A stretch of DNA of 40,424 nt, taken from NCBI GenBank assembly GCA_030829545.1, contig JAURAI010000012.1, positions 1 through 40,424 of the forward strand. The letters are read 5' to 3'. This DNA is from Candidatus Poseidonia sp. (GTDB lineage: Archaea; Thermoplasmatota; Poseidoniia; Poseidoniales; Poseidoniaceae). A program made the translations under genes and the position numbers. Under the pieces are notes generated by a model. That model had not been told where the DNA came from and did not search any database. It saw only the letters and a list, made by a program, of their open reading frames with translations. Positions 1-40,424 of this stretch are shown piece by piece (positions within the stretch are counted from its first letter, which is position 1; each line of letters begins with the position of its first letter).

Positions 1-1
1 A

Positions 2-403
2 GAACGCTCGGAGACCTTTCCTAAAGAATGGTCCTCGGAGAAGTTAACTCGTTCGATTGAACGATATGAAAAATTCTTGAAATTAGCTGCGAAGAACCCA
101 ACATTATCTATTGCTCCAACAAGCGATATTGACGAAATTTGGCACCTTCACATGCTTAGCCCTGTTTCATACTACAACGACTGTATGTCATTGATGGGAA
201 CAATTCTAGATCATGATGGAGGATTTGGTGCGAAACCCGAGGAAATTCCTGAGCTAGCATCCACATTCAACAAAACTGCCAAACTTTGGGAAGATGAATA
301 CGGAGAAGCGTATGTTGATGATCCTGAAGGACAACTAACGGATCATCTTGTGAAGTGCTGGCACGACTGTCAAGGTCGATGTTGGAATGCCTGCAAATCA
401 TAG
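2..403 (+). CDS. GRDP-like (DUF1399-type) protein, 3' part
   Basis: The reading frame is open to the left edge, so the gene starts outside the window. A TTG at 77 is not needed as a start, because codons from position 2 continue the same protein. The central motif DEIWHLHML followed by YYNDCMSLMG and LDHDGGFG is the hallmark of the glycine-rich-domain-containing protein-like family (DUF1399), best known from plants and fungi and scattered in bacteria. The later segment KLWEDEYGEAYVDD also fits the family. The molecular function is unknown. The visible C-terminus ends in a short Cys/Trp-rich tail (CWHDCQGRCWNACKS), which could bind metal or form disulfides; that is inference. The stop codon TAG abuts intergenic element A directly. 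The gene converges on the lipoprotein gene at 533-1459. Confidence 0.7.
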   Translation, partial: ERSETFPKEWSSEKLTRSIERYEKFLKLAAKNPTLSIAPTSDIDEIWHLHMLSPVSYYNDCMSLMGTILDHDGGFGAKPEEIPELASTFNKTAKLWEDEYGEAYVDDPEGQLTDHLVKCWHDCQGRCWNACKS

Positions 404-530
404 GGCCCCCTTTGCTTAAACGTATGAGCAGTGGGTAGGCTATGACAAAGCCCACTGCGAACCCTCTGATTGGCTCAAACGAATCAGTGGGATTGTTCGT
501 TGACCCTATGATTCGCTAGAATAACGATTC
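403..530 (+). repeat. Structured intergenic element A
   Basis: This copy of the dispersed intergenic family fills the gap between two convergent genes. It contains a hairpin with a perfect 8-bp stem (GCAGTGGG at 428-435, CCCACTGC at 451-458). A second, 11-bp stem with two mismatches pairs 481-491 with 504-514. The stretch from about 429 to 528 aligns over its full length with element E (about 38050-38149), at roughly 80 percent by eye. The 13-mer AGGGCCCCCTYTG at its left end is shared with element F. Confidence 0.8.
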
Positions 531-532
531 AA

Positions 533-1459
533 TCAGGATTGATGTTCAAGCACATCTACCAATGAGTAGACAACATAGAATCTGTAGTCTCCATCTTCAT
601 GCAAACTTCGCTCATAAGTCCAAAATTCGAATGTTGTATCAACGGTAGCACTTCCAATCGGAAGAGTCGAACACGATGTTCCCATCATTCTGTCCCACAT
701 TTGGTAAATCCCCGTCTGATACGAAAAACTGGGCCAAGGGTTGTTTCCAGCGTATGAGTACTGTTCCCCATAAGCGGTATGGTAGTATTGTTCATCGGAG
801 TACCACATAGTGATGGTTGGGGTTCGCTCGCACATGATTGCTTTTCCAGCAGGGATTTCAATCTCGAAGAGTGTCACAGGGGCCATGCTTCCGGAATTAG
901 AACCATTTCCGGTATAACTTTCATCACATGCTGCACGGACGAACGACTCATAGGCATAATCACGATACAAGTCTGCGATGGTGTTGTTATACTCATTCTG
1001 CCATGCCAACATGTAATTTGAGGAGTCTTGCCAATATGGAACAGGAGTTGATGCAAGACCAACCAAATAATATCCAACACACTCCAATTCGTATTCATAC
1101 ACGCTTTCATTATTCTCCGAGTAGTTGTATTCTCGATATTCGGCAGTGAACGTGTTGTTCATGTGATCTATGCCTGGTGAAATCCCCATCACATCGTCCA
1201 TTGTAAAACGATAATCAACGACATAGTACTCAACCTGTGGTGAAAGGGTGCCGTTTGTGTAGTAATTTGTGCTGCTGTCTGTTTCATCGTTGATAGTGAT
1301 GGTTGTATTGTTGACAAAATCTTGGAAATAATCATCCATGATTGAATCAAGTTGGTCGTCGGTCAATTCAACTTGAACGGTTCCGGAGTCATCATTTCCG
1401 ATGCACCCTGCGAGGGACATCGTCAACATTAGACCAATCAAAAGTACGGGCTTCTTCAT
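533..1459 (-). CDS. Predicted secreted lipoprotein, unknown function
   Basis: This is a 308-residue protein with a lipoprotein signal peptide: a short positive N-terminus (MKKP), a hydrophobic stretch and a lipobox LAGC that places the modified cysteine at residue 19. The mature protein is acidic, rich in Tyr and Asn, and contains many N-glycosylation sequons (NNT, NYS, NES, NGS). It has a few widely spaced cysteines that may form disulfides outside the cell. I recognise no domain. The start is the ATG before MKKP. A TATA-like sequence at about 1481-1490 lies about 26 nt upstream, which suggests a leaderless mRNA. The gene is flanked by element A at its 3' end and element B at its 5' side, and is probably accessory cargo. 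Confidence 0.75.
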   Translation of the reverse strand: MKKPVLLIGLMLTMSLAGCIGNDDSGTVQVELTDDQLDSIMDDYFQDFVNNTTITINDETDSSTNYYTNGTLSPQVEYYVVDYRFTMDDVMGISPGIDHMNNTFTAEYREYNYSENNESVYEYELECVGYYLVGLASTPVPYWQDSSNYMLAWQNEYNNTIADLYRDYAYESFVRAACDESYTGNGSNSGSMAPVTLFEIEIPAGKAIMCERTPTITMWYSDEQYYHTAYGEQYSYAGNNPWPSFSYQTGIYQMWDRMMGTSCSTLPIGSATVDTTFEFWTYERSLHEDGDYRFYVVYSLVDVLEHQS

Positions 1460-1480
1460 ACCGACGCGTCATCTTTCCCA

Positions 1481-1490
1481 TTTTTATTGA
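1481..1490 (-). promoter_or_regulatory. TATA-like box of the lipoprotein gene
   Basis: On the minus strand this reads TCAATAAAAA. It is centred about 26 nt upstream of the ATG at 1459, the normal archaeal distance from TATA box to transcription start. Transcription would then begin at or next to the start codon. No SD-like sequence is seen before the ATG. Confidence 0.45.
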
Positions 1491-1512
1491 TTTTGGCGGA
1501 TTCGAAATTGTT

Positions 1513-1635
1513 TACAAATCAAAGGGGACCCCTCTGATTGAATGGGTATGCAGAGGGTAGGCACTGAAAAGACCCACTGCAAGCCCTTTGATTTGTCCGT
1601 ACCTGAGCAATGGGTATTCGGATACACCGAATGAT
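1513..1635 (+). repeat. Structured intergenic element B
   Basis: It has a perfect 12-bp inverted repeat (CAAATCAAAGGG at about 1515-1526, CCCTTTGATTTG at about 1584-1595). Nested inside is a 7-bp hairpin, CCCTCTG with CAGAGGG. A 25-base stretch at 1569-1593 is identical to 38068-38092 in element E, and 1529-1560 matches 39326-39357 of element F with one mismatch. The right part carries TGAGCAATGGGT, which also occurs in element D. It lies 3' of the winged-helix gene and 5' of the lipoprotein gene. Confidence 0.8.
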
Positions 1636-1890
1636 TCACTCGAGTAGAAACCAACGAGTTCCAACTTGTTGAACAACTTCTTCGCGTTCCATCATGCAAA
1701 GAACAGTTTTGGAGATCCAATCTCTATGTTGAATATCGGTGTGAGGGCCAATCCCACCACGGATACCTAACTTTCTAGCAACGTCAACATTTCTCATCCC
1801 TTCCTCTTTGTTTTCGCTAAGAAGGTTGTATATCGCTGATTTTAACATAGAAATCGCTAGTTGGGCTTGATCATAATCTGTATTTCTCAT
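1636..1890 (-). CDS. Small winged-helix-like protein
   Basis: This is an 84-residue protein starting at ATG 1890 (MRNTDYDQ). A TTG 18 nt upstream is possible but less likely. The middle (RNVDVARKLGIRGG) looks like a helix-turn-helix, followed by HRDWISKTVLCMMEREE and a final strand pair (VVQQVGTRWFLLE) that fits a winged-helix wing. Small proteins of this design are common near mobile or defence genes and may bind DNA; the exact family is not identified. A regulator or a nuclease accessory factor is possible. It stands alone between elements B and C, and its 5' end faces the small membrane protein gene at 2045. Confidence 0.6.
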   Translation of the reverse strand: MRNTDYDQAQLAISMLKSAIYNLLSENKEEGMRNVDVARKLGIRGGIGPHTDIQHRDWISKTVLCMMEREEVVQQVGTRWFLLE

Positions 1891-1944
1891 GGTGAGTCCA
1901 ACCCCCAATCACGTATAATTCTCCCGGGAGAAAACTGTGCACTT

Positions 1945-2035
1945 TGCAAAGGGGGTCCCTTGAGTAAGACGGGTTGGCAAGGGGTACGGTCTGATGACCC
2001 TTCTAATCAGAGGGTCCCCTTTGATTAGAAAGTGC
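1945..2035. repeat. Structured intergenic element C (divergent copy)
   Basis: The most diverged member lies between two divergent genes. TCTAATCAGAGGG (2002-2014) pairs with CCCTTTGATTAGA (2017-2029) over 13 bp with one G-T pair and a 2-nt loop. A second hairpin pairs CCCTTG with CAAGGG around 1957-1983. The layout GGGGnCCC, then GGGTnGGC, then GGGGTAnnGTCTGATGACCC follows the order seen in elements B and F. Confidence 0.6.
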
Positions 2036-2044
2036 TAAAGTTAG

Positions 2045-2338
2045 ATGGATAATAGGAAAATCATGGCCAACACGAACATGCTAATTGTAGGAAGCGTGTT
2101 TGTAATCGGTGGAATCCTCACAATCCCGTTTGTTGTTGGCCTTTTGTGTGCCCCTTTTGGATGCTTTTTAATGTTCCTGGGTATCATTATGTCAAATCCT
2201 ACGACACCACCTGTTGTTGTTAATCAACAACATCGTGCTGCAGGAGGCGGCTATGTGCATGTGGGATATAATCAACAAGGACAGCCAATCTATGCTCCAG
2301 CAAACTCAATGCCTAATCAACATCAACTTAGGAAGTAA
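2045..2338 (+). CDS. Small membrane protein with Gln/Tyr-rich tail
   Basis: This is a 97-residue protein; an internal ATG at 2063 (MANTNM) is an alternative start. Two closely spaced hydrophobic segments at about residues 12-34 and 37-50 form a predicted helical hairpin. They are followed by a soluble tail with HVGYNQQGQPIYAP, a low-complexity Gln/Tyr/Pro pattern. Such tails often mediate protein contacts, but the function is unknown. No SD is visible. The gene sits alone between elements C and D, and converges on the M28 peptidase gene. Confidence 0.6.
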   Translation: MDNRKIMANTNMLIVGSVFVIGGILTIPFVVGLLCAPFGCFLMFLGIIMSNPTTPPVVVNQQHRAAGGGYVHVGYNQQGQPIYAPANSMPNQHQLRK

Positions 2339-2426
2339 TCATAGGGTCAATGCACAAACCCACTGCTTCGTTTTGATCCAACCAAAGGGGCCGCAGTGGG
2401 TCTTTTCAGACGCTACCCATTGCTCA
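2339..2426 (-). repeat. Structured intergenic element D (inverted copy)
   Basis: This is the family in reverse orientation. Positions 2345-2362 are the exact reverse complement of 38110-38127 in element E (18 of 18). Positions 2393-2418 match the reverse complement of 38054-38079 at 25 of 26. The element fills the whole gap between two convergent genes, and its end TGAGCAATGGGT supplies the TGA stop codon of the M28 peptidase gene. Confidence 0.85.
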
Positions 2427-3791
2427 GACTTCACCGGCTTCGTCGTACCATCGGCCGTAGAAGTTCTCAGCGTTGTCCACTCGAACAAAGAGATCCAACG
2501 AGGACCATACAAGGGAGTTGAATCCACTCTCCATACCGGTTTGGCCCCCTGCCTTGGCGGTCATGAACTCGAGGGTGTCGGAAGGCGAGTGCCACTCCTG
2601 CCAGAACGAGATATCCCCTCCGGGGCTGAAGAAATTGAAGGTCGGGTAGCCTGCAGAGAAGAAGGAACAGTGGTCTGATGCGCAGGATTCGGCGATTTGC
2701 CACCGAATGGGGTTGCCCTCTGTTGGCGTGTAGGCAAGGTCCTCCTCAATGGTCGTGCCCACCCAAGCCATCATCCGATCCATGTTGGTCTGATTCGCTC
2801 CTGCAATGCTGATGTCCCAGTCGTATTTCGTTGGTGCAAACAACTCACCACCCGGTCCCACGATGGGTTCGGTCAGCGGAACGATGGGGTAATTGAGAGA
2901 GACCATGTCGAAATTCAGGTAGGCTTTCACCGAGACATTCTCAGGTAGGTTAGCCACGTAGGCTCGAGAGCCCAGCAAACCTTCCTCTTCACAGGCCCAC
3001 AAGCCTGCCACCACCGTGTGGTCAAACTCCATTTTCGCCAAGGCTTGAGCCATTTCCAAAGAGACGGTGGAGCCAGAGGTGTCATCGTTTGCGCCTTCGT
3101 TCGTACCACCACTTGGAGGCGTGAAGGCATAGGCGATGTCGAAATGCCCGCCTATGACGATGTATTCATTGGGATTCGTTAGCCCCCAATTATAACCCAC
3201 TACATTGAGTTGAGCAGGGTCGTCTTCGTACCGGGTGACTTCAACGAAATCAAAGCCCATATCCCACATCCTGAGGGCCATGGCTTCAGCGGCTGCCTCG
3301 TAGGCGGCTCCACCTTCGTGAATGGAGGCTTCGGCACACCAACGGTTGTTGTACTGATTGGTGAGCATGTCGATGGTCTCGTAAGCACGTCGTCCGTCAA
3401 CCAGCATCAATTCAGAACTGTCTTCAAGCGGGAAGGTGGCGTTCCACGACTGGTCACCGGCCGTCACGGAAAGGTCAATGCTGTCACGTTCTGAATCCAT
3501 CACCAGCATCGTTACACCGTTGGCACTGGCTGGAAGTACGAAGTTGATATCGTCACGCAAAACACCGCTCTCGTCCATGAAGAACACGCCTGGAGACCGG
3601 GAGATGGTCCAGTCCACCGTGCTCGTGAAATTGATGGTCAGGTATTGTCCGCGGGTGGCGCTGGTTGGCATGTTCTCATCGGGAGTGAGCTTGGCCACGA
3701 TAGGAGGCTCCTCGTCTTCGCCAAAGCAGCCTGATAGCGGCGCCAACACGAATAAGGAAACGAGAAACATGGCATAGAGACGCTGCATCAT
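2424..3791 (-). CDS. M28-family zinc metallopeptidase, lipoprotein
   Basis: This is a secreted aminopeptidase-like enzyme of family M28. Starting at ATG 3791 (MMQRLYAMFLV), it has 455 residues and a lipoprotein signal with lipobox LSGC, so it should be anchored outside the cell and act on peptides. An N-terminal beta-rich region (about residues 30-130) precedes the catalytic domain. The usual M28 metal and catalytic residues are all visible: IGGHFD (His216), EGANDDTSG (Asp236), ACEEEGLLGS (Glu268-270), NFDMVS (Asp295) and EWHSPSDT (His401). The start is 1 nt after the serS stop, so the two genes are probably cotranscribed. A longer frame from 3863 would overlap serS and is rejected. The stop codon lies inside element D. 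Confidence 0.88.
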   Translation of the reverse strand: MMQRLYAMFLVSLFVLAPLSGCFGEDEEPPIVAKLTPDENMPTSATRGQYLTINFTSTVDWTISRSPGVFFMDESGVLRDDINFVLPASANGVTMLVMDSERDSIDLSVTAGDQSWNATFPLEDSSELMLVDGRRAYETIDMLTNQYNNRWCAEASIHEGGAAYEAAAEAMALRMWDMGFDFVEVTRYEDDPAQLNVVGYNWGLTNPNEYIVIGGHFDIAYAFTPPSGGTNEGANDDTSGSTVSLEMAQALAKMEFDHTVVAGLWACEEEGLLGSRAYVANLPENVSVKAYLNFDMVSLNYPIVPLTEPIVGPGGELFAPTKYDWDISIAGANQTNMDRMMAWVGTTIEEDLAYTPTEGNPIRWQIAESCASDHCSFFSAGYPTFNFFSPGGDISFWQEWHSPSDTLEFMTAKAGGQTGMESGFNSLVWSSLDLFVRVDNAENFYGRWYDEAGEV

Positions 3792-3792
3792 A

Positions 3793-5085
3793 TCAACCCC
3801 ATTCGCACGGCTCAAGCACCGTTTGACCACCCATGTAGGGTTGAAGCGCATATGGCACCGCAACCCGTCCGTCCTCTAGTTGGTATTGTTCCATGATCGC
3901 CACAAGCGCTCGAGATGTCGCAACGGCAGTTGAATTCAGGGTGTGAACAACAGGTTGGTTTGGATGACCTGGTTGCCCGTAACGAATGTTGAGGCGATTG
4001 GCTTGGTAGTCTGTGCAGTTTGAGCAGGAGACGATTTCTTTGTACTGCTGTGCAGCAGGAATCCACGCTTCAAGGTCGTATTTCTTGGCAGCAACTGTCC
4101 CCATATCTCCGGTACAGATGTTTACCACTTCGTAGTGAATACCGAGGCTGTTCCACAAATCAATACAATTCTTGAGAAGTTCTTCGTGGAGCGCCCATGA
4201 ATCCTCTGGACGAGCGATGATGATTTGTTCAATCTTGGTAAATTGGTGAACCCGCCAAATACCCAGGTCGCTTTGACCGTGGCTTCCTACCTCTCGACGA
4301 AAGCACTGAGAAACGCCCACCATCCGAAGAGGCATTTGTTCCTCAGGGATGGTTTCGTCCATGTACATGGCAGTAAGAGGGTGCTCTGATGTTGCAATCA
4401 TGTAGTACTTGTCGGGTTCAATACCGTACATCACGGTTTCAAAATCGGCCAGGTCGGTCACGCCCTCGTAGGCTTGACGATTCATCATCACGGGTGGTTG
4501 AACGAAGGTAAATTCTCGCTGACGAAGAAATTCGACGGCATATTGCTGGAGAGCGAACTCCAAACGGGCCAAGTCGCCCTTGAGAAAGAAAAAGCGGCTA
4601 CCGCTAATCTTTGCCGCACGCTTGAGGTCAACCCAACGGTTCATCTCGATGAGGTCGTTGTGCGGCCGTGGCTCGAAAGAGAAACTCGGCTTCTCGCCGT
4701 GAACGGCGTGAACGGTATTGCCGGATTCATCAGCTCCTTGAGGGACATCGTGGTGCAGGAGATTGGGAATGGACATACGGAGCCTGTCGCGGGTTTCCAT
4801 CGCCTCATTGGTCTGGGATTCCATCGCACTGATGCGTTCACCAAGGTCGGCTACCTGAGCGAGAATGGCATCAGCCGCAGCATGATCGCCCGCCTTCTTC
4901 GCTGCGCCTATACCGCGTGCAGCCTCGTTCTTTTCACGGCGCAACTGGTCGGTTTCGTGAAGCAAATTACGCCATGACTGATCGAGTTCAATCACTCTCT
5001 CAATGGCATCATGAGGGATGCCTCGCTTGGTGTGGTCAGCCCTGATGAGGTCGGCTTCTTCACGGAAGAGATTCATGTCAAGCAT
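3793..5085 (-). CDS. serS: Serine-tRNA ligase
   Basis: This class II synthetase charges tRNA-Ser in the cytoplasm. From ATG 5085 (MLDMNLFREEADLI) it has 430 residues, normal for the common bacterial/archaeal SerRS. A GTG at 5097 would overlap the upstream gene. The N-terminal arm (about residues 25-100) has the heptad pattern of the tRNA-binding coiled coil. Motif 2 is seen as FRREVGSHGQSDLGIWRVHQ and motif 3 as LNSTAVATSRALVAIMEQ. TSEHPLT and FTKIEQ are typical active-site segments. It is the normal type, not the rare methanogenic SerRS. It follows the presenilin-like gene by 5 nt and precedes the M28 peptidase by 1 nt. Confidence 0.96.
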   Translation of the reverse strand: MLDMNLFREEADLIRADHTKRGIPHDAIERVIELDQSWRNLLHETDQLRREKNEAARGIGAAKKAGDHAAADAILAQVADLGERISAMESQTNEAMETRDRLRMSIPNLLHHDVPQGADESGNTVHAVHGEKPSFSFEPRPHNDLIEMNRWVDLKRAAKISGSRFFFLKGDLARLEFALQQYAVEFLRQREFTFVQPPVMMNRQAYEGVTDLADFETVMYGIEPDKYYMIATSEHPLTAMYMDETIPEEQMPLRMVGVSQCFRREVGSHGQSDLGIWRVHQFTKIEQIIIARPEDSWALHEELLKNCIDLWNSLGIHYEVVNICTGDMGTVAAKKYDLEAWIPAAQQYKEIVSCSNCTDYQANRLNIRYGQPGHPNQPVVHTLNSTAVATSRALVAIMEQYQLEDGRVAVPYALQPYMGGQTVLEPCEWG

Positions 5086-5090
5086 GCATA

Positions 5091-7280
5091 TCACCACGAG
5101 ATGTTGAAACTAAAGATTCCTGTTCCCAAGAAGATGAGGCCGCCGATTAGGTAGCCTAGAATCGCTCCACCGTTCAACAGAGGAAGGCCTGCTTGCGCCT
5201 TGCCACGGGCCACATAGGTCATGAGCGCAAGATAGCCCATCAGTCCGCCAAATAGGGTGGTCATAGCGACGGAAAAGGCCACGGACGGGTCCAGCCATTG
5301 CATGGCAGAGAGAACCAACATACCGGGGAAGATGACATCGCCCAAGCCCATGAACATCGCTTCGCTGTTCTTTTTGGCTTTCTTGGGCTTGACTCTTGCT
5401 TTTTTGTCCTCCGAAATGATGGTTTCATTGGAACGTTTGGCCTGTTCGGTTTCCTCGATAAGTGAATAATCTGCCCCTTGTGGAGCGACCAAAAGAATCG
5501 GGAGGCGCAAGCCGATCATCGTATCGGCCAAATCGAGCATGTGCTTGGATTTGTACACGGCCCAGAAGTCGTAAATCGCTGCGAGAATCATGAACAACAT
5601 GGCCAAAGCAGGAACGAAGGTGACCCCGAGCATCACACAAACTCCGGCACCGAGAAGAACTCCTGTGGTGTTGACCACATACCATTCGCTGTGAACGAAG
5701 AGAAGAATCATGAGGACCGCCGTTACAAAGAGCCCCGCCAGGGTTGGAAGGAGAAGCAACTGAATTCCATAGAGGGGGAACATGGATTGGGTGAGTTCCC
5801 CTGACTGAAGGAGAACGGTTGTTGCATCGCTTTGAGAAACGGTGACGAGGTGGGTTTCATCATCTCCAATGGCAAAGAAGGTGGCCACGTTATCTGCTGG
5901 AATGCTGAAACTGGCGCGGTTGACCAGTGACGTGGTGTACAACCAGTGCACTTCCTCTTCATCAGCAATCAACAAATCAGTATAACCTGATTCGTCCAAA
6001 TCAGTGATCCTTACCGACGTCACCGACGTGACAAGGCTGTCCAGAACCATTCGCTCTTGCAGTGAAAAGGCTTCGTCGTTGGATTGACTCCCGTCCCATT
6101 CAATGCCTGTGATGGTGCCGTTGTTTTCACCGAGCAGAATCATACGACGGTTCTCAGGAACCATGCTTGCATTGTCTTCTTCAAACGGGGAAACGCCAAT
6201 ATCTGCGCTCGTGTAAGTAGCATCCGCTTGTGGAGCGTGCTCAAAAAGAACGGTGATGTTGTCGAGGCCCCCAAGTTGTGAGGTCTCTTCCAACAGAAGA
6301 ACACCCGCATGCTCAGGCGTAACCAACGCCAACTGGTCGTCGGTCAACAAGGTGCTCATAATCGCCCCGTCTGCGAGGCTGAAGCCTGGTGTTCGCCAGC
6401 GCGCCTCTGGGCCGAGAACTCCCGGTGCTTCGGAAAAGGTACGGAAGCGTTCGACCTCTTCGAAGGGATTGAACAAGTACATGGCTTGGTCTGTGGTAAC
6501 CGCTAATGCACATCCACCAATCATGTTTGAGATGGCGACTGGTGTGCCTTCTGAGTTGTTTTCCCAGCACGCATATGATTCTGTCACTTCGCCGGTTGAT
6601 GCATCAAGGGTCCATGCATAATATCCACTTGCAAAGGTCAAACCGTAGGAGCTTGTCGTCATTCGAACGGGAGAGGACCCGTCAGCAATGGAATGGTTGT
6701 GTACGTTCGACCAGACGGGGGATACGTATCCATTGGAACTGTCCCATGCCGTAATATTGACGACGGGTTGATCGGTGGTTTCGATGGTCTCAGCGAGAAT
6801 ATAACCGTCTTCTCCCCACGTGCCGAGGAAATCACCTGCTTGCTGTTCGGTGTTGGTAACTTCGTAGGCTTCGGTATCAAAGTCCAACACAAACATGTGT
6901 GCCAGCGGTACCGTGCTGTAAAGAAGAGCCAAGGTCAACACCGCCATCATACCGTATTTGATGATGTATTGCTTGCCCCAACGAGCAAGGAAAATAATGA
7001 GGGCTGTGAAGGCAAAAATGGCCACCAATTCAATGGCTACGTACCGGACTTGGGTTGCACCTGAGGCGCCAAATGCATGGAGTTCGCCCACATCGTAGTA
7101 GGGTCGAATGTACATGGCAAGCGCAATGGTGGCGATGAACATGCCAGCCATGCCGGTCATGCCTTTCCATTGGTCCTGCATCAGTGTGAGAAGACCGTCT
7201 TCACGGCGAAGTTCATCCTCCACTTCAGCAAAGCGCTTGGACACGCGAGGTTCAACTGCCCCGTCGCCGTCATCGCTCAT
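5091..7280 (-). CDS. Presenilin-family intramembrane aspartyl protease with large ectodomain
   Basis: This is a 729-residue membrane protein (ATG 7280). Nine hydrophobic helices fit the presenilin/SPP fold: TM1-3 at about residues 44-134, TM4-6 at about 500-576 and TM7-9 at about 645-720. Both catalytic motifs are present: AAIYDFWAVYKSKHML in TM6 (Asp571) and FMGLGDVIFPG in TM7 (Asp648). GLPLLNGGAI in TM9 takes the place of the PAL motif, as in archaeal homologues. A Lys-rich cytoplasmic loop lies between the two Asp residues. Unlike the roughly 300-residue archaeal presenilin homologues, it carries about 365 residues between TM3 and TM4. Their repeated beta-strand pattern (ITAWDSSNGYVSPVW, AWTLDASTGEVTE, VRITDLDESGYTDLLIADE) looks like a PQQ- or FG-GAP-type propeller. 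Substrates are unknown. It lies just upstream of serS. Confidence 0.85.
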   Translation of the reverse strand: MSDDGDGAVEPRVSKRFAEVEDELRREDGLLTLMQDQWKGMTGMAGMFIATIALAMYIRPYYDVGELHAFGASGATQVRYVAIELVAIFAFTALIIFLARWGKQYIIKYGMMAVLTLALLYSTVPLAHMFVLDFDTEAYEVTNTEQQAGDFLGTWGEDGYILAETIETTDQPVVNITAWDSSNGYVSPVWSNVHNHSIADGSSPVRMTTSSYGLTFASGYYAWTLDASTGEVTESYACWENNSEGTPVAISNMIGGCALAVTTDQAMYLFNPFEEVERFRTFSEAPGVLGPEARWRTPGFSLADGAIMSTLLTDDQLALVTPEHAGVLLLEETSQLGGLDNITVLFEHAPQADATYTSADIGVSPFEEDNASMVPENRRMILLGENNGTITGIEWDGSQSNDEAFSLQERMVLDSLVTSVTSVRITDLDESGYTDLLIADEEEVHWLYTTSLVNRASFSIPADNVATFFAIGDDETHLVTVSQSDATTVLLQSGELTQSMFPLYGIQLLLLPTLAGLFVTAVLMILLFVHSEWYVVNTTGVLLGAGVCVMLGVTFVPALAMLFMILAAIYDFWAVYKSKHMLDLADTMIGLRLPILLVAPQGADYSLIEETEQAKRSNETIISEDKKARVKPKKAKKNSEAMFMGLGDVIFPGMLVLSAMQWLDPSVAFSVAMTTLFGGLMGYLALMTYVARGKAQAGLPLLNGGAILGYLIGGLIFLGTGIFSFNISW

Positions 7281-7379
7281 GGGTGATGCCAATCATCCCT
7301 CTCATATCAGCCTCGCGTTCAAATCAAGCATGACAGAACAAAGGAAAGAGGCTATGTTGCCCGCTTACCTGCAACGTCC

Positions 7380-8675
7380 ATGGTGGACGGGGCTGGCTTG
7401 CGTTCATGGCTGGAGTCGACCAAAACACGAGGTATGGCACTGGGCCTTGAACAAACGGCCAGAGCCTTAGCATCGCTTCATTGCCAATCCACTGAATATC
7501 GTACGCTTCACGTTGCTGGCAGCAACGGGAAAGGAACGCTTTGCGCCGTTCTTTCGGCCGCACTCACCCATGAGAACATTCCACATCTCATGTTTTCATC
7601 ACCGCATCTCATTGACGTAGAAGAACGAATTCGATTGAACGGCATACCGGTGAGTTCTGAACAATTCGACATGGCCCTTTCGCGAGTGTATGATGCAACG
7701 GAAGCCAAGAACATCAGCGTGACGTTCTTCGAAGCAACGTTTCTCATTGCCATGGCCGTGGCTGATGCGCATGCCATTGATGTTCTGATTCTTGAAACGG
7801 GACTTGGCGGGAGATTGGACGCCACCAGGGTCGCTAAGGCTGATGTCTGTGCTGTAACCTCATTGAGTTTGGACCATACCGATATTTTGGGAGACGATTT
7901 GACTCAAATCGCCCGAGAAAAGGCTGCTATTGCGCGACCAGACTCCCCGCTCATCGTACGCCGACCACCACAAGAAGAGGTCGTCAAGGCCATTGAGGAG
8001 GAAGCAAGGAAAGCTGGAAGCAAGGTGTTGGATGAACCAACCTCGCCTGCCTCTATTACGTGGGCTGACGTAGAACAGGCAACCACCTATTTTGAGGAAG
8101 CAAGGCTGATTGCAAGAGCCGTTTGGCCACATTTGCTGACGGATTCAACGCGAGCCATGCCCACTCTTGCTGGCCTTCAATGGCCGGCTCGGATGCAGTA
8201 CCTCACATCATCCTCACACAAAGGACTCACCTTCCTGCTCGAAGGGGCCCACAACAGCAGTGGCATGGCCCGTTCATGTGAGGAACTTCAGGGGTCCTTG
8301 CCCTCACAATGGGTGTTGATCTTCGGTTGCTCACCTCAATCCGACCTCAAACAAATGCTTGCGCCCTTGCTCGAGATGTGCCGCAACCAACCACCACAAG
8401 CCATACTCCTCACGGAGCCACAGGGTGGCCGATATCCGGGTGTTTCTCGCTCGCTTCTCGAGAGGCATTTTGAGGGCCTTCGGACGACCCCCATCTTCCT
8501 ACATGCAACTCCAAGGGAAGCCGTTGATGCGTGCCGCCAATTGCTTCCCCGTGAGGGTTTCGTCCTGTCAATTGGCTCCCTGTACATGCAAGGCAACGTC
8601 ATTGAATCACTGGATCTTGACCGAACCGAAGCCATGAAAATTGGTGCGAAGCAATCAAAGAACACGACGCAGTGA
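7380..8675 (+). CDS. folC: Folylpolyglutamate/dihydrofolate synthase (FolC, Mur-ligase family)
   Basis: This ATP-dependent ligase adds glutamate to folates and/or makes dihydrofolate from dihydropteroate. It is 431 residues, the usual length. The P-loop is LHVAGSNGKGT (about residues 43-53). Family signatures follow: SPHL and ERIRLNG, FFEATFLIAMAVA, ETGLGGRLDATRV and SLDHTDILGDDLTQIAREKA. A C-terminal Mur-ligase domain contains LEGAHNSSGM. It may be mono- or bifunctional; the sequence alone does not decide. The ATG at 7380 is the only reasonable in-frame start, although no SD is seen. The next gene overlaps it by 4 nt (GTGA), so translation is likely coupled. FolC is bacterial-like and is absent from many archaea. 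Confidence 0.92.
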   Translation: MVDGAGLRSWLESTKTRGMALGLEQTARALASLHCQSTEYRTLHVAGSNGKGTLCAVLSAALTHENIPHLMFSSPHLIDVEERIRLNGIPVSSEQFDMALSRVYDATEAKNISVTFFEATFLIAMAVADAHAIDVLILETGLGGRLDATRVAKADVCAVTSLSLDHTDILGDDLTQIAREKAAIARPDSPLIVRRPPQEEVVKAIEEEARKAGSKVLDEPTSPASITWADVEQATTYFEEARLIARAVWPHLLTDSTRAMPTLAGLQWPARMQYLTSSSHKGLTFLLEGAHNSSGMARSCEELQGSLPSQWVLIFGCSPQSDLKQMLAPLLEMCRNQPPQAILLTEPQGGRYPGVSRSLLERHFEGLRTTPIFLHATPREAVDACRQLLPREGFVLSIGSLYMQGNVIESLDLDRTEAMKIGAKQSKNTTQ

Positions 8676-9169
8676 GCCAAGATGGTGAGCCTTTGAAAGA
8701 CAAGCATCTCGCAATTCGCATTCAACAGTGCCTTGCCTTAGCCGAGGCATCCAATTGCCCACGTCGCACCTTTGGTGCCTTGCTGGTTGACCCTGCTCGA
8801 AACGTGGTACTCATGGACGGTTACAACGGAGGTCCGCGTGGTGGCGGACGACTCTGCGGGGGCGAAGAATGCCTCCGTGACACGATGAACATCACCTCGG
8901 GGACACGCGTTGAAATCGGATGTCATCACGCTGAGATGAATCTCATATGCAATGCAGCCGCCAACGGAGTATCTACCAACAATGCCTGGCTGATCGTCAC
9001 GGGTGAGCCGTGCATGATGTGTGCGAAATTGATTCACCACGCTGGCATCGAGCGCGTGGTCATCGTCGATGGAGGCTTCATGGGCGAAAACGGGGTAGGT
9101 TATCTTGAGAATCACGGCGTTGAGATTCAGCGCACGGAAGGTCCGAAGGACCCTCGTGCAGACAATTGA
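8672..9169 (+). CDS. dCMP/cytidine deaminase-family enzyme
   Basis: This is a 165-residue zinc deaminase of the CDA fold. The zinc and catalytic site is CHHAEMN (His and proton-shuttling Glu) plus GEPCMMCAKLIHHAGI (two Cys). The long insert between the first strand and HAE (GRLCGGEECLRDTM) is typical of dCMP deaminases, which convert dCMP to dUMP for thymidylate synthesis; this makes it the best guess over free-cytidine or tRNA deaminases. The start is a GTG that overlaps the folC stop codon as GTGA. The pairing with folC fits a shared role in folate-dependent thymidylate supply, though that link is inferred. Confidence 0.85.
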   Translation: MSQDGEPLKDKHLAIRIQQCLALAEASNCPRRTFGALLVDPARNVVLMDGYNGGPRGGGRLCGGEECLRDTMNITSGTRVEIGCHHAEMNLICNAAANGVSTNNAWLIVTGEPCMMCAKLIHHAGIERVVIVDGGFMGENGVGYLENHGVEIQRTEGPKDPRADN

Positions 9170-9228
9170 TCGGCGGCCGTTACCACACCTCAGATGACCA
9201 CGTTGTTTCGCCGACGGTATCCAGGGCC

Positions 9229-11058
9229 TCAGGGCGTGTAATTGATGAACATGAAAATTCCAAAGAGGAACACAAGCATTGGAACAATCAAAATCTCAAA
9301 GGTTGAACGCAGGTTGGAGAGAACATCCAATTCGGTGCCATAGTGAAGCACTGAACCTTCGCCGGTATCGGTTGAAGGAACCATGGTTACCAGAGCATTC
9401 GGAAGGGTCGGGTCAGAACCCCATGCTTCAAGGTGATCATTCTTTCTTGGTTCGCAATCACCGAGCAAATAAATCGGGTCACCAACTCCAATGCAGGTAA
9501 GATTCCATTTCCAGTCACCTCTTGTCCACTCGTCAACCACCAGACCGCGATCGATTTCCCCCTTTCGTTGTTCCCAAAGCATGGGGTCAATGAGAATGCC
9601 ACCGGTTCCATCGTGAACGATGAAGGGTACACCTCCATTTTTGGTTTCTTTGTGATTCCAGGAGCAGTGAGTATCACCATCGCTATCGGTGTTACATTCA
9701 TATTTGTAGGATTTCCACTGCCATAATACCAAGCCTTGGTGCGTTCGACCACCCACCGTCATTTCAGGCGTACCAGCGATTGAAGGTCGAACCTGCCCGA
9801 CAATCTCGGCTTGGCCGACGGCCACGCTTCGAATCGGACTGGTCGGCAAATCTTTGATGGTGCGCTGCAATTTGAATTGCTTCCATGCGGTGTAAAACCA
9901 CATCAGATTGATGATCGTAACGAAGGCGGTCATGCCCCAACCAAGCATCGTGTGGAAAAATGAACCATCACGGGCTCTCAAGTCAGCAGAGAGCCAAATG
10001 AACGAACCAGCGAAAATTACCGCACCGATGCTGTAGAGCGTAATAGTGCCCGGCTGAGGCGACCCCAAACGACTCGGATGTTCTCTGATGAGAGCCCCAT
10101 CGCCATCACCAGCGAACACTCGCTCATAGGAGGTTGGCAATGGTGGTGCTCCAAAAAGCCAATCCTTGTCTGCACTCCGTCTTGGTGAGTCCGCAGCACC
10201 TAGAACTTCGAAATTGGGGCCCATGTGTTGGAAGAAGCGCCCTTCATGACCGAGAACACCCACCCCTGAATTTGTATCCTTGGCTTTTTTCTGATTCGAG
10301 TTGCGAATGGAGCGCAAGTCATGCTTCAGGGAAGGTTCGACGCTGTACATGAAAACCAAGCCCCCAATTCCAAAGCCGAGGAGTGCAAAACGACCCCGAT
10401 CTTCTCGTTGGGTCACTTCGGGAGGTGTAGAAGTTTGAGAGAATGATGATACTTCTTGAACTGAAAGGAGTTGATAGCGGAGTGGGTATTCTTCAACCAA
10501 TACAAATGCGGTCATGACGAAATTCTCATTGCTTCCATGCCCTTCACCTTTCAGTGTCCGACTCCAACCACTGTTGCAAGATGGTTTGAAAAAATCTCCT
10601 TCCGGAGAAAGCGAATTCTCATAGGAAAAGGCAGCGGTAATTTGTTGCCCTTGGCGGTCAACCATGGTCAATCGTTGAGCATCTGCCATGTAGAATGAAT
10701 AACTCCAACTCCCTCCTCCCTCATCATTCTCAACCCATTCACAGGAATCGTATGCAATGGTACCACGTTGAAGTTCAAGATTGACGATGATGAAGGCTGC
10801 TTCTTGAGCGTATTCTTCTGGCTCATAGCCCGCTTGAACAGGCCCGTAATCATAGTCGTAAGGGTCTTGGAGTTCTGAATACAGTTCCGCTTCGTTAATC
10901 TGTGGTATATCTGGTATGGTCAGGCTCGTGGAGTAGGTGATGAATCCCACAAGGAATAACAACGCTGCAACACAATATCCGATCATGTGTTTCCATGTTG
11001 GAGGGGAAAATTGGAACAGGCCGTGGTCCAAGTCCTGTATATCAGAGTCAGTGCCCAT
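9229..11058 (-). CDS. Membrane protein with GIDE-type (MUL1-like) domain
   Basis: This is a 609-residue protein with about five membrane helices (near residues 24-46, 222-240, 338-358, 368-390 and 589-607). A secreted-side region lies between the first two. Residues about 403-585 resemble the GIDE/BAM domain known from the mitochondrial E3 ligase MUL1 and from prokaryotic membrane proteins: LPTSPIRSVAVGQAEIVG, then GLVLWQWKSYKYE, VHDGTGGILIDP and DPIYLLGDCEP. No RING finger is present, as is usual in prokaryotic members. The molecular role is unknown. The protein starts at ATG 11058 and lies downstream of tRNA-Leu on the same strand. A short, otherwise empty gap separates it from the dCMP deaminase end. 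Confidence 0.75.
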   Translation of the reverse strand: MGTDSDIQDLDHGLFQFSPPTWKHMIGYCVAALLFLVGFITYSTSLTIPDIPQINEAELYSELQDPYDYDYGPVQAGYEPEEYAQEAAFIIVNLELQRGTIAYDSCEWVENDEGGGSWSYSFYMADAQRLTMVDRQGQQITAAFSYENSLSPEGDFFKPSCNSGWSRTLKGEGHGSNENFVMTAFVLVEEYPLRYQLLSVQEVSSFSQTSTPPEVTQREDRGRFALLGFGIGGLVFMYSVEPSLKHDLRSIRNSNQKKAKDTNSGVGVLGHEGRFFQHMGPNFEVLGAADSPRRSADKDWLFGAPPLPTSYERVFAGDGDGALIREHPSRLGSPQPGTITLYSIGAVIFAGSFIWLSADLRARDGSFFHTMLGWGMTAFVTIINLMWFYTAWKQFKLQRTIKDLPTSPIRSVAVGQAEIVGQVRPSIAGTPEMTVGGRTHQGLVLWQWKSYKYECNTDSDGDTHCSWNHKETKNGGVPFIVHDGTGGILIDPMLWEQRKGEIDRGLVVDEWTRGDWKWNLTCIGVGDPIYLLGDCEPRKNDHLEAWGSDPTLPNALVTMVPSTDTGEGSVLHYGTELDVLSNLRSTFEILIVPMLVFLFGIFMFINYTP

Positions 11059-11124
11059 TGTTTGTTGGTTTTTCCTTTACATCTTAAGAGAATACCCTCA
11101 AAATGCTGGAAACAGGGTTGAAAG

Positions 11125-11206
11125 TGCCGGGGGCAGGATTCGAACCTGCGAAGCATTATGCAGAGGAGCTTGAATCCACCCCCTTTGACCACTCGGGTAC
11201 CCCGGC
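11125..11206 (-). tRNA. tRNA-Leu(CAA)
   Basis: An 82-nt cloverleaf reads from 11206 down to 11125. It has a 7-bp acceptor (GCCGGGG with CCCCGGC), a D-arm CCC/GGG with GG in the loop, anticodon loop TTCAAGC (anticodon CAA, codon UUG), a long variable arm with a 3-bp stem (GCA/TGC) and T-arm GCAGG-TTCGAAT-CCTGC. The discriminator base is A, as expected for leucine and unlike serine. The anticodon stem GTGGA/TCCTC has one T-T mismatch. CCA is not encoded and no intron is seen. Confidence 0.93.
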
Positions 11207-11239
11207 TTCTTGATTGGCCGTGAATACCTCTCTTCTTGA

Positions 11240-14200
11240 CTATTGCTCTTCTTGAGGTTGCAGGAGGTCTTGAGGAACAGGGGGTGGTAATCGTTGGTGG
11301 ACGATTCTTCGTATCTTCTCAAGATGGTAGGCTTCTTCACGTTGGAGGCGCTGTTGACGAACAACAAAGAGAATGGCAGCTGCAATCACCAAAGAGAGGA
11401 TAGAGAGACTCAATTGCGTCATCTCACCCGCAGATGTGTCCTCATTTTTTGCTTTGATATCTGCGAGAGGAATAGGCACCGATGGCGTATAATTGACAAT
11501 TTCAACATTCAATCCTAACCTGCCTGCTTTCCAGGCTTCAACATGCCACACAAAGTTGACCCATTCATCTGCTTCGAGTTCAACGAGGTCACTTGCCAAT
11601 AAAGTTCCTTCATCATCGCGCAAGTGAACGGTTGCCTCACCGGACAAAATACCCTCGTTGATGATGCGAGCATACACCGAAACATTGTCCCCGACCTCAG
11701 GGCGGTAGGGGGCTGCCGACAGGTCAGAAAAGGCCGGTTCGAACGCAACCCAAACCAGTGGAATCGTGAAGGCGTTTTCTTGTGTCCCTATGCCTCTTAA
11801 CTCGCGTCCAGAGCGATCAACGAGTTCAAACCAAACCACCAAAATGTCACTTCGCGTGAGTTGAGTTTGTTGAACGCCAAAATCAACGTTGCCGGAATAG
11901 ACCGTGTACGGACTTAAATGCTCATAGAAATCAAGCGATGTTGTTCCTTCAGTCCCCTCAACTGGCTGACCCAATCGGAAAAACACAAAATGCATTTCAA
12001 TGGGTCCGGGTGGTAAGTGGGTATCGTCGTTGACAATCACCGTCACTTCCACCTCATCCAAACCGTTGGAAGCTGGCGTGACCGCTCCTGAAAGAATATT
12101 GTTACCGTAAGGTAGACCTTCGGGGGACAGGGCCAAACGAGGCGCAATATCATCGAGTACGATTTGATAGGCTAAGGGAGTGACCTTGTAGGATTCATTG
12201 CCTATGAGTTCGACTTCCAATGCACCGTAATCGTAGTACATCACATTCTCATTCATCAAAATGTCAAACTCCATGACGCCCGTTGCTGATAGCGGCACCT
12301 CTCCTGTGCTTCTTCGTTCCCCGTCATTAAGTGACCATTCCAAGGATGCATTGGGGGGCAGGTCCTGAACCCGGTACTGAGTGTTGTTGTGGTAAAGGCC
12401 AACAGAGTGCCGAACGATATCGTTGCGATGGAACCAGTATGCTGAGCCGTTGGTTTGTCCGAATGGCGCCATCGTATCTTCGACGCTCATCCAACGCATC
12501 TCAAGGTCAGTCGTTGGTTGCCATTCGAATGAGGATAGTTGGAAGAGGCCTAAGCCGAGGTCTTGACCCTCATCGATCACGTTGAAGGAGGGAATACCGC
12601 CCCCAGAGGCAAAGCCCCAACTTGCGTTCCAGTCCAATCGGAACAAAATCGTGATGTCATAGATTGTAGCAAAATCTCGTTGGGCGATTTGAATCTCCGG
12701 GGCTTCGATGAAACAGGCCTCGTCATAGGTGGTGATTGCGAAGCGTGGCTCGTAGTGAATGTAACAACTTGATTCATTGGAACGACCAAGAAGGGCGAGC
12801 CGTAATTCATCAAGGGACTCAAGGCCGTTGGCATCAGAAAGTGTCAGTGAAAAACTGTGAGTCTTTCCAGCCAGCAGCGTTTCTTCAACTCGGTCAAGGT
12901 GAATGAATTCACTGTCCACGATGGTGTCGTATCTCGGTTGGACTGAAATCGTGGCAAAGTCTGTATCCTCTCCAAAATCACCTCCGCCCTCCAATGGATT
13001 GCCTGCCAAATCTTGGCCCCTAACAACGATGCTTGCTCGACCTTCTTGAGTTGTAGACGGCGTGACGCTGGACCATGAAAGCAGAGGAAGGTCCACTTCG
13101 GCCTGGGTGACACCAACGTTCACGCTCACCTTCTCCATCCGGTATTCCTCTTCATCCATCTGACCGTCTCGGTTTGTATCATCACGTTCTTCTAACCAGG
13201 TCCAAACTTCCAAGGGGTGAGCGAGGCCTTCTGGATCACTCAATTCAAGACGCAATGGAATGTCTTGGCCTACCATCCAGATATGGCCGTCCGCTGGGAC
13301 TTCCCTACCTGAGTCAAGAATTCGAAGCGAGCCCGTCGTTGGCTGAATGATATCGTAGAGAAGACGGACGGGTGAAAGGATGACCGTCATGTCGTTGCTG
13401 GTCGAAGCATTCACTCCGGTCTCACCACGACGTGAGATGCTCGGGCGCAGTTCCAGCCATGTATCACTGGTGATGATTTCATCAGCCCCGGGAGTATCGA
13501 TATCAACTGTAAACCGGCCGTCTGCATCAACCTCCACCGTCCAATGTTGAGACCAGTTCACCGGTTCGCCCATCCATTCATCGACACCTCCGGAGAGATT
13601 CTTGGGGGGAACTGCTCGCATCGTCACGGTGATTTCGGCTTGACCTGCTTTGACCCACTGACCGGGAATGCCTTCGATGCGAACGCGGCCCTCCGCAGTC
13701 ATCTCTTCTCCAGAGGACAAATGGTAGGGCCACAAGGGGTTGGACCAGTCATCAAGACGTCGATTCAAGTCATCGGTGACTTTGAAATCAATGACTTCCA
13801 TGTCGTTTTCCACTTCATTGAAGGCCGTCTTTGAGACAAAATGTGCGGGCCCAACAACCAAATCTTCAGTATCGGTTGCCTGCGATAAAATATGAAGGTC
13901 GTCAACATCATCAAGCAGCCATGTGCTTGTGAGTGACCACGTCACCGTACAGGTATTTTGAGTACATGATACTGAAGATGCATTGGCGTTCAGCGCGGCT
14001 AATCCTGACCCCTTTAATTGAACAAAACGGGGCGTAGTATCCAATCTGTCAACCTTGAGATGAATCATGGCTTCATCTGTGGTCTTGGTTCTCGACAACC
14101 ACAATTCAATGGTGGAGATGTCGGGGGCATCCTCGGTTGAATCCAATGGATTGGACCGTTGATGACTTGAGACGAAGGTGACGCTTTCTTCGGGCAACCA

Positions 14201-17200
14201 GCGAGTGTGGGATGGAGCTTCAATCGTCTCGGTCATTAACGGGGCTGAAGTTGCCCAAAGGTCAACTTTGAGCCCTCCTGAAGCCGTGGCCACATGAAGC
14301 GGAATGTCAAGGGTAGCCCTTACGTCTTGGCCTGAAGAGGCTGCTTTGGCTTGATTGAGGAGGCTTGCATTCATTGCGACCTCTACCATTTGATTCGATG
14401 GAAGATGTTGAAGATTCATCACTTTCACATCGCCAGAACCGAAAAGTTCCACCTCAATGGTGCAGGCATACAAGGTCATGTTGGAGGAATAGGTTGAGCG
14501 TACCTGTGCCTGTGGACAGGCTTGAGCACTTTGGTGGTGGATGACTCGTGAACTATCTTCAACCGAATATGACACTCCGTTTATCGAAACTTCAGTGGAT
14601 GCGCTTGCATTGGATACGAGAAGAGCAAAGGTCGGACCTTTTGCTTGGGTAGAAGGTGGACCTTTGCTGAGCGTGGTGTAGTTGAAGTGCAGTGAATCAT
14701 TGTTCAGGGCGTAACGCAATGCAGGGGCGTAAGGATCCCAATTTGACGTCGTTCCTAGGTAATCAACATCGGCGAAATATTGATTCAAGCCGAAGGTCGC
14801 ACTCATCGACCCCACGGGCCAGTCAAAGACGGAGAGATTGTTCCAACCGAGATGGATCTCTGGGGCGGTTGTCGGTTTGAAACAATCAAGACTTACCTTG
14901 GCGCGCTCGAAGGTTTCTCCGCCCTGTGCTTGAATGGAAAGAGGGCGGGAAAGTTCTGGCTTGTCAAGCAAGGAATAATTCAACAAGGTCATGAACGGTC
15001 GGGATTCGTGGTAGGAAGTGAACAATTGTGCGTTGGTTGTCGTCCACGTGAGGTTGTTGCCATAGGTAACGATTCGAAAACCGTCGTGGGGACAAAAATT
15101 CATCGATGGCAATTCAATATCAAAGGGTCCTGAGACCACGAGGTGGCCTTTGTTGTCAACCGTTGAAACGTTGATGACATCGCTGTAATGACGCAGGTGT
15201 TCTGCATCAAGATAGTGCGTTCGTCCAACGCTCAAACTGTGAATGAGAGGGGTCACGTAGGTGTCGTTGGTGGCTATACGAACTCGCAGATGCAGGTTAG
15301 GATGTTCGTTTGTGTCAATGGCAAGGTGGGCTGGAAGTGAAAGATTTTGATGTCCGATGATGGGCTGGAGGTTGGAATCCAAGACATCGAGTGCAAGCGT
15401 TGTTCCTTGAGGCTGTTCGTACCAACCATCGACCCAACCGTAACCAAACATTGGGTCGGGGAACACTGCAGACGAAGTCCACTCCCCCTGTGGCTCGAAG
15501 ATATCGACTTCAATGCCGGCATCATCAATGTACCATCCATCTGCCTCAACATAGGTGTCAGAGAAGAAGGAAAAGCGGGCACGGACGGCCATGCCCGAAA
15601 GGTTGGAGACATCATAGGTTTTGAGCTCATAAGGGCGAGGATTTGACGTCCCACAACCACCTTGAACACTTGAACCGTCGATGATTCCTTGGTTGAAGAA
15701 AGGTGAATTTACGTTCACCGTAGAGATTTGGTCGTGAAATTGTTGAGTTTCTGCTGGCAGAAGCCACCAATTGTCTCCACCATCGGTTGACATTGAAACC
15801 GCACCTCCGTCCCAATTTGCTTCTGCACAGATCCATGAACGGAAGGCCAAGCGCGAGGTCGCATTCAGTGGAATCGTGTATTCGGGCGTCGTGAGGTGCG
15901 TGTAGATATTGTTGGCATAGCGCGTTGTCAGGTTGATGGCTGCTCCTTGGTCACTGGAATAGAAGACGCCGGGTCCATAGCCCGAAGTATTGCCAATTCG
16001 ACCGATTTCCCATGCTTGTACACCCGTTCCTTCAATGGACCAGCCTGCTGGAGTCGTAAGGGATTGTTCAAAGGATTCAGAGGTGTTGGAAGGTCCGTTA
16101 CGACCAAAATCCATGGTCCAGTTCCATTCGTTAGCGTAGGTGGAATTGGGACCTTTCCATCCACTTTCGTGACCCCACAAACCGTCGGGCTGCTGCGAGA
16201 AATTAGCGAGTGTGACCTGTTCTGCTTGAGCCGTTCCGTGACGATGGTGGAGTGTGATGTCATCAAGAGCGATTCCTTCCCAACCCGAGGAGCCGTAGCC
16301 GCCGTAGCCTGTTTGTTGATTTGTGTTGAGGGTAAATCGAAACAGTGCATTTGATGCATTTTGATGCGATGAAAGACTTGCTGGAAGCGAGTAGAGAACG
16401 GGCACCCAACCCAGTGATTCATCTCCGTAAAAGGTCCCCTGCCAGTTAAATCCGTTTCCTGGAAGCCCAGGGATGCCAGAAATCAGGCGCCATGTGCTCC
16501 CGTTGTCGACGCTTACCGATGTGAGTAAATTGTCCGCATAGCTGCCTTCAAGATCCCAGTTTGCCCAAATTTCGACGTCGAGCGTCCCTGAGTATCCTGA
16601 GATATCAGAATGCAGGTAAAGAATGCCTTGGGCATTATTTGCATAATTCCCGTTCATGTTGCCGTGGAACCACGCTCCGGGGAGGTCACCCTGATTGGTG
16701 AGGCTCAGGTTATCGATGTACCATCCGTTACGATGACCTGAGGTGGATGAAGTTTGGAAACAGAACCTGAGTTCAAGGGTTGAACCTGTGATTACCAGTT
16801 GGTCATCCAGGGAAAATTGAACCGATGTCCATCCTTCAGAAGCACCTGCCCATGATTGCAACGGTGCTCCAGAGGTCCCCGTTACGTTGGAATAGCCCGA
16901 ATCAGGAAGGATAGAGTCCCATTGGCCGCCGAGAATGCGTATCTCAACCCATGCCGCATCACCGTCCTGAAGTGAGAGCCAATGATCGAAGGTGAGCTGA
17001 AATTGGCCGATGAAATCTGGAACGTCCCACACTGGAGATATGAGACACCCGCTCATGTTCGCGTCAAGTCCACCGCGACCTTGCGTGGCCAAGACATGCT
17101 GCCCTTCGGTAGCCTGGGTTGGTGTACCGTTTGCAGCAGTACTTCCGTTGGGTTGCTCGATGTTCCAAACGGGATGGTCCGGCCCGATTCCTCGCCACCC

Positions 17201-17623
17201 TACGGGCGTTTTGACCAGTGTTTCAAAATCCGTCAATGAGGTTAGTGAGGAGGGGGTTGCCAGACTGAGTTGGCCACCTTGGCCGATACCTTGGGTTCCG
17301 TTGTGTTGACCGTTCCAACCAGAATTTGAATCCATTCCGAAGTGAGCCGAAGCGTCTGGACTTGCAGACCAACGCGGTGAGACATCAATTCCACCCTCGG
17401 TAAAGGACCGATTGTATGGAATGGAAAGCATCCCAGAATCGGTAATGTTCACGGCAGTTTGGTTGACGTTTGGGGCAAAGATACGCGTTGAGGCTTGTGA
17501 TGGAAGAGGTTGATGGTCGTTTGAGAGAAGCGGTGTCGTAGGCACCATGACCATCATGAGGCACATGAAAAGCGCACGAATCGCCCCGCCACGGGACAAA
17601 ATCATGGACTCCTGGCGTGTCAT
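11240..17623 (-). CDS. Giant membrane-anchored surface protein (2127 aa)
   Basis: A hydrophobic signal segment (ALFMCLMMVMVPTTPLL) precedes a very long extracellular region, one C-terminal membrane helix (LSLSILSLVIAAAILFVV) and a basic cytoplasmic tail. The N-terminal third holds several MAM/immune-inhibitor-A-like jelly-roll modules, recognisable by NGWYIDNLSL, GWEGIALDDITL and ADGWYIDDAGIEV. An EF-hand-like calcium loop DTNRDGQMDEEE follows later, and a CARDB-like module (LSAAPYRPEVGDNVSVYARI) lies just before the membrane helix. Many N-glycosylation sequons are present. A role in adhesion or the cell envelope is inferred; no catalytic domain was recognised. The start ATG 17623 has an SD (GAGGTG) 8 nt upstream that lies in a perfect hairpin. 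tRNA-Leu follows 34 nt after the stop. Confidence 0.85.
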   Translation of the reverse strand: MTRQESMILSRGGAIRALFMCLMMVMVPTTPLLSNDHQPLPSQASTRIFAPNVNQTAVNITDSGMLSIPYNRSFTEGGIDVSPRWSASPDASAHFGMDSNSGWNGQHNGTQGIGQGGQLSLATPSSLTSLTDFETLVKTPVGWRGIGPDHPVWNIEQPNGSTAANGTPTQATEGQHVLATQGRGGLDANMSGCLISPVWDVPDFIGQFQLTFDHWLSLQDGDAAWVEIRILGGQWDSILPDSGYSNVTGTSGAPLQSWAGASEGWTSVQFSLDDQLVITGSTLELRFCFQTSSTSGHRNGWYIDNLSLTNQGDLPGAWFHGNMNGNYANNAQGILYLHSDISGYSGTLDVEIWANWDLEGSYADNLLTSVSVDNGSTWRLISGIPGLPGNGFNWQGTFYGDESLGWVPVLYSLPASLSSHQNASNALFRFTLNTNQQTGYGGYGSSGWEGIALDDITLHHRHGTAQAEQVTLANFSQQPDGLWGHESGWKGPNSTYANEWNWTMDFGRNGPSNTSESFEQSLTTPAGWSIEGTGVQAWEIGRIGNTSGYGPGVFYSSDQGAAINLTTRYANNIYTHLTTPEYTIPLNATSRLAFRSWICAEANWDGGAVSMSTDGGDNWWLLPAETQQFHDQISTVNVNSPFFNQGIIDGSSVQGGCGTSNPRPYELKTYDVSNLSGMAVRARFSFFSDTYVEADGWYIDDAGIEVDIFEPQGEWTSSAVFPDPMFGYGWVDGWYEQPQGTTLALDVLDSNLQPIIGHQNLSLPAHLAIDTNEHPNLHLRVRIATNDTYVTPLIHSLSVGRTHYLDAEHLRHYSDVINVSTVDNKGHLVVSGPFDIELPSMNFCPHDGFRIVTYGNNLTWTTTNAQLFTSYHESRPFMTLLNYSLLDKPELSRPLSIQAQGGETFERAKVSLDCFKPTTAPEIHLGWNNLSVFDWPVGSMSATFGLNQYFADVDYLGTTSNWDPYAPALRYALNNDSLHFNYTTLSKGPPSTQAKGPTFALLVSNASASTEVSINGVSYSVEDSSRVIHHQSAQACPQAQVRSTYSSNMTLYACTIEVELFGSGDVKVMNLQHLPSNQMVEVAMNASLLNQAKAASSGQDVRATLDIPLHVATASGGLKVDLWATSAPLMTETIEAPSHTRWLPEESVTFVSSHQRSNPLDSTEDAPDISTIELWLSRTKTTDEAMIHLKVDRLDTTPRFVQLKGSGLAALNANASSVSCTQNTCTVTWSLTSTWLLDDVDDLHILSQATDTEDLVVGPAHFVSKTAFNEVENDMEVIDFKVTDDLNRRLDDWSNPLWPYHLSSGEEMTAEGRVRIEGIPGQWVKAGQAEITVTMRAVPPKNLSGGVDEWMGEPVNWSQHWTVEVDADGRFTVDIDTPGADEIITSDTWLELRPSISRRGETGVNASTSNDMTVILSPVRLLYDIIQPTTGSLRILDSGREVPADGHIWMVGQDIPLRLELSDPEGLAHPLEVWTWLEERDDTNRDGQMDEEEYRMEKVSVNVGVTQAEVDLPLLSWSSVTPSTTQEGRASIVVRGQDLAGNPLEGGGDFGEDTDFATISVQPRYDTIVDSEFIHLDRVEETLLAGKTHSFSLTLSDANGLESLDELRLALLGRSNESSCYIHYEPRFAITTYDEACFIEAPEIQIAQRDFATIYDITILFRLDWNASWGFASGGGIPSFNVIDEGQDLGLGLFQLSSFEWQPTTDLEMRWMSVEDTMAPFGQTNGSAYWFHRNDIVRHSVGLYHNNTQYRVQDLPPNASLEWSLNDGERRSTGEVPLSATGVMEFDILMNENVMYYDYGALEVELIGNESYKVTPLAYQIVLDDIAPRLALSPEGLPYGNNILSGAVTPASNGLDEVEVTVIVNDDTHLPPGPIEMHFVFFRLGQPVEGTEGTTSLDFYEHLSPYTVYSGNVDFGVQQTQLTRSDILVVWFELVDRSGRELRGIGTQENAFTIPLVWVAFEPAFSDLSAAPYRPEVGDNVSVYARIINEGILSGEATVHLRDDEGTLLASDLVELEADEWVNFVWHVEAWKAGRLGLNVEIVNYTPSVPIPLADIKAKNEDTSAGEMTQLSLSILSLVIAAAILFVVRQQRLQREEAYHLEKIRRIVHQRLPPPVPQDLLQPQEEQ

Positions 17624-17631
17624 ACTTGTTA

Positions 17632-17650
17632 CACCTCGCTTTGCGAGGTG
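17632..17650 (-). promoter_or_regulatory. Hairpin covering the SD of the giant surface-protein gene
   Basis: On the minus strand CACCTCGC and GCGAGGTG form a perfect 8-bp stem with an AAA loop. The 3' arm contains GAGGTG, the SD-like sequence, 8 nt before the ATG at 17623. In the mRNA the ribosome binding site would therefore be paired, as in translational switches. No T-run follows on either strand, so a simple terminator is less likely. Confidence 0.5.
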
Positions 17651-17751
17651 CAGTAGTTGGATATGAAGGGATGTCTATGCTGCGTCAGAGGAGTCGTCGT
17701 GCTGAAGAAGGAGGAAGAGGGTTCAAATCCCGTCACCTCCACGACCCGTTA

Positions 17752-18777
17752 ATGACATCTGTTCGGATTCTCGACAGCGCTCAAGCGCAAGAGATCGAAG
17801 AGCAATTGTTCACCACGCATCGTCAGCAACTCCCCCGCCATGTCCCGATTCCTCTCCCTCGGCAAGACTTCTGGGAAATGGTGCGAGCCTTGCTTTCAAA
17901 ACTTGACTTGGAGGTTCAGGAGATGGTCCGGAAAGGTTCCATTGACATGCGCTTGCAGAACTTGCAGAAGCGACAGACCAACATTCGTCGCATTGCATCG
18001 GAACTTGCTCGAAAGCGAATGGTCGCTATGATGCAGCACGCTGCCAGTCAATCCCTACGAAGTGGGGGTCAACCAGGTGTTGTGCAAGAATTGCCTTCGC
18101 TGGAATGGCAACGCCACGACCCAGCCGAGAAAGCCTTCTACCATGCACTGCAGTTGAATGTTGACCGTTTCAAGAAAGAAATTGACTGGCAAGGCATGCA
18201 ACAAGGAATTCTCAGTGAACTTCGTGGGCCTGCCTCTGCATATGCACCTGGCACCATGCAACTTGACGATTACATGGGCGAAGGCGAGCGATTGTCAGCG
18301 CGACCTCCGCCTGATTTGGCATTTGAAGATGAATTACCTCAACTTCCAGATATGCAAGATGACGAAGAAGAACGTCTGCTTGCTGAACCAGATTGGGCTG
18401 ATGAAGAGGCATATTTGATGGCCGATATTCAGGAACCTGCGGGGAATACACCTGTTGAAGCACAACCTACTGCAACTTCAAAACACGGAGCAGCAATGGA
18501 ATTAGCTCCCTCATCCAAACCCTTCGAACAAATCAGTGATGAGCCCCCTTTACCCCTTCCAGAGGTTGAGGAGCAGGAGAAAGTTACTCCAGCCGAATCA
18601 ACTTCTGAGCAACAGAAAGAGAACGTCCGAGTACGAATTCTGGAAACACTTGGCGAGCCAATCATCGACGACCAAGGTGAAGAACTCAGCCTTGAGGCTG
18701 GCGATATTCATTTCCTCGACGAGGAAACCGCCGCTTGGTTGGTAGACGTAGGCGTCGCTGAACGTGCTGAACTCTGA
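17752..18777 (+). CDS. GINS-like DNA replication protein (probable)
   Basis: This is a 341-residue protein. The N-terminal 130 residues are helical with Arg-rich segments (QNLQKRQTNIRRIASELARKR), as in the A-domain of archaeal GINS proteins. Next comes a long acidic, Pro/Glu-rich linker. The last 50 residues (VRVRILETLGEPIIDDQGEE ... GDIHFLDEETAAWLVDVGVAE) match the small B-domain of GINS: a strand, a GD turn, then an alanine-rich helix with a final hydrophobic strand. GINS links Cdc45/RecJ to MCM in the replicative helicase. The A-then-B order resembles the Gins51 subunit. The linker is longer than usual. The start ATG 17752 was chosen because the region upstream is the divergent leader of the surface-protein gene; no SD is seen. 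Confidence 0.65.
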   Translation: MTSVRILDSAQAQEIEEQLFTTHRQQLPRHVPIPLPRQDFWEMVRALLSKLDLEVQEMVRKGSIDMRLQNLQKRQTNIRRIASELARKRMVAMMQHAASQSLRSGGQPGVVQELPSLEWQRHDPAEKAFYHALQLNVDRFKKEIDWQGMQQGILSELRGPASAYAPGTMQLDDYMGEGERLSARPPPDLAFEDELPQLPDMQDDEEERLLAEPDWADEEAYLMADIQEPAGNTPVEAQPTATSKHGAAMELAPSSKPFEQISDEPPLPLPEVEEQEKVTPAESTSEQQKENVRVRILETLGEPIIDDQGEELSLEAGDIHFLDEETAAWLVDVGVAERAEL

Positions 18778-18816
18778 ATGAAAGCGTTGAAACGCTTCAA
18801 CAACAAATCTTGTTCT

Positions 18817-19146
18817 TCAGTTGACGGTTCGCATTGAGATTTCAATACTGACTGTATCGGGAATGGGGATCTTCGTCACGAGACGAAGTGCATTCTCATC
18901 CTTTCCAGTTGAGATGTCCATCTCAAGAAGGCGCTTATGGATTCGAAGTTCCCAGTGGTCGTAGGTCTCACTGCCTTCGCCGTCAGGTGCCTTGCGAACA
19001 GGGACAACCAAATGACGGGTTGGTAGTGGGATAGGACCACGAAGGGTGATACCACCTGTGTCACAGATGGTTTTTATTTGGCCTGCAACGGTATCAATAT
19101 CTTTGTGGTTTTGACCAGTCAATTTGATAACGGTTACGGCAGCCAT
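18817..19146 (-). CDS. rps10: Small ribosomal subunit protein S10 (uS10)
   Basis: This is a 109-residue S10 of archaeal/eukaryotic type with the characteristic stretches GGITLRGPIPLPTR, TYDHWELRIHKRLLEM and SIEISMRTV. It sits in the 30S head and helps bind elongation factors. The start at ATG 19146 (MAAVTVIKL) is supported by GGAGG 7 nt upstream. An ATG 6 nt further upstream would touch the SD. It lies 47 nt downstream of the EF-1alpha gene on the same strand, the conserved archaeal tuf-rps10 pair, and is most likely cotranscribed with it. Confidence 0.96.
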   Translation of the reverse strand: MAAVTVIKLTGQNHKDIDTVAGQIKTICDTGGITLRGPIPLPTRHLVVPVRKAPDGEGSETYDHWELRIHKRLLEMDISTGKDENALRLVTKIPIPDTVSIEISMRTVN

Positions 19147-19193
19147 ACTCATCCCTCCATGCTTCATTCAGTCAACGTTGAACTCGACTGTTT

Positions 19194-20483
19194 TCACTTC
19201 TTCTCGATCTTGATGCAAACGCCAGCGGCCACGGTCTTACCCATGTCACGGATAGCGAAGCGAGCAAGCTCCGGGAAGGTGTCAAGTTGTTCAATGGACA
19301 TTGGCTTGGTAGGCTGGAAGCGAATCAAGCAAGCGTCACCAGTCTTGAGGAAGGAAGGGTTTGCTTCCTTTCCAGACTTGTTGGTCTTTTCCAAGAGATC
19401 CATGAACTTCACAGCAACTTGTGCGGTGTGAGCGTGGAACACAGGTGTGTAGCCAACGGAAACAGCCTTTGGAATGTCCATAAGTTGGATTTGACCAACG
19501 AAGGTTTCGTCGTGTCGAACGAAGGTTGGTTGACTGTCTGAGTAACCAGCAACGTCACCACGGCGAATATCGTCTGCAGCAAGTCCACGGATGTTGAAAC
19601 CGACGTTGTCGCCAGGTTCAGCCTTGTCGACCATGGTGTGGTGCATCTCAATGGACTTGACTTCACCGCTTTTCATTGAGGGGTTGAAGACAACGTTCTT
19701 TCCAACATTGAGCGTACCGGTTTCAATCTTACCAACAGGCACGGTTCCGATACCAGAAATCTTGTAGACATCTTGAATTGGCAAGCGAAGAGGCTTGGAA
19801 GATGGCTTGTCTGGCATTGGGGTAGCGTCAATAGCTTCGAAGAGGGTTGGTCCGTTGTACCATGGGCACTTGTCGGACTTGTTGAAGACGTTGTCTCCGT
19901 TCAACGAGGAAGCGGGGATCATTGGAACATCGTCAGGCTTGAAACCAGCCATGCGGAGAAGTTGAGACACTTCCTTGCAGGCTGCGTTGTACTTCTCTTC
20001 GGTCCAGTCGACACCAGAGATGTCCATCTTGTTGACGTGGACGATGAGGCCCTTGACACCAAGCACCTTAGCAAGGAACGCGTGTTCCTTGGTTTGGGCG
20101 TTGACACCGTCGTTGGCTGCACAGAGCAACACTGCGGTATCTGCTTGGGAAGCACCGGTGATCATGTTCTTGACGAAGTCACGGTGACCGGGAGCATCGA
20201 TGATGGTCCAGTAGTAGGTAGGTGTGAAGAACTCTTTGTGAGCGACGTCGATGGTGATACCACGTTCGCGCTCTTCCTTGAGTCCGTCCATAACGTACGC
20301 AAGACCGAATCCAGCCTTACCGGATTCTGCTGCAAGTTTTTCGTTCTTTACAATAACGTGCTCTTCAATGTGACCGGAGTCGAGGAGGAGACGTCCAACA
20401 GTTGTGGACTTTCCGTGGTCGACGTGACCGATAAACACGATATTGCGGTGTGGCTTTTTTCTGTCTTCCCATTGTGATGGCAT
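19194..20483 (-). CDS. tuf: Translation elongation factor 1-alpha (aEF-1A)
   Basis: This GTPase brings aminoacyl-tRNA to the ribosome. It has 429 residues, as expected. The G-motifs are clear: GHVDHGKSTT (G1), ERERGITIDVAHKEF (G2), DAPGHRDF (G3) and NKMDISG (G4). Domains 2 and 3 follow, with GIGTVPVGKIETG and the terminal VAAGVCIKIEKK. The sequence is archaeal/eukaryotic EF-1A, not bacterial EF-Tu. Start ATG 20483 has AAGGAG at 20492-20497, 8 nt upstream, and a TATA-like box farther upstream. Confidence 0.98.
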   Translation of the reverse strand: MPSQWEDRKKPHRNIVFIGHVDHGKSTTVGRLLLDSGHIEEHVIVKNEKLAAESGKAGFGLAYVMDGLKEERERGITIDVAHKEFFTPTYYWTIIDAPGHRDFVKNMITGASQADTAVLLCAANDGVNAQTKEHAFLAKVLGVKGLIVHVNKMDISGVDWTEEKYNAACKEVSQLLRMAGFKPDDVPMIPASSLNGDNVFNKSDKCPWYNGPTLFEAIDATPMPDKPSSKPLRLPIQDVYKISGIGTVPVGKIETGTLNVGKNVVFNPSMKSGEVKSIEMHHTMVDKAEPGDNVGFNIRGLAADDIRRGDVAGYSDSQPTFVRHDETFVGQIQLMDIPKAVSVGYTPVFHAHTAQVAVKFMDLLEKTNKSGKEANPSFLKTGDACLIRFQPTKPMSIEQLDTFPELARFAIRDMGKTVAAGVCIKIEKK

Positions 20484-20520
20484 GGTAATCGCTCCTTAGC
20501 AAGCCTTCCGAAAAGCAACC

Positions 20521-20532
20521 CCTATATCAAAA
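20521..20532 (-). promoter_or_regulatory. TATA-like promoter of the EF-1alpha/S10 operon
   Basis: On the minus strand this reads TTTTGATATAGG, preceded by GC-rich sequence. Transcription about 26 nt downstream would start near 20500, just ahead of the AAGGAG SD at 20492-20497, giving a short leader. The gap of about 100 nt to pyruvate kinase has no other obvious signal. Confidence 0.5.
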
Positions 20533-20584
20533 GCGCGACGCGTCACCACTTCACCTTTGGCCCAAATTTCGGGGTATCAGGACT

Positions 20585-22036
20585 TTATTCTGCATCCAGT
20601 ATTTCACCCTCGTCGCCTATTTTGTAGAGACGCAGCGTGCTGGTAGCCCCTCGCATTGCCAAGGGACTTCCTGAGATCGCAACGACTCGCTCTCCTGGAT
20701 TGATTCGTTTTTGAATCACCAGTTGTTCAACGGCTTGCTTCATGGTACGTGAGCCGCGGTCGTGTTCTTTGGAAAGAATGGCGTCGACGCCAGGGAGAAG
20801 ACATGTGCGACGTAGAGCCCTGAGTCGATCGCTGACCGCAGTCACTGGCATCGTAGGACGATAACCAGATACGAGACGGGGCGCATTGCCGTGCTCTGTA
20901 GCAACCACGATACGTGCTGCCCCCGCTTGAGTTGCCAACTCAACTCCGGCATGTGCCACGGCACGAGTCGACCTGAATCGCGCCAAGGCATTGGGTCGGA
21001 GTTGATAGGAGTCCAAGCCTTGTTCGGTCGCTTCGGCAATCCGAATCATGGTTTGAGCCGTCTCGAGAGGATATTTACCAGAAGCAGTTTCTCCCGAAAG
21101 CATCACTGCGGTGGCTCCATGCCGAATGGCAGTGGAGACATCGCTCACTTCGGCTCGAGTCGGGCGGGGCTGATAGGTCATGGAATCCAGCATCTGTGTA
21201 GCAACGATGACTGGCATCCCTCGCTCAAGCGCCATGTCGATAATTTGTTGTTGGACAACGGGAACGTTCTCCAGTGGTATCTCGACTCCGAGGTCACCAC
21301 GTGCCACCATCACTGCATCAGCAGCGTCCATGATGGATTCAAGATTCTCAAGTGCGGCGGGGTGCTCAATTTTCGCGACGATGGGAACGTGCATGTTGGC
21401 GGCTTTGACCGCTTCCTTTGCAGGAAGGAGATCGTCTGCTCTCCGGACATAACTCACTGCGATGTAATCCGCTCCGTTCTCAAGAGCGTGTGCCATAGCG
21501 AGTTTATCTTTCTCACCAATCGCAGGAAGGTCAACCAGCGTTCCCGGGACGTTGACGCCTTTACGACTGCTGACCGGCCCTCCGTCTTCAACACGGCAGA
21601 GCACGGAGGCGTTGGGTTCCCCTGGGGCTTCAAGGACGGTGAGGCGTATGAGGCCATCAGCCAACAAAATCGGGTCTCCGACCTTCAATTCAGCTGAGAG
21701 GCCTCCGTATTGAACGGGGAGATGTGTCCCGTTGGTAGCCTCTAAATCCTTCACCCCGCAGATGAGGTTGATCTCGTCGCCATCATGAAGGACATCAACC
21801 TCTGGGAAGGTACCCAAACGCAATTTTGGACCTGGCAAATCGGCCATAATACAGGTAGGGCGGCCGAGATGATCTTCGATGGAACGTATGCGATGGTACA
21901 ATTCCGATTTGTCAGCGGGCTCACCATGTGAATAATTCAATCTGCAAACATCAACGCCGGACTCAAGCAAAGATGTCAGAACGGGGAGGTCATCACAAGC
22001 AGGACCGATGGTAGCGACAATTCGGGTGCGGCGCAT
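20585..22036 (-). CDS. pyk: Pyruvate kinase
   Basis: It transfers phosphate from phosphoenolpyruvate to ADP in the last step of glycolysis. From ATG 22036 (MRRTRIVATIGPA) it has 483 residues, a normal length. Signatures include CRLNYSHGEP, ADLPGPKLRLGTF, VAKIEHPAALENLE (catalytic Lys), VARGDLGVEIP and the stretch MLDSMTYQPRPTRAEVSDV leading to VMLSGETASGKYP. The B-domain (about residues 70-170) and the C-terminal regulatory domain are complete. A GTG at 22057 overlaps the stop of the upstream lipoprotein gene as GTGA, but GGAG 9-10 nt before ATG 22036 favours the shorter form. It sits at the end of an unusual polB-lipoprotein-pyk run. Confidence 0.96.
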   Translation of the reverse strand: MRRTRIVATIGPACDDLPVLTSLLESGVDVCRLNYSHGEPADKSELYHRIRSIEDHLGRPTCIMADLPGPKLRLGTFPEVDVLHDGDEINLICGVKDLEATNGTHLPVQYGGLSAELKVGDPILLADGLIRLTVLEAPGEPNASVLCRVEDGGPVSSRKGVNVPGTLVDLPAIGEKDKLAMAHALENGADYIAVSYVRRADDLLPAKEAVKAANMHVPIVAKIEHPAALENLESIMDAADAVMVARGDLGVEIPLENVPVVQQQIIDMALERGMPVIVATQMLDSMTYQPRPTRAEVSDVSTAIRHGATAVMLSGETASGKYPLETAQTMIRIAEATEQGLDSYQLRPNALARFRSTRAVAHAGVELATQAGAARIVVATEHGNAPRLVSGYRPTMPVTAVSDRLRALRRTCLLPGVDAILSKEHDRGSRTMKQAVEQLVIQKRINPGERVVAISGSPLAMRGATSTLRLYKIGDEGEILDAE

Positions 22037-22053
22037 GTTGTTGACTCCTACCT

Positions 22054-23283
22054 TCACTTGTAGTGCAAACGAATGACAAATTGGTCGATGTGGATGTCAT
22101 TCCAGCGTTCGTTACGAATGGTCAACGTCCAATCCCCGTCCCCGTAGGTAGAATCCGTATCAGTGAACATGTACGATGAAAGCATGAGATGAATACAATC
22201 CTGTTCATCGTCATTGCAGTCGCCGTCATCTCTTGAGTCGGGTTCGGTACTCGATGTGTTGGAGGCTTCTTCGTTTTCTTCATTGAAGGCATAGATGTCC
22301 AATTTATTCCTGTTTTGAGCTGAAGAGCCTCCTGCAATCCAATCGTCATCCTGCTCGGGATATTCCAGTTCACCTACGACCTTACGCACGGTATTTGCTG
22401 CTTCTTTATCGTAATGAATGGTCACGTCAAAATCAATTTCTGCAGCCCCACTGGAACTGTTTGCGCCAATTTCAAAATCGCTCCAGTAACCAGCATAGGA
22501 CACGTAGACACGGATGGTATCGCTATCAGACATTCCAACATCATTGGTGACCGTCAGAGCGATTTCATATTCGCCTGGAGGGACATTGGTCCAATCAACG
22601 GTCTGACCTACAAGGTCCTCATCGTTTTCGCTGTCTCCGTCGTTGTCTTTATCGACGTTCAGGTCAAGATCCCAAACGTATTCCTCAGCACCAATGTACT
22701 GAGAGGAATCGCCCGCATCGGATTCTGAAGCATCCAACTCAACGGTCGTCGTCTCGGTGACCGAGCGGTCCGTCGTCGATTTGTCACGAGCGCAAATCCA
22801 AAGCACAATGTTGCTTTGTTCATTGATGGATTCGTCTTCACAATCCTCTGAATCAGCGTATTGTGTGATGGTCGCTACGGGAGGCTGAGCACTGGCCTCT
22901 ACGACGGTGATGGTACGAGATTGTTCAGAAGTCGTACTACCGTCTGAAACTTCAAGTTTGACCTCAAAGGTTTCAGCCTCATCAAAGGTCCATGTTGCCT
23001 GTTGCCCGGTTGCGTCAATATCGATGGTGTTGACGGTATCAAAATTCCATCGATAGGTCAAGGAGCCGTCACTGGGTGTTGAATCTGAGGCGTCGAAGGT
23101 AACGGTATCACCCACTCGGACGTTCTTGCTGGGCGAGAAGGAGAAGACGGCGAGTACGTCATCCGATGAGCCGCCAGAATCTTCTTCGAAAAGACAGCCA
23201 GCCATCGAAGAACAGAGCATCAATGCGGCCAAGAGTATGGACTTGAGCATGGTTCCCATGAACAACCGTGGTAGTCGGTTCAT
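22054..23283 (-). CDS. PKD-domain lipoprotein with P-domain-like C-terminus
   Basis: This is a 409-residue secreted protein from ATG 23283, with a signal peptide and lipobox SMAGC. Two PKD-like immunoglobulin folds are visible. The first is around VGDTVTFDASDSTPSDGSL to TFEVKLEVSDGS, the second around TTVELDASESDAGDSS to EYEIALTVTNDVGMSDSD. An acidic Asp/Asn-rich loop (DLNVDKDNDGDSENDED) may bind calcium. The last segment (GDGDWTLTIRNERWNDIHID) resembles the end of a proprotein-convertase P-domain. No catalytic domain is seen, so a binding or structural role at the cell surface is likely. A TTG start at 23313 would overlap the polB stop; the ATG gives a 26-nt gap instead. Cotranscription with polB and pyk is likely from spacing. 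Confidence 0.75.
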   Translation of the reverse strand: MNRLPRLFMGTMLKSILLAALMLCSSMAGCLFEEDSGGSSDDVLAVFSFSPSKNVRVGDTVTFDASDSTPSDGSLTYRWNFDTVNTIDIDATGQQATWTFDEAETFEVKLEVSDGSTTSEQSRTITVVEASAQPPVATITQYADSEDCEDESINEQSNIVLWICARDKSTTDRSVTETTTVELDASESDAGDSSQYIGAEEYVWDLDLNVDKDNDGDSENDEDLVGQTVDWTNVPPGEYEIALTVTNDVGMSDSDTIRVYVSYAGYWSDFEIGANSSSGAAEIDFDVTIHYDKEAANTVRKVVGELEYPEQDDDWIAGGSSAQNRNKLDIYAFNEENEEASNTSSTEPDSRDDGDCNDDEQDCIHLMLSSYMFTDTDSTYGDGDWTLTIRNERWNDIHIDQFVIRLHYK

Positions 23284-23309
23284 CAAAAGGGCTTCCTCAC
23301 GATGTCTCT

Positions 23310-25991
23310 TCAAAAGTCAAATAATGAGGCTTGTTTATTGCCTTTCATCAAATCTTTTGCAGACCATCCAAAGGCTTCGGTGATACGCCCGAGTGCAGCA
23401 GCGAGGCGCTCGGCATAAAATCGTCCGTCATAGGCTTCCTCATCCATTGATTCTGCTTCAAGCCAAGGCGTCACCTTCATTGGACTACGACTGGCGTCGG
23501 TGACGAGATAGGAGACCTTCATGCCCGTTGTGAACCCGAGGCCAAGTTCAATGCGGCGGCGAGCGACACGCACCTGAGCCATGCTATCGGGATTGGCGTA
23601 ATCTTTGGTGAAATCAACGTCCGCAGGAGATTTTACCGGTGTGCGAACCACGCGGCCTTTGCAGGATTTCGCCAATACCAGGCGTTGCGGATTGACCTTG
23701 GCCTCGTTGAGGTCTTGAACCCTGTGAATGGCATACTCCACGAGGGCGTCACCTTGGTCTGCAAGAGCGAATTTGAAGATCTCCTTCATCGTCTCGGTGA
23801 GGTAGGGGAATGAGTCGGTACGCTGCGTTTCATAACCGCGTATCAGCATCTCTTCGCTCGGCCATACCACTTGGCCGATGTAGCGCTTTTTTGCACCGTG
23901 GCTGAAGAAGACTGAAAGGCCTCGTTCAAATTCGAGGATAGCGGACTCACGACTGTAACGCTTCGCCAGTTCTTTGCCGAATTTTACCATGGATTGAACG
24001 CCTTCTTTGTAGGCCTTTTCTTTTGCTAAGGCTGCCTTGTCACCTTGCTCAAGCAAGACCAACTCCTCCTCTTCCATCCGACGAGGGATTTCAGGGTCGA
24101 TCGGGCATCGAACGAAGATTGAGTCCGTATCGGAGTAAACGATGCCGTGGCCTTCATCTTCTACCGCTGCGATGATGCTCTTGATGTTTTGACGCGCCCA
24201 GGCAGTAATCGAAGAGCCTAAATCACGATGCGTAAAGCGGTAAAAGCCACTTGCGAAGACGCCATAGAAGGAATTCATGAGAATTTTTACTGCGTACTGC
24301 ATTGAATCGTGAAATTCAACGGCGACGGTTCGATCTTCACGTTGTGCTTTTTTGAGTGCTGCTTTGTGTTCATCTCGTTGAGCCATGAGGTTCTCCAAAA
24401 GCGCAGGGACCATCCCTTTGCGAGCCGATGCAGGACGGAACACTGCACCTGTAGGTGCTTCATGAAGGGATTCACCTTCAACCGGCTGATAGGATTGGGC
24501 CGGGTCAACGCGTGTCGTGTAGCAGATGTTACGAGCGATCATGATCGAGGGATACATGCTCTTGAAATCCAGCACTGCAATCCAAGGATGGAGCCCTGCT
24601 TCGACATCGTGAACATAGCCTCCCGTAATTTGTCCCACCTTGGCCTCAGCAGAACCCGTGAGCGGGACGGCCACCCGTTGTTGGTCAGCCAGGCGGATGA
24701 CCAAGGAATCAATGAGTTGGCTTGTACTCCCGTTCGCTGCTGTTTCAAACGGGACTTTGGCCACCGCTGCAACGGCTTCTTTTCGAGGGACTGCTTGAAT
24801 TGCCTTGAGGATGTCAAGAGGAAGAGCCGCATCTCGTTCACAATAGGCCATCACCTCATCGGGTCGCGTGGCCCATTCCTCATCCATATTGGAAGCATCA
24901 ACATCCATCTTGTGTTTGTCTTCATCATCGGGGAAAAGCAGCGTCGCGACAAATGAAAGTGTTTCGCGACGCGGTTTGAGTGCTTGCCTGGCTTGCCACC
25001 ACGTATCCATGACTGCTCGCCCTGCGAGGTTCCAAGCACGATTGCTCTGTCGTTTCGGTACCAAAGCGTCGCGTTGGCGTTTGAGTTCAGATTCTCGTTG
25101 TGGCACGCGCCCCCAGCCGAACAATTCCGTGTGAAGTTCCCATCCACGTTTCAGGGCTTGAGTTCGGTCGGCCAGACGTGGCAGGTCAAAATTATCGATA
25201 TTGTACCCAGTGATGATGTCGGGATCTTGCTCTCGTACCGTTGCCGTGAGCTGCTTGAGTATGTCCGCTTCATCGCCTCGATAGGTGAAGACTTCACGAC
25301 GGCCCGTACCGATGTCCTCAATCCACGCTGCTGCACACAAGACAGTCTCGTGCTCAATGCTCGTCTCGAGGTCAAACGAAAAGATTCGGAAGGGTACTTG
25401 GAAGGGTTCAGCGGCTTGTAATTGCTTGACATCACATCGGAGCGTGAGGTCGACGGGATAGCGGCCTTCTCCTCCTGCGTCAACAATTGCTGCGAGAATG
25501 TCGTTGTCATCTTCGTTGACTCTTCGGTCAACAACATCGGCTGTGAAGGCGACGTGCATGCCAATATCCCGATCGAGAAAAAGACGGTTCACAAAGGGTA
25601 TGTCACCGGAAAAAACCTGCCAAGATTGACTTCGGAGCGTTTTGCGCAAGGCTGGGACGTGGAAAGGTTGCTCAGTTTCAATGGTCCAAACTGGACGCTC
25701 ACCGAGTTGAGTCCATTTGATGACCGGGCCGCTCACATCGACCACGTGTTCCATGGCCTTCACGTGTTTGATGCGGTCGACGAGGAAGGGTGGAATGCCT
25801 TCATCCACGTGCCATTCCCCAATCGGTGCACATTCAAAGGTCGGGCGTTGGCCATGGACGAGAAGGCAAATGGATGAACCTTCGTCGCTGCGGCCAAATA
25901 ATTCGAGCACCGTTTCAGGCTTGGGTCCATCTGGCGTCTTCCGTTCCCGTGACCGGTAACGCCCGCTGATGATGCCCATCTGACCCTTCAT
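23310..25991 (-). CDS. polB: Family B DNA polymerase (PolB)
   Basis: This is an 893-residue replicative-type polymerase with 3'-5' proofreading. Exonuclease motifs: FSFDLETS (Exo I, about 205-211), TGYNIDNFDL (Exo II, 261-270) and YCERDAAL (Exo III, 383-390). Polymerase motifs: DFKSMYPSIM (A, 475-484), KILMNSFYGVF (B, 569-579) and YSDTDSIF (C, 619-626). All catalytic carboxylates are intact and no intein interrupts the motifs. Start ATG 25991 is preceded by GGAGG with 8-nt spacing; an ATG 12 nt inside is possible. The gene diverges from BCAT and is followed by a PKD lipoprotein, which is an unusual partner. Confidence 0.96.
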   Translation of the reverse strand: MKGQMGIISGRYRSRERKTPDGPKPETVLELFGRSDEGSSICLLVHGQRPTFECAPIGEWHVDEGIPPFLVDRIKHVKAMEHVVDVSGPVIKWTQLGERPVWTIETEQPFHVPALRKTLRSQSWQVFSGDIPFVNRLFLDRDIGMHVAFTADVVDRRVNEDDNDILAAIVDAGGEGRYPVDLTLRCDVKQLQAAEPFQVPFRIFSFDLETSIEHETVLCAAAWIEDIGTGRREVFTYRGDEADILKQLTATVREQDPDIITGYNIDNFDLPRLADRTQALKRGWELHTELFGWGRVPQRESELKRQRDALVPKRQSNRAWNLAGRAVMDTWWQARQALKPRRETLSFVATLLFPDDEDKHKMDVDASNMDEEWATRPDEVMAYCERDAALPLDILKAIQAVPRKEAVAAVAKVPFETAANGSTSQLIDSLVIRLADQQRVAVPLTGSAEAKVGQITGGYVHDVEAGLHPWIAVLDFKSMYPSIMIARNICYTTRVDPAQSYQPVEGESLHEAPTGAVFRPASARKGMVPALLENLMAQRDEHKAALKKAQREDRTVAVEFHDSMQYAVKILMNSFYGVFASGFYRFTHRDLGSSITAWARQNIKSIIAAVEDEGHGIVYSDTDSIFVRCPIDPEIPRRMEEEELVLLEQGDKAALAKEKAYKEGVQSMVKFGKELAKRYSRESAILEFERGLSVFFSHGAKKRYIGQVVWPSEEMLIRGYETQRTDSFPYLTETMKEIFKFALADQGDALVEYAIHRVQDLNEAKVNPQRLVLAKSCKGRVVRTPVKSPADVDFTKDYANPDSMAQVRVARRRIELGLGFTTGMKVSYLVTDASRSPMKVTPWLEAESMDEEAYDGRFYAERLAAALGRITEAFGWSAKDLMKGNKQASLFDF

Positions 25992-26150
25992 ACTTCAGCC
26001 TCCATCCACATTGAATTTACGACCCCATTAGAACCCATCTGTAGAAGATTTTCAATGACCATCGCCAAAGTGCATGCTTTATTCATGGAAATGGAGAGGA
26101 ATGCTTGAAAGCCTCAATTCAATGGCACATGATACCGAGGTGAACTGTAG

Positions 26151-27167
26151 ATGAATGAATCGTTTGATTGGGACAGCCTCACATTTTCCCTCACCCCTAC
26201 CGAAACGATGTACATCACTCAAACCGAAGGAGGGGAACCTTGGATGCCGGGGCGATTGCAACCCTATGGCGACATCCCTATGTCCCCTGCTGCAGGTGTC
26301 CTGAATTACGGACAAGGCCTGTTTGAAGGAATGAAAGCGTTCCGAACCTCGACCGGCCGTATCGTCTTTTTCCGTCCTGAAGAGAATGCTCGCCGCATGC
26401 AACGAGGGGCAGATCGATTGAAGATGCCCCCCGTCCCTGAATCAGTCTTTGTCGACGCTGTTGAGCAGGTCGTCAATGCCAACCAGCACTGGGTCCCTCC
26501 CACTGGAAAAGGCGCCATGTACGTCCGTCCTTTGTTGATGGGAAGTGGACCGATTCTCGGCGTGGCTCCCGCTCCATCCTACACCTTTTTGATCTACGTC
26601 ACCCCAGTAGGCCCGTATTTCAAAGGCGGCATGAGTGCCATTGATTTGCTCATTTCAGAGCATCATCACCGCGCTGCACCCGGAGGCTCTGGTGGTGTCA
26701 AAGCGATTGGGAATTATGCACCCGGAATGAAACCCAGTAAGGAAGCAAAAGCGAAGGGTTACGCTGAAGTCATTTACCTCGATGCTGAAACACATACGTG
26801 CATTGAAGAAGTCGGTGCTGCAAATTTCTTCTGCTTGAACGATGGTGTCCTCTACACGCCAGAATTAACGGGAACCATTCTCCCAGGGATCACACGCGAC
26901 TCCATCATCCAACTCGCACGCCACCTCGGCTATGAAGTGGTTGAAGGAAAGGTCGAAGCAACGTTTGCACTCCAAGCAGAGGAAGCATTTTGCTGTGGAA
27001 CAGCGGCTGTGATTTCACCCATCGGCTCAATCACACACGGAGGAGTGAAGAAGGTCTTCGGAGATGGGAAGCCGGGTGCAGTTACGACCCAACTCTACAA
27101 TGCATTGACCGGTATTCAGAACGAAACCGAGGAAGATGTCTTTGGTTGGCTTCACCCGTTGCCTTAA
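26151..27167 (+). CDS. ilvE: Branched-chain amino acid aminotransferase
   Basis: This is a PLP enzyme of fold type IV that interconverts branched-chain amino acids and 2-oxo acids. It has 338 residues, matching the longer class found in eukaryotes and some bacteria. Key segments: NYGQGLFEGMKAFR, YVRPLLMGSG, GGVKAIGNYAPGM (PLP lysine), EEVGAANFF, TGTILPGITRDSI and CCGTAAVISPIGSI. The start ATG is preceded by GAGGTGA 7 nt upstream. Its stop codon overlaps the stop of the convergent cupredoxin gene in a shared TTAA. A bacterial origin is plausible. Confidence 0.94.
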   Translation: MNESFDWDSLTFSLTPTETMYITQTEGGEPWMPGRLQPYGDIPMSPAAGVLNYGQGLFEGMKAFRTSTGRIVFFRPEENARRMQRGADRLKMPPVPESVFVDAVEQVVNANQHWVPPTGKGAMYVRPLLMGSGPILGVAPAPSYTFLIYVTPVGPYFKGGMSAIDLLISEHHHRAAPGGSGGVKAIGNYAPGMKPSKEAKAKGYAEVIYLDAETHTCIEEVGAANFFCLNDGVLYTPELTGTILPGITRDSIIQLARHLGYEVVEGKVEATFALQAEEAFCCGTAAVISPIGSITHGGVKKVFGDGKPGAVTTQLYNALTGIQNETEEDVFGWLHPLP

Positions 27168-27682
27168 TCCCGGCGACTTTGAACAGCAGCGGCCAGAACG
27201 ACCGTAGCAAGAGCCATCGCAACGGGAAGGGCTGGCGTATCCATGGCCTCTTCTTGACTCATGTTGCTTTCATTGTCGGATTGATTGGTCGGCGGCGGCA
27301 TGGGTGCTGGATTGACGATGATCTGCCCTACCATGCCGAATGCTGCGTGAGGTTCACAGACGAAATCATAGGTACCGTTCATGCCGATTTCAAACGTGAA
27401 TGCATAGTCGACGTTTCGTTCGGGTTCTCCTGAGTCGAAAACGCCGTTGGCTTCCACGGCGTTGTGAGGCAGTGCCTGTCCACTCCAAAAGAAGCGTACC
27501 GTTTCGCCTTCTTCCACCGTCACGCTGGACGGAGAAAAGCGAAGGTTGGTGCTGTCCACCGTGATGATGGTCTCGTTGGATGATTGTTCCTGTAAGGGTG
27601 GTGCGTCATCAACAGGTGTGATGTCCCCCTGCAATGGAGCGAGCAGAAGCAAAGCAAGGCACAAGGCTAAGGCGGTTCGCAT
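27164..27682 (-). CDS. Membrane-anchored cupredoxin (plastocyanin-like)
   Basis: This is a 172-residue secreted blue copper protein. A signal peptide (MRTALALCLALLLLAPLQG) is followed by an acidic linker, one cupredoxin domain and a C-terminal hydrophobic helix ending in QSRRD. The type I copper ligands are all visible: His in LPHNAVE, then Cys, His and Met in VCEPHAAFGM. It likely carries electrons on the outer face of the membrane; the partner is not in the window. ATG 27682 is chosen because the signal peptide starts there. No SD precedes it. SRP19 ends 44 nt upstream on the same strand. Confidence 0.88.
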   Translation of the reverse strand: MRTALALCLALLLLAPLQGDITPVDDAPPLQEQSSNETIITVDSTNLRFSPSSVTVEEGETVRFFWSGQALPHNAVEANGVFDSGEPERNVDYAFTFEIGMNGTYDFVCEPHAAFGMVGQIIVNPAPMPPPTNQSDNESNMSQEEAMDTPALPVAMALATVVLAAAVQSRRD

Positions 27683-27726
27683 GGTAAGAAGTTGAAGCCA
27701 AAGGTTATCAAAGCATGTTTCCAAAT

Positions 27727-28173
27727 TCAACGCTTTTTGAAACTCTTACGTTTCTTGAAGCCGCCTGCTTGATTGGCTGATGTCTTTCGTTGGGCTCGTG
27801 CACGTCGGTCGCCTGCTTTGGGCTGACTCACGCTTTGTTGCTTGTCAGCCTGTCGTTGGTCACGTTGTATTTGCCGCCATTGGCCTCCGATGAGTTGCAA
27901 CAATTCCTCTTTGCTACCTGCTCCGATTGAGTCCTTAGCGCCGTTTGCTGAAACCCAAAGTCGGCCTTCTCGTCCGTGGGGGCGTCGTGGATGAGAAATA
28001 TTCTCTTCGCGTTTGATTTTTTTCAGCCCGACCTGTCGGGCTGCCATGAACAAGCCTTCCAAATCCGGCTTGAGCACGGAAGCGTCCTTGGGAACACGTC
28101 GTCCGCTGCGCCGCGAGGATTTCAAATCAAAATAGCCCGGCCAAACACAAATTCGGTCTGGGTTATGGTCCAT
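27727..28173 (-). CDS. srp19: Signal recognition particle protein SRP19
   Basis: This 148-residue archaeal SRP19 binds SRP RNA and helps load SRP54. Family features: RICVWPGYFDLKSSRRSGRR near the N-terminus, VPKDASVLKPDLEGLFMAAR and a strongly basic tail. The tail (about residues 105-148), rich in Lys/Arg/Gln/Ala, is longer than in compact archaeal versions and is probably disordered RNA-binding sequence. GAGG lies 8 nt before the ATG. S8e lies upstream on the same strand with a 53-nt gap, so the two are probably expressed together. Confidence 0.93.
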   Translation of the reverse strand: MDHNPDRICVWPGYFDLKSSRRSGRRVPKDASVLKPDLEGLFMAARQVGLKKIKREENISHPRRPHGREGRLWVSANGAKDSIGAGSKEELLQLIGGQWRQIQRDQRQADKQQSVSQPKAGDRRARAQRKTSANQAGGFKKRKSFKKR

Positions 28174-28226
28174 GTTCTCGCCTCAATAGGGGGTTGTGCC
28201 CCGCATCCTTGAAGCCGTCGCTTGCT

Positions 28227-28607
28227 TCACTCGAGAAGAACGCCGTTGATAACGCCGTCTTTTCCTGGGCGGGATGTGATTCGGACGTGGCCTTTGTTGG
28301 TTTCAATAACAGCGCCTTTGACCAAGATATTTCGTCGCACGTAGTTGGGGTCGGAAGCGTTCTCGATCACGTTGTGGATTTCACCGAGGACGGTTTTTCC
28401 AGTTTTTGGATCGTTGATACTGACTTGGTTAGCAGCCATGACGCGGACCATGATGTTGCCACCGGTCTTGCGGTAGACCTTGCGCTTGGGTTCACCAACG
28501 AGGGCGAATTGCTTCTCAGTGGAGATTTCAGTTGCTCGCTTACCGCGTGCCTGTACCTTTCGTCCACCTGATGGTTTGCGTCGTGAAATTCCGTGCCATT
28601 GAGCCAT
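28227..28607 (-). CDS. rps8e: Small ribosomal subunit protein S8e
   Basis: This is a 126-residue protein found only in archaea and eukaryotes. It starts MAQWHGISRRKPSGG and has the family stretch KRKVYRKTGGNIMVR and the C-terminal GAVIETNKGHVRITSRPGKD. ATG 28607 has GGAGG with 7-nt spacing, which rejects the longer frame. It is followed by SRP19. Confidence 0.97.
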   Translation of the reverse strand: MAQWHGISRRKPSGGRKVQARGKRATEISTEKQFALVGEPKRKVYRKTGGNIMVRVMAANQVSINDPKTGKTVLGEIHNVIENASDPNYVRRNILVKGAVIETNKGHVRITSRPGKDGVINGVLLE

Positions 28608-28660
28608 AATGAAGCCTCCTGCGTCGCCACCGACCAGCACAGGCTATATGAAAGCAACCC

Positions 28661-29269
28661 TCACTCACAGCGCGCAATGATTTCCGAAAGGACCGTCCCC
28701 TCGGCGTTCAAGAGTTGAGCATGCAGGGCATCACCTGGCAGCAATTCTCCGACGCCTTCGGGAGTTCCGGTGAACAAAAGGTCGCCTTGGCGAACTGGCG
28801 ACCATGCCTTGAGTGCCTCGATTTGTTGGTGCGGCGTCACAGAAATCTCGGACAGAGCGGCCGCTTGACGAAGTTCGTCGTTGACGCGGAGACTCAGATG
28901 CAAGCCCAACTGGTTGAGGGTCAGCTCCTCCCACGTTCCATCGTACGGTGCGACGTTGCCAACTACAGCGCTGGCGGCGAAACATTTGGCCTTCGCCCAT
29001 GGCAATTGTTCGGCGCGTAACGCAGATTGGGTGGCTCGGTCCGTGAGGTCCAAACCCACTGCAAGGCCCGTTGGCTGAAGGCCTTCGCCGATGACAACGA
29101 CACATTCAACCTCATGGTGCACTTCTCCGGGATGTGCACTCACGGGGATGACATCGCTCTCAAGTAAGCAACCATTAGGCTTCACGAAAATAATCGGCTC
29201 ACTGGGTGGTTGATTCCCGAGTTCAATCGCGTGTTTGCTGAAGGTTCGAATCGTGCACCACATTGCCAT
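28661..29269 (-). CDS. Fumarylacetoacetate hydrolase (FAH) family protein
   Basis: This is a 202-residue enzyme like FAHD1/acylpyruvases, which cleave or decarboxylate small 2-oxo acids. The metal-binding pattern is complete: HHEVECVVVIGE (two Glu), LDLTDRATQ (Asp), then LPWAKAKCF, FTGTPEGVGELLPGD and an N-terminal ELGNQPPSEPIIFVKP. The actual substrate cannot be told from sequence. The open frame continues 197 codons further upstream, but that part overlaps the opposite-strand PUA gene and has no family similarity. The start is therefore ATG 29269, or 29263 two codons later. No SD is present. Confidence 0.88.
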   Translation of the reverse strand: MAMWCTIRTFSKHAIELGNQPPSEPIIFVKPNGCLLESDVIPVSAHPGEVHHEVECVVVIGEGLQPTGLAVGLDLTDRATQSALRAEQLPWAKAKCFAASAVVGNVAPYDGTWEELTLNQLGLHLSLRVNDELRQAAALSEISVTPHQQIEALKAWSPVRQGDLLFTGTPEGVGELLPGDALHAQLLNAEGTVLSEIIARCE

Positions 29270-29344
29270 GTACGGGGCAAGAAGCGGGTGCACATGAAGA
29301 ACGCGTTGACGAAGAATGATAATCCAGCCTCTCAAGCAGGGGTT

Positions 29345-29851
29345 ATGACGAATGAATGGACGATGCGGAAACGACGCCCTGTGCGCCGAAAAATCATCGC
29401 ACCACTGCTCAAGCGCCTCGAGCAGGACCTTGGCGTGGACCTCAATGTGGATGGTGGTTTTCTTGAAATGGCTGAATACGGGCCTTGGACGATGGTATTC
29501 GTGGAAAAGACGCCGATTGTTGTCGAAGTGGTTGACGATGAAAACCAACGTTGTGTTTTCCTGACGTTGCGCGGCTTCCTCGACAACCTCGACGCCCAAA
29601 AATGGGTTGAGGTGGATCACGGAGCCATTCCGTTCTTGATGAACGGCGCTGATTGCATGGTAGCCGGCATTCACGCAGCAGAAGATTCGGTTGAAGCCGG
29701 CGAGTTGGTGTGGATTCGAGACATGACGCACAAGCGGCCCTTGGCCTTCGGCTGGGCAGTTCACGACGCTGAGAACCTCGTAACAGAAACCAAGGGTAAG
29801 GGCGTGAAGACCCTGCATTGGGTCGGCGATGAACTCTGGGAGATGGAATGA
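29345..29851 (+). CDS. MCT-1-like PUA-domain RNA-binding protein
   Basis: This is a 168-residue protein with an N-terminal pre-PUA domain (RKRRPVRRKIIAPLLKRLEQ, then YGPWTMVFVEKTPIVVEVVD) and a C-terminal PUA domain (DHGAIPFLMNGADCMVAGIH, GELVWIRDM, KGKGVKTLHWVGDELWEME). Eukaryotic relatives (MCT-1, the C-terminus of eIF2D) act in translation initiation and ribosome recycling, and archaeal versions probably have a related role. The start ATG 29345 is chosen from the family boundary; ATG 29363 is an alternative. The divergent FAH gene starts 75 nt upstream. Confidence 0.88.
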   Translation: MTNEWTMRKRRPVRRKIIAPLLKRLEQDLGVDLNVDGGFLEMAEYGPWTMVFVEKTPIVVEVVDDENQRCVFLTLRGFLDNLDAQKWVEVDHGAIPFLMNGADCMVAGIHAAEDSVEAGELVWIRDMTHKRPLAFGWAVHDAENLVTETKGKGVKTLHWVGDELWEME

Positions 29852-29876
29852 GGGGTTCATGGGGTTGCATGAGGAA

Positions 29877-29886
29877 CCTAAAAGAA
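29877..29886 (+). promoter_or_regulatory. TATA-like box of the 29909 gene
   Basis: CCTAAAAGAA is centred about 27 nt before ATG 29909, and no SD precedes that ATG. This geometry suggests a leaderless transcript. Confidence 0.4.
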
Positions 29887-29908
29887 GGACGACCTCCTCA
29901 ATTTAGCC

Positions 29909-30490
29909 ATGAGGCAGTCCCTTCCGGTTCTCTTGTCCCTTCTCTTTTTGGCTTCAATCCTTCCAACATCTCTTGCTGCCGGAAGCGAGGATGGACAGGA
30001 CATCAACCCTGATGAAAGCGAGGTCCCATTCTCTGTTGTAGAACGGACTTCACCGTCTCAAGATGGGGCATCATGGTCCCTCACCGTCCAGTTGGATGAA
30101 GAGGCACAGGCCAACGGTACAACGATCGCCATCACCACACAAATTTGCTTGAACAGTGGTGTTTGCAACCCGCCTGAAATCATGGACTCCACTGTCGAAG
30201 AAGGCACGTATTCAGCAAGCATTTCGCCTCCTGAAGACCATTCCTATGTCAACTGGCGCGTCAAAGCAACCTATGAGGACGATTCAACTGAAAATTTCCC
30301 GCAAGGTGACTGGTACAAGACCTGGTCAACCTGCTACTATTCGGACGGAACATACAGCGGCATTCACGCAGATGGAGACGGTTGCGATGTTCCCGCTGCG
30401 GGCGATGAGGGTGAAGGCCTCTTGCCTACAATTGGCATTGGTATCGTGATGGCAGTCCTCGTTTGTGCTGCCTATGTACGCCGCCAATGA
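29909..30490 (+). CDS. Secreted, C-terminally anchored protein, unknown function
   Basis: This is a 193-residue protein with a clear signal peptide (LPVLLSLLFLASILPTSLAA), an acidic extracellular domain and a C-terminal helix (LLPTIGIGIVMAVLVCAAYV) ending in RRQ. The middle is beta-rich, with four Cys (CLNSGVC, STCYY, DGCDV) that may form disulfides. SASISPPEDHSYVNWRVKA looks like an immunoglobulin-like fold. No family was recognised. The tail plan resembles that of the cupredoxin but is not a PGF-CTERM. It converges on the 30498 gene with a 7-nt gap. Confidence 0.75.
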   Translation: MRQSLPVLLSLLFLASILPTSLAAGSEDGQDINPDESEVPFSVVERTSPSQDGASWSLTVQLDEEAQANGTTIAITTQICLNSGVCNPPEIMDSTVEEGTYSASISPPEDHSYVNWRVKATYEDDSTENFPQGDWYKTWSTCYYSDGTYSGIHADGDGCDVPAAGDEGEGLLPTIGIGIVMAVLVCAAYVRRQ

Positions 30491-30497
30491 TGCTGAG

Positions 30498-30899
30498 TTA
30501 GCCGTGAAGGTGGTGCTCCACCAATCGTTCAACGAACCGTCGTTGTTCGCCCGACCAGTCACAAATGAACACCCGAACATGGCTTCGGTCCGATGCAAGA
30601 ACGCCTTTGTCAAAACCCGACGCAATCACATCGCTTTGTACGAGAGGCAAGTTCTTTCCGCTGAAGATGAATTCGCAACCTTCGGATGATACTGAGGCTT
30701 CTCCGCATGCAAAGGTAATCGCAGTATCATTGCCCTCGCAAGCAAGTCCACCCGCCTGTAAAAAGCGCTTTAGAGCACTGAGAATACTGGACCCGTCGAC
30801 TTCCCGGTTGCCATCAACGCCCCCGTAGGCTGAAAGAAAGGAGAGCTCTGCCTCATTCTGTTCCATGAGGTGGTCAAGTCCGCGTTCATCATCGGTCAC
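30498..30899 (-). CDS. Cytoplasmic protein coupled to the SAP-domain gene
   Basis: This is a 133-residue soluble protein without signal peptide or membrane helix. The start is GTG 30899, which overlaps the stop codon of the upstream 745-residue gene as GTGA, so the two products are likely made in coupled amounts. It has alternating helix and strand pattern, with ENEAELSF-type acidic helices early (NEAELSFLSAYGG), CEGNDTAITFACGEASV and a basic C-terminal helix (RRFVERLVEHHLHG). I recognise no family. Context suggests that it works with the membrane protein. Confidence 0.65.
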   Translation of the reverse strand: MTDDERGLDHLMEQNEAELSFLSAYGGVDGNREVDGSSILSALKRFLQAGGLACEGNDTAITFACGEASVSSEGCEFIFSGKNLPLVQSDVIASGFDKGVLASDRSHVRVFICDWSGEQRRFVERLVEHHLHG

Positions 30900-33133
30900 G
30901 AACCTGCCTCCAAAACAGCGATATGGGTCCAACCAACGACACGCCCGTCAGTCCCATCAGCGAGGAGGGAAAAGGTGTGGTCCCAATCGCCGCCGTCCCA
31001 TTGGCGTTGCATATCGACGGTGGTTGCTCCCGTCACCGAGTCAAAAATATCGGTGATGTCAAAACCGAAACCAGAACCAGGCACGACAACAAGGTAGCCG
31101 ACTCTGGTGTCGTCATGCAGACCTGTTGAAGTAAACAGAGCCTCCTCACCGGTCAGGTCTGCAAAGCGTTGCTGATTCATCAAACGAGCCTCAAGTTGTT
31201 CCAAGGGCAACACTTCCGGTATTGAGTCACGGTTGTGTGTTACTGAATCGTCATAGGCGCCCCTTGAGAGGTATTCACACTGCAAATTCGATGCATCACC
31301 ACTCACAGAAAAGAGAACCCACCCCGCGGTGTTATCGGTGGCTACCCACGAGATATTCCATTCGGTTGCAGAAACGTTCTTTTGATTCAAAGCCCGCCAA
31401 ACATACCCGTTCTGGTCAAGTGCTGTGGTGGCCCCACTGGCCTCGCTTCCGAATTCATCCATGCACGTCATAGCGAGGTCGAGAGGATGGTCTCGGAGGG
31501 TCGAATTATCGGGAAGGTGATCCTCGTCGACGCCCCATGCAACCAGGTCGTTCTCGTCAGGGTTGAGATCATTGGCTTGCGGACGGTTATCATAGGACTT
31601 TCCAAGTTCAATTTGCTTGACGCCTCGTTGGAGGTAGGTGCGCTCAAAGGCGTGATGCAGTTCAAGTTCACCTTCAGGCAAGGCTGCATCAATACCACGT
31701 TTCTGCCATTCGGAACAACTGCTCCGACTGGTTTCCTCACTGCTGATGGCCACGTCAACAGTTTGCCGTGCTGCCCACGGACTGTCTGCATCCAGCCAGA
31801 GGTTCATCGTGGCATAGCCCAAACAGAAATCTTGGATGTCCCGATGACTCGCAGTAACCTTCCACATATTTGTGGAGCCGATTTTTTCGCTTCCAATCAC
31901 TCGCCATTCCCATCCCGAACTCGTCCCCGTTGCATCGTTCGTGATGTAATTATTACCGAAAAAATCAGCCAATTCTACTGGCTGAAGGATGAGGCCGAGG
32001 CCGGGAGACAATGTTTCGAGACCGCCAAGAAGTCCTCCTACACCGTATGCCATTGCCGTTCCGTCGTAGGTTCCACCCGTGTTTTGCAGCGTCATATCGA
32101 CCTGGGTGCTCAGTGTGGCTTGCTCTCGCAACTCTGTCCAACGTGTGATTCCGATATCGGCCGTTCCTTCTCTTCCTTCGGCGAAATCGGGGCACATTTG
32201 TCCGCCCGTTACACTCGTCGTAGGAACGTGCCCGTAAATATTGAATTTTGAAAAACTGAATGAATTAACACTCTCCACTGCAAGCCATGTCATGCCCTGC
32301 CCGCCCTTGGCAGCGACGGCGCCAAGGCGGTCCTCGTTGGGTTGCGTGGTCAATTCCAAGGTCGACCCGTCGGTGATGGCCAAAGAGCCCGTACCGTCAA
32401 ACAAAAGACGCATTTTGCAGTATTCTTCAATGTCATTGAGCTGGTCTGTGATCAGGGTAACGTACTCATCGGATGCCATGAAGGAGCCTTCGCTGACCAC
32501 GTACCGCATTTCATCCCCATATCGAAGAGAGTCGGCCGTGAAGGGTTCAAGTTGATTGTTGACATAATACCAGCCACCTGCACCGAGTATGAGCAGTGTC
32601 AGAATAACGGCGACAGCCTGCGGACGCTGAAGCATCTCTCTGAGGGTCAACGGTGCCTTGGCCGTAGAAGGAGAATCCTGAGGAGCAAGTTCCTCAGGTG
32701 CCGGAATGGCTGCTTCCTCTGGGAGTTCGTCATCGATGAGGTCAGCCTCTAAAATTTCGCCTTCGAGGATGTCGTCATCGGGTTCATCCTCTTGGGTTAA
32801 TGGAGTTGAAGATGCCTTCGTTCGCACGGATGGCTTTGTTTCAGCCACACTTGGTGTCATCGTGTCGTCATCTTCGAGCGAAAGCATGACGGGTTCGGCT
32901 TCAACCTCCTCGCTTTCGCCTTTTTCAGCGATGTCGTCGCTTTCATCAGTCACCGAATGGAAGGTCGCTGTTTCTTCGTCGAAGACTTCGATGCCGAGGG
33001 TTTCTTTGTCAACGCCTGCTTCAAGCAATCGTTCGAGCAACTCTGCTTTTTTGCCTGTGCTACTGAGGTCATTAAGCACGCAGAGGGCTTTGAGTTTCGC
33101 CACCGTGAGTGGGGTGGTGGGAGTCTCTACCAT
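30896..33133 (-). CDS. SAP domain - membrane helix - extracellular domain protein
   Basis: This is a 745-residue protein. Residues about 8-41 form a SAP motif (LTVAKLKALCVLNDLSSTGK then KAELLERLLEAG), a helix-extension-helix module that usually binds DNA or RNA. A long acidic linker (about 50-160) follows, then one membrane helix (AVAVILTLLILGAGGWYYV, near 172-190) and about 550 residues outside the cell. The outer part is beta-rich with scattered Cys and Trp; no enzyme domain was recognised. Without a signal peptide, the helix should place SAP in the cytoplasm. Start ATG 33133 has GAGG 7 nt upstream, whereas the ATG 6 nt earlier would touch it. The next gene overlaps by 4 nt. Confidence 0.75.
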   Translation of the reverse strand: MVETPTTPLTVAKLKALCVLNDLSSTGKKAELLERLLEAGVDKETLGIEVFDEETATFHSVTDESDDIAEKGESEEVEAEPVMLSLEDDDTMTPSVAETKPSVRTKASSTPLTQEDEPDDDILEGEILEADLIDDELPEEAAIPAPEELAPQDSPSTAKAPLTLREMLQRPQAVAVILTLLILGAGGWYYVNNQLEPFTADSLRYGDEMRYVVSEGSFMASDEYVTLITDQLNDIEEYCKMRLLFDGTGSLAITDGSTLELTTQPNEDRLGAVAAKGGQGMTWLAVESVNSFSFSKFNIYGHVPTTSVTGGQMCPDFAEGREGTADIGITRWTELREQATLSTQVDMTLQNTGGTYDGTAMAYGVGGLLGGLETLSPGLGLILQPVELADFFGNNYITNDATGTSSGWEWRVIGSEKIGSTNMWKVTASHRDIQDFCLGYATMNLWLDADSPWAARQTVDVAISSEETSRSSCSEWQKRGIDAALPEGELELHHAFERTYLQRGVKQIELGKSYDNRPQANDLNPDENDLVAWGVDEDHLPDNSTLRDHPLDLAMTCMDEFGSEASGATTALDQNGYVWRALNQKNVSATEWNISWVATDNTAGWVLFSVSGDASNLQCEYLSRGAYDDSVTHNRDSIPEVLPLEQLEARLMNQQRFADLTGEEALFTSTGLHDDTRVGYLVVVPGSGFGFDITDIFDSVTGATTVDMQRQWDGGDWDHTFSLLADGTDGRVVGWTHIAVLEAGS

Positions 33134-33226
33134 GGTCATGCCTCAGCAAAGCGTGAGCCTCGTGCCTTTCAAGGGTGGCGTTGTTTTGTCAGGTTTTTGC
33201 ATCATTCTGGCAACGCTTTTGCTTCT

Positions 33227-34231
33227 TCATTCCGCTTGATAGGGAATGTATTCACCATCTTCACCCTGGACAAAGACGGTTTGGTCGTAACTTCCGTCAG
33301 CCATTTTCTTGTAGAAATATCCGTTTTCTGCAGGTTCAAAGGTGTACGCTGCTTCTTCCGCCGCAGCAGGTTCGCTAGAAGCATCAGGCGAAGCAACAGG
33401 AGCGCTTTCAGGGGAGCCAGCCTGCTCTGAATCTTGAGGTGGGCCACTGGGTCCTGCGCTGGGGGGGCCACTTGGACCAGAAGCGATTCTGGACTTATTG
33501 ACTTCCGAGAGAACCTTCGATTCCGTCGTTTCATTTTCACCCTCAAGGATGGAACGAAGGACGCTGCCGTGTTTTTGCGCGCCAACAAAGGCAAATGCAG
33601 AGAGCGAGAGACAAGTTAGGCCCAGAAGACCACCAAAGAATTGGTTCGGGTATAATTTTCCGCTAACGCTTAGCCCGTCTGTAGATTGGCCAATCTTCTC
33701 TCCTTCATCGCTCATGTATTCCACAATAACACAATAATGGCCGGGGTCAATGGCGAATTCGAATTCATACTCACCGTCAACTTGAACGCTCTCTTTCGTT
33801 TCTTTGTACTGGTAGGAATGTGAGGCGCCTTCACGGGCTTCTGTGGTGTATGCACCAAGGTTTGATGCACAGTCCTCCTGTTCAATCATGTATACGCCGA
33901 TGTGGACGTTGGATTGGGAAGGAGGTTTTGTTGCAGTCACCGTCAAGCGGACGGGAACGTCAAAGATATCCTCGCCATCAACGGGAACGCCCCATACGAG
34001 GCCCACGTCTTTTTCAGCGGATTGGGTGAATCCATCGTACTCGGCAGAGAACGGCATGGGGAAAAGGGCGAAGGCGAAGAGAATAGCTGCAACTCCAAGA
34101 TACATGAACACGTTCCAGCGAGCCTTTTTGAGCCGCTCCTTCCGTTCTTCAAGAGATAGTTCTTCCAAGAGTTCATCTTGATCTTCATCAACAGAAAGTG
34201 CTCCAGCCGCATCAAGTTCCTCATCCGACAT
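33227..34231 (-). CDS. Two-helix membrane protein with aromatic C-terminal motif
   Basis: This is a 334-residue protein. An acidic N-terminus (SDEELDAAG, DELLEELSLEERKERLKKA) leads into membrane helix 1 (WNVFMYLGVAAILFAFALF). A beta-rich extracellular domain of about 140 residues follows, with two Cys, then helix 2 (FFGGLLGLTCLSLSAFAFVG). The cytoplasmic tail is Pro/Ser/Ala-rich and ends in an aromatic module (YTFEPAENGYFYKKMADGSY then DGEYIPYQ) loosely like OCRE-type Tyr repeats. Function unknown. ATG 34231 has GGAG 6 nt upstream, which is better than GTG 34243. The SAP gene follows on the same strand with a gap of about 90 nt. Confidence 0.7.
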   Translation of the reverse strand: MSDEELDAAGALSVDEDQDELLEELSLEERKERLKKARWNVFMYLGVAAILFAFALFPMPFSAEYDGFTQSAEKDVGLVWGVPVDGEDIFDVPVRLTVTATKPPSQSNVHIGVYMIEQEDCASNLGAYTTEAREGASHSYQYKETKESVQVDGEYEFEFAIDPGHYCVIVEYMSDEGEKIGQSTDGLSVSGKLYPNQFFGGLLGLTCLSLSAFAFVGAQKHGSVLRSILEGENETTESKVLSEVNKSRIASGPSGPPSAGPSGPPQDSEQAGSPESAPVASPDASSEPAAAEEAAYTFEPAENGYFYKKMADGSYDQTVFVQGEDGEYIPYQAE

Positions 34232-34332
34232 GAAAGACTCCACGGCCTCCGAGCACTTGAAAGGCGCGACCGCCCAACGTGTGCCCGGGAATGACCGATG
34301 GCATCAAAAACGAGTTCCCCGGTCGTGATGCT

Positions 34333-35523
34333 ATGGGGCTTAGTTTAGCCGTCTTGAGTCGCGGACCGCGTCTGTACAGCACGCGCCGTATCGTCGAGGA
34401 GGCGCGTAACAAGGGATTGCGTGTTGAAGTATGCGACCCAATGAAATTCTCCCTGATGGTCACAGATGGGAGTGTCGATGTTCTCCACAAAGGCAAGCAC
34501 TTCGCTTTTGATGCCGTCATCCCGCGTATTGGCCATTCAATCACTCAGCACGGTGTTGCCGTGCTTCGACACATCGAGCAGTTGGGAATTTGGACTGCCA
34601 ACACCGGCCAAGGCATTCTGCAAAGCCGAGACAAATTGCATGCCTCGCAAATTTTGGCTCGTAACCGTATTCCGGTTCCACGTACGGTTTACGTTCGGGA
34701 CATTTTGGATATTGAACAAGCCATCGACATCGTCGGGGGTTTGCCTGTCGTCGTTAAAGTCACACAGGGCACCCAAGGCGACGGGGTGTTCCTAAGACAC
34801 ACTGCGTTTGAAGTTCGTAACCTCGTGCAGGGGCTCTTGATGACTGGTAAATCGGTGCTCGTGCAGGAATACATCGCTGAATCCCACGGAAAAGACATTC
34901 GCGCTTTGGTGGTAGGGGATCGTGTGGTTGCTTGCATGCGCCGCCGTGCAAGAGGCCGAGAATTTCGAAGCAATTACCACCTGAACGGGACGGTTGAAAA
35001 CGTTGACCTTCCCCCAAGATACGCTGAAGCAGCCTGCCGAGCAGCCCGCGTATTGGGTCTCAACATCGCTGGCGTTGATTTGCTGGAAGGCAACGACGGT
35101 CCTTTGGTCCTCGAAGTCAATTCATCGCCTGGCCTCGAAGGCATTGAGAAAGCAAGCGGTGTCAATGTAGCGGGGGCTATTGTTGACTACGTGATGGAAG
35201 ACACGGCCTTTAGCGAGGTTGACCTCGACCAATTATTGCGAACGGTTCCAGGTTCGGGTGTCCTTTCTCTCCAGCTGCGTAACCATCCAAAAATGGTCGG
35301 GAAGCGTTTGGATGAAGTCTTTGCCTCAATTCCCGTATTCGCCCTCTCTCGAGGCGACCGTTTGGTATGGAATCCGGATGCAGAAGTTCAACTGCGTTAT
35401 GACGATGTCTTGGTCTGTTATGGTGAATTGACCGAACTTCGCTCATCACTACGACAAGCGATGCTTGGTGTTCCGCGAGATGCACTCAACTTTGACGAGT
35501 CAAGAGGACAAACCGAAGGTTGA
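34333..35523 (+). CDS. RimK-like ATP-grasp ligase with C-terminal RCK_C-like domain
   Basis: This is a 396-residue protein (ATG 34333, MGLSLAVLSRGPRLYSTRRI). The first roughly 290 residues are a RimK-type ATP-grasp ligase: VIPRIGHSITQHGVAVLRH, SRDKLHASQILARNRIPVP, PVVVKVTQGTQGDGVFL, QEYIAESHGKDIRALVVGD and the metal-binding LVLEVNSSPGLEGIE. Such enzymes add glutamate to proteins (S6) or cofactors (MptN, CofF). The remaining roughly 80 residues (GKRLDEVFASIPVFALSRGD, then LRYDDVLVCYGELTELRSSL) resemble the TrkA-C/RCK_C ligand-binding domain of K+ channels, which might sense a nucleotide or other ligand. Substrate unknown. GTG 34279 and ATG 34291 upstream are possible but extend past the family start. 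The gene is divergent from 34231. Confidence 0.85.
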   Translation: MGLSLAVLSRGPRLYSTRRIVEEARNKGLRVEVCDPMKFSLMVTDGSVDVLHKGKHFAFDAVIPRIGHSITQHGVAVLRHIEQLGIWTANTGQGILQSRDKLHASQILARNRIPVPRTVYVRDILDIEQAIDIVGGLPVVVKVTQGTQGDGVFLRHTAFEVRNLVQGLLMTGKSVLVQEYIAESHGKDIRALVVGDRVVACMRRRARGREFRSNYHLNGTVENVDLPPRYAEAACRAARVLGLNIAGVDLLEGNDGPLVLEVNSSPGLEGIEKASGVNVAGAIVDYVMEDTAFSEVDLDQLLRTVPGSGVLSLQLRNHPKMVGKRLDEVFASIPVFALSRGDRLVWNPDAEVQLRYDDVLVCYGELTELRSSLRQAMLGVPRDALNFDESRGQTEG

Positions 35524-35562
35524 TTTGCAAATACCCTAAGGCCAACCTGGAAAATGAGAATC

Positions 35563-35730
35563 TCACTTCATCATTTCTTCGATTTCCTTCGAAGCAAGAA
35601 TCAGAGTAGGTGCCCAAAGGCCAACAAAGATACCAAGATTTTGATCTCCGCTGATAAAGTAGACGTACAACGAACCCACTACTGACAACATGCTTGCTAC
35701 GAATCCTATTTTTGAAATTTGGCCGGCCAT
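35563..35730 (-). CDS. Small two-helix membrane protein (55 aa)
   Basis: The encoded protein begins MAGQISKIGFVASMLSVVGS and ends ASKEIEEMMK. Two hydrophobic helices (about residues 8-26 and 32-47) are joined by a short SGDQNLG loop, and the second ends in FVGLWAPTLILA. AGGAG lies 8 nt before the ATG, which strongly supports expression. Small proteins with a similar GLWAPT segment occur in bacteria and archaea without known function (from memory). It is divergent from the PhoX gene, with 140 nt between starts, and converges on the RimK gene. Confidence 0.75.
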   Translation of the reverse strand: MAGQISKIGFVASMLSVVGSLYVYFISGDQNLGIFVGLWAPTLILASKEIEEMMK

Positions 35731-35740
35731 TTAAATTACT

Positions 35741-35768
35741 CCTGTTCACCAATGAAACCTGTTTACTA
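35741..35768. promoter_or_regulatory. Direct repeats in the small protein/PhoX intergenic region
   Basis: CCTGTTCACCA (35741-35751) and CCTGTTTACTA (35758-35768) are two 11-mers that match at 9 of 11 positions and start 17 nt apart. They sit just upstream of the small membrane protein gene and in the shared divergent region with PhoX. They could be an operator. A chance match in a region of this size is not excluded. Confidence 0.25.
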
Positions 35769-35870
35769 ATAGTCTTATGTACATGACTTGAGTAAATACT
35801 TCAATTCAACGGACTGGTTGGTGCACGGGTCCGGAGGAACGTTTTTGACGCTCGCTTTCCAGAGGCTAAC

Positions 35871-38036
35871 ATGGGCAATAAGTCTGCGTTGATTCTCTGT
35901 TCAATCGGGATGTTACTCATCCTCAACATGTTGCCATTTGCTGTTGCTCAAAGCGATGAATCTGAGTCTTCGGCCCCGATGACGCGTATCATGATGTTGC
36001 CTCCGGAAGCCGAAGTCACAGGCATGCATGTTGATGCCAACGGCCATTTTTTCGTCAACGCCATGCATCCTGACACCGATCAGTACAAAGCGACGGTTGG
36101 CGTTGTTCACGGAGTTGATTGGAACAACCTTCCTGAAACGGTTCCCGCACTGGAGACTTCCAGCAGCCCGCAAGACATCTGGCACGGCATTCGCACATCC
36201 TATGGTGAATATCAGGTCCTCCTGCAAAGCGGCGATGTGCTGACCGAAGGTGGGTTGGCGGGAGGCATCTACGCTGCAGACGATGGAGCGCAATTGTACC
36301 TGAGTCAGAAGCCCGATTACAACGCCTATGTGCCCGCCACCGCCGACGGGCTTCGAGGTTTCCTTTACACTGCTTGGGAAGACCGCCCCGCTGGTATCAG
36401 TCAACTGGATATTGAATGGAATTCAACATCGTCCAAATGGGATGTCTTGAACAGTAAAATGCTTGACTTGAGCGATATTAACGGAGGTTGGGTGCTTTGT
36501 TTTGGCAGCATCAGCCCGTGGGGAACGCCTCTGTTTTCAGAAGAACTGTATTTTGACAACACTGAGCGATGGAACGACGAAAGCTTCCGCTACCATTACG
36601 ACCAAACTAGACTCGCGGATTATCTAGGGCATTACCCGAATCCCTACGATTATGGCTACATCATTGAAATTGAAAACGCAGACTCTGCCGACCCTGATTT
36701 GAATCGACATCTCGCCATGGGCCGTTTCTCTCATGAAAATGCAGAGGTTATGCCCGACGAGAAGACCGTCTATTTGACCGATGACGGATACGACACGGTC
36801 CTGTACAAGTTCATCGCCAATACGGCAGGCGATTTGAGCGAAGGAACGCTGTATGCGGCGCATGTTTCACAAGACGAGAACAGGGATGCTTCCACTGCAG
36901 GATTTGATGTCAACTGGATTGAATTGGCTTCATCGTCATCAGCAGAAGTTCAAACATGGATTGACGAATACGACGGCATTACAACGGCAGATTTTGTAGC
37001 TGGCGAAAACTCGTACATCTCAGATGCCGAGATCAACGATTGGGCTGAAGCCAAATTGAATGACGACATCAATGGGGACGGAGTGATTGGAACTGCCGCA
37101 GACAACAGAGTTGCCTTCCTTGAATCTCGAAAGGCAGCGGCGGCTCTTGGAGCCACCGACGAATGGAATAAAATGGAAGGCGTGGCCTTCAACCCCAAGG
37201 TTCCAGACACCCTTTATTTGGCCATGTCGAGCATCGCTAACGCCATGACTGACGGGCAGGGCGACATTGACCTTACGCAGAACTACTGCGGCATCGTTTA
37301 CCGAATGACGATGAGCAACCAGTGGAACGTGAACAGAATCGACCCAGCCATCATTGGAGGGCCTTACACCGCTTCGGACGACTACGAATGCGACATCAAC
37401 AATCTTGCAGGACCCGACAACCTGCTTGTTCTTGATGATGGGCGGGTGCTTGTCGGCGAGGACACTGGAAAACACGAGAACAACATGGTTTGGTTATGGC
37501 AAGATGTTGATTCAATCGTCGTGAGGAATGAAAACATCACTGTGAACACGATTGCAGCTACCAACACTCCCTCTGACAACGCATCTCCATGGACCTATGA
37601 ATACCAAGCAGAAGTTCGTGAACTACAACCTAGCCAAACCTATACGGCAATCATTCTCGTAAAATCAATGGATGATGGAGAAGTGAATGCCATGTGGTGG
37701 TGGAACGACATCAATTCCAACGGGGAACAATACAACCGTACGTTTTCAATTGAGCCCGGCTGCTACGTCATCGAAACATCGCTCTATGAACGGGACGATT
37801 TCAATACTGATGTGAAAAACGCCACCGTTCTCTCTGATTCGAGGGAGGAAGTGGTCGTTGGAACAGGGACCTGTACGGACGGACGTTACGTCGGAGAAGT
37901 CGTCATCAACAACGGCACGGAAGAGACGAATAACGATGCAGAACAAGAAGCCGACGCTGTTCCAGGATTTGCTTTCAACCTCTCCATAACGGCGACCGTT
38001 GGAGCGCTGATCTTCCTTAACAGAAAGCGACGGTGA
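35871..38036 (+). CDS. PhoX-like (DUF839) alkaline phosphatase, C-terminally anchored
   Basis: This is a 721-residue exported protein with a Sec-type signal peptide (LILCSIGMLLILNMLPFAVA). PhoX-family signatures: CFGSISPWGTPLFSEE, MGRFSHENAEVMPDEKTVYL, YKFIANTAGDLSEGTLYAA, WNKMEGVAFNPKVPDTLYLA and GPDNLLVLDDGRVLVGEDT. PhoX enzymes are Ca/Fe-dependent phosphomonoesterases used to get phosphate from organic matter. An EF-hand-like loop (DINGDGVIGTAADN) sits in the middle. After residue 560 come beta-sandwich sequence and an acidic linker. The C-terminus, VPGFAFNLSITATVGALIFL plus NRKRR, has the form of a PGF-CTERM sorting signal (PGF, membrane helix, basic end). ATG 35871 has GAGG 5 nt upstream. 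Confidence 0.85.
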   Translation: MGNKSALILCSIGMLLILNMLPFAVAQSDESESSAPMTRIMMLPPEAEVTGMHVDANGHFFVNAMHPDTDQYKATVGVVHGVDWNNLPETVPALETSSSPQDIWHGIRTSYGEYQVLLQSGDVLTEGGLAGGIYAADDGAQLYLSQKPDYNAYVPATADGLRGFLYTAWEDRPAGISQLDIEWNSTSSKWDVLNSKMLDLSDINGGWVLCFGSISPWGTPLFSEELYFDNTERWNDESFRYHYDQTRLADYLGHYPNPYDYGYIIEIENADSADPDLNRHLAMGRFSHENAEVMPDEKTVYLTDDGYDTVLYKFIANTAGDLSEGTLYAAHVSQDENRDASTAGFDVNWIELASSSSAEVQTWIDEYDGITTADFVAGENSYISDAEINDWAEAKLNDDINGDGVIGTAADNRVAFLESRKAAAALGATDEWNKMEGVAFNPKVPDTLYLAMSSIANAMTDGQGDIDLTQNYCGIVYRMTMSNQWNVNRIDPAIIGGPYTASDDYECDINNLAGPDNLLVLDDGRVLVGEDTGKHENNMVWLWQDVDSIVVRNENITVNTIAATNTPSDNASPWTYEYQAEVRELQPSQTYTAIILVKSMDDGEVNAMWWWNDINSNGEQYNRTFSIEPGCYVIETSLYERDDFNTDVKNATVLSDSREEVVVGTGTCTDGRYVGEVVINNGTEETNNDAEQEADAVPGFAFNLSITATVGALIFLNRKRR

Positions 38037-38039
38037 GGT

Positions 38040-38149
38040 CCAATCGAATCAAAGGGTAGCGTCTGACAAGACCCACTGCAAGCCCTTTGATTGGGCTAAA
38101 ACGAATCAATGGGTTTGTGCATTGACCCTTTGATTCGTTAGGATAACAA
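38040..38149 (+). repeat. Structured intergenic element E (best-formed copy)
   Basis: It has a perfect 13-bp terminal inverted repeat: CGAATCAAAGGGT (38045-38057) and ACCCTTTGATTCG (38125-38137). Two internal arms, CCCTTTGATT (38083-38092) and AATCAATGGG (38104-38113), let it fold either as two tandem hairpins (a 10-bp perfect stem and a 13-bp stem with one mismatch) or as one long palindrome. It fills the gap between the convergent PhoX and HNH genes and shares long identical blocks with A, B and D. Confidence 0.85.
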
Positions 38150-39277
38150 TTAGGGCAAAGCGAAATTATTGCCAAGAAATTCTTCAAGCACAATCTCATG
38201 AGCCTTCCAAAATTTCTGCCATTTTGTTTTCTTTGTGTCTACATCATGATTCAATAAAAGTGTGTTCAATGAATGGATTCCAGGAGTTGCATACTTGATG
38301 AGCATAGAAGCGATATCTGTCTTTTCAAGATTGTAGTGTGTTCTTTGATACATTCTGTAGATTGGATGATCCATCGGAAATTTATTTATCCATAGTTTCC
38401 AATAATCTTCACTGGGATAACGAGATTTTGAATTTGGAAGTCTTCTCGAAAAGAAACCTGCTGGGATTGTCGGAACGTGAACTATCATTTCCTTCAGTAA
38501 TTCGACTTCTTCTTCGGAGCATTTCTTAATCTCCTTTTTTGAATGTAAGTAGCACATATCATCACCATTCATCGCTTTGTACTGGCATGGAAAATCCATT
38601 ATTGTTAAGCCACTGCATAATCGAGGTTCAACACGCAAATTCGAATGATAATCCCACCATGAAGAAATTGTTCTTGCATTTGAATCTGTTTCAAGTTCAA
38701 TTCTTTGGTTTATCTCCCGAATCCATTTTTTTGGCCATTTGTGATGATAATAACTTTTCATCCTTCTTCTTTTGGCGGGAGAATTGCCGTAATAATCGTA
38801 CAGAACTTCGCAGAGCAAATGGTACTCGTCCATGCGAGCACCTCTATTACTTAGATAATGTTCAAACTCGGTTTTCATAACGTGGTCTTCTGTGAATAAA
38901 GGACGCAAATTATCAAGGCTCCAAACCTTTTCTGAAGTCTTATAATCTTCAATTATGCTTAGAATCGCATCCGAAACATGTGGCGGTTCATTACCACTGT
39001 CAACACGCTCTTGCAACTCATTCAATTTATCTTGATTTGAGCCAAAATTTTCGTCCCACCTTCCCAAACTTAACGGAATAGTGTGATCAATTTGCCATGA
39101 ACCGAAATTTTCCCAACTCATGTCATTGTAAAAATGGCGTTCAAGGTGTTCAGCTAGTTGAATCGGAGTCCACCCCAGTCTATCCCATAAGTTTGCAGTA
39201 GACCCATGGTATTCAGCAAACCGAATTCTGATTCTCTGCCCGCACTTTGACGCCAGTTCACGTGCGGATTTTGGCAT
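38150..39277 (-). CDS. HNH endonuclease-like protein with Cys-rich second half
   Basis: This is a 375-residue protein, AT-rich compared with the core genes. Residues about 35-130 hold an HNH-type nuclease pattern: WTPIQLAEHLERHFYNDMSW, GSWQIDHTIPLSLGRW (the metal/catalytic DH) and, after an insert, WSLDNLRPLFTEDHVMK. This order is common in phage and mobile HNH enzymes. Near residues 215-245 a C-x9-C-x10-C-x2-H pattern (RLCSGL, DFPCQY, DMCYLH) could bind zinc. The rest is helical and unrecognised. It could be a homing-type nuclease, a defence effector or a phage remnant; sequence does not decide. It starts at ATG 39277, with a TATA-like box 26 nt upstream. Confidence 0.7.
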   Translation of the reverse strand: MPKSARELASKCGQRIRIRFAEYHGSTANLWDRLGWTPIQLAEHLERHFYNDMSWENFGSWQIDHTIPLSLGRWDENFGSNQDKLNELQERVDSGNEPPHVSDAILSIIEDYKTSEKVWSLDNLRPLFTEDHVMKTEFEHYLSNRGARMDEYHLLCEVLYDYYGNSPAKRRRMKSYYHHKWPKKWIREINQRIELETDSNARTISSWWDYHSNLRVEPRLCSGLTIMDFPCQYKAMNGDDMCYLHSKKEIKKCSEEEVELLKEMIVHVPTIPAGFFSRRLPNSKSRYPSEDYWKLWINKFPMDHPIYRMYQRTHYNLEKTDIASMLIKYATPGIHSLNTLLLNHDVDTKKTKWQKFWKAHEIVLEEFLGNNFALP

Positions 39278-39298
39278 GGATTGTCCTAGTTTTTTTTT

Positions 39299-39307
39299 GA
39301 TATAAAG
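39299..39307 (-). promoter_or_regulatory. TATA-like box of the HNH gene
   Basis: On the minus strand this reads CTTTATATC. It is centred 26 nt before the ATG at 39277, so transcription should start at the start codon (leaderless). An A-run lies between box and start. Confidence 0.55.
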
Positions 39308-39317
39308 ACCGCTTACT

Positions 39318-39440
39318 CAGAGGGCCCCCTCTGATTGAATGGGTAGGCAGAGGGTAGCGTCTGTATCGACCCACTGAATCCCCTTTGAATCGGGAAATAA
39401 AATGCAAAGGGGTTTCGGATGACCCCTTGCAACTTATCCG
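39318..39440 (+). repeat. Structured intergenic element F
   Basis: Positions 39326-39357 match element B (1529-1560) with one mismatch, including the CCCTCTG/CAGAGGG hairpin. Then come GGGTAGCGTCTG and GACCCACTG, as in D and E. A perfect 8-bp stem, CCCCTTTG (39380-39387) with CAAAGGGG (39405-39412), ends the copy. It lies between the divergent HNH and GIY-YIG genes. Confidence 0.8.
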
Positions 39441-39474
39441 AATTGATTTGTATATACAATTGGTTTTTGGTCAT

Positions 39475-39483
39475 AATTATAAG
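39475..39483 (+). promoter_or_regulatory. TATA-like box of the GIY-YIG gene
   Basis: AATTATAAG is centred about 27 nt before ATG 39506, and no SD is seen, which fits a leaderless transcript. A second AT-rich palindrome, TTGTATATACAA, lies near 39448-39459 and might be an alternative box or an operator. Confidence 0.5.
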
Positions 39484-39505
39484 AAAAAGTATACTGTCTT
39501 GAAAT

Positions 39506-40240
39506 ATGGATATCCACAATGAAGTTTGGGAGTCACTTGGATTTTATGTATATGCATATGTAGATCCGACAAATTTAGAAATCAGATATATCGGTAAAGG
39601 GACTGGAAACAGGGCACTATCTCATCTTGATTCCAGTGAGGAATCGGAAAAGGTTGAATGGATTCAAGGACTCAAAACGATGGGTAAAGAACCTCGGATT
39701 GATATTATTGCTCGGAATTTAACGGAAGAAAATGCCCTTCTAATCGAAAGGTCACTAATCGATGTTATTGGATTAGGGCATGGAAAACTAACAAACAAAG
39801 TACGAGGCCATGATGTTCAATCTGGGAGGGAATCAATTCAAGAGATTGCAATCAAACTTAATCCGCAGCAAGCAGATTTTAAGCACAGAATCCTTATGTT
39901 GCGATTAAATCAACATTGGCGACCAAATATGTCTGAAGGTGAACTTTACGATATAACAAGAGGGATTTGGAAGTTAGGGCCAAAAAGGGAAAGAGTTGAG
40001 CTTGTTCTCGCTGTTTCGAATGGGATTGTCAGGAAAGTCTACGTTCCTGAATCATGGCATCCTGCAGGAACTACAACTTATTCTTACAAGCACCCCGATA
40101 TAGAAGAAAAACATCGTTCAAGGTGGGAGTTTGTAGGCAAACCAGCAACGGAAAAAGACCATTTAGAATACATGCACAAGGATGTTAGTGGATTCTACAA
40201 GAAAGGTGAGCAAACCAGTACAAGGTATACATTTCAGTGA
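39506..40240 (+). CDS. LEM3-like GIY-YIG endonuclease-family protein
   Basis: This is a 244-residue protein. The N-terminal roughly 95 residues are a GIY-YIG nuclease domain: YVYAYVDP (GIY position), EIRYIGKGTGNRALSHL (YIG position with the catalytic Arg), EPRIDIIARNLTEENALLIE (metal-binding Glu) and GHGKLTNKVRG. The C-terminal part (VELVLAVSNGIVRKVYVPES, WHPAG, RSRWEFVGKPA) has the form I recall for many bacterial LEM-3-like GIY-YIG proteins. These may cut branched or damaged DNA or act in defence; the role here is unknown. It is AT-rich, has a leaderless-type promoter and is divergent from the HNH gene across element F. Confidence 0.8.
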   Translation: MDIHNEVWESLGFYVYAYVDPTNLEIRYIGKGTGNRALSHLDSSEESEKVEWIQGLKTMGKEPRIDIIARNLTEENALLIERSLIDVIGLGHGKLTNKVRGHDVQSGRESIQEIAIKLNPQQADFKHRILMLRLNQHWRPNMSEGELYDITRGIWKLGPKRERVELVLAVSNGIVRKVYVPESWHPAGTTTYSYKHPDIEEKHRSRWEFVGKPATEKDHLEYMHKDVSGFYKKGEQTSTRYTFQ

Positions 40241-40274
40241 AACAACCCTTTCAACACCCACGCGTGAAATTCTC

Positions 40275-40424
40275 ATGATAGGGTACCGTTCCGACATGCA
40301 CCTCACGAAAGAGGTTCAAGAGCGATCTCGGCAGATTCTGATCCGTTTGGGATTTGTACGCGCCCACTTCGAAGGCCCGATAGATTCCATCCAATCAACG
40401 GCGTTCCAATCACGGTTGGCAAAA
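40275..40424 (+). CDS. Unidentified protein, N-terminal 50 residues (cut by window end)
   Basis: An open frame from ATG 40275 (MIGYRSDMHLTKEV) runs 50 codons to the edge; ATG 40296 (MHLTKEVQERSRQIL) is another possible start. It is rich in Arg and predicted helical, with base composition like the core block rather than the AT-rich GIY-YIG gene. Too little is visible to name it. It begins 34 nt after the GIY-YIG stop. Confidence 0.45.
   Translation, partial: MIGYRSDMHLTKEVQERSRQILIRLGFVRAHFEGPIDSIQSTAFQSRLAK

Follow-up and report, generated by a model that had tools for sequence, protein, structure and literature searches.

Repeated intergenic palindromes of a Poseidoniales genome as junctions of small gene cassettes, probably recombined by a serine recombinase

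Introduction

The window analysed here is a stretch of 40,424 nucleotides from Candidatus Poseidonia sp. (contig JAURAI010000012.1), and six of its intergenic regions, A to F, carry similar palindromic sequences. What are these elements, and how did they come to be at these sites? The original prediction offered non-autonomous mobile elements, recombination sites, bidirectional terminators or processed RNAs. The first two readings are supported jointly: the elements are junctions between mobile gene units that lie end to end. They are proposed here to be the joined ends of small gene cassettes of the Poseidoniales (Marine Group II), recombined at a TA dinucleotide by a serine recombinase, with a probability of about 0.7. 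The cassette part of this explanation is highly probable, and the naming of one recombinase clade, termed S1, as the enzyme is about an even call. In surface ocean water, few uncultured archaea are as abundant as Marine Group II.

Repeated sequences in the window

The repeated blocks on which the family was proposed are present as described. Positions 1569–1593 (B) and 38068–38092 (E) are identical over 25 of 25 nucleotides, and the block CCCCTCTGATTGAATGGGTA[T/G]GCAGAGGGTAG, shared by B and F, is identical at 31 of 32. A repeat search of the window recovers A, B, E and F in direct orientation and pairs D with E (99 nt, 82%), B and A as inverted copies, in agreement with the orientation predicted for D. 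A core sequence, CAnnGGGTAG-N12-CCCACTGC, is present at A, B, D, E and F. Written as CAnnGGGTAG-N4-TG-N6-CCCACTGC and with up to three mismatches allowed, the core has six matches in the window compared with 0.02 expected, and none of 100 shuffles of the window reached six. The pattern is exact at A, B, D and E; F deviates at one position, and at three when read in reverse. Element C (1945–2035) belongs to the family as a different junction type, formed by two right ends, and is not a sixth copy (Table 1). Conservation begins abruptly at CAnnGGGTAG, and hardly any is seen on the left side of the core (121 copies).

Table 1. Junctions, unit ends and cargo genes in the window (LE, left end; RE, right end)
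Feature	Position	Strand	Remarks
Junction A, RE of unit carrying gene 77–403	394–435	+	palindrome CATAGGGCCCCCTTTG (399–414), then half-site CAGTGGG; fixed palindrome distance, core match
Junction A, putative TA crossover dinucleotide	436–437	.	A1 columns 12–13
Junction A, LE of unit 2	438–515	+
Cargo gene of unit 2, lipoprotein-like by eye	533–1459	-	no Pfam match
Junction B, RE of unit 2	1516–1557	+	CAAAGGGGACCCCTCTG ... CAGAGGG; palindrome distance, core match
Junction B, TA	1558–1559	.	core match
Junction B, LE of unit 3	1560–1638	+
Cargo gene of unit 3	1636–1908	-	no Pfam match
Junction C, RE of unit 3	1945–1984	+	CAAAGGGGGTCCCTTG ... CAAGGGG
Junction C, TA of RE-RE junction	1985–1986	.	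CAAGGGG-TA-CGGTCTG
Junction C, RE of unit 4, opposite orientation	1987–2027	-	L052 homology starts at 2003
Cargo gene of unit 4, small membrane-like protein by eye	2045–2338	+	no Pfam match
Junction D, LE of unit 4	2335–2413	-
Junction D, TA	2414–2415	.	core match
Junction D, half-site CAATGGG	2416–2422		adjoins stop codon (2424–2426) of host gene 2424–3863
Junction E, half-site CAAAGGG and TA (38057–38058)	38050–38058	+	core match
Junction E, LE of unit 5	38059–38137	+
Cargo gene of unit 5, 375 aa	38150–39277	-	no Pfam match at E 0.01
Junction F, RE of unit 5	39316–39354	+	CAGAGGGCCCCCTCTG ... CAGAGGG; palindrome at fixed distance
Junction F, TA	39355–39356	.	core match
Junction F, LE of unit 6	39357–39435	+
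Cargo gene of unit 6, LEM-3-like GIY-YIG domain protein	39506–40240	+	PF22945, E 6.6e-9

Anatomy of units and junctions

A unit consists of an LE of ∼90 bp, one to a few genes, and an RE of ∼45 bp. Units occur in mixed orientation (orientation counts were taken without repeated loci), and the three junction types, LE-RE, RE-RE and LE-LE, have in common a TA flanked by CAnnGGG half-sites. The TA is at A1 columns 12–13 in 122 of 130 LE copies. Strict RE-RE cores, CAnnGGG-TA-CCCnnTG, number 11, and the RE palindrome is found on at least one side in 10 and on both sides in five. In LE-LE junctions, inspected where opposite-strand matches overlap or abut, the half-sites are separated by 13 nt, TA and 13 nt in seven of seven cases. 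RE-RE and LE-LE cores both display inverted half-sites around the central dinucleotide. In the LE, 13 bp separate the half-site from the TA, and in the RE the half-site adjoins the TA directly; the two ends are therefore not symmetric.

Of 123 left flanks of LE copies, 20 carry the RE palindrome at a single fixed distance (23 at any distance), as against 1/120, 2/119, 1/101 and 3/97 in control windows. Left partners without the palindrome keep a half-site, CAnn[GC]3, in 61 of 103 cases, where ∼0.8% is expected. The target is therefore more than a TA. This bears on whether the elements belong to a family of DDE transposons that target TA (Tc1/mariner or IS630-like), or are MITEs derived from one, as the single TA at the junctions, the short, non-autonomous units and the subterminal repeats might suggest. 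Besides retaining the larger target without an RE palindrome, the units do not have equal terminal inverted repeats, TA-to-CCC being 13 nt in the LE and none in the RE. Furthermore, no transposase family is among 25 of the 28 Pfam families listed for 50 proteins, a set made up of 48 of 63 between-junction ORFs and two window genes, with near-duplicates, doubtful ORFs and the S1 gene left out. A DDE transposon origin is thus quite improbable.

Distribution

Among 389 genomes of the phylum Thermoplasmatota, 83 contain matches to the family; 82 of these are in the order of the window's genome, which is Marine Group II going by the names of the matching records, and one is elsewhere in its class. 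By BLAST, copies are present in 33 of 59 genomes, the window's own included. The unique copies (121–150) are a biased sample, collected by LE similarity, and REs without an LE are therefore under-counted. The genomes are mostly fragmented MAGs, and gene calls are longest ORFs. Contig ends are within 200 bp of 29 of 86 copies compared with 3.2 expected (87 stretches less L085, which has no LE match). The single-contig chromosome CM001443.1 has one isolated unit with both ends, although its RE-side joint is unreadable because the bases directly after the TA of the RE are N. Viral contigs gave no match to two LE patterns.

Exchange between genomes and its boundaries

Where genes are common to different genomes, homology stops at the junctions (window/L052, L082/L088, L071/L137, L064/L140). 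The mobile unit is one gene and one site with a sharp boundary, and it also has a distinct RE. Unit 4 is common to another genome of the genus (window 2003–2426 against L052, 91.5%). In 12 of 13 pairs that share their right side, representing about six independent cassette families, identity continues through the LE into columns ≤27. Breakpoints vary among pairs: some are at GTAG, some before CCC, and one is at column 53. The last is the break between D and L052, which lies within the LE and not at the TA. The unit anatomy, the shared TA and the exchange boundaries at junctions can be read from the sequences themselves.

Near-identical units have differing 12-nt sequences between TAG and CCC (flank identities: L127/L041, 98%; L093/L132, 96%; L046/L044, 94%; L098/L079, 93%), and this tip travels at times with the left and at times with the right partner. 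A simple crossover at the TA does not explain the differing tips. Target-site duplication was rejected, the tip being identical on both sides in one of 21 same-orientation neighbours, and so was a crossover placed at the TG that is conserved in the tip, as tips move as linked haplotypes.

A tip that goes with either partner resembles the overlap of a staggered exchange. The same cassettes might accordingly be moved by a tyrosine recombinase, Xer-like or a tRNA-linked integrase, with a 7–12 bp overlap such as that of Tn916 and similar elements. PF00589, searched in 59 genomes, is matched in 53, the window's own included, mostly by one strong Xer-like protein, and in one genome (G005) a divergent tyrosine integrase is 63 bp from an LE, an observation that also counts against S1. 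However, just a TA separates the half-sites of RE-RE junctions, which is hard to reconcile with an overlap of 6–8 bp. In addition, several of the other integrases seem, from their protein tails, to read into a tRNA at the 3′ end, and junctions are rarely near tyrosine recombinase genes (see below). This explanation is considered unlikely.

Junction E has its half-site 14 bp past the stop codon of a PhoX-like host gene (35871–38036). At loci of orthologues of the two host genes that have at least 100 bases of flank, no LE is within 150 bases behind the stop codon (0/14 and 0/14). Further along, L154 does have an LE at a distance of 1.3 kb (67 bits), and L184 has a weak one (24 bits).

Secondary structure

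Stems had been described as differing between copies while staying paired. This is borne out for one internal stem, A1 columns 38–47 with 59–68, which has 25 double-change cells compared with 5.9 in shuffles (0/500). Two other stems, tested jointly, give a weaker signal (28 versus 18.5; 41/500), no covariation was found in a 3-bp tip hairpin, and the RNAalifold consensus of the copies has just four pairs. Both copies in relatives and a covarying stem were thus found, where the original prediction saw its refutation in the lack of the two.

Perhaps the elements are structured intergenic RNAs or terminators that spread through ordinary homologous recombination. The covarying stem is in keeping with this, as is the position behind stop codons (median distance 22–27 bp), with the gene on the left directed towards the LE in 69 of 121 unique copies and in the other direction in 40, a mild bias in favour of stop codons that face the element. 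Right-side genes, however, have no orientation preference (50 co-oriented, 42 opposed and 29 with no gene before the sequence end, same copies). Exchange boundaries are at the core in 12 of the 13 pairs and not spread along the 90-bp LE, and RE-RE and LE-LE joints are centred on TA. An Rfam search of the window gave a tRNA as sole match; the elements had none, and known RNA families were rejected. The RNA explanation is therefore very improbable. Bidirectional terminators likewise find little support, as copies lie between convergent, divergent and tandem genes.

A candidate recombinase

S1 is a clade of serine recombinases of ∼263 aa. Among 318 genomes of the order, 10 to 12 contain S1 proper, which was divided from S2 on search scores and sequence rather than with a tree. 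At 10 of 12 fetched S1 loci, two of them with partial genes (L282, L287), a junction is within ∼1.5 kb. Control loci with a nearby junction were 0/18 for other serine recombinases, 0/30 for Xer-like recombinases and 1/15 for other tyrosine integrases, where a second locus has a 19.5-bit partial match. An Xer-like recombinase as neighbour was rejected on this basis. Divergent tyrosine integrases, first taken for an IntI analogue because all five seen were within 400 bp of contig ends, were also rejected, with a strong junction at 1/15 loci.

The LE is upstream of S1 in the same orientation in eight S1 loci (nine genes), and S1 can lie inside its own unit, LE-S1-RE (L297); most units are seen without a recombinase gene. 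The two S1 loci without a match are L270, with LEs 1.5 kb off, just beyond the fetched piece, and L273, whose start is only 106 bases away from the end of its contig. Two places beyond the 12 gave nothing above 17 bits (G043:C17) and a weak 13-bit LE 172 bp upstream (G125:C45). The LEs linked to S1 have low scores with the bulk model, often 25–50 bits, and their half-sites are therefore partly unlike those of the units that S1 would serve in trans.

S1 proteins have a resolvase domain, and two of three tested have a partial Recombinase domain. Among NCBIfam models they score best with CcrB (E 8e-23, 4e-26) and XisF, in every case well short of the cut-off. No resolvase-family match was found in the window's own genome, which is 73.7% complete. 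Relatives of S1, 24–33% identical, were seen at 12 loci of viral contigs.

Comparison with known systems

Arrays of short genes separated by structured sites, with homology units of one gene and one site, are reminiscent of integron cassettes. The archaeal units might be degenerate or atypical cassettes (CALIN) with attC sites, and integrons have been reported in archaeal MAGs (PMC9668308). The attC core motif, RYYYAAC...GTTRRRY, however, is present in one of 121 copies per orientation compared with 0.5 in shuffles, and attC sites were rejected on this count. Each unit has unlike ends, and RE-RE and LE-LE joints exist. Among six proteins scored against integron-integrase models, none reached the cut-off of 265 bits, the best being 22.9 (divergent) and 114 (Xer-like). 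An origin as integron cassettes of this kind is very unlikely. The archaeal system would resemble bacterial integrons, yet differ from them. Similarities with integron cassettes and CALIN are the modular build from one-gene units with a structured recombination site at their boundary, the arrays of unrelated small genes, the homology boundaries at sites and interspecies exchange. Differences are the missing attC core motif, two unlike ends, mixed orientation and TA-centred joints in all three combinations, with no IntI-type integrase among those tested.

The serine-recombinase elements SCC/Ccr, XisF and IS607 share with the archaeal units the resolvase domain of S1 and inverted half-sites around a dinucleotide. 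SCC inserts at the 3′ end of a gene, as the archaeal units do. The archaeal system differs from these in the small size of S1 (∼263 aa), in its palindromic dinucleotide and in the lack of a recombinase from most of the units observed. REP/BIME sequences, associated with RAYT transposases, are short intergenic palindromic repeats with an adjacent GTAG. The archaeal elements are likewise short, intergenic and palindromic with a GTAG, but here GTAG is the join and the units carry genes. A Y1/RAYT enzyme was rejected on a search of the window's own genome (73.7% complete), which has no match to the Y1 transposase (PF01797).

Proposed mechanism and significance

A small cut-and-rejoin enzyme has probably swapped cassettes between genomes of uncultured ocean archaea. 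The cassette comprises LE, one to a few genes and RE, with repeated CAnnGGG half-sites at both ends. A site-specific recombinase would pair two ends and swap strands at the central TA, presumably with a 2-bp crossover. TA is identical on both strands, and the reaction would therefore have no polarity, leading to LE-RE, RE-RE and LE-LE joining, to insertion in either orientation and to arrays. The host target may be the half-site palindrome CAnnGGG-TA-CCCnnTG, often just past a stop codon, and a circular or excised cassette may be the intermediate. The enzyme would be a serine recombinase, most likely of the S1 clade, housed in its own cassettes and acting in trans on cassettes without S1.

No description of such cassettes in Marine Group II was found among top-ranked titles and abstract openings, with subscription journals and preprints outside the scope. 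The Poseidoniales may, with the chances about equal either way, have a gene-capture system independent of integrons, in which a minimal serine recombinase acts in trans at a palindromic TA to shuffle cassettes, most of them recombinase-less, with orientation free. If so, this would be a second, non-tyrosine route to integron-like gene modularity, and it would help explain assembly breaks at these places. With a widespread cassette system that has defined ends and for which a target and an enzyme can be proposed, gene exchange in the Poseidoniales would become directly testable.

Anatomy of the ends and joints

The window is the whole of contig C18 (40,424 bases), from an assembly of 28 contigs, 1.63 Mb and 73.7% completeness. 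Sequence reading and repeat comparison bear out the existence and mutual relatedness of the six intergenic regions A–F. As a single family of six, the original prediction holds for A, B, D, E and F, which have a common core, but C, although related, is built differently. The core, CAnnGGGTAG-N4-TG-N6-CCCACTGC, matches exactly in A, B, D and E and with one mismatch in F, where 0.02 matches to the pattern are expected by chance in the window.

Aligned copies show conservation that begins sharply at CAnnGGGTAG, with nearly none farther left; this edge therefore marks one end of a unit, the left end (LE, ∼90 bp). A second module, a GGG..CCC palindrome, lies 20–23 nt left of the model start in 20 of 123 unique left flanks, compared with 1/120, 2/119, 1/101 and 3/97 in control windows. 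This module is the right end (RE, ∼45 bp) of the adjoining unit, and therefore each of A, B and F is an RE+LE junction between two units. At D and E, an LE is joined to a host gene at its 3′ end, and C has the order RE-TA-RE.

Elements A–F and the mobile units that they delimit in the window (the position given for a unit is that of its gene)
Feature	Position	Core at	Ends	Remarks
A	403–530	429
B	1513–1635	1551
C	1945–2035
D	2339–2426	2422		core on minus strand
E	38040–38149	38050
F	39318–39440	39348
Unit 2	533–1459		LE_A, RE_B	both ends present
Unit 3	1636–1908		LE_B, RE_C	both ends present
Unit 4	2045–2338		LE_D, RE_C	reverse; both ends present
Unit 5	38150–39277		LE_E, RE_F	both ends present
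Unit 6				GIY-YIG protein gene; extends toward contig end

Close to the contig end, at 40281–40287, stands GATAGGG-TA-CCGTTCC, where unit 6 might be joined on its far side; an RE palindrome is not visible alongside.

Ordinary junctions carry TA in 122 of 130 copies. Strict RE-RE cores, CAnnGGG-TA-CCCnnTG, number 11, of which 10 are flanked by an RE palindrome on one side or both, 5 of them on both. All seven LE-LE sites, chosen for overlapping or abutting opposite-strand LE hits, have a central TA separated by 13 nt from a half-site on each side. Thus, TA is common to all three kinds of joint. One LE stem shows strong covariation and the others weak or none. Covariation is not, alone, proof of a folded RNA or single strand, because symmetric half-sites bound by one protein would covary too.

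Units and cargo in other genomes

The single-contig chromosome record CM001443.1, a MAG, has three copies, two of which were inspected. One solitary unit there consists of RE, one gene and LE; its host joint is unreadable because a run of N directly follows the TA of the RE. The same gene recurs in a unit of genome G032, and homology stops in the RE half-site. With repeats removed, LE pairs 200–5000 bp apart comprise 30 in the same orientation and 12 facing, and three more pairs lie back to back <200 bp apart.

Fifty cargo proteins (48 of 63 between-junction open reading frames, plus two window genes) give matches to 28 Pfam families, and nearly all of the 25 families listed occur once. Those listed include HxlR and other regulators, GIY-YIG and HNH nucleases, AIPR and small membrane proteins. 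PADLOC assigns 13 families to the cargo, the best being PD-T4-3 (9.5e-36) and AbiU (2e-15).

Evidence of movement

Where units are homologous between genomes, the homology is bounded by junctions, as in window 2003–2426 versus locus L052 (91.5%) and, among others, L082/L088 (87%), L071/L137 (93%) and L064/L140 (89%). Thirteen pairs, representing about six cassette families, are shared on the right and unshared on the left. In twelve, identity extends across the whole LE and breaks off at columns ≤27; the exception, D versus L052, breaks at column 53. Orthologues of the host genes at D and E show no LE within 150 bases past the stop codon in 14/14 and 14/14 loci whose flank is 100 bases or longer; in either set, a single orthologue locus carries an LE about 1.3 kb farther on (67 and 24 bits).

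A PhoX orthologue in G015 is followed by CAAAGGG-TA-CCGAAGG and then an RE-like palindrome, suggestive of a unit there in the opposite orientation. In G031 (L033, 595–610), a bare CAGAGGG-TA-CCCACTG directly follows TAA, lacks an RE on both sides and is a candidate empty insertion target. Of 86 contigs, 29 have a copy within 200 bp of an end, where 3.2 would be expected, as hypervariable junctions would give.

Two opposite-orientation junctions at 119 and 3377 of L047 (G029:C5) share at least 100 identical left-flank bases, with divergence starting immediately past GTAGCG; this is the pattern expected if one RE had been duplicated and each copy joined to a different LE. In the window's own assembly, L010 (G000:C20) is 99% identical over 2.9 kb (3718–6658) to L090 of another species (G007), and divergence starts inside the element; this represents recent transfer or misbinning.

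The units are like an integron cassette array in how it works. However, the elements fail the integron attC test, and each unit has two unlike ends.

Distribution

All genome counts here include the window's own genome. E as sole BLAST query matches 33 of 59 genomes. A model built from 48 copies matches 28 of 39, with up to 13 copies per genome and nine in the window's own. Phylum-wide, 83 of 389 genomes have matches (E ≤ 1e-5); of these, 82 belong to the same order as the window and one to another part of the class. An element-pattern search of named genomes gives 87 stretches, 85 in records named Poseidoniales, Poseidoniaceae, Poseidonia, Thalassarchaeaceae, Euryarchaeota or uncultured euryarchaeote, the others in one Chloroflexales and one Gemmatimonadetes MAG. 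The organism is accordingly taken to belong to Marine Group II. The Gemmatimonadetes-named copy (L133) is an LE that scores high, at 93 bits; its 4.7-kb contig has low coverage and is probably a contaminant from Poseidoniales. Viral contigs searched with two patterns give no matches.

Candidate enzymes and proposed mechanism

PF00589 tyrosine recombinases occur in 53 of 59 genomes, mostly as one strong Xer-like match, and none of 30 Xer-like loci scanned has a junction. Divergent tyrosine integrases form a clade present in 14 of 318 genomes, and 1 of 15 of their loci has a strong junction close by. Five of these integrases (L232–L236; G005, G023, G053, G058) start <400 bp from contig ends; several have protein tails resembling read-through into a tRNA gene (GGFEPPA...), and several adjoin an apparent adenylosuccinate synthetase. 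They probably represent a distinct family of elements integrated at tRNA genes.

Resolvase-family proteins form two groups; 9 of 59 genomes have them, and none was found in the window's own (73.7% complete). One clade, S1, consists of ∼263-aa serine recombinases with PF00239 and, in two of three proteins tested, partial PF07508. Of the 12 S1 loci retrieved, 10 have an LE junction no more than about 1.5 kb away; in eight loci (nine genes) the LE is 18–353 bp upstream in the same orientation. G125 (L297) twice has an S1 unit with both ends, in the order LE, S1, further genes, RE. Non-S1 serine recombinases have a junction in 0 of 18 loci; those at L277, L278 and L280 adjoin genes that by eye are GIY-YIG-like. 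Residues R18, S20, D93, R94 and R97 are kept in all six aligned S1 proteins, spaced as in resolvase active sites. Among solved structures, TP901-1 integrase and a DNA invertase come closest by sequence.

S1 is the leading candidate for the enzyme, with a probability of about one half. Observations against the mechanism proposed below are that S1-linked LEs score low on the bulk model, that most assemblies are without S1 and that the 12-nt LE tip is exchanged between units otherwise 93–98% identical. In this mechanism, S1-type dimers would bind the CAnnGGG half-sites and bring two ends together, with strand exchange at TA. As TA is a palindromic dinucleotide, exchange would be without polarity. 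This would explain why ends are joined as LE-RE, RE-RE and LE-LE, and why adjoining units are mixed in orientation.
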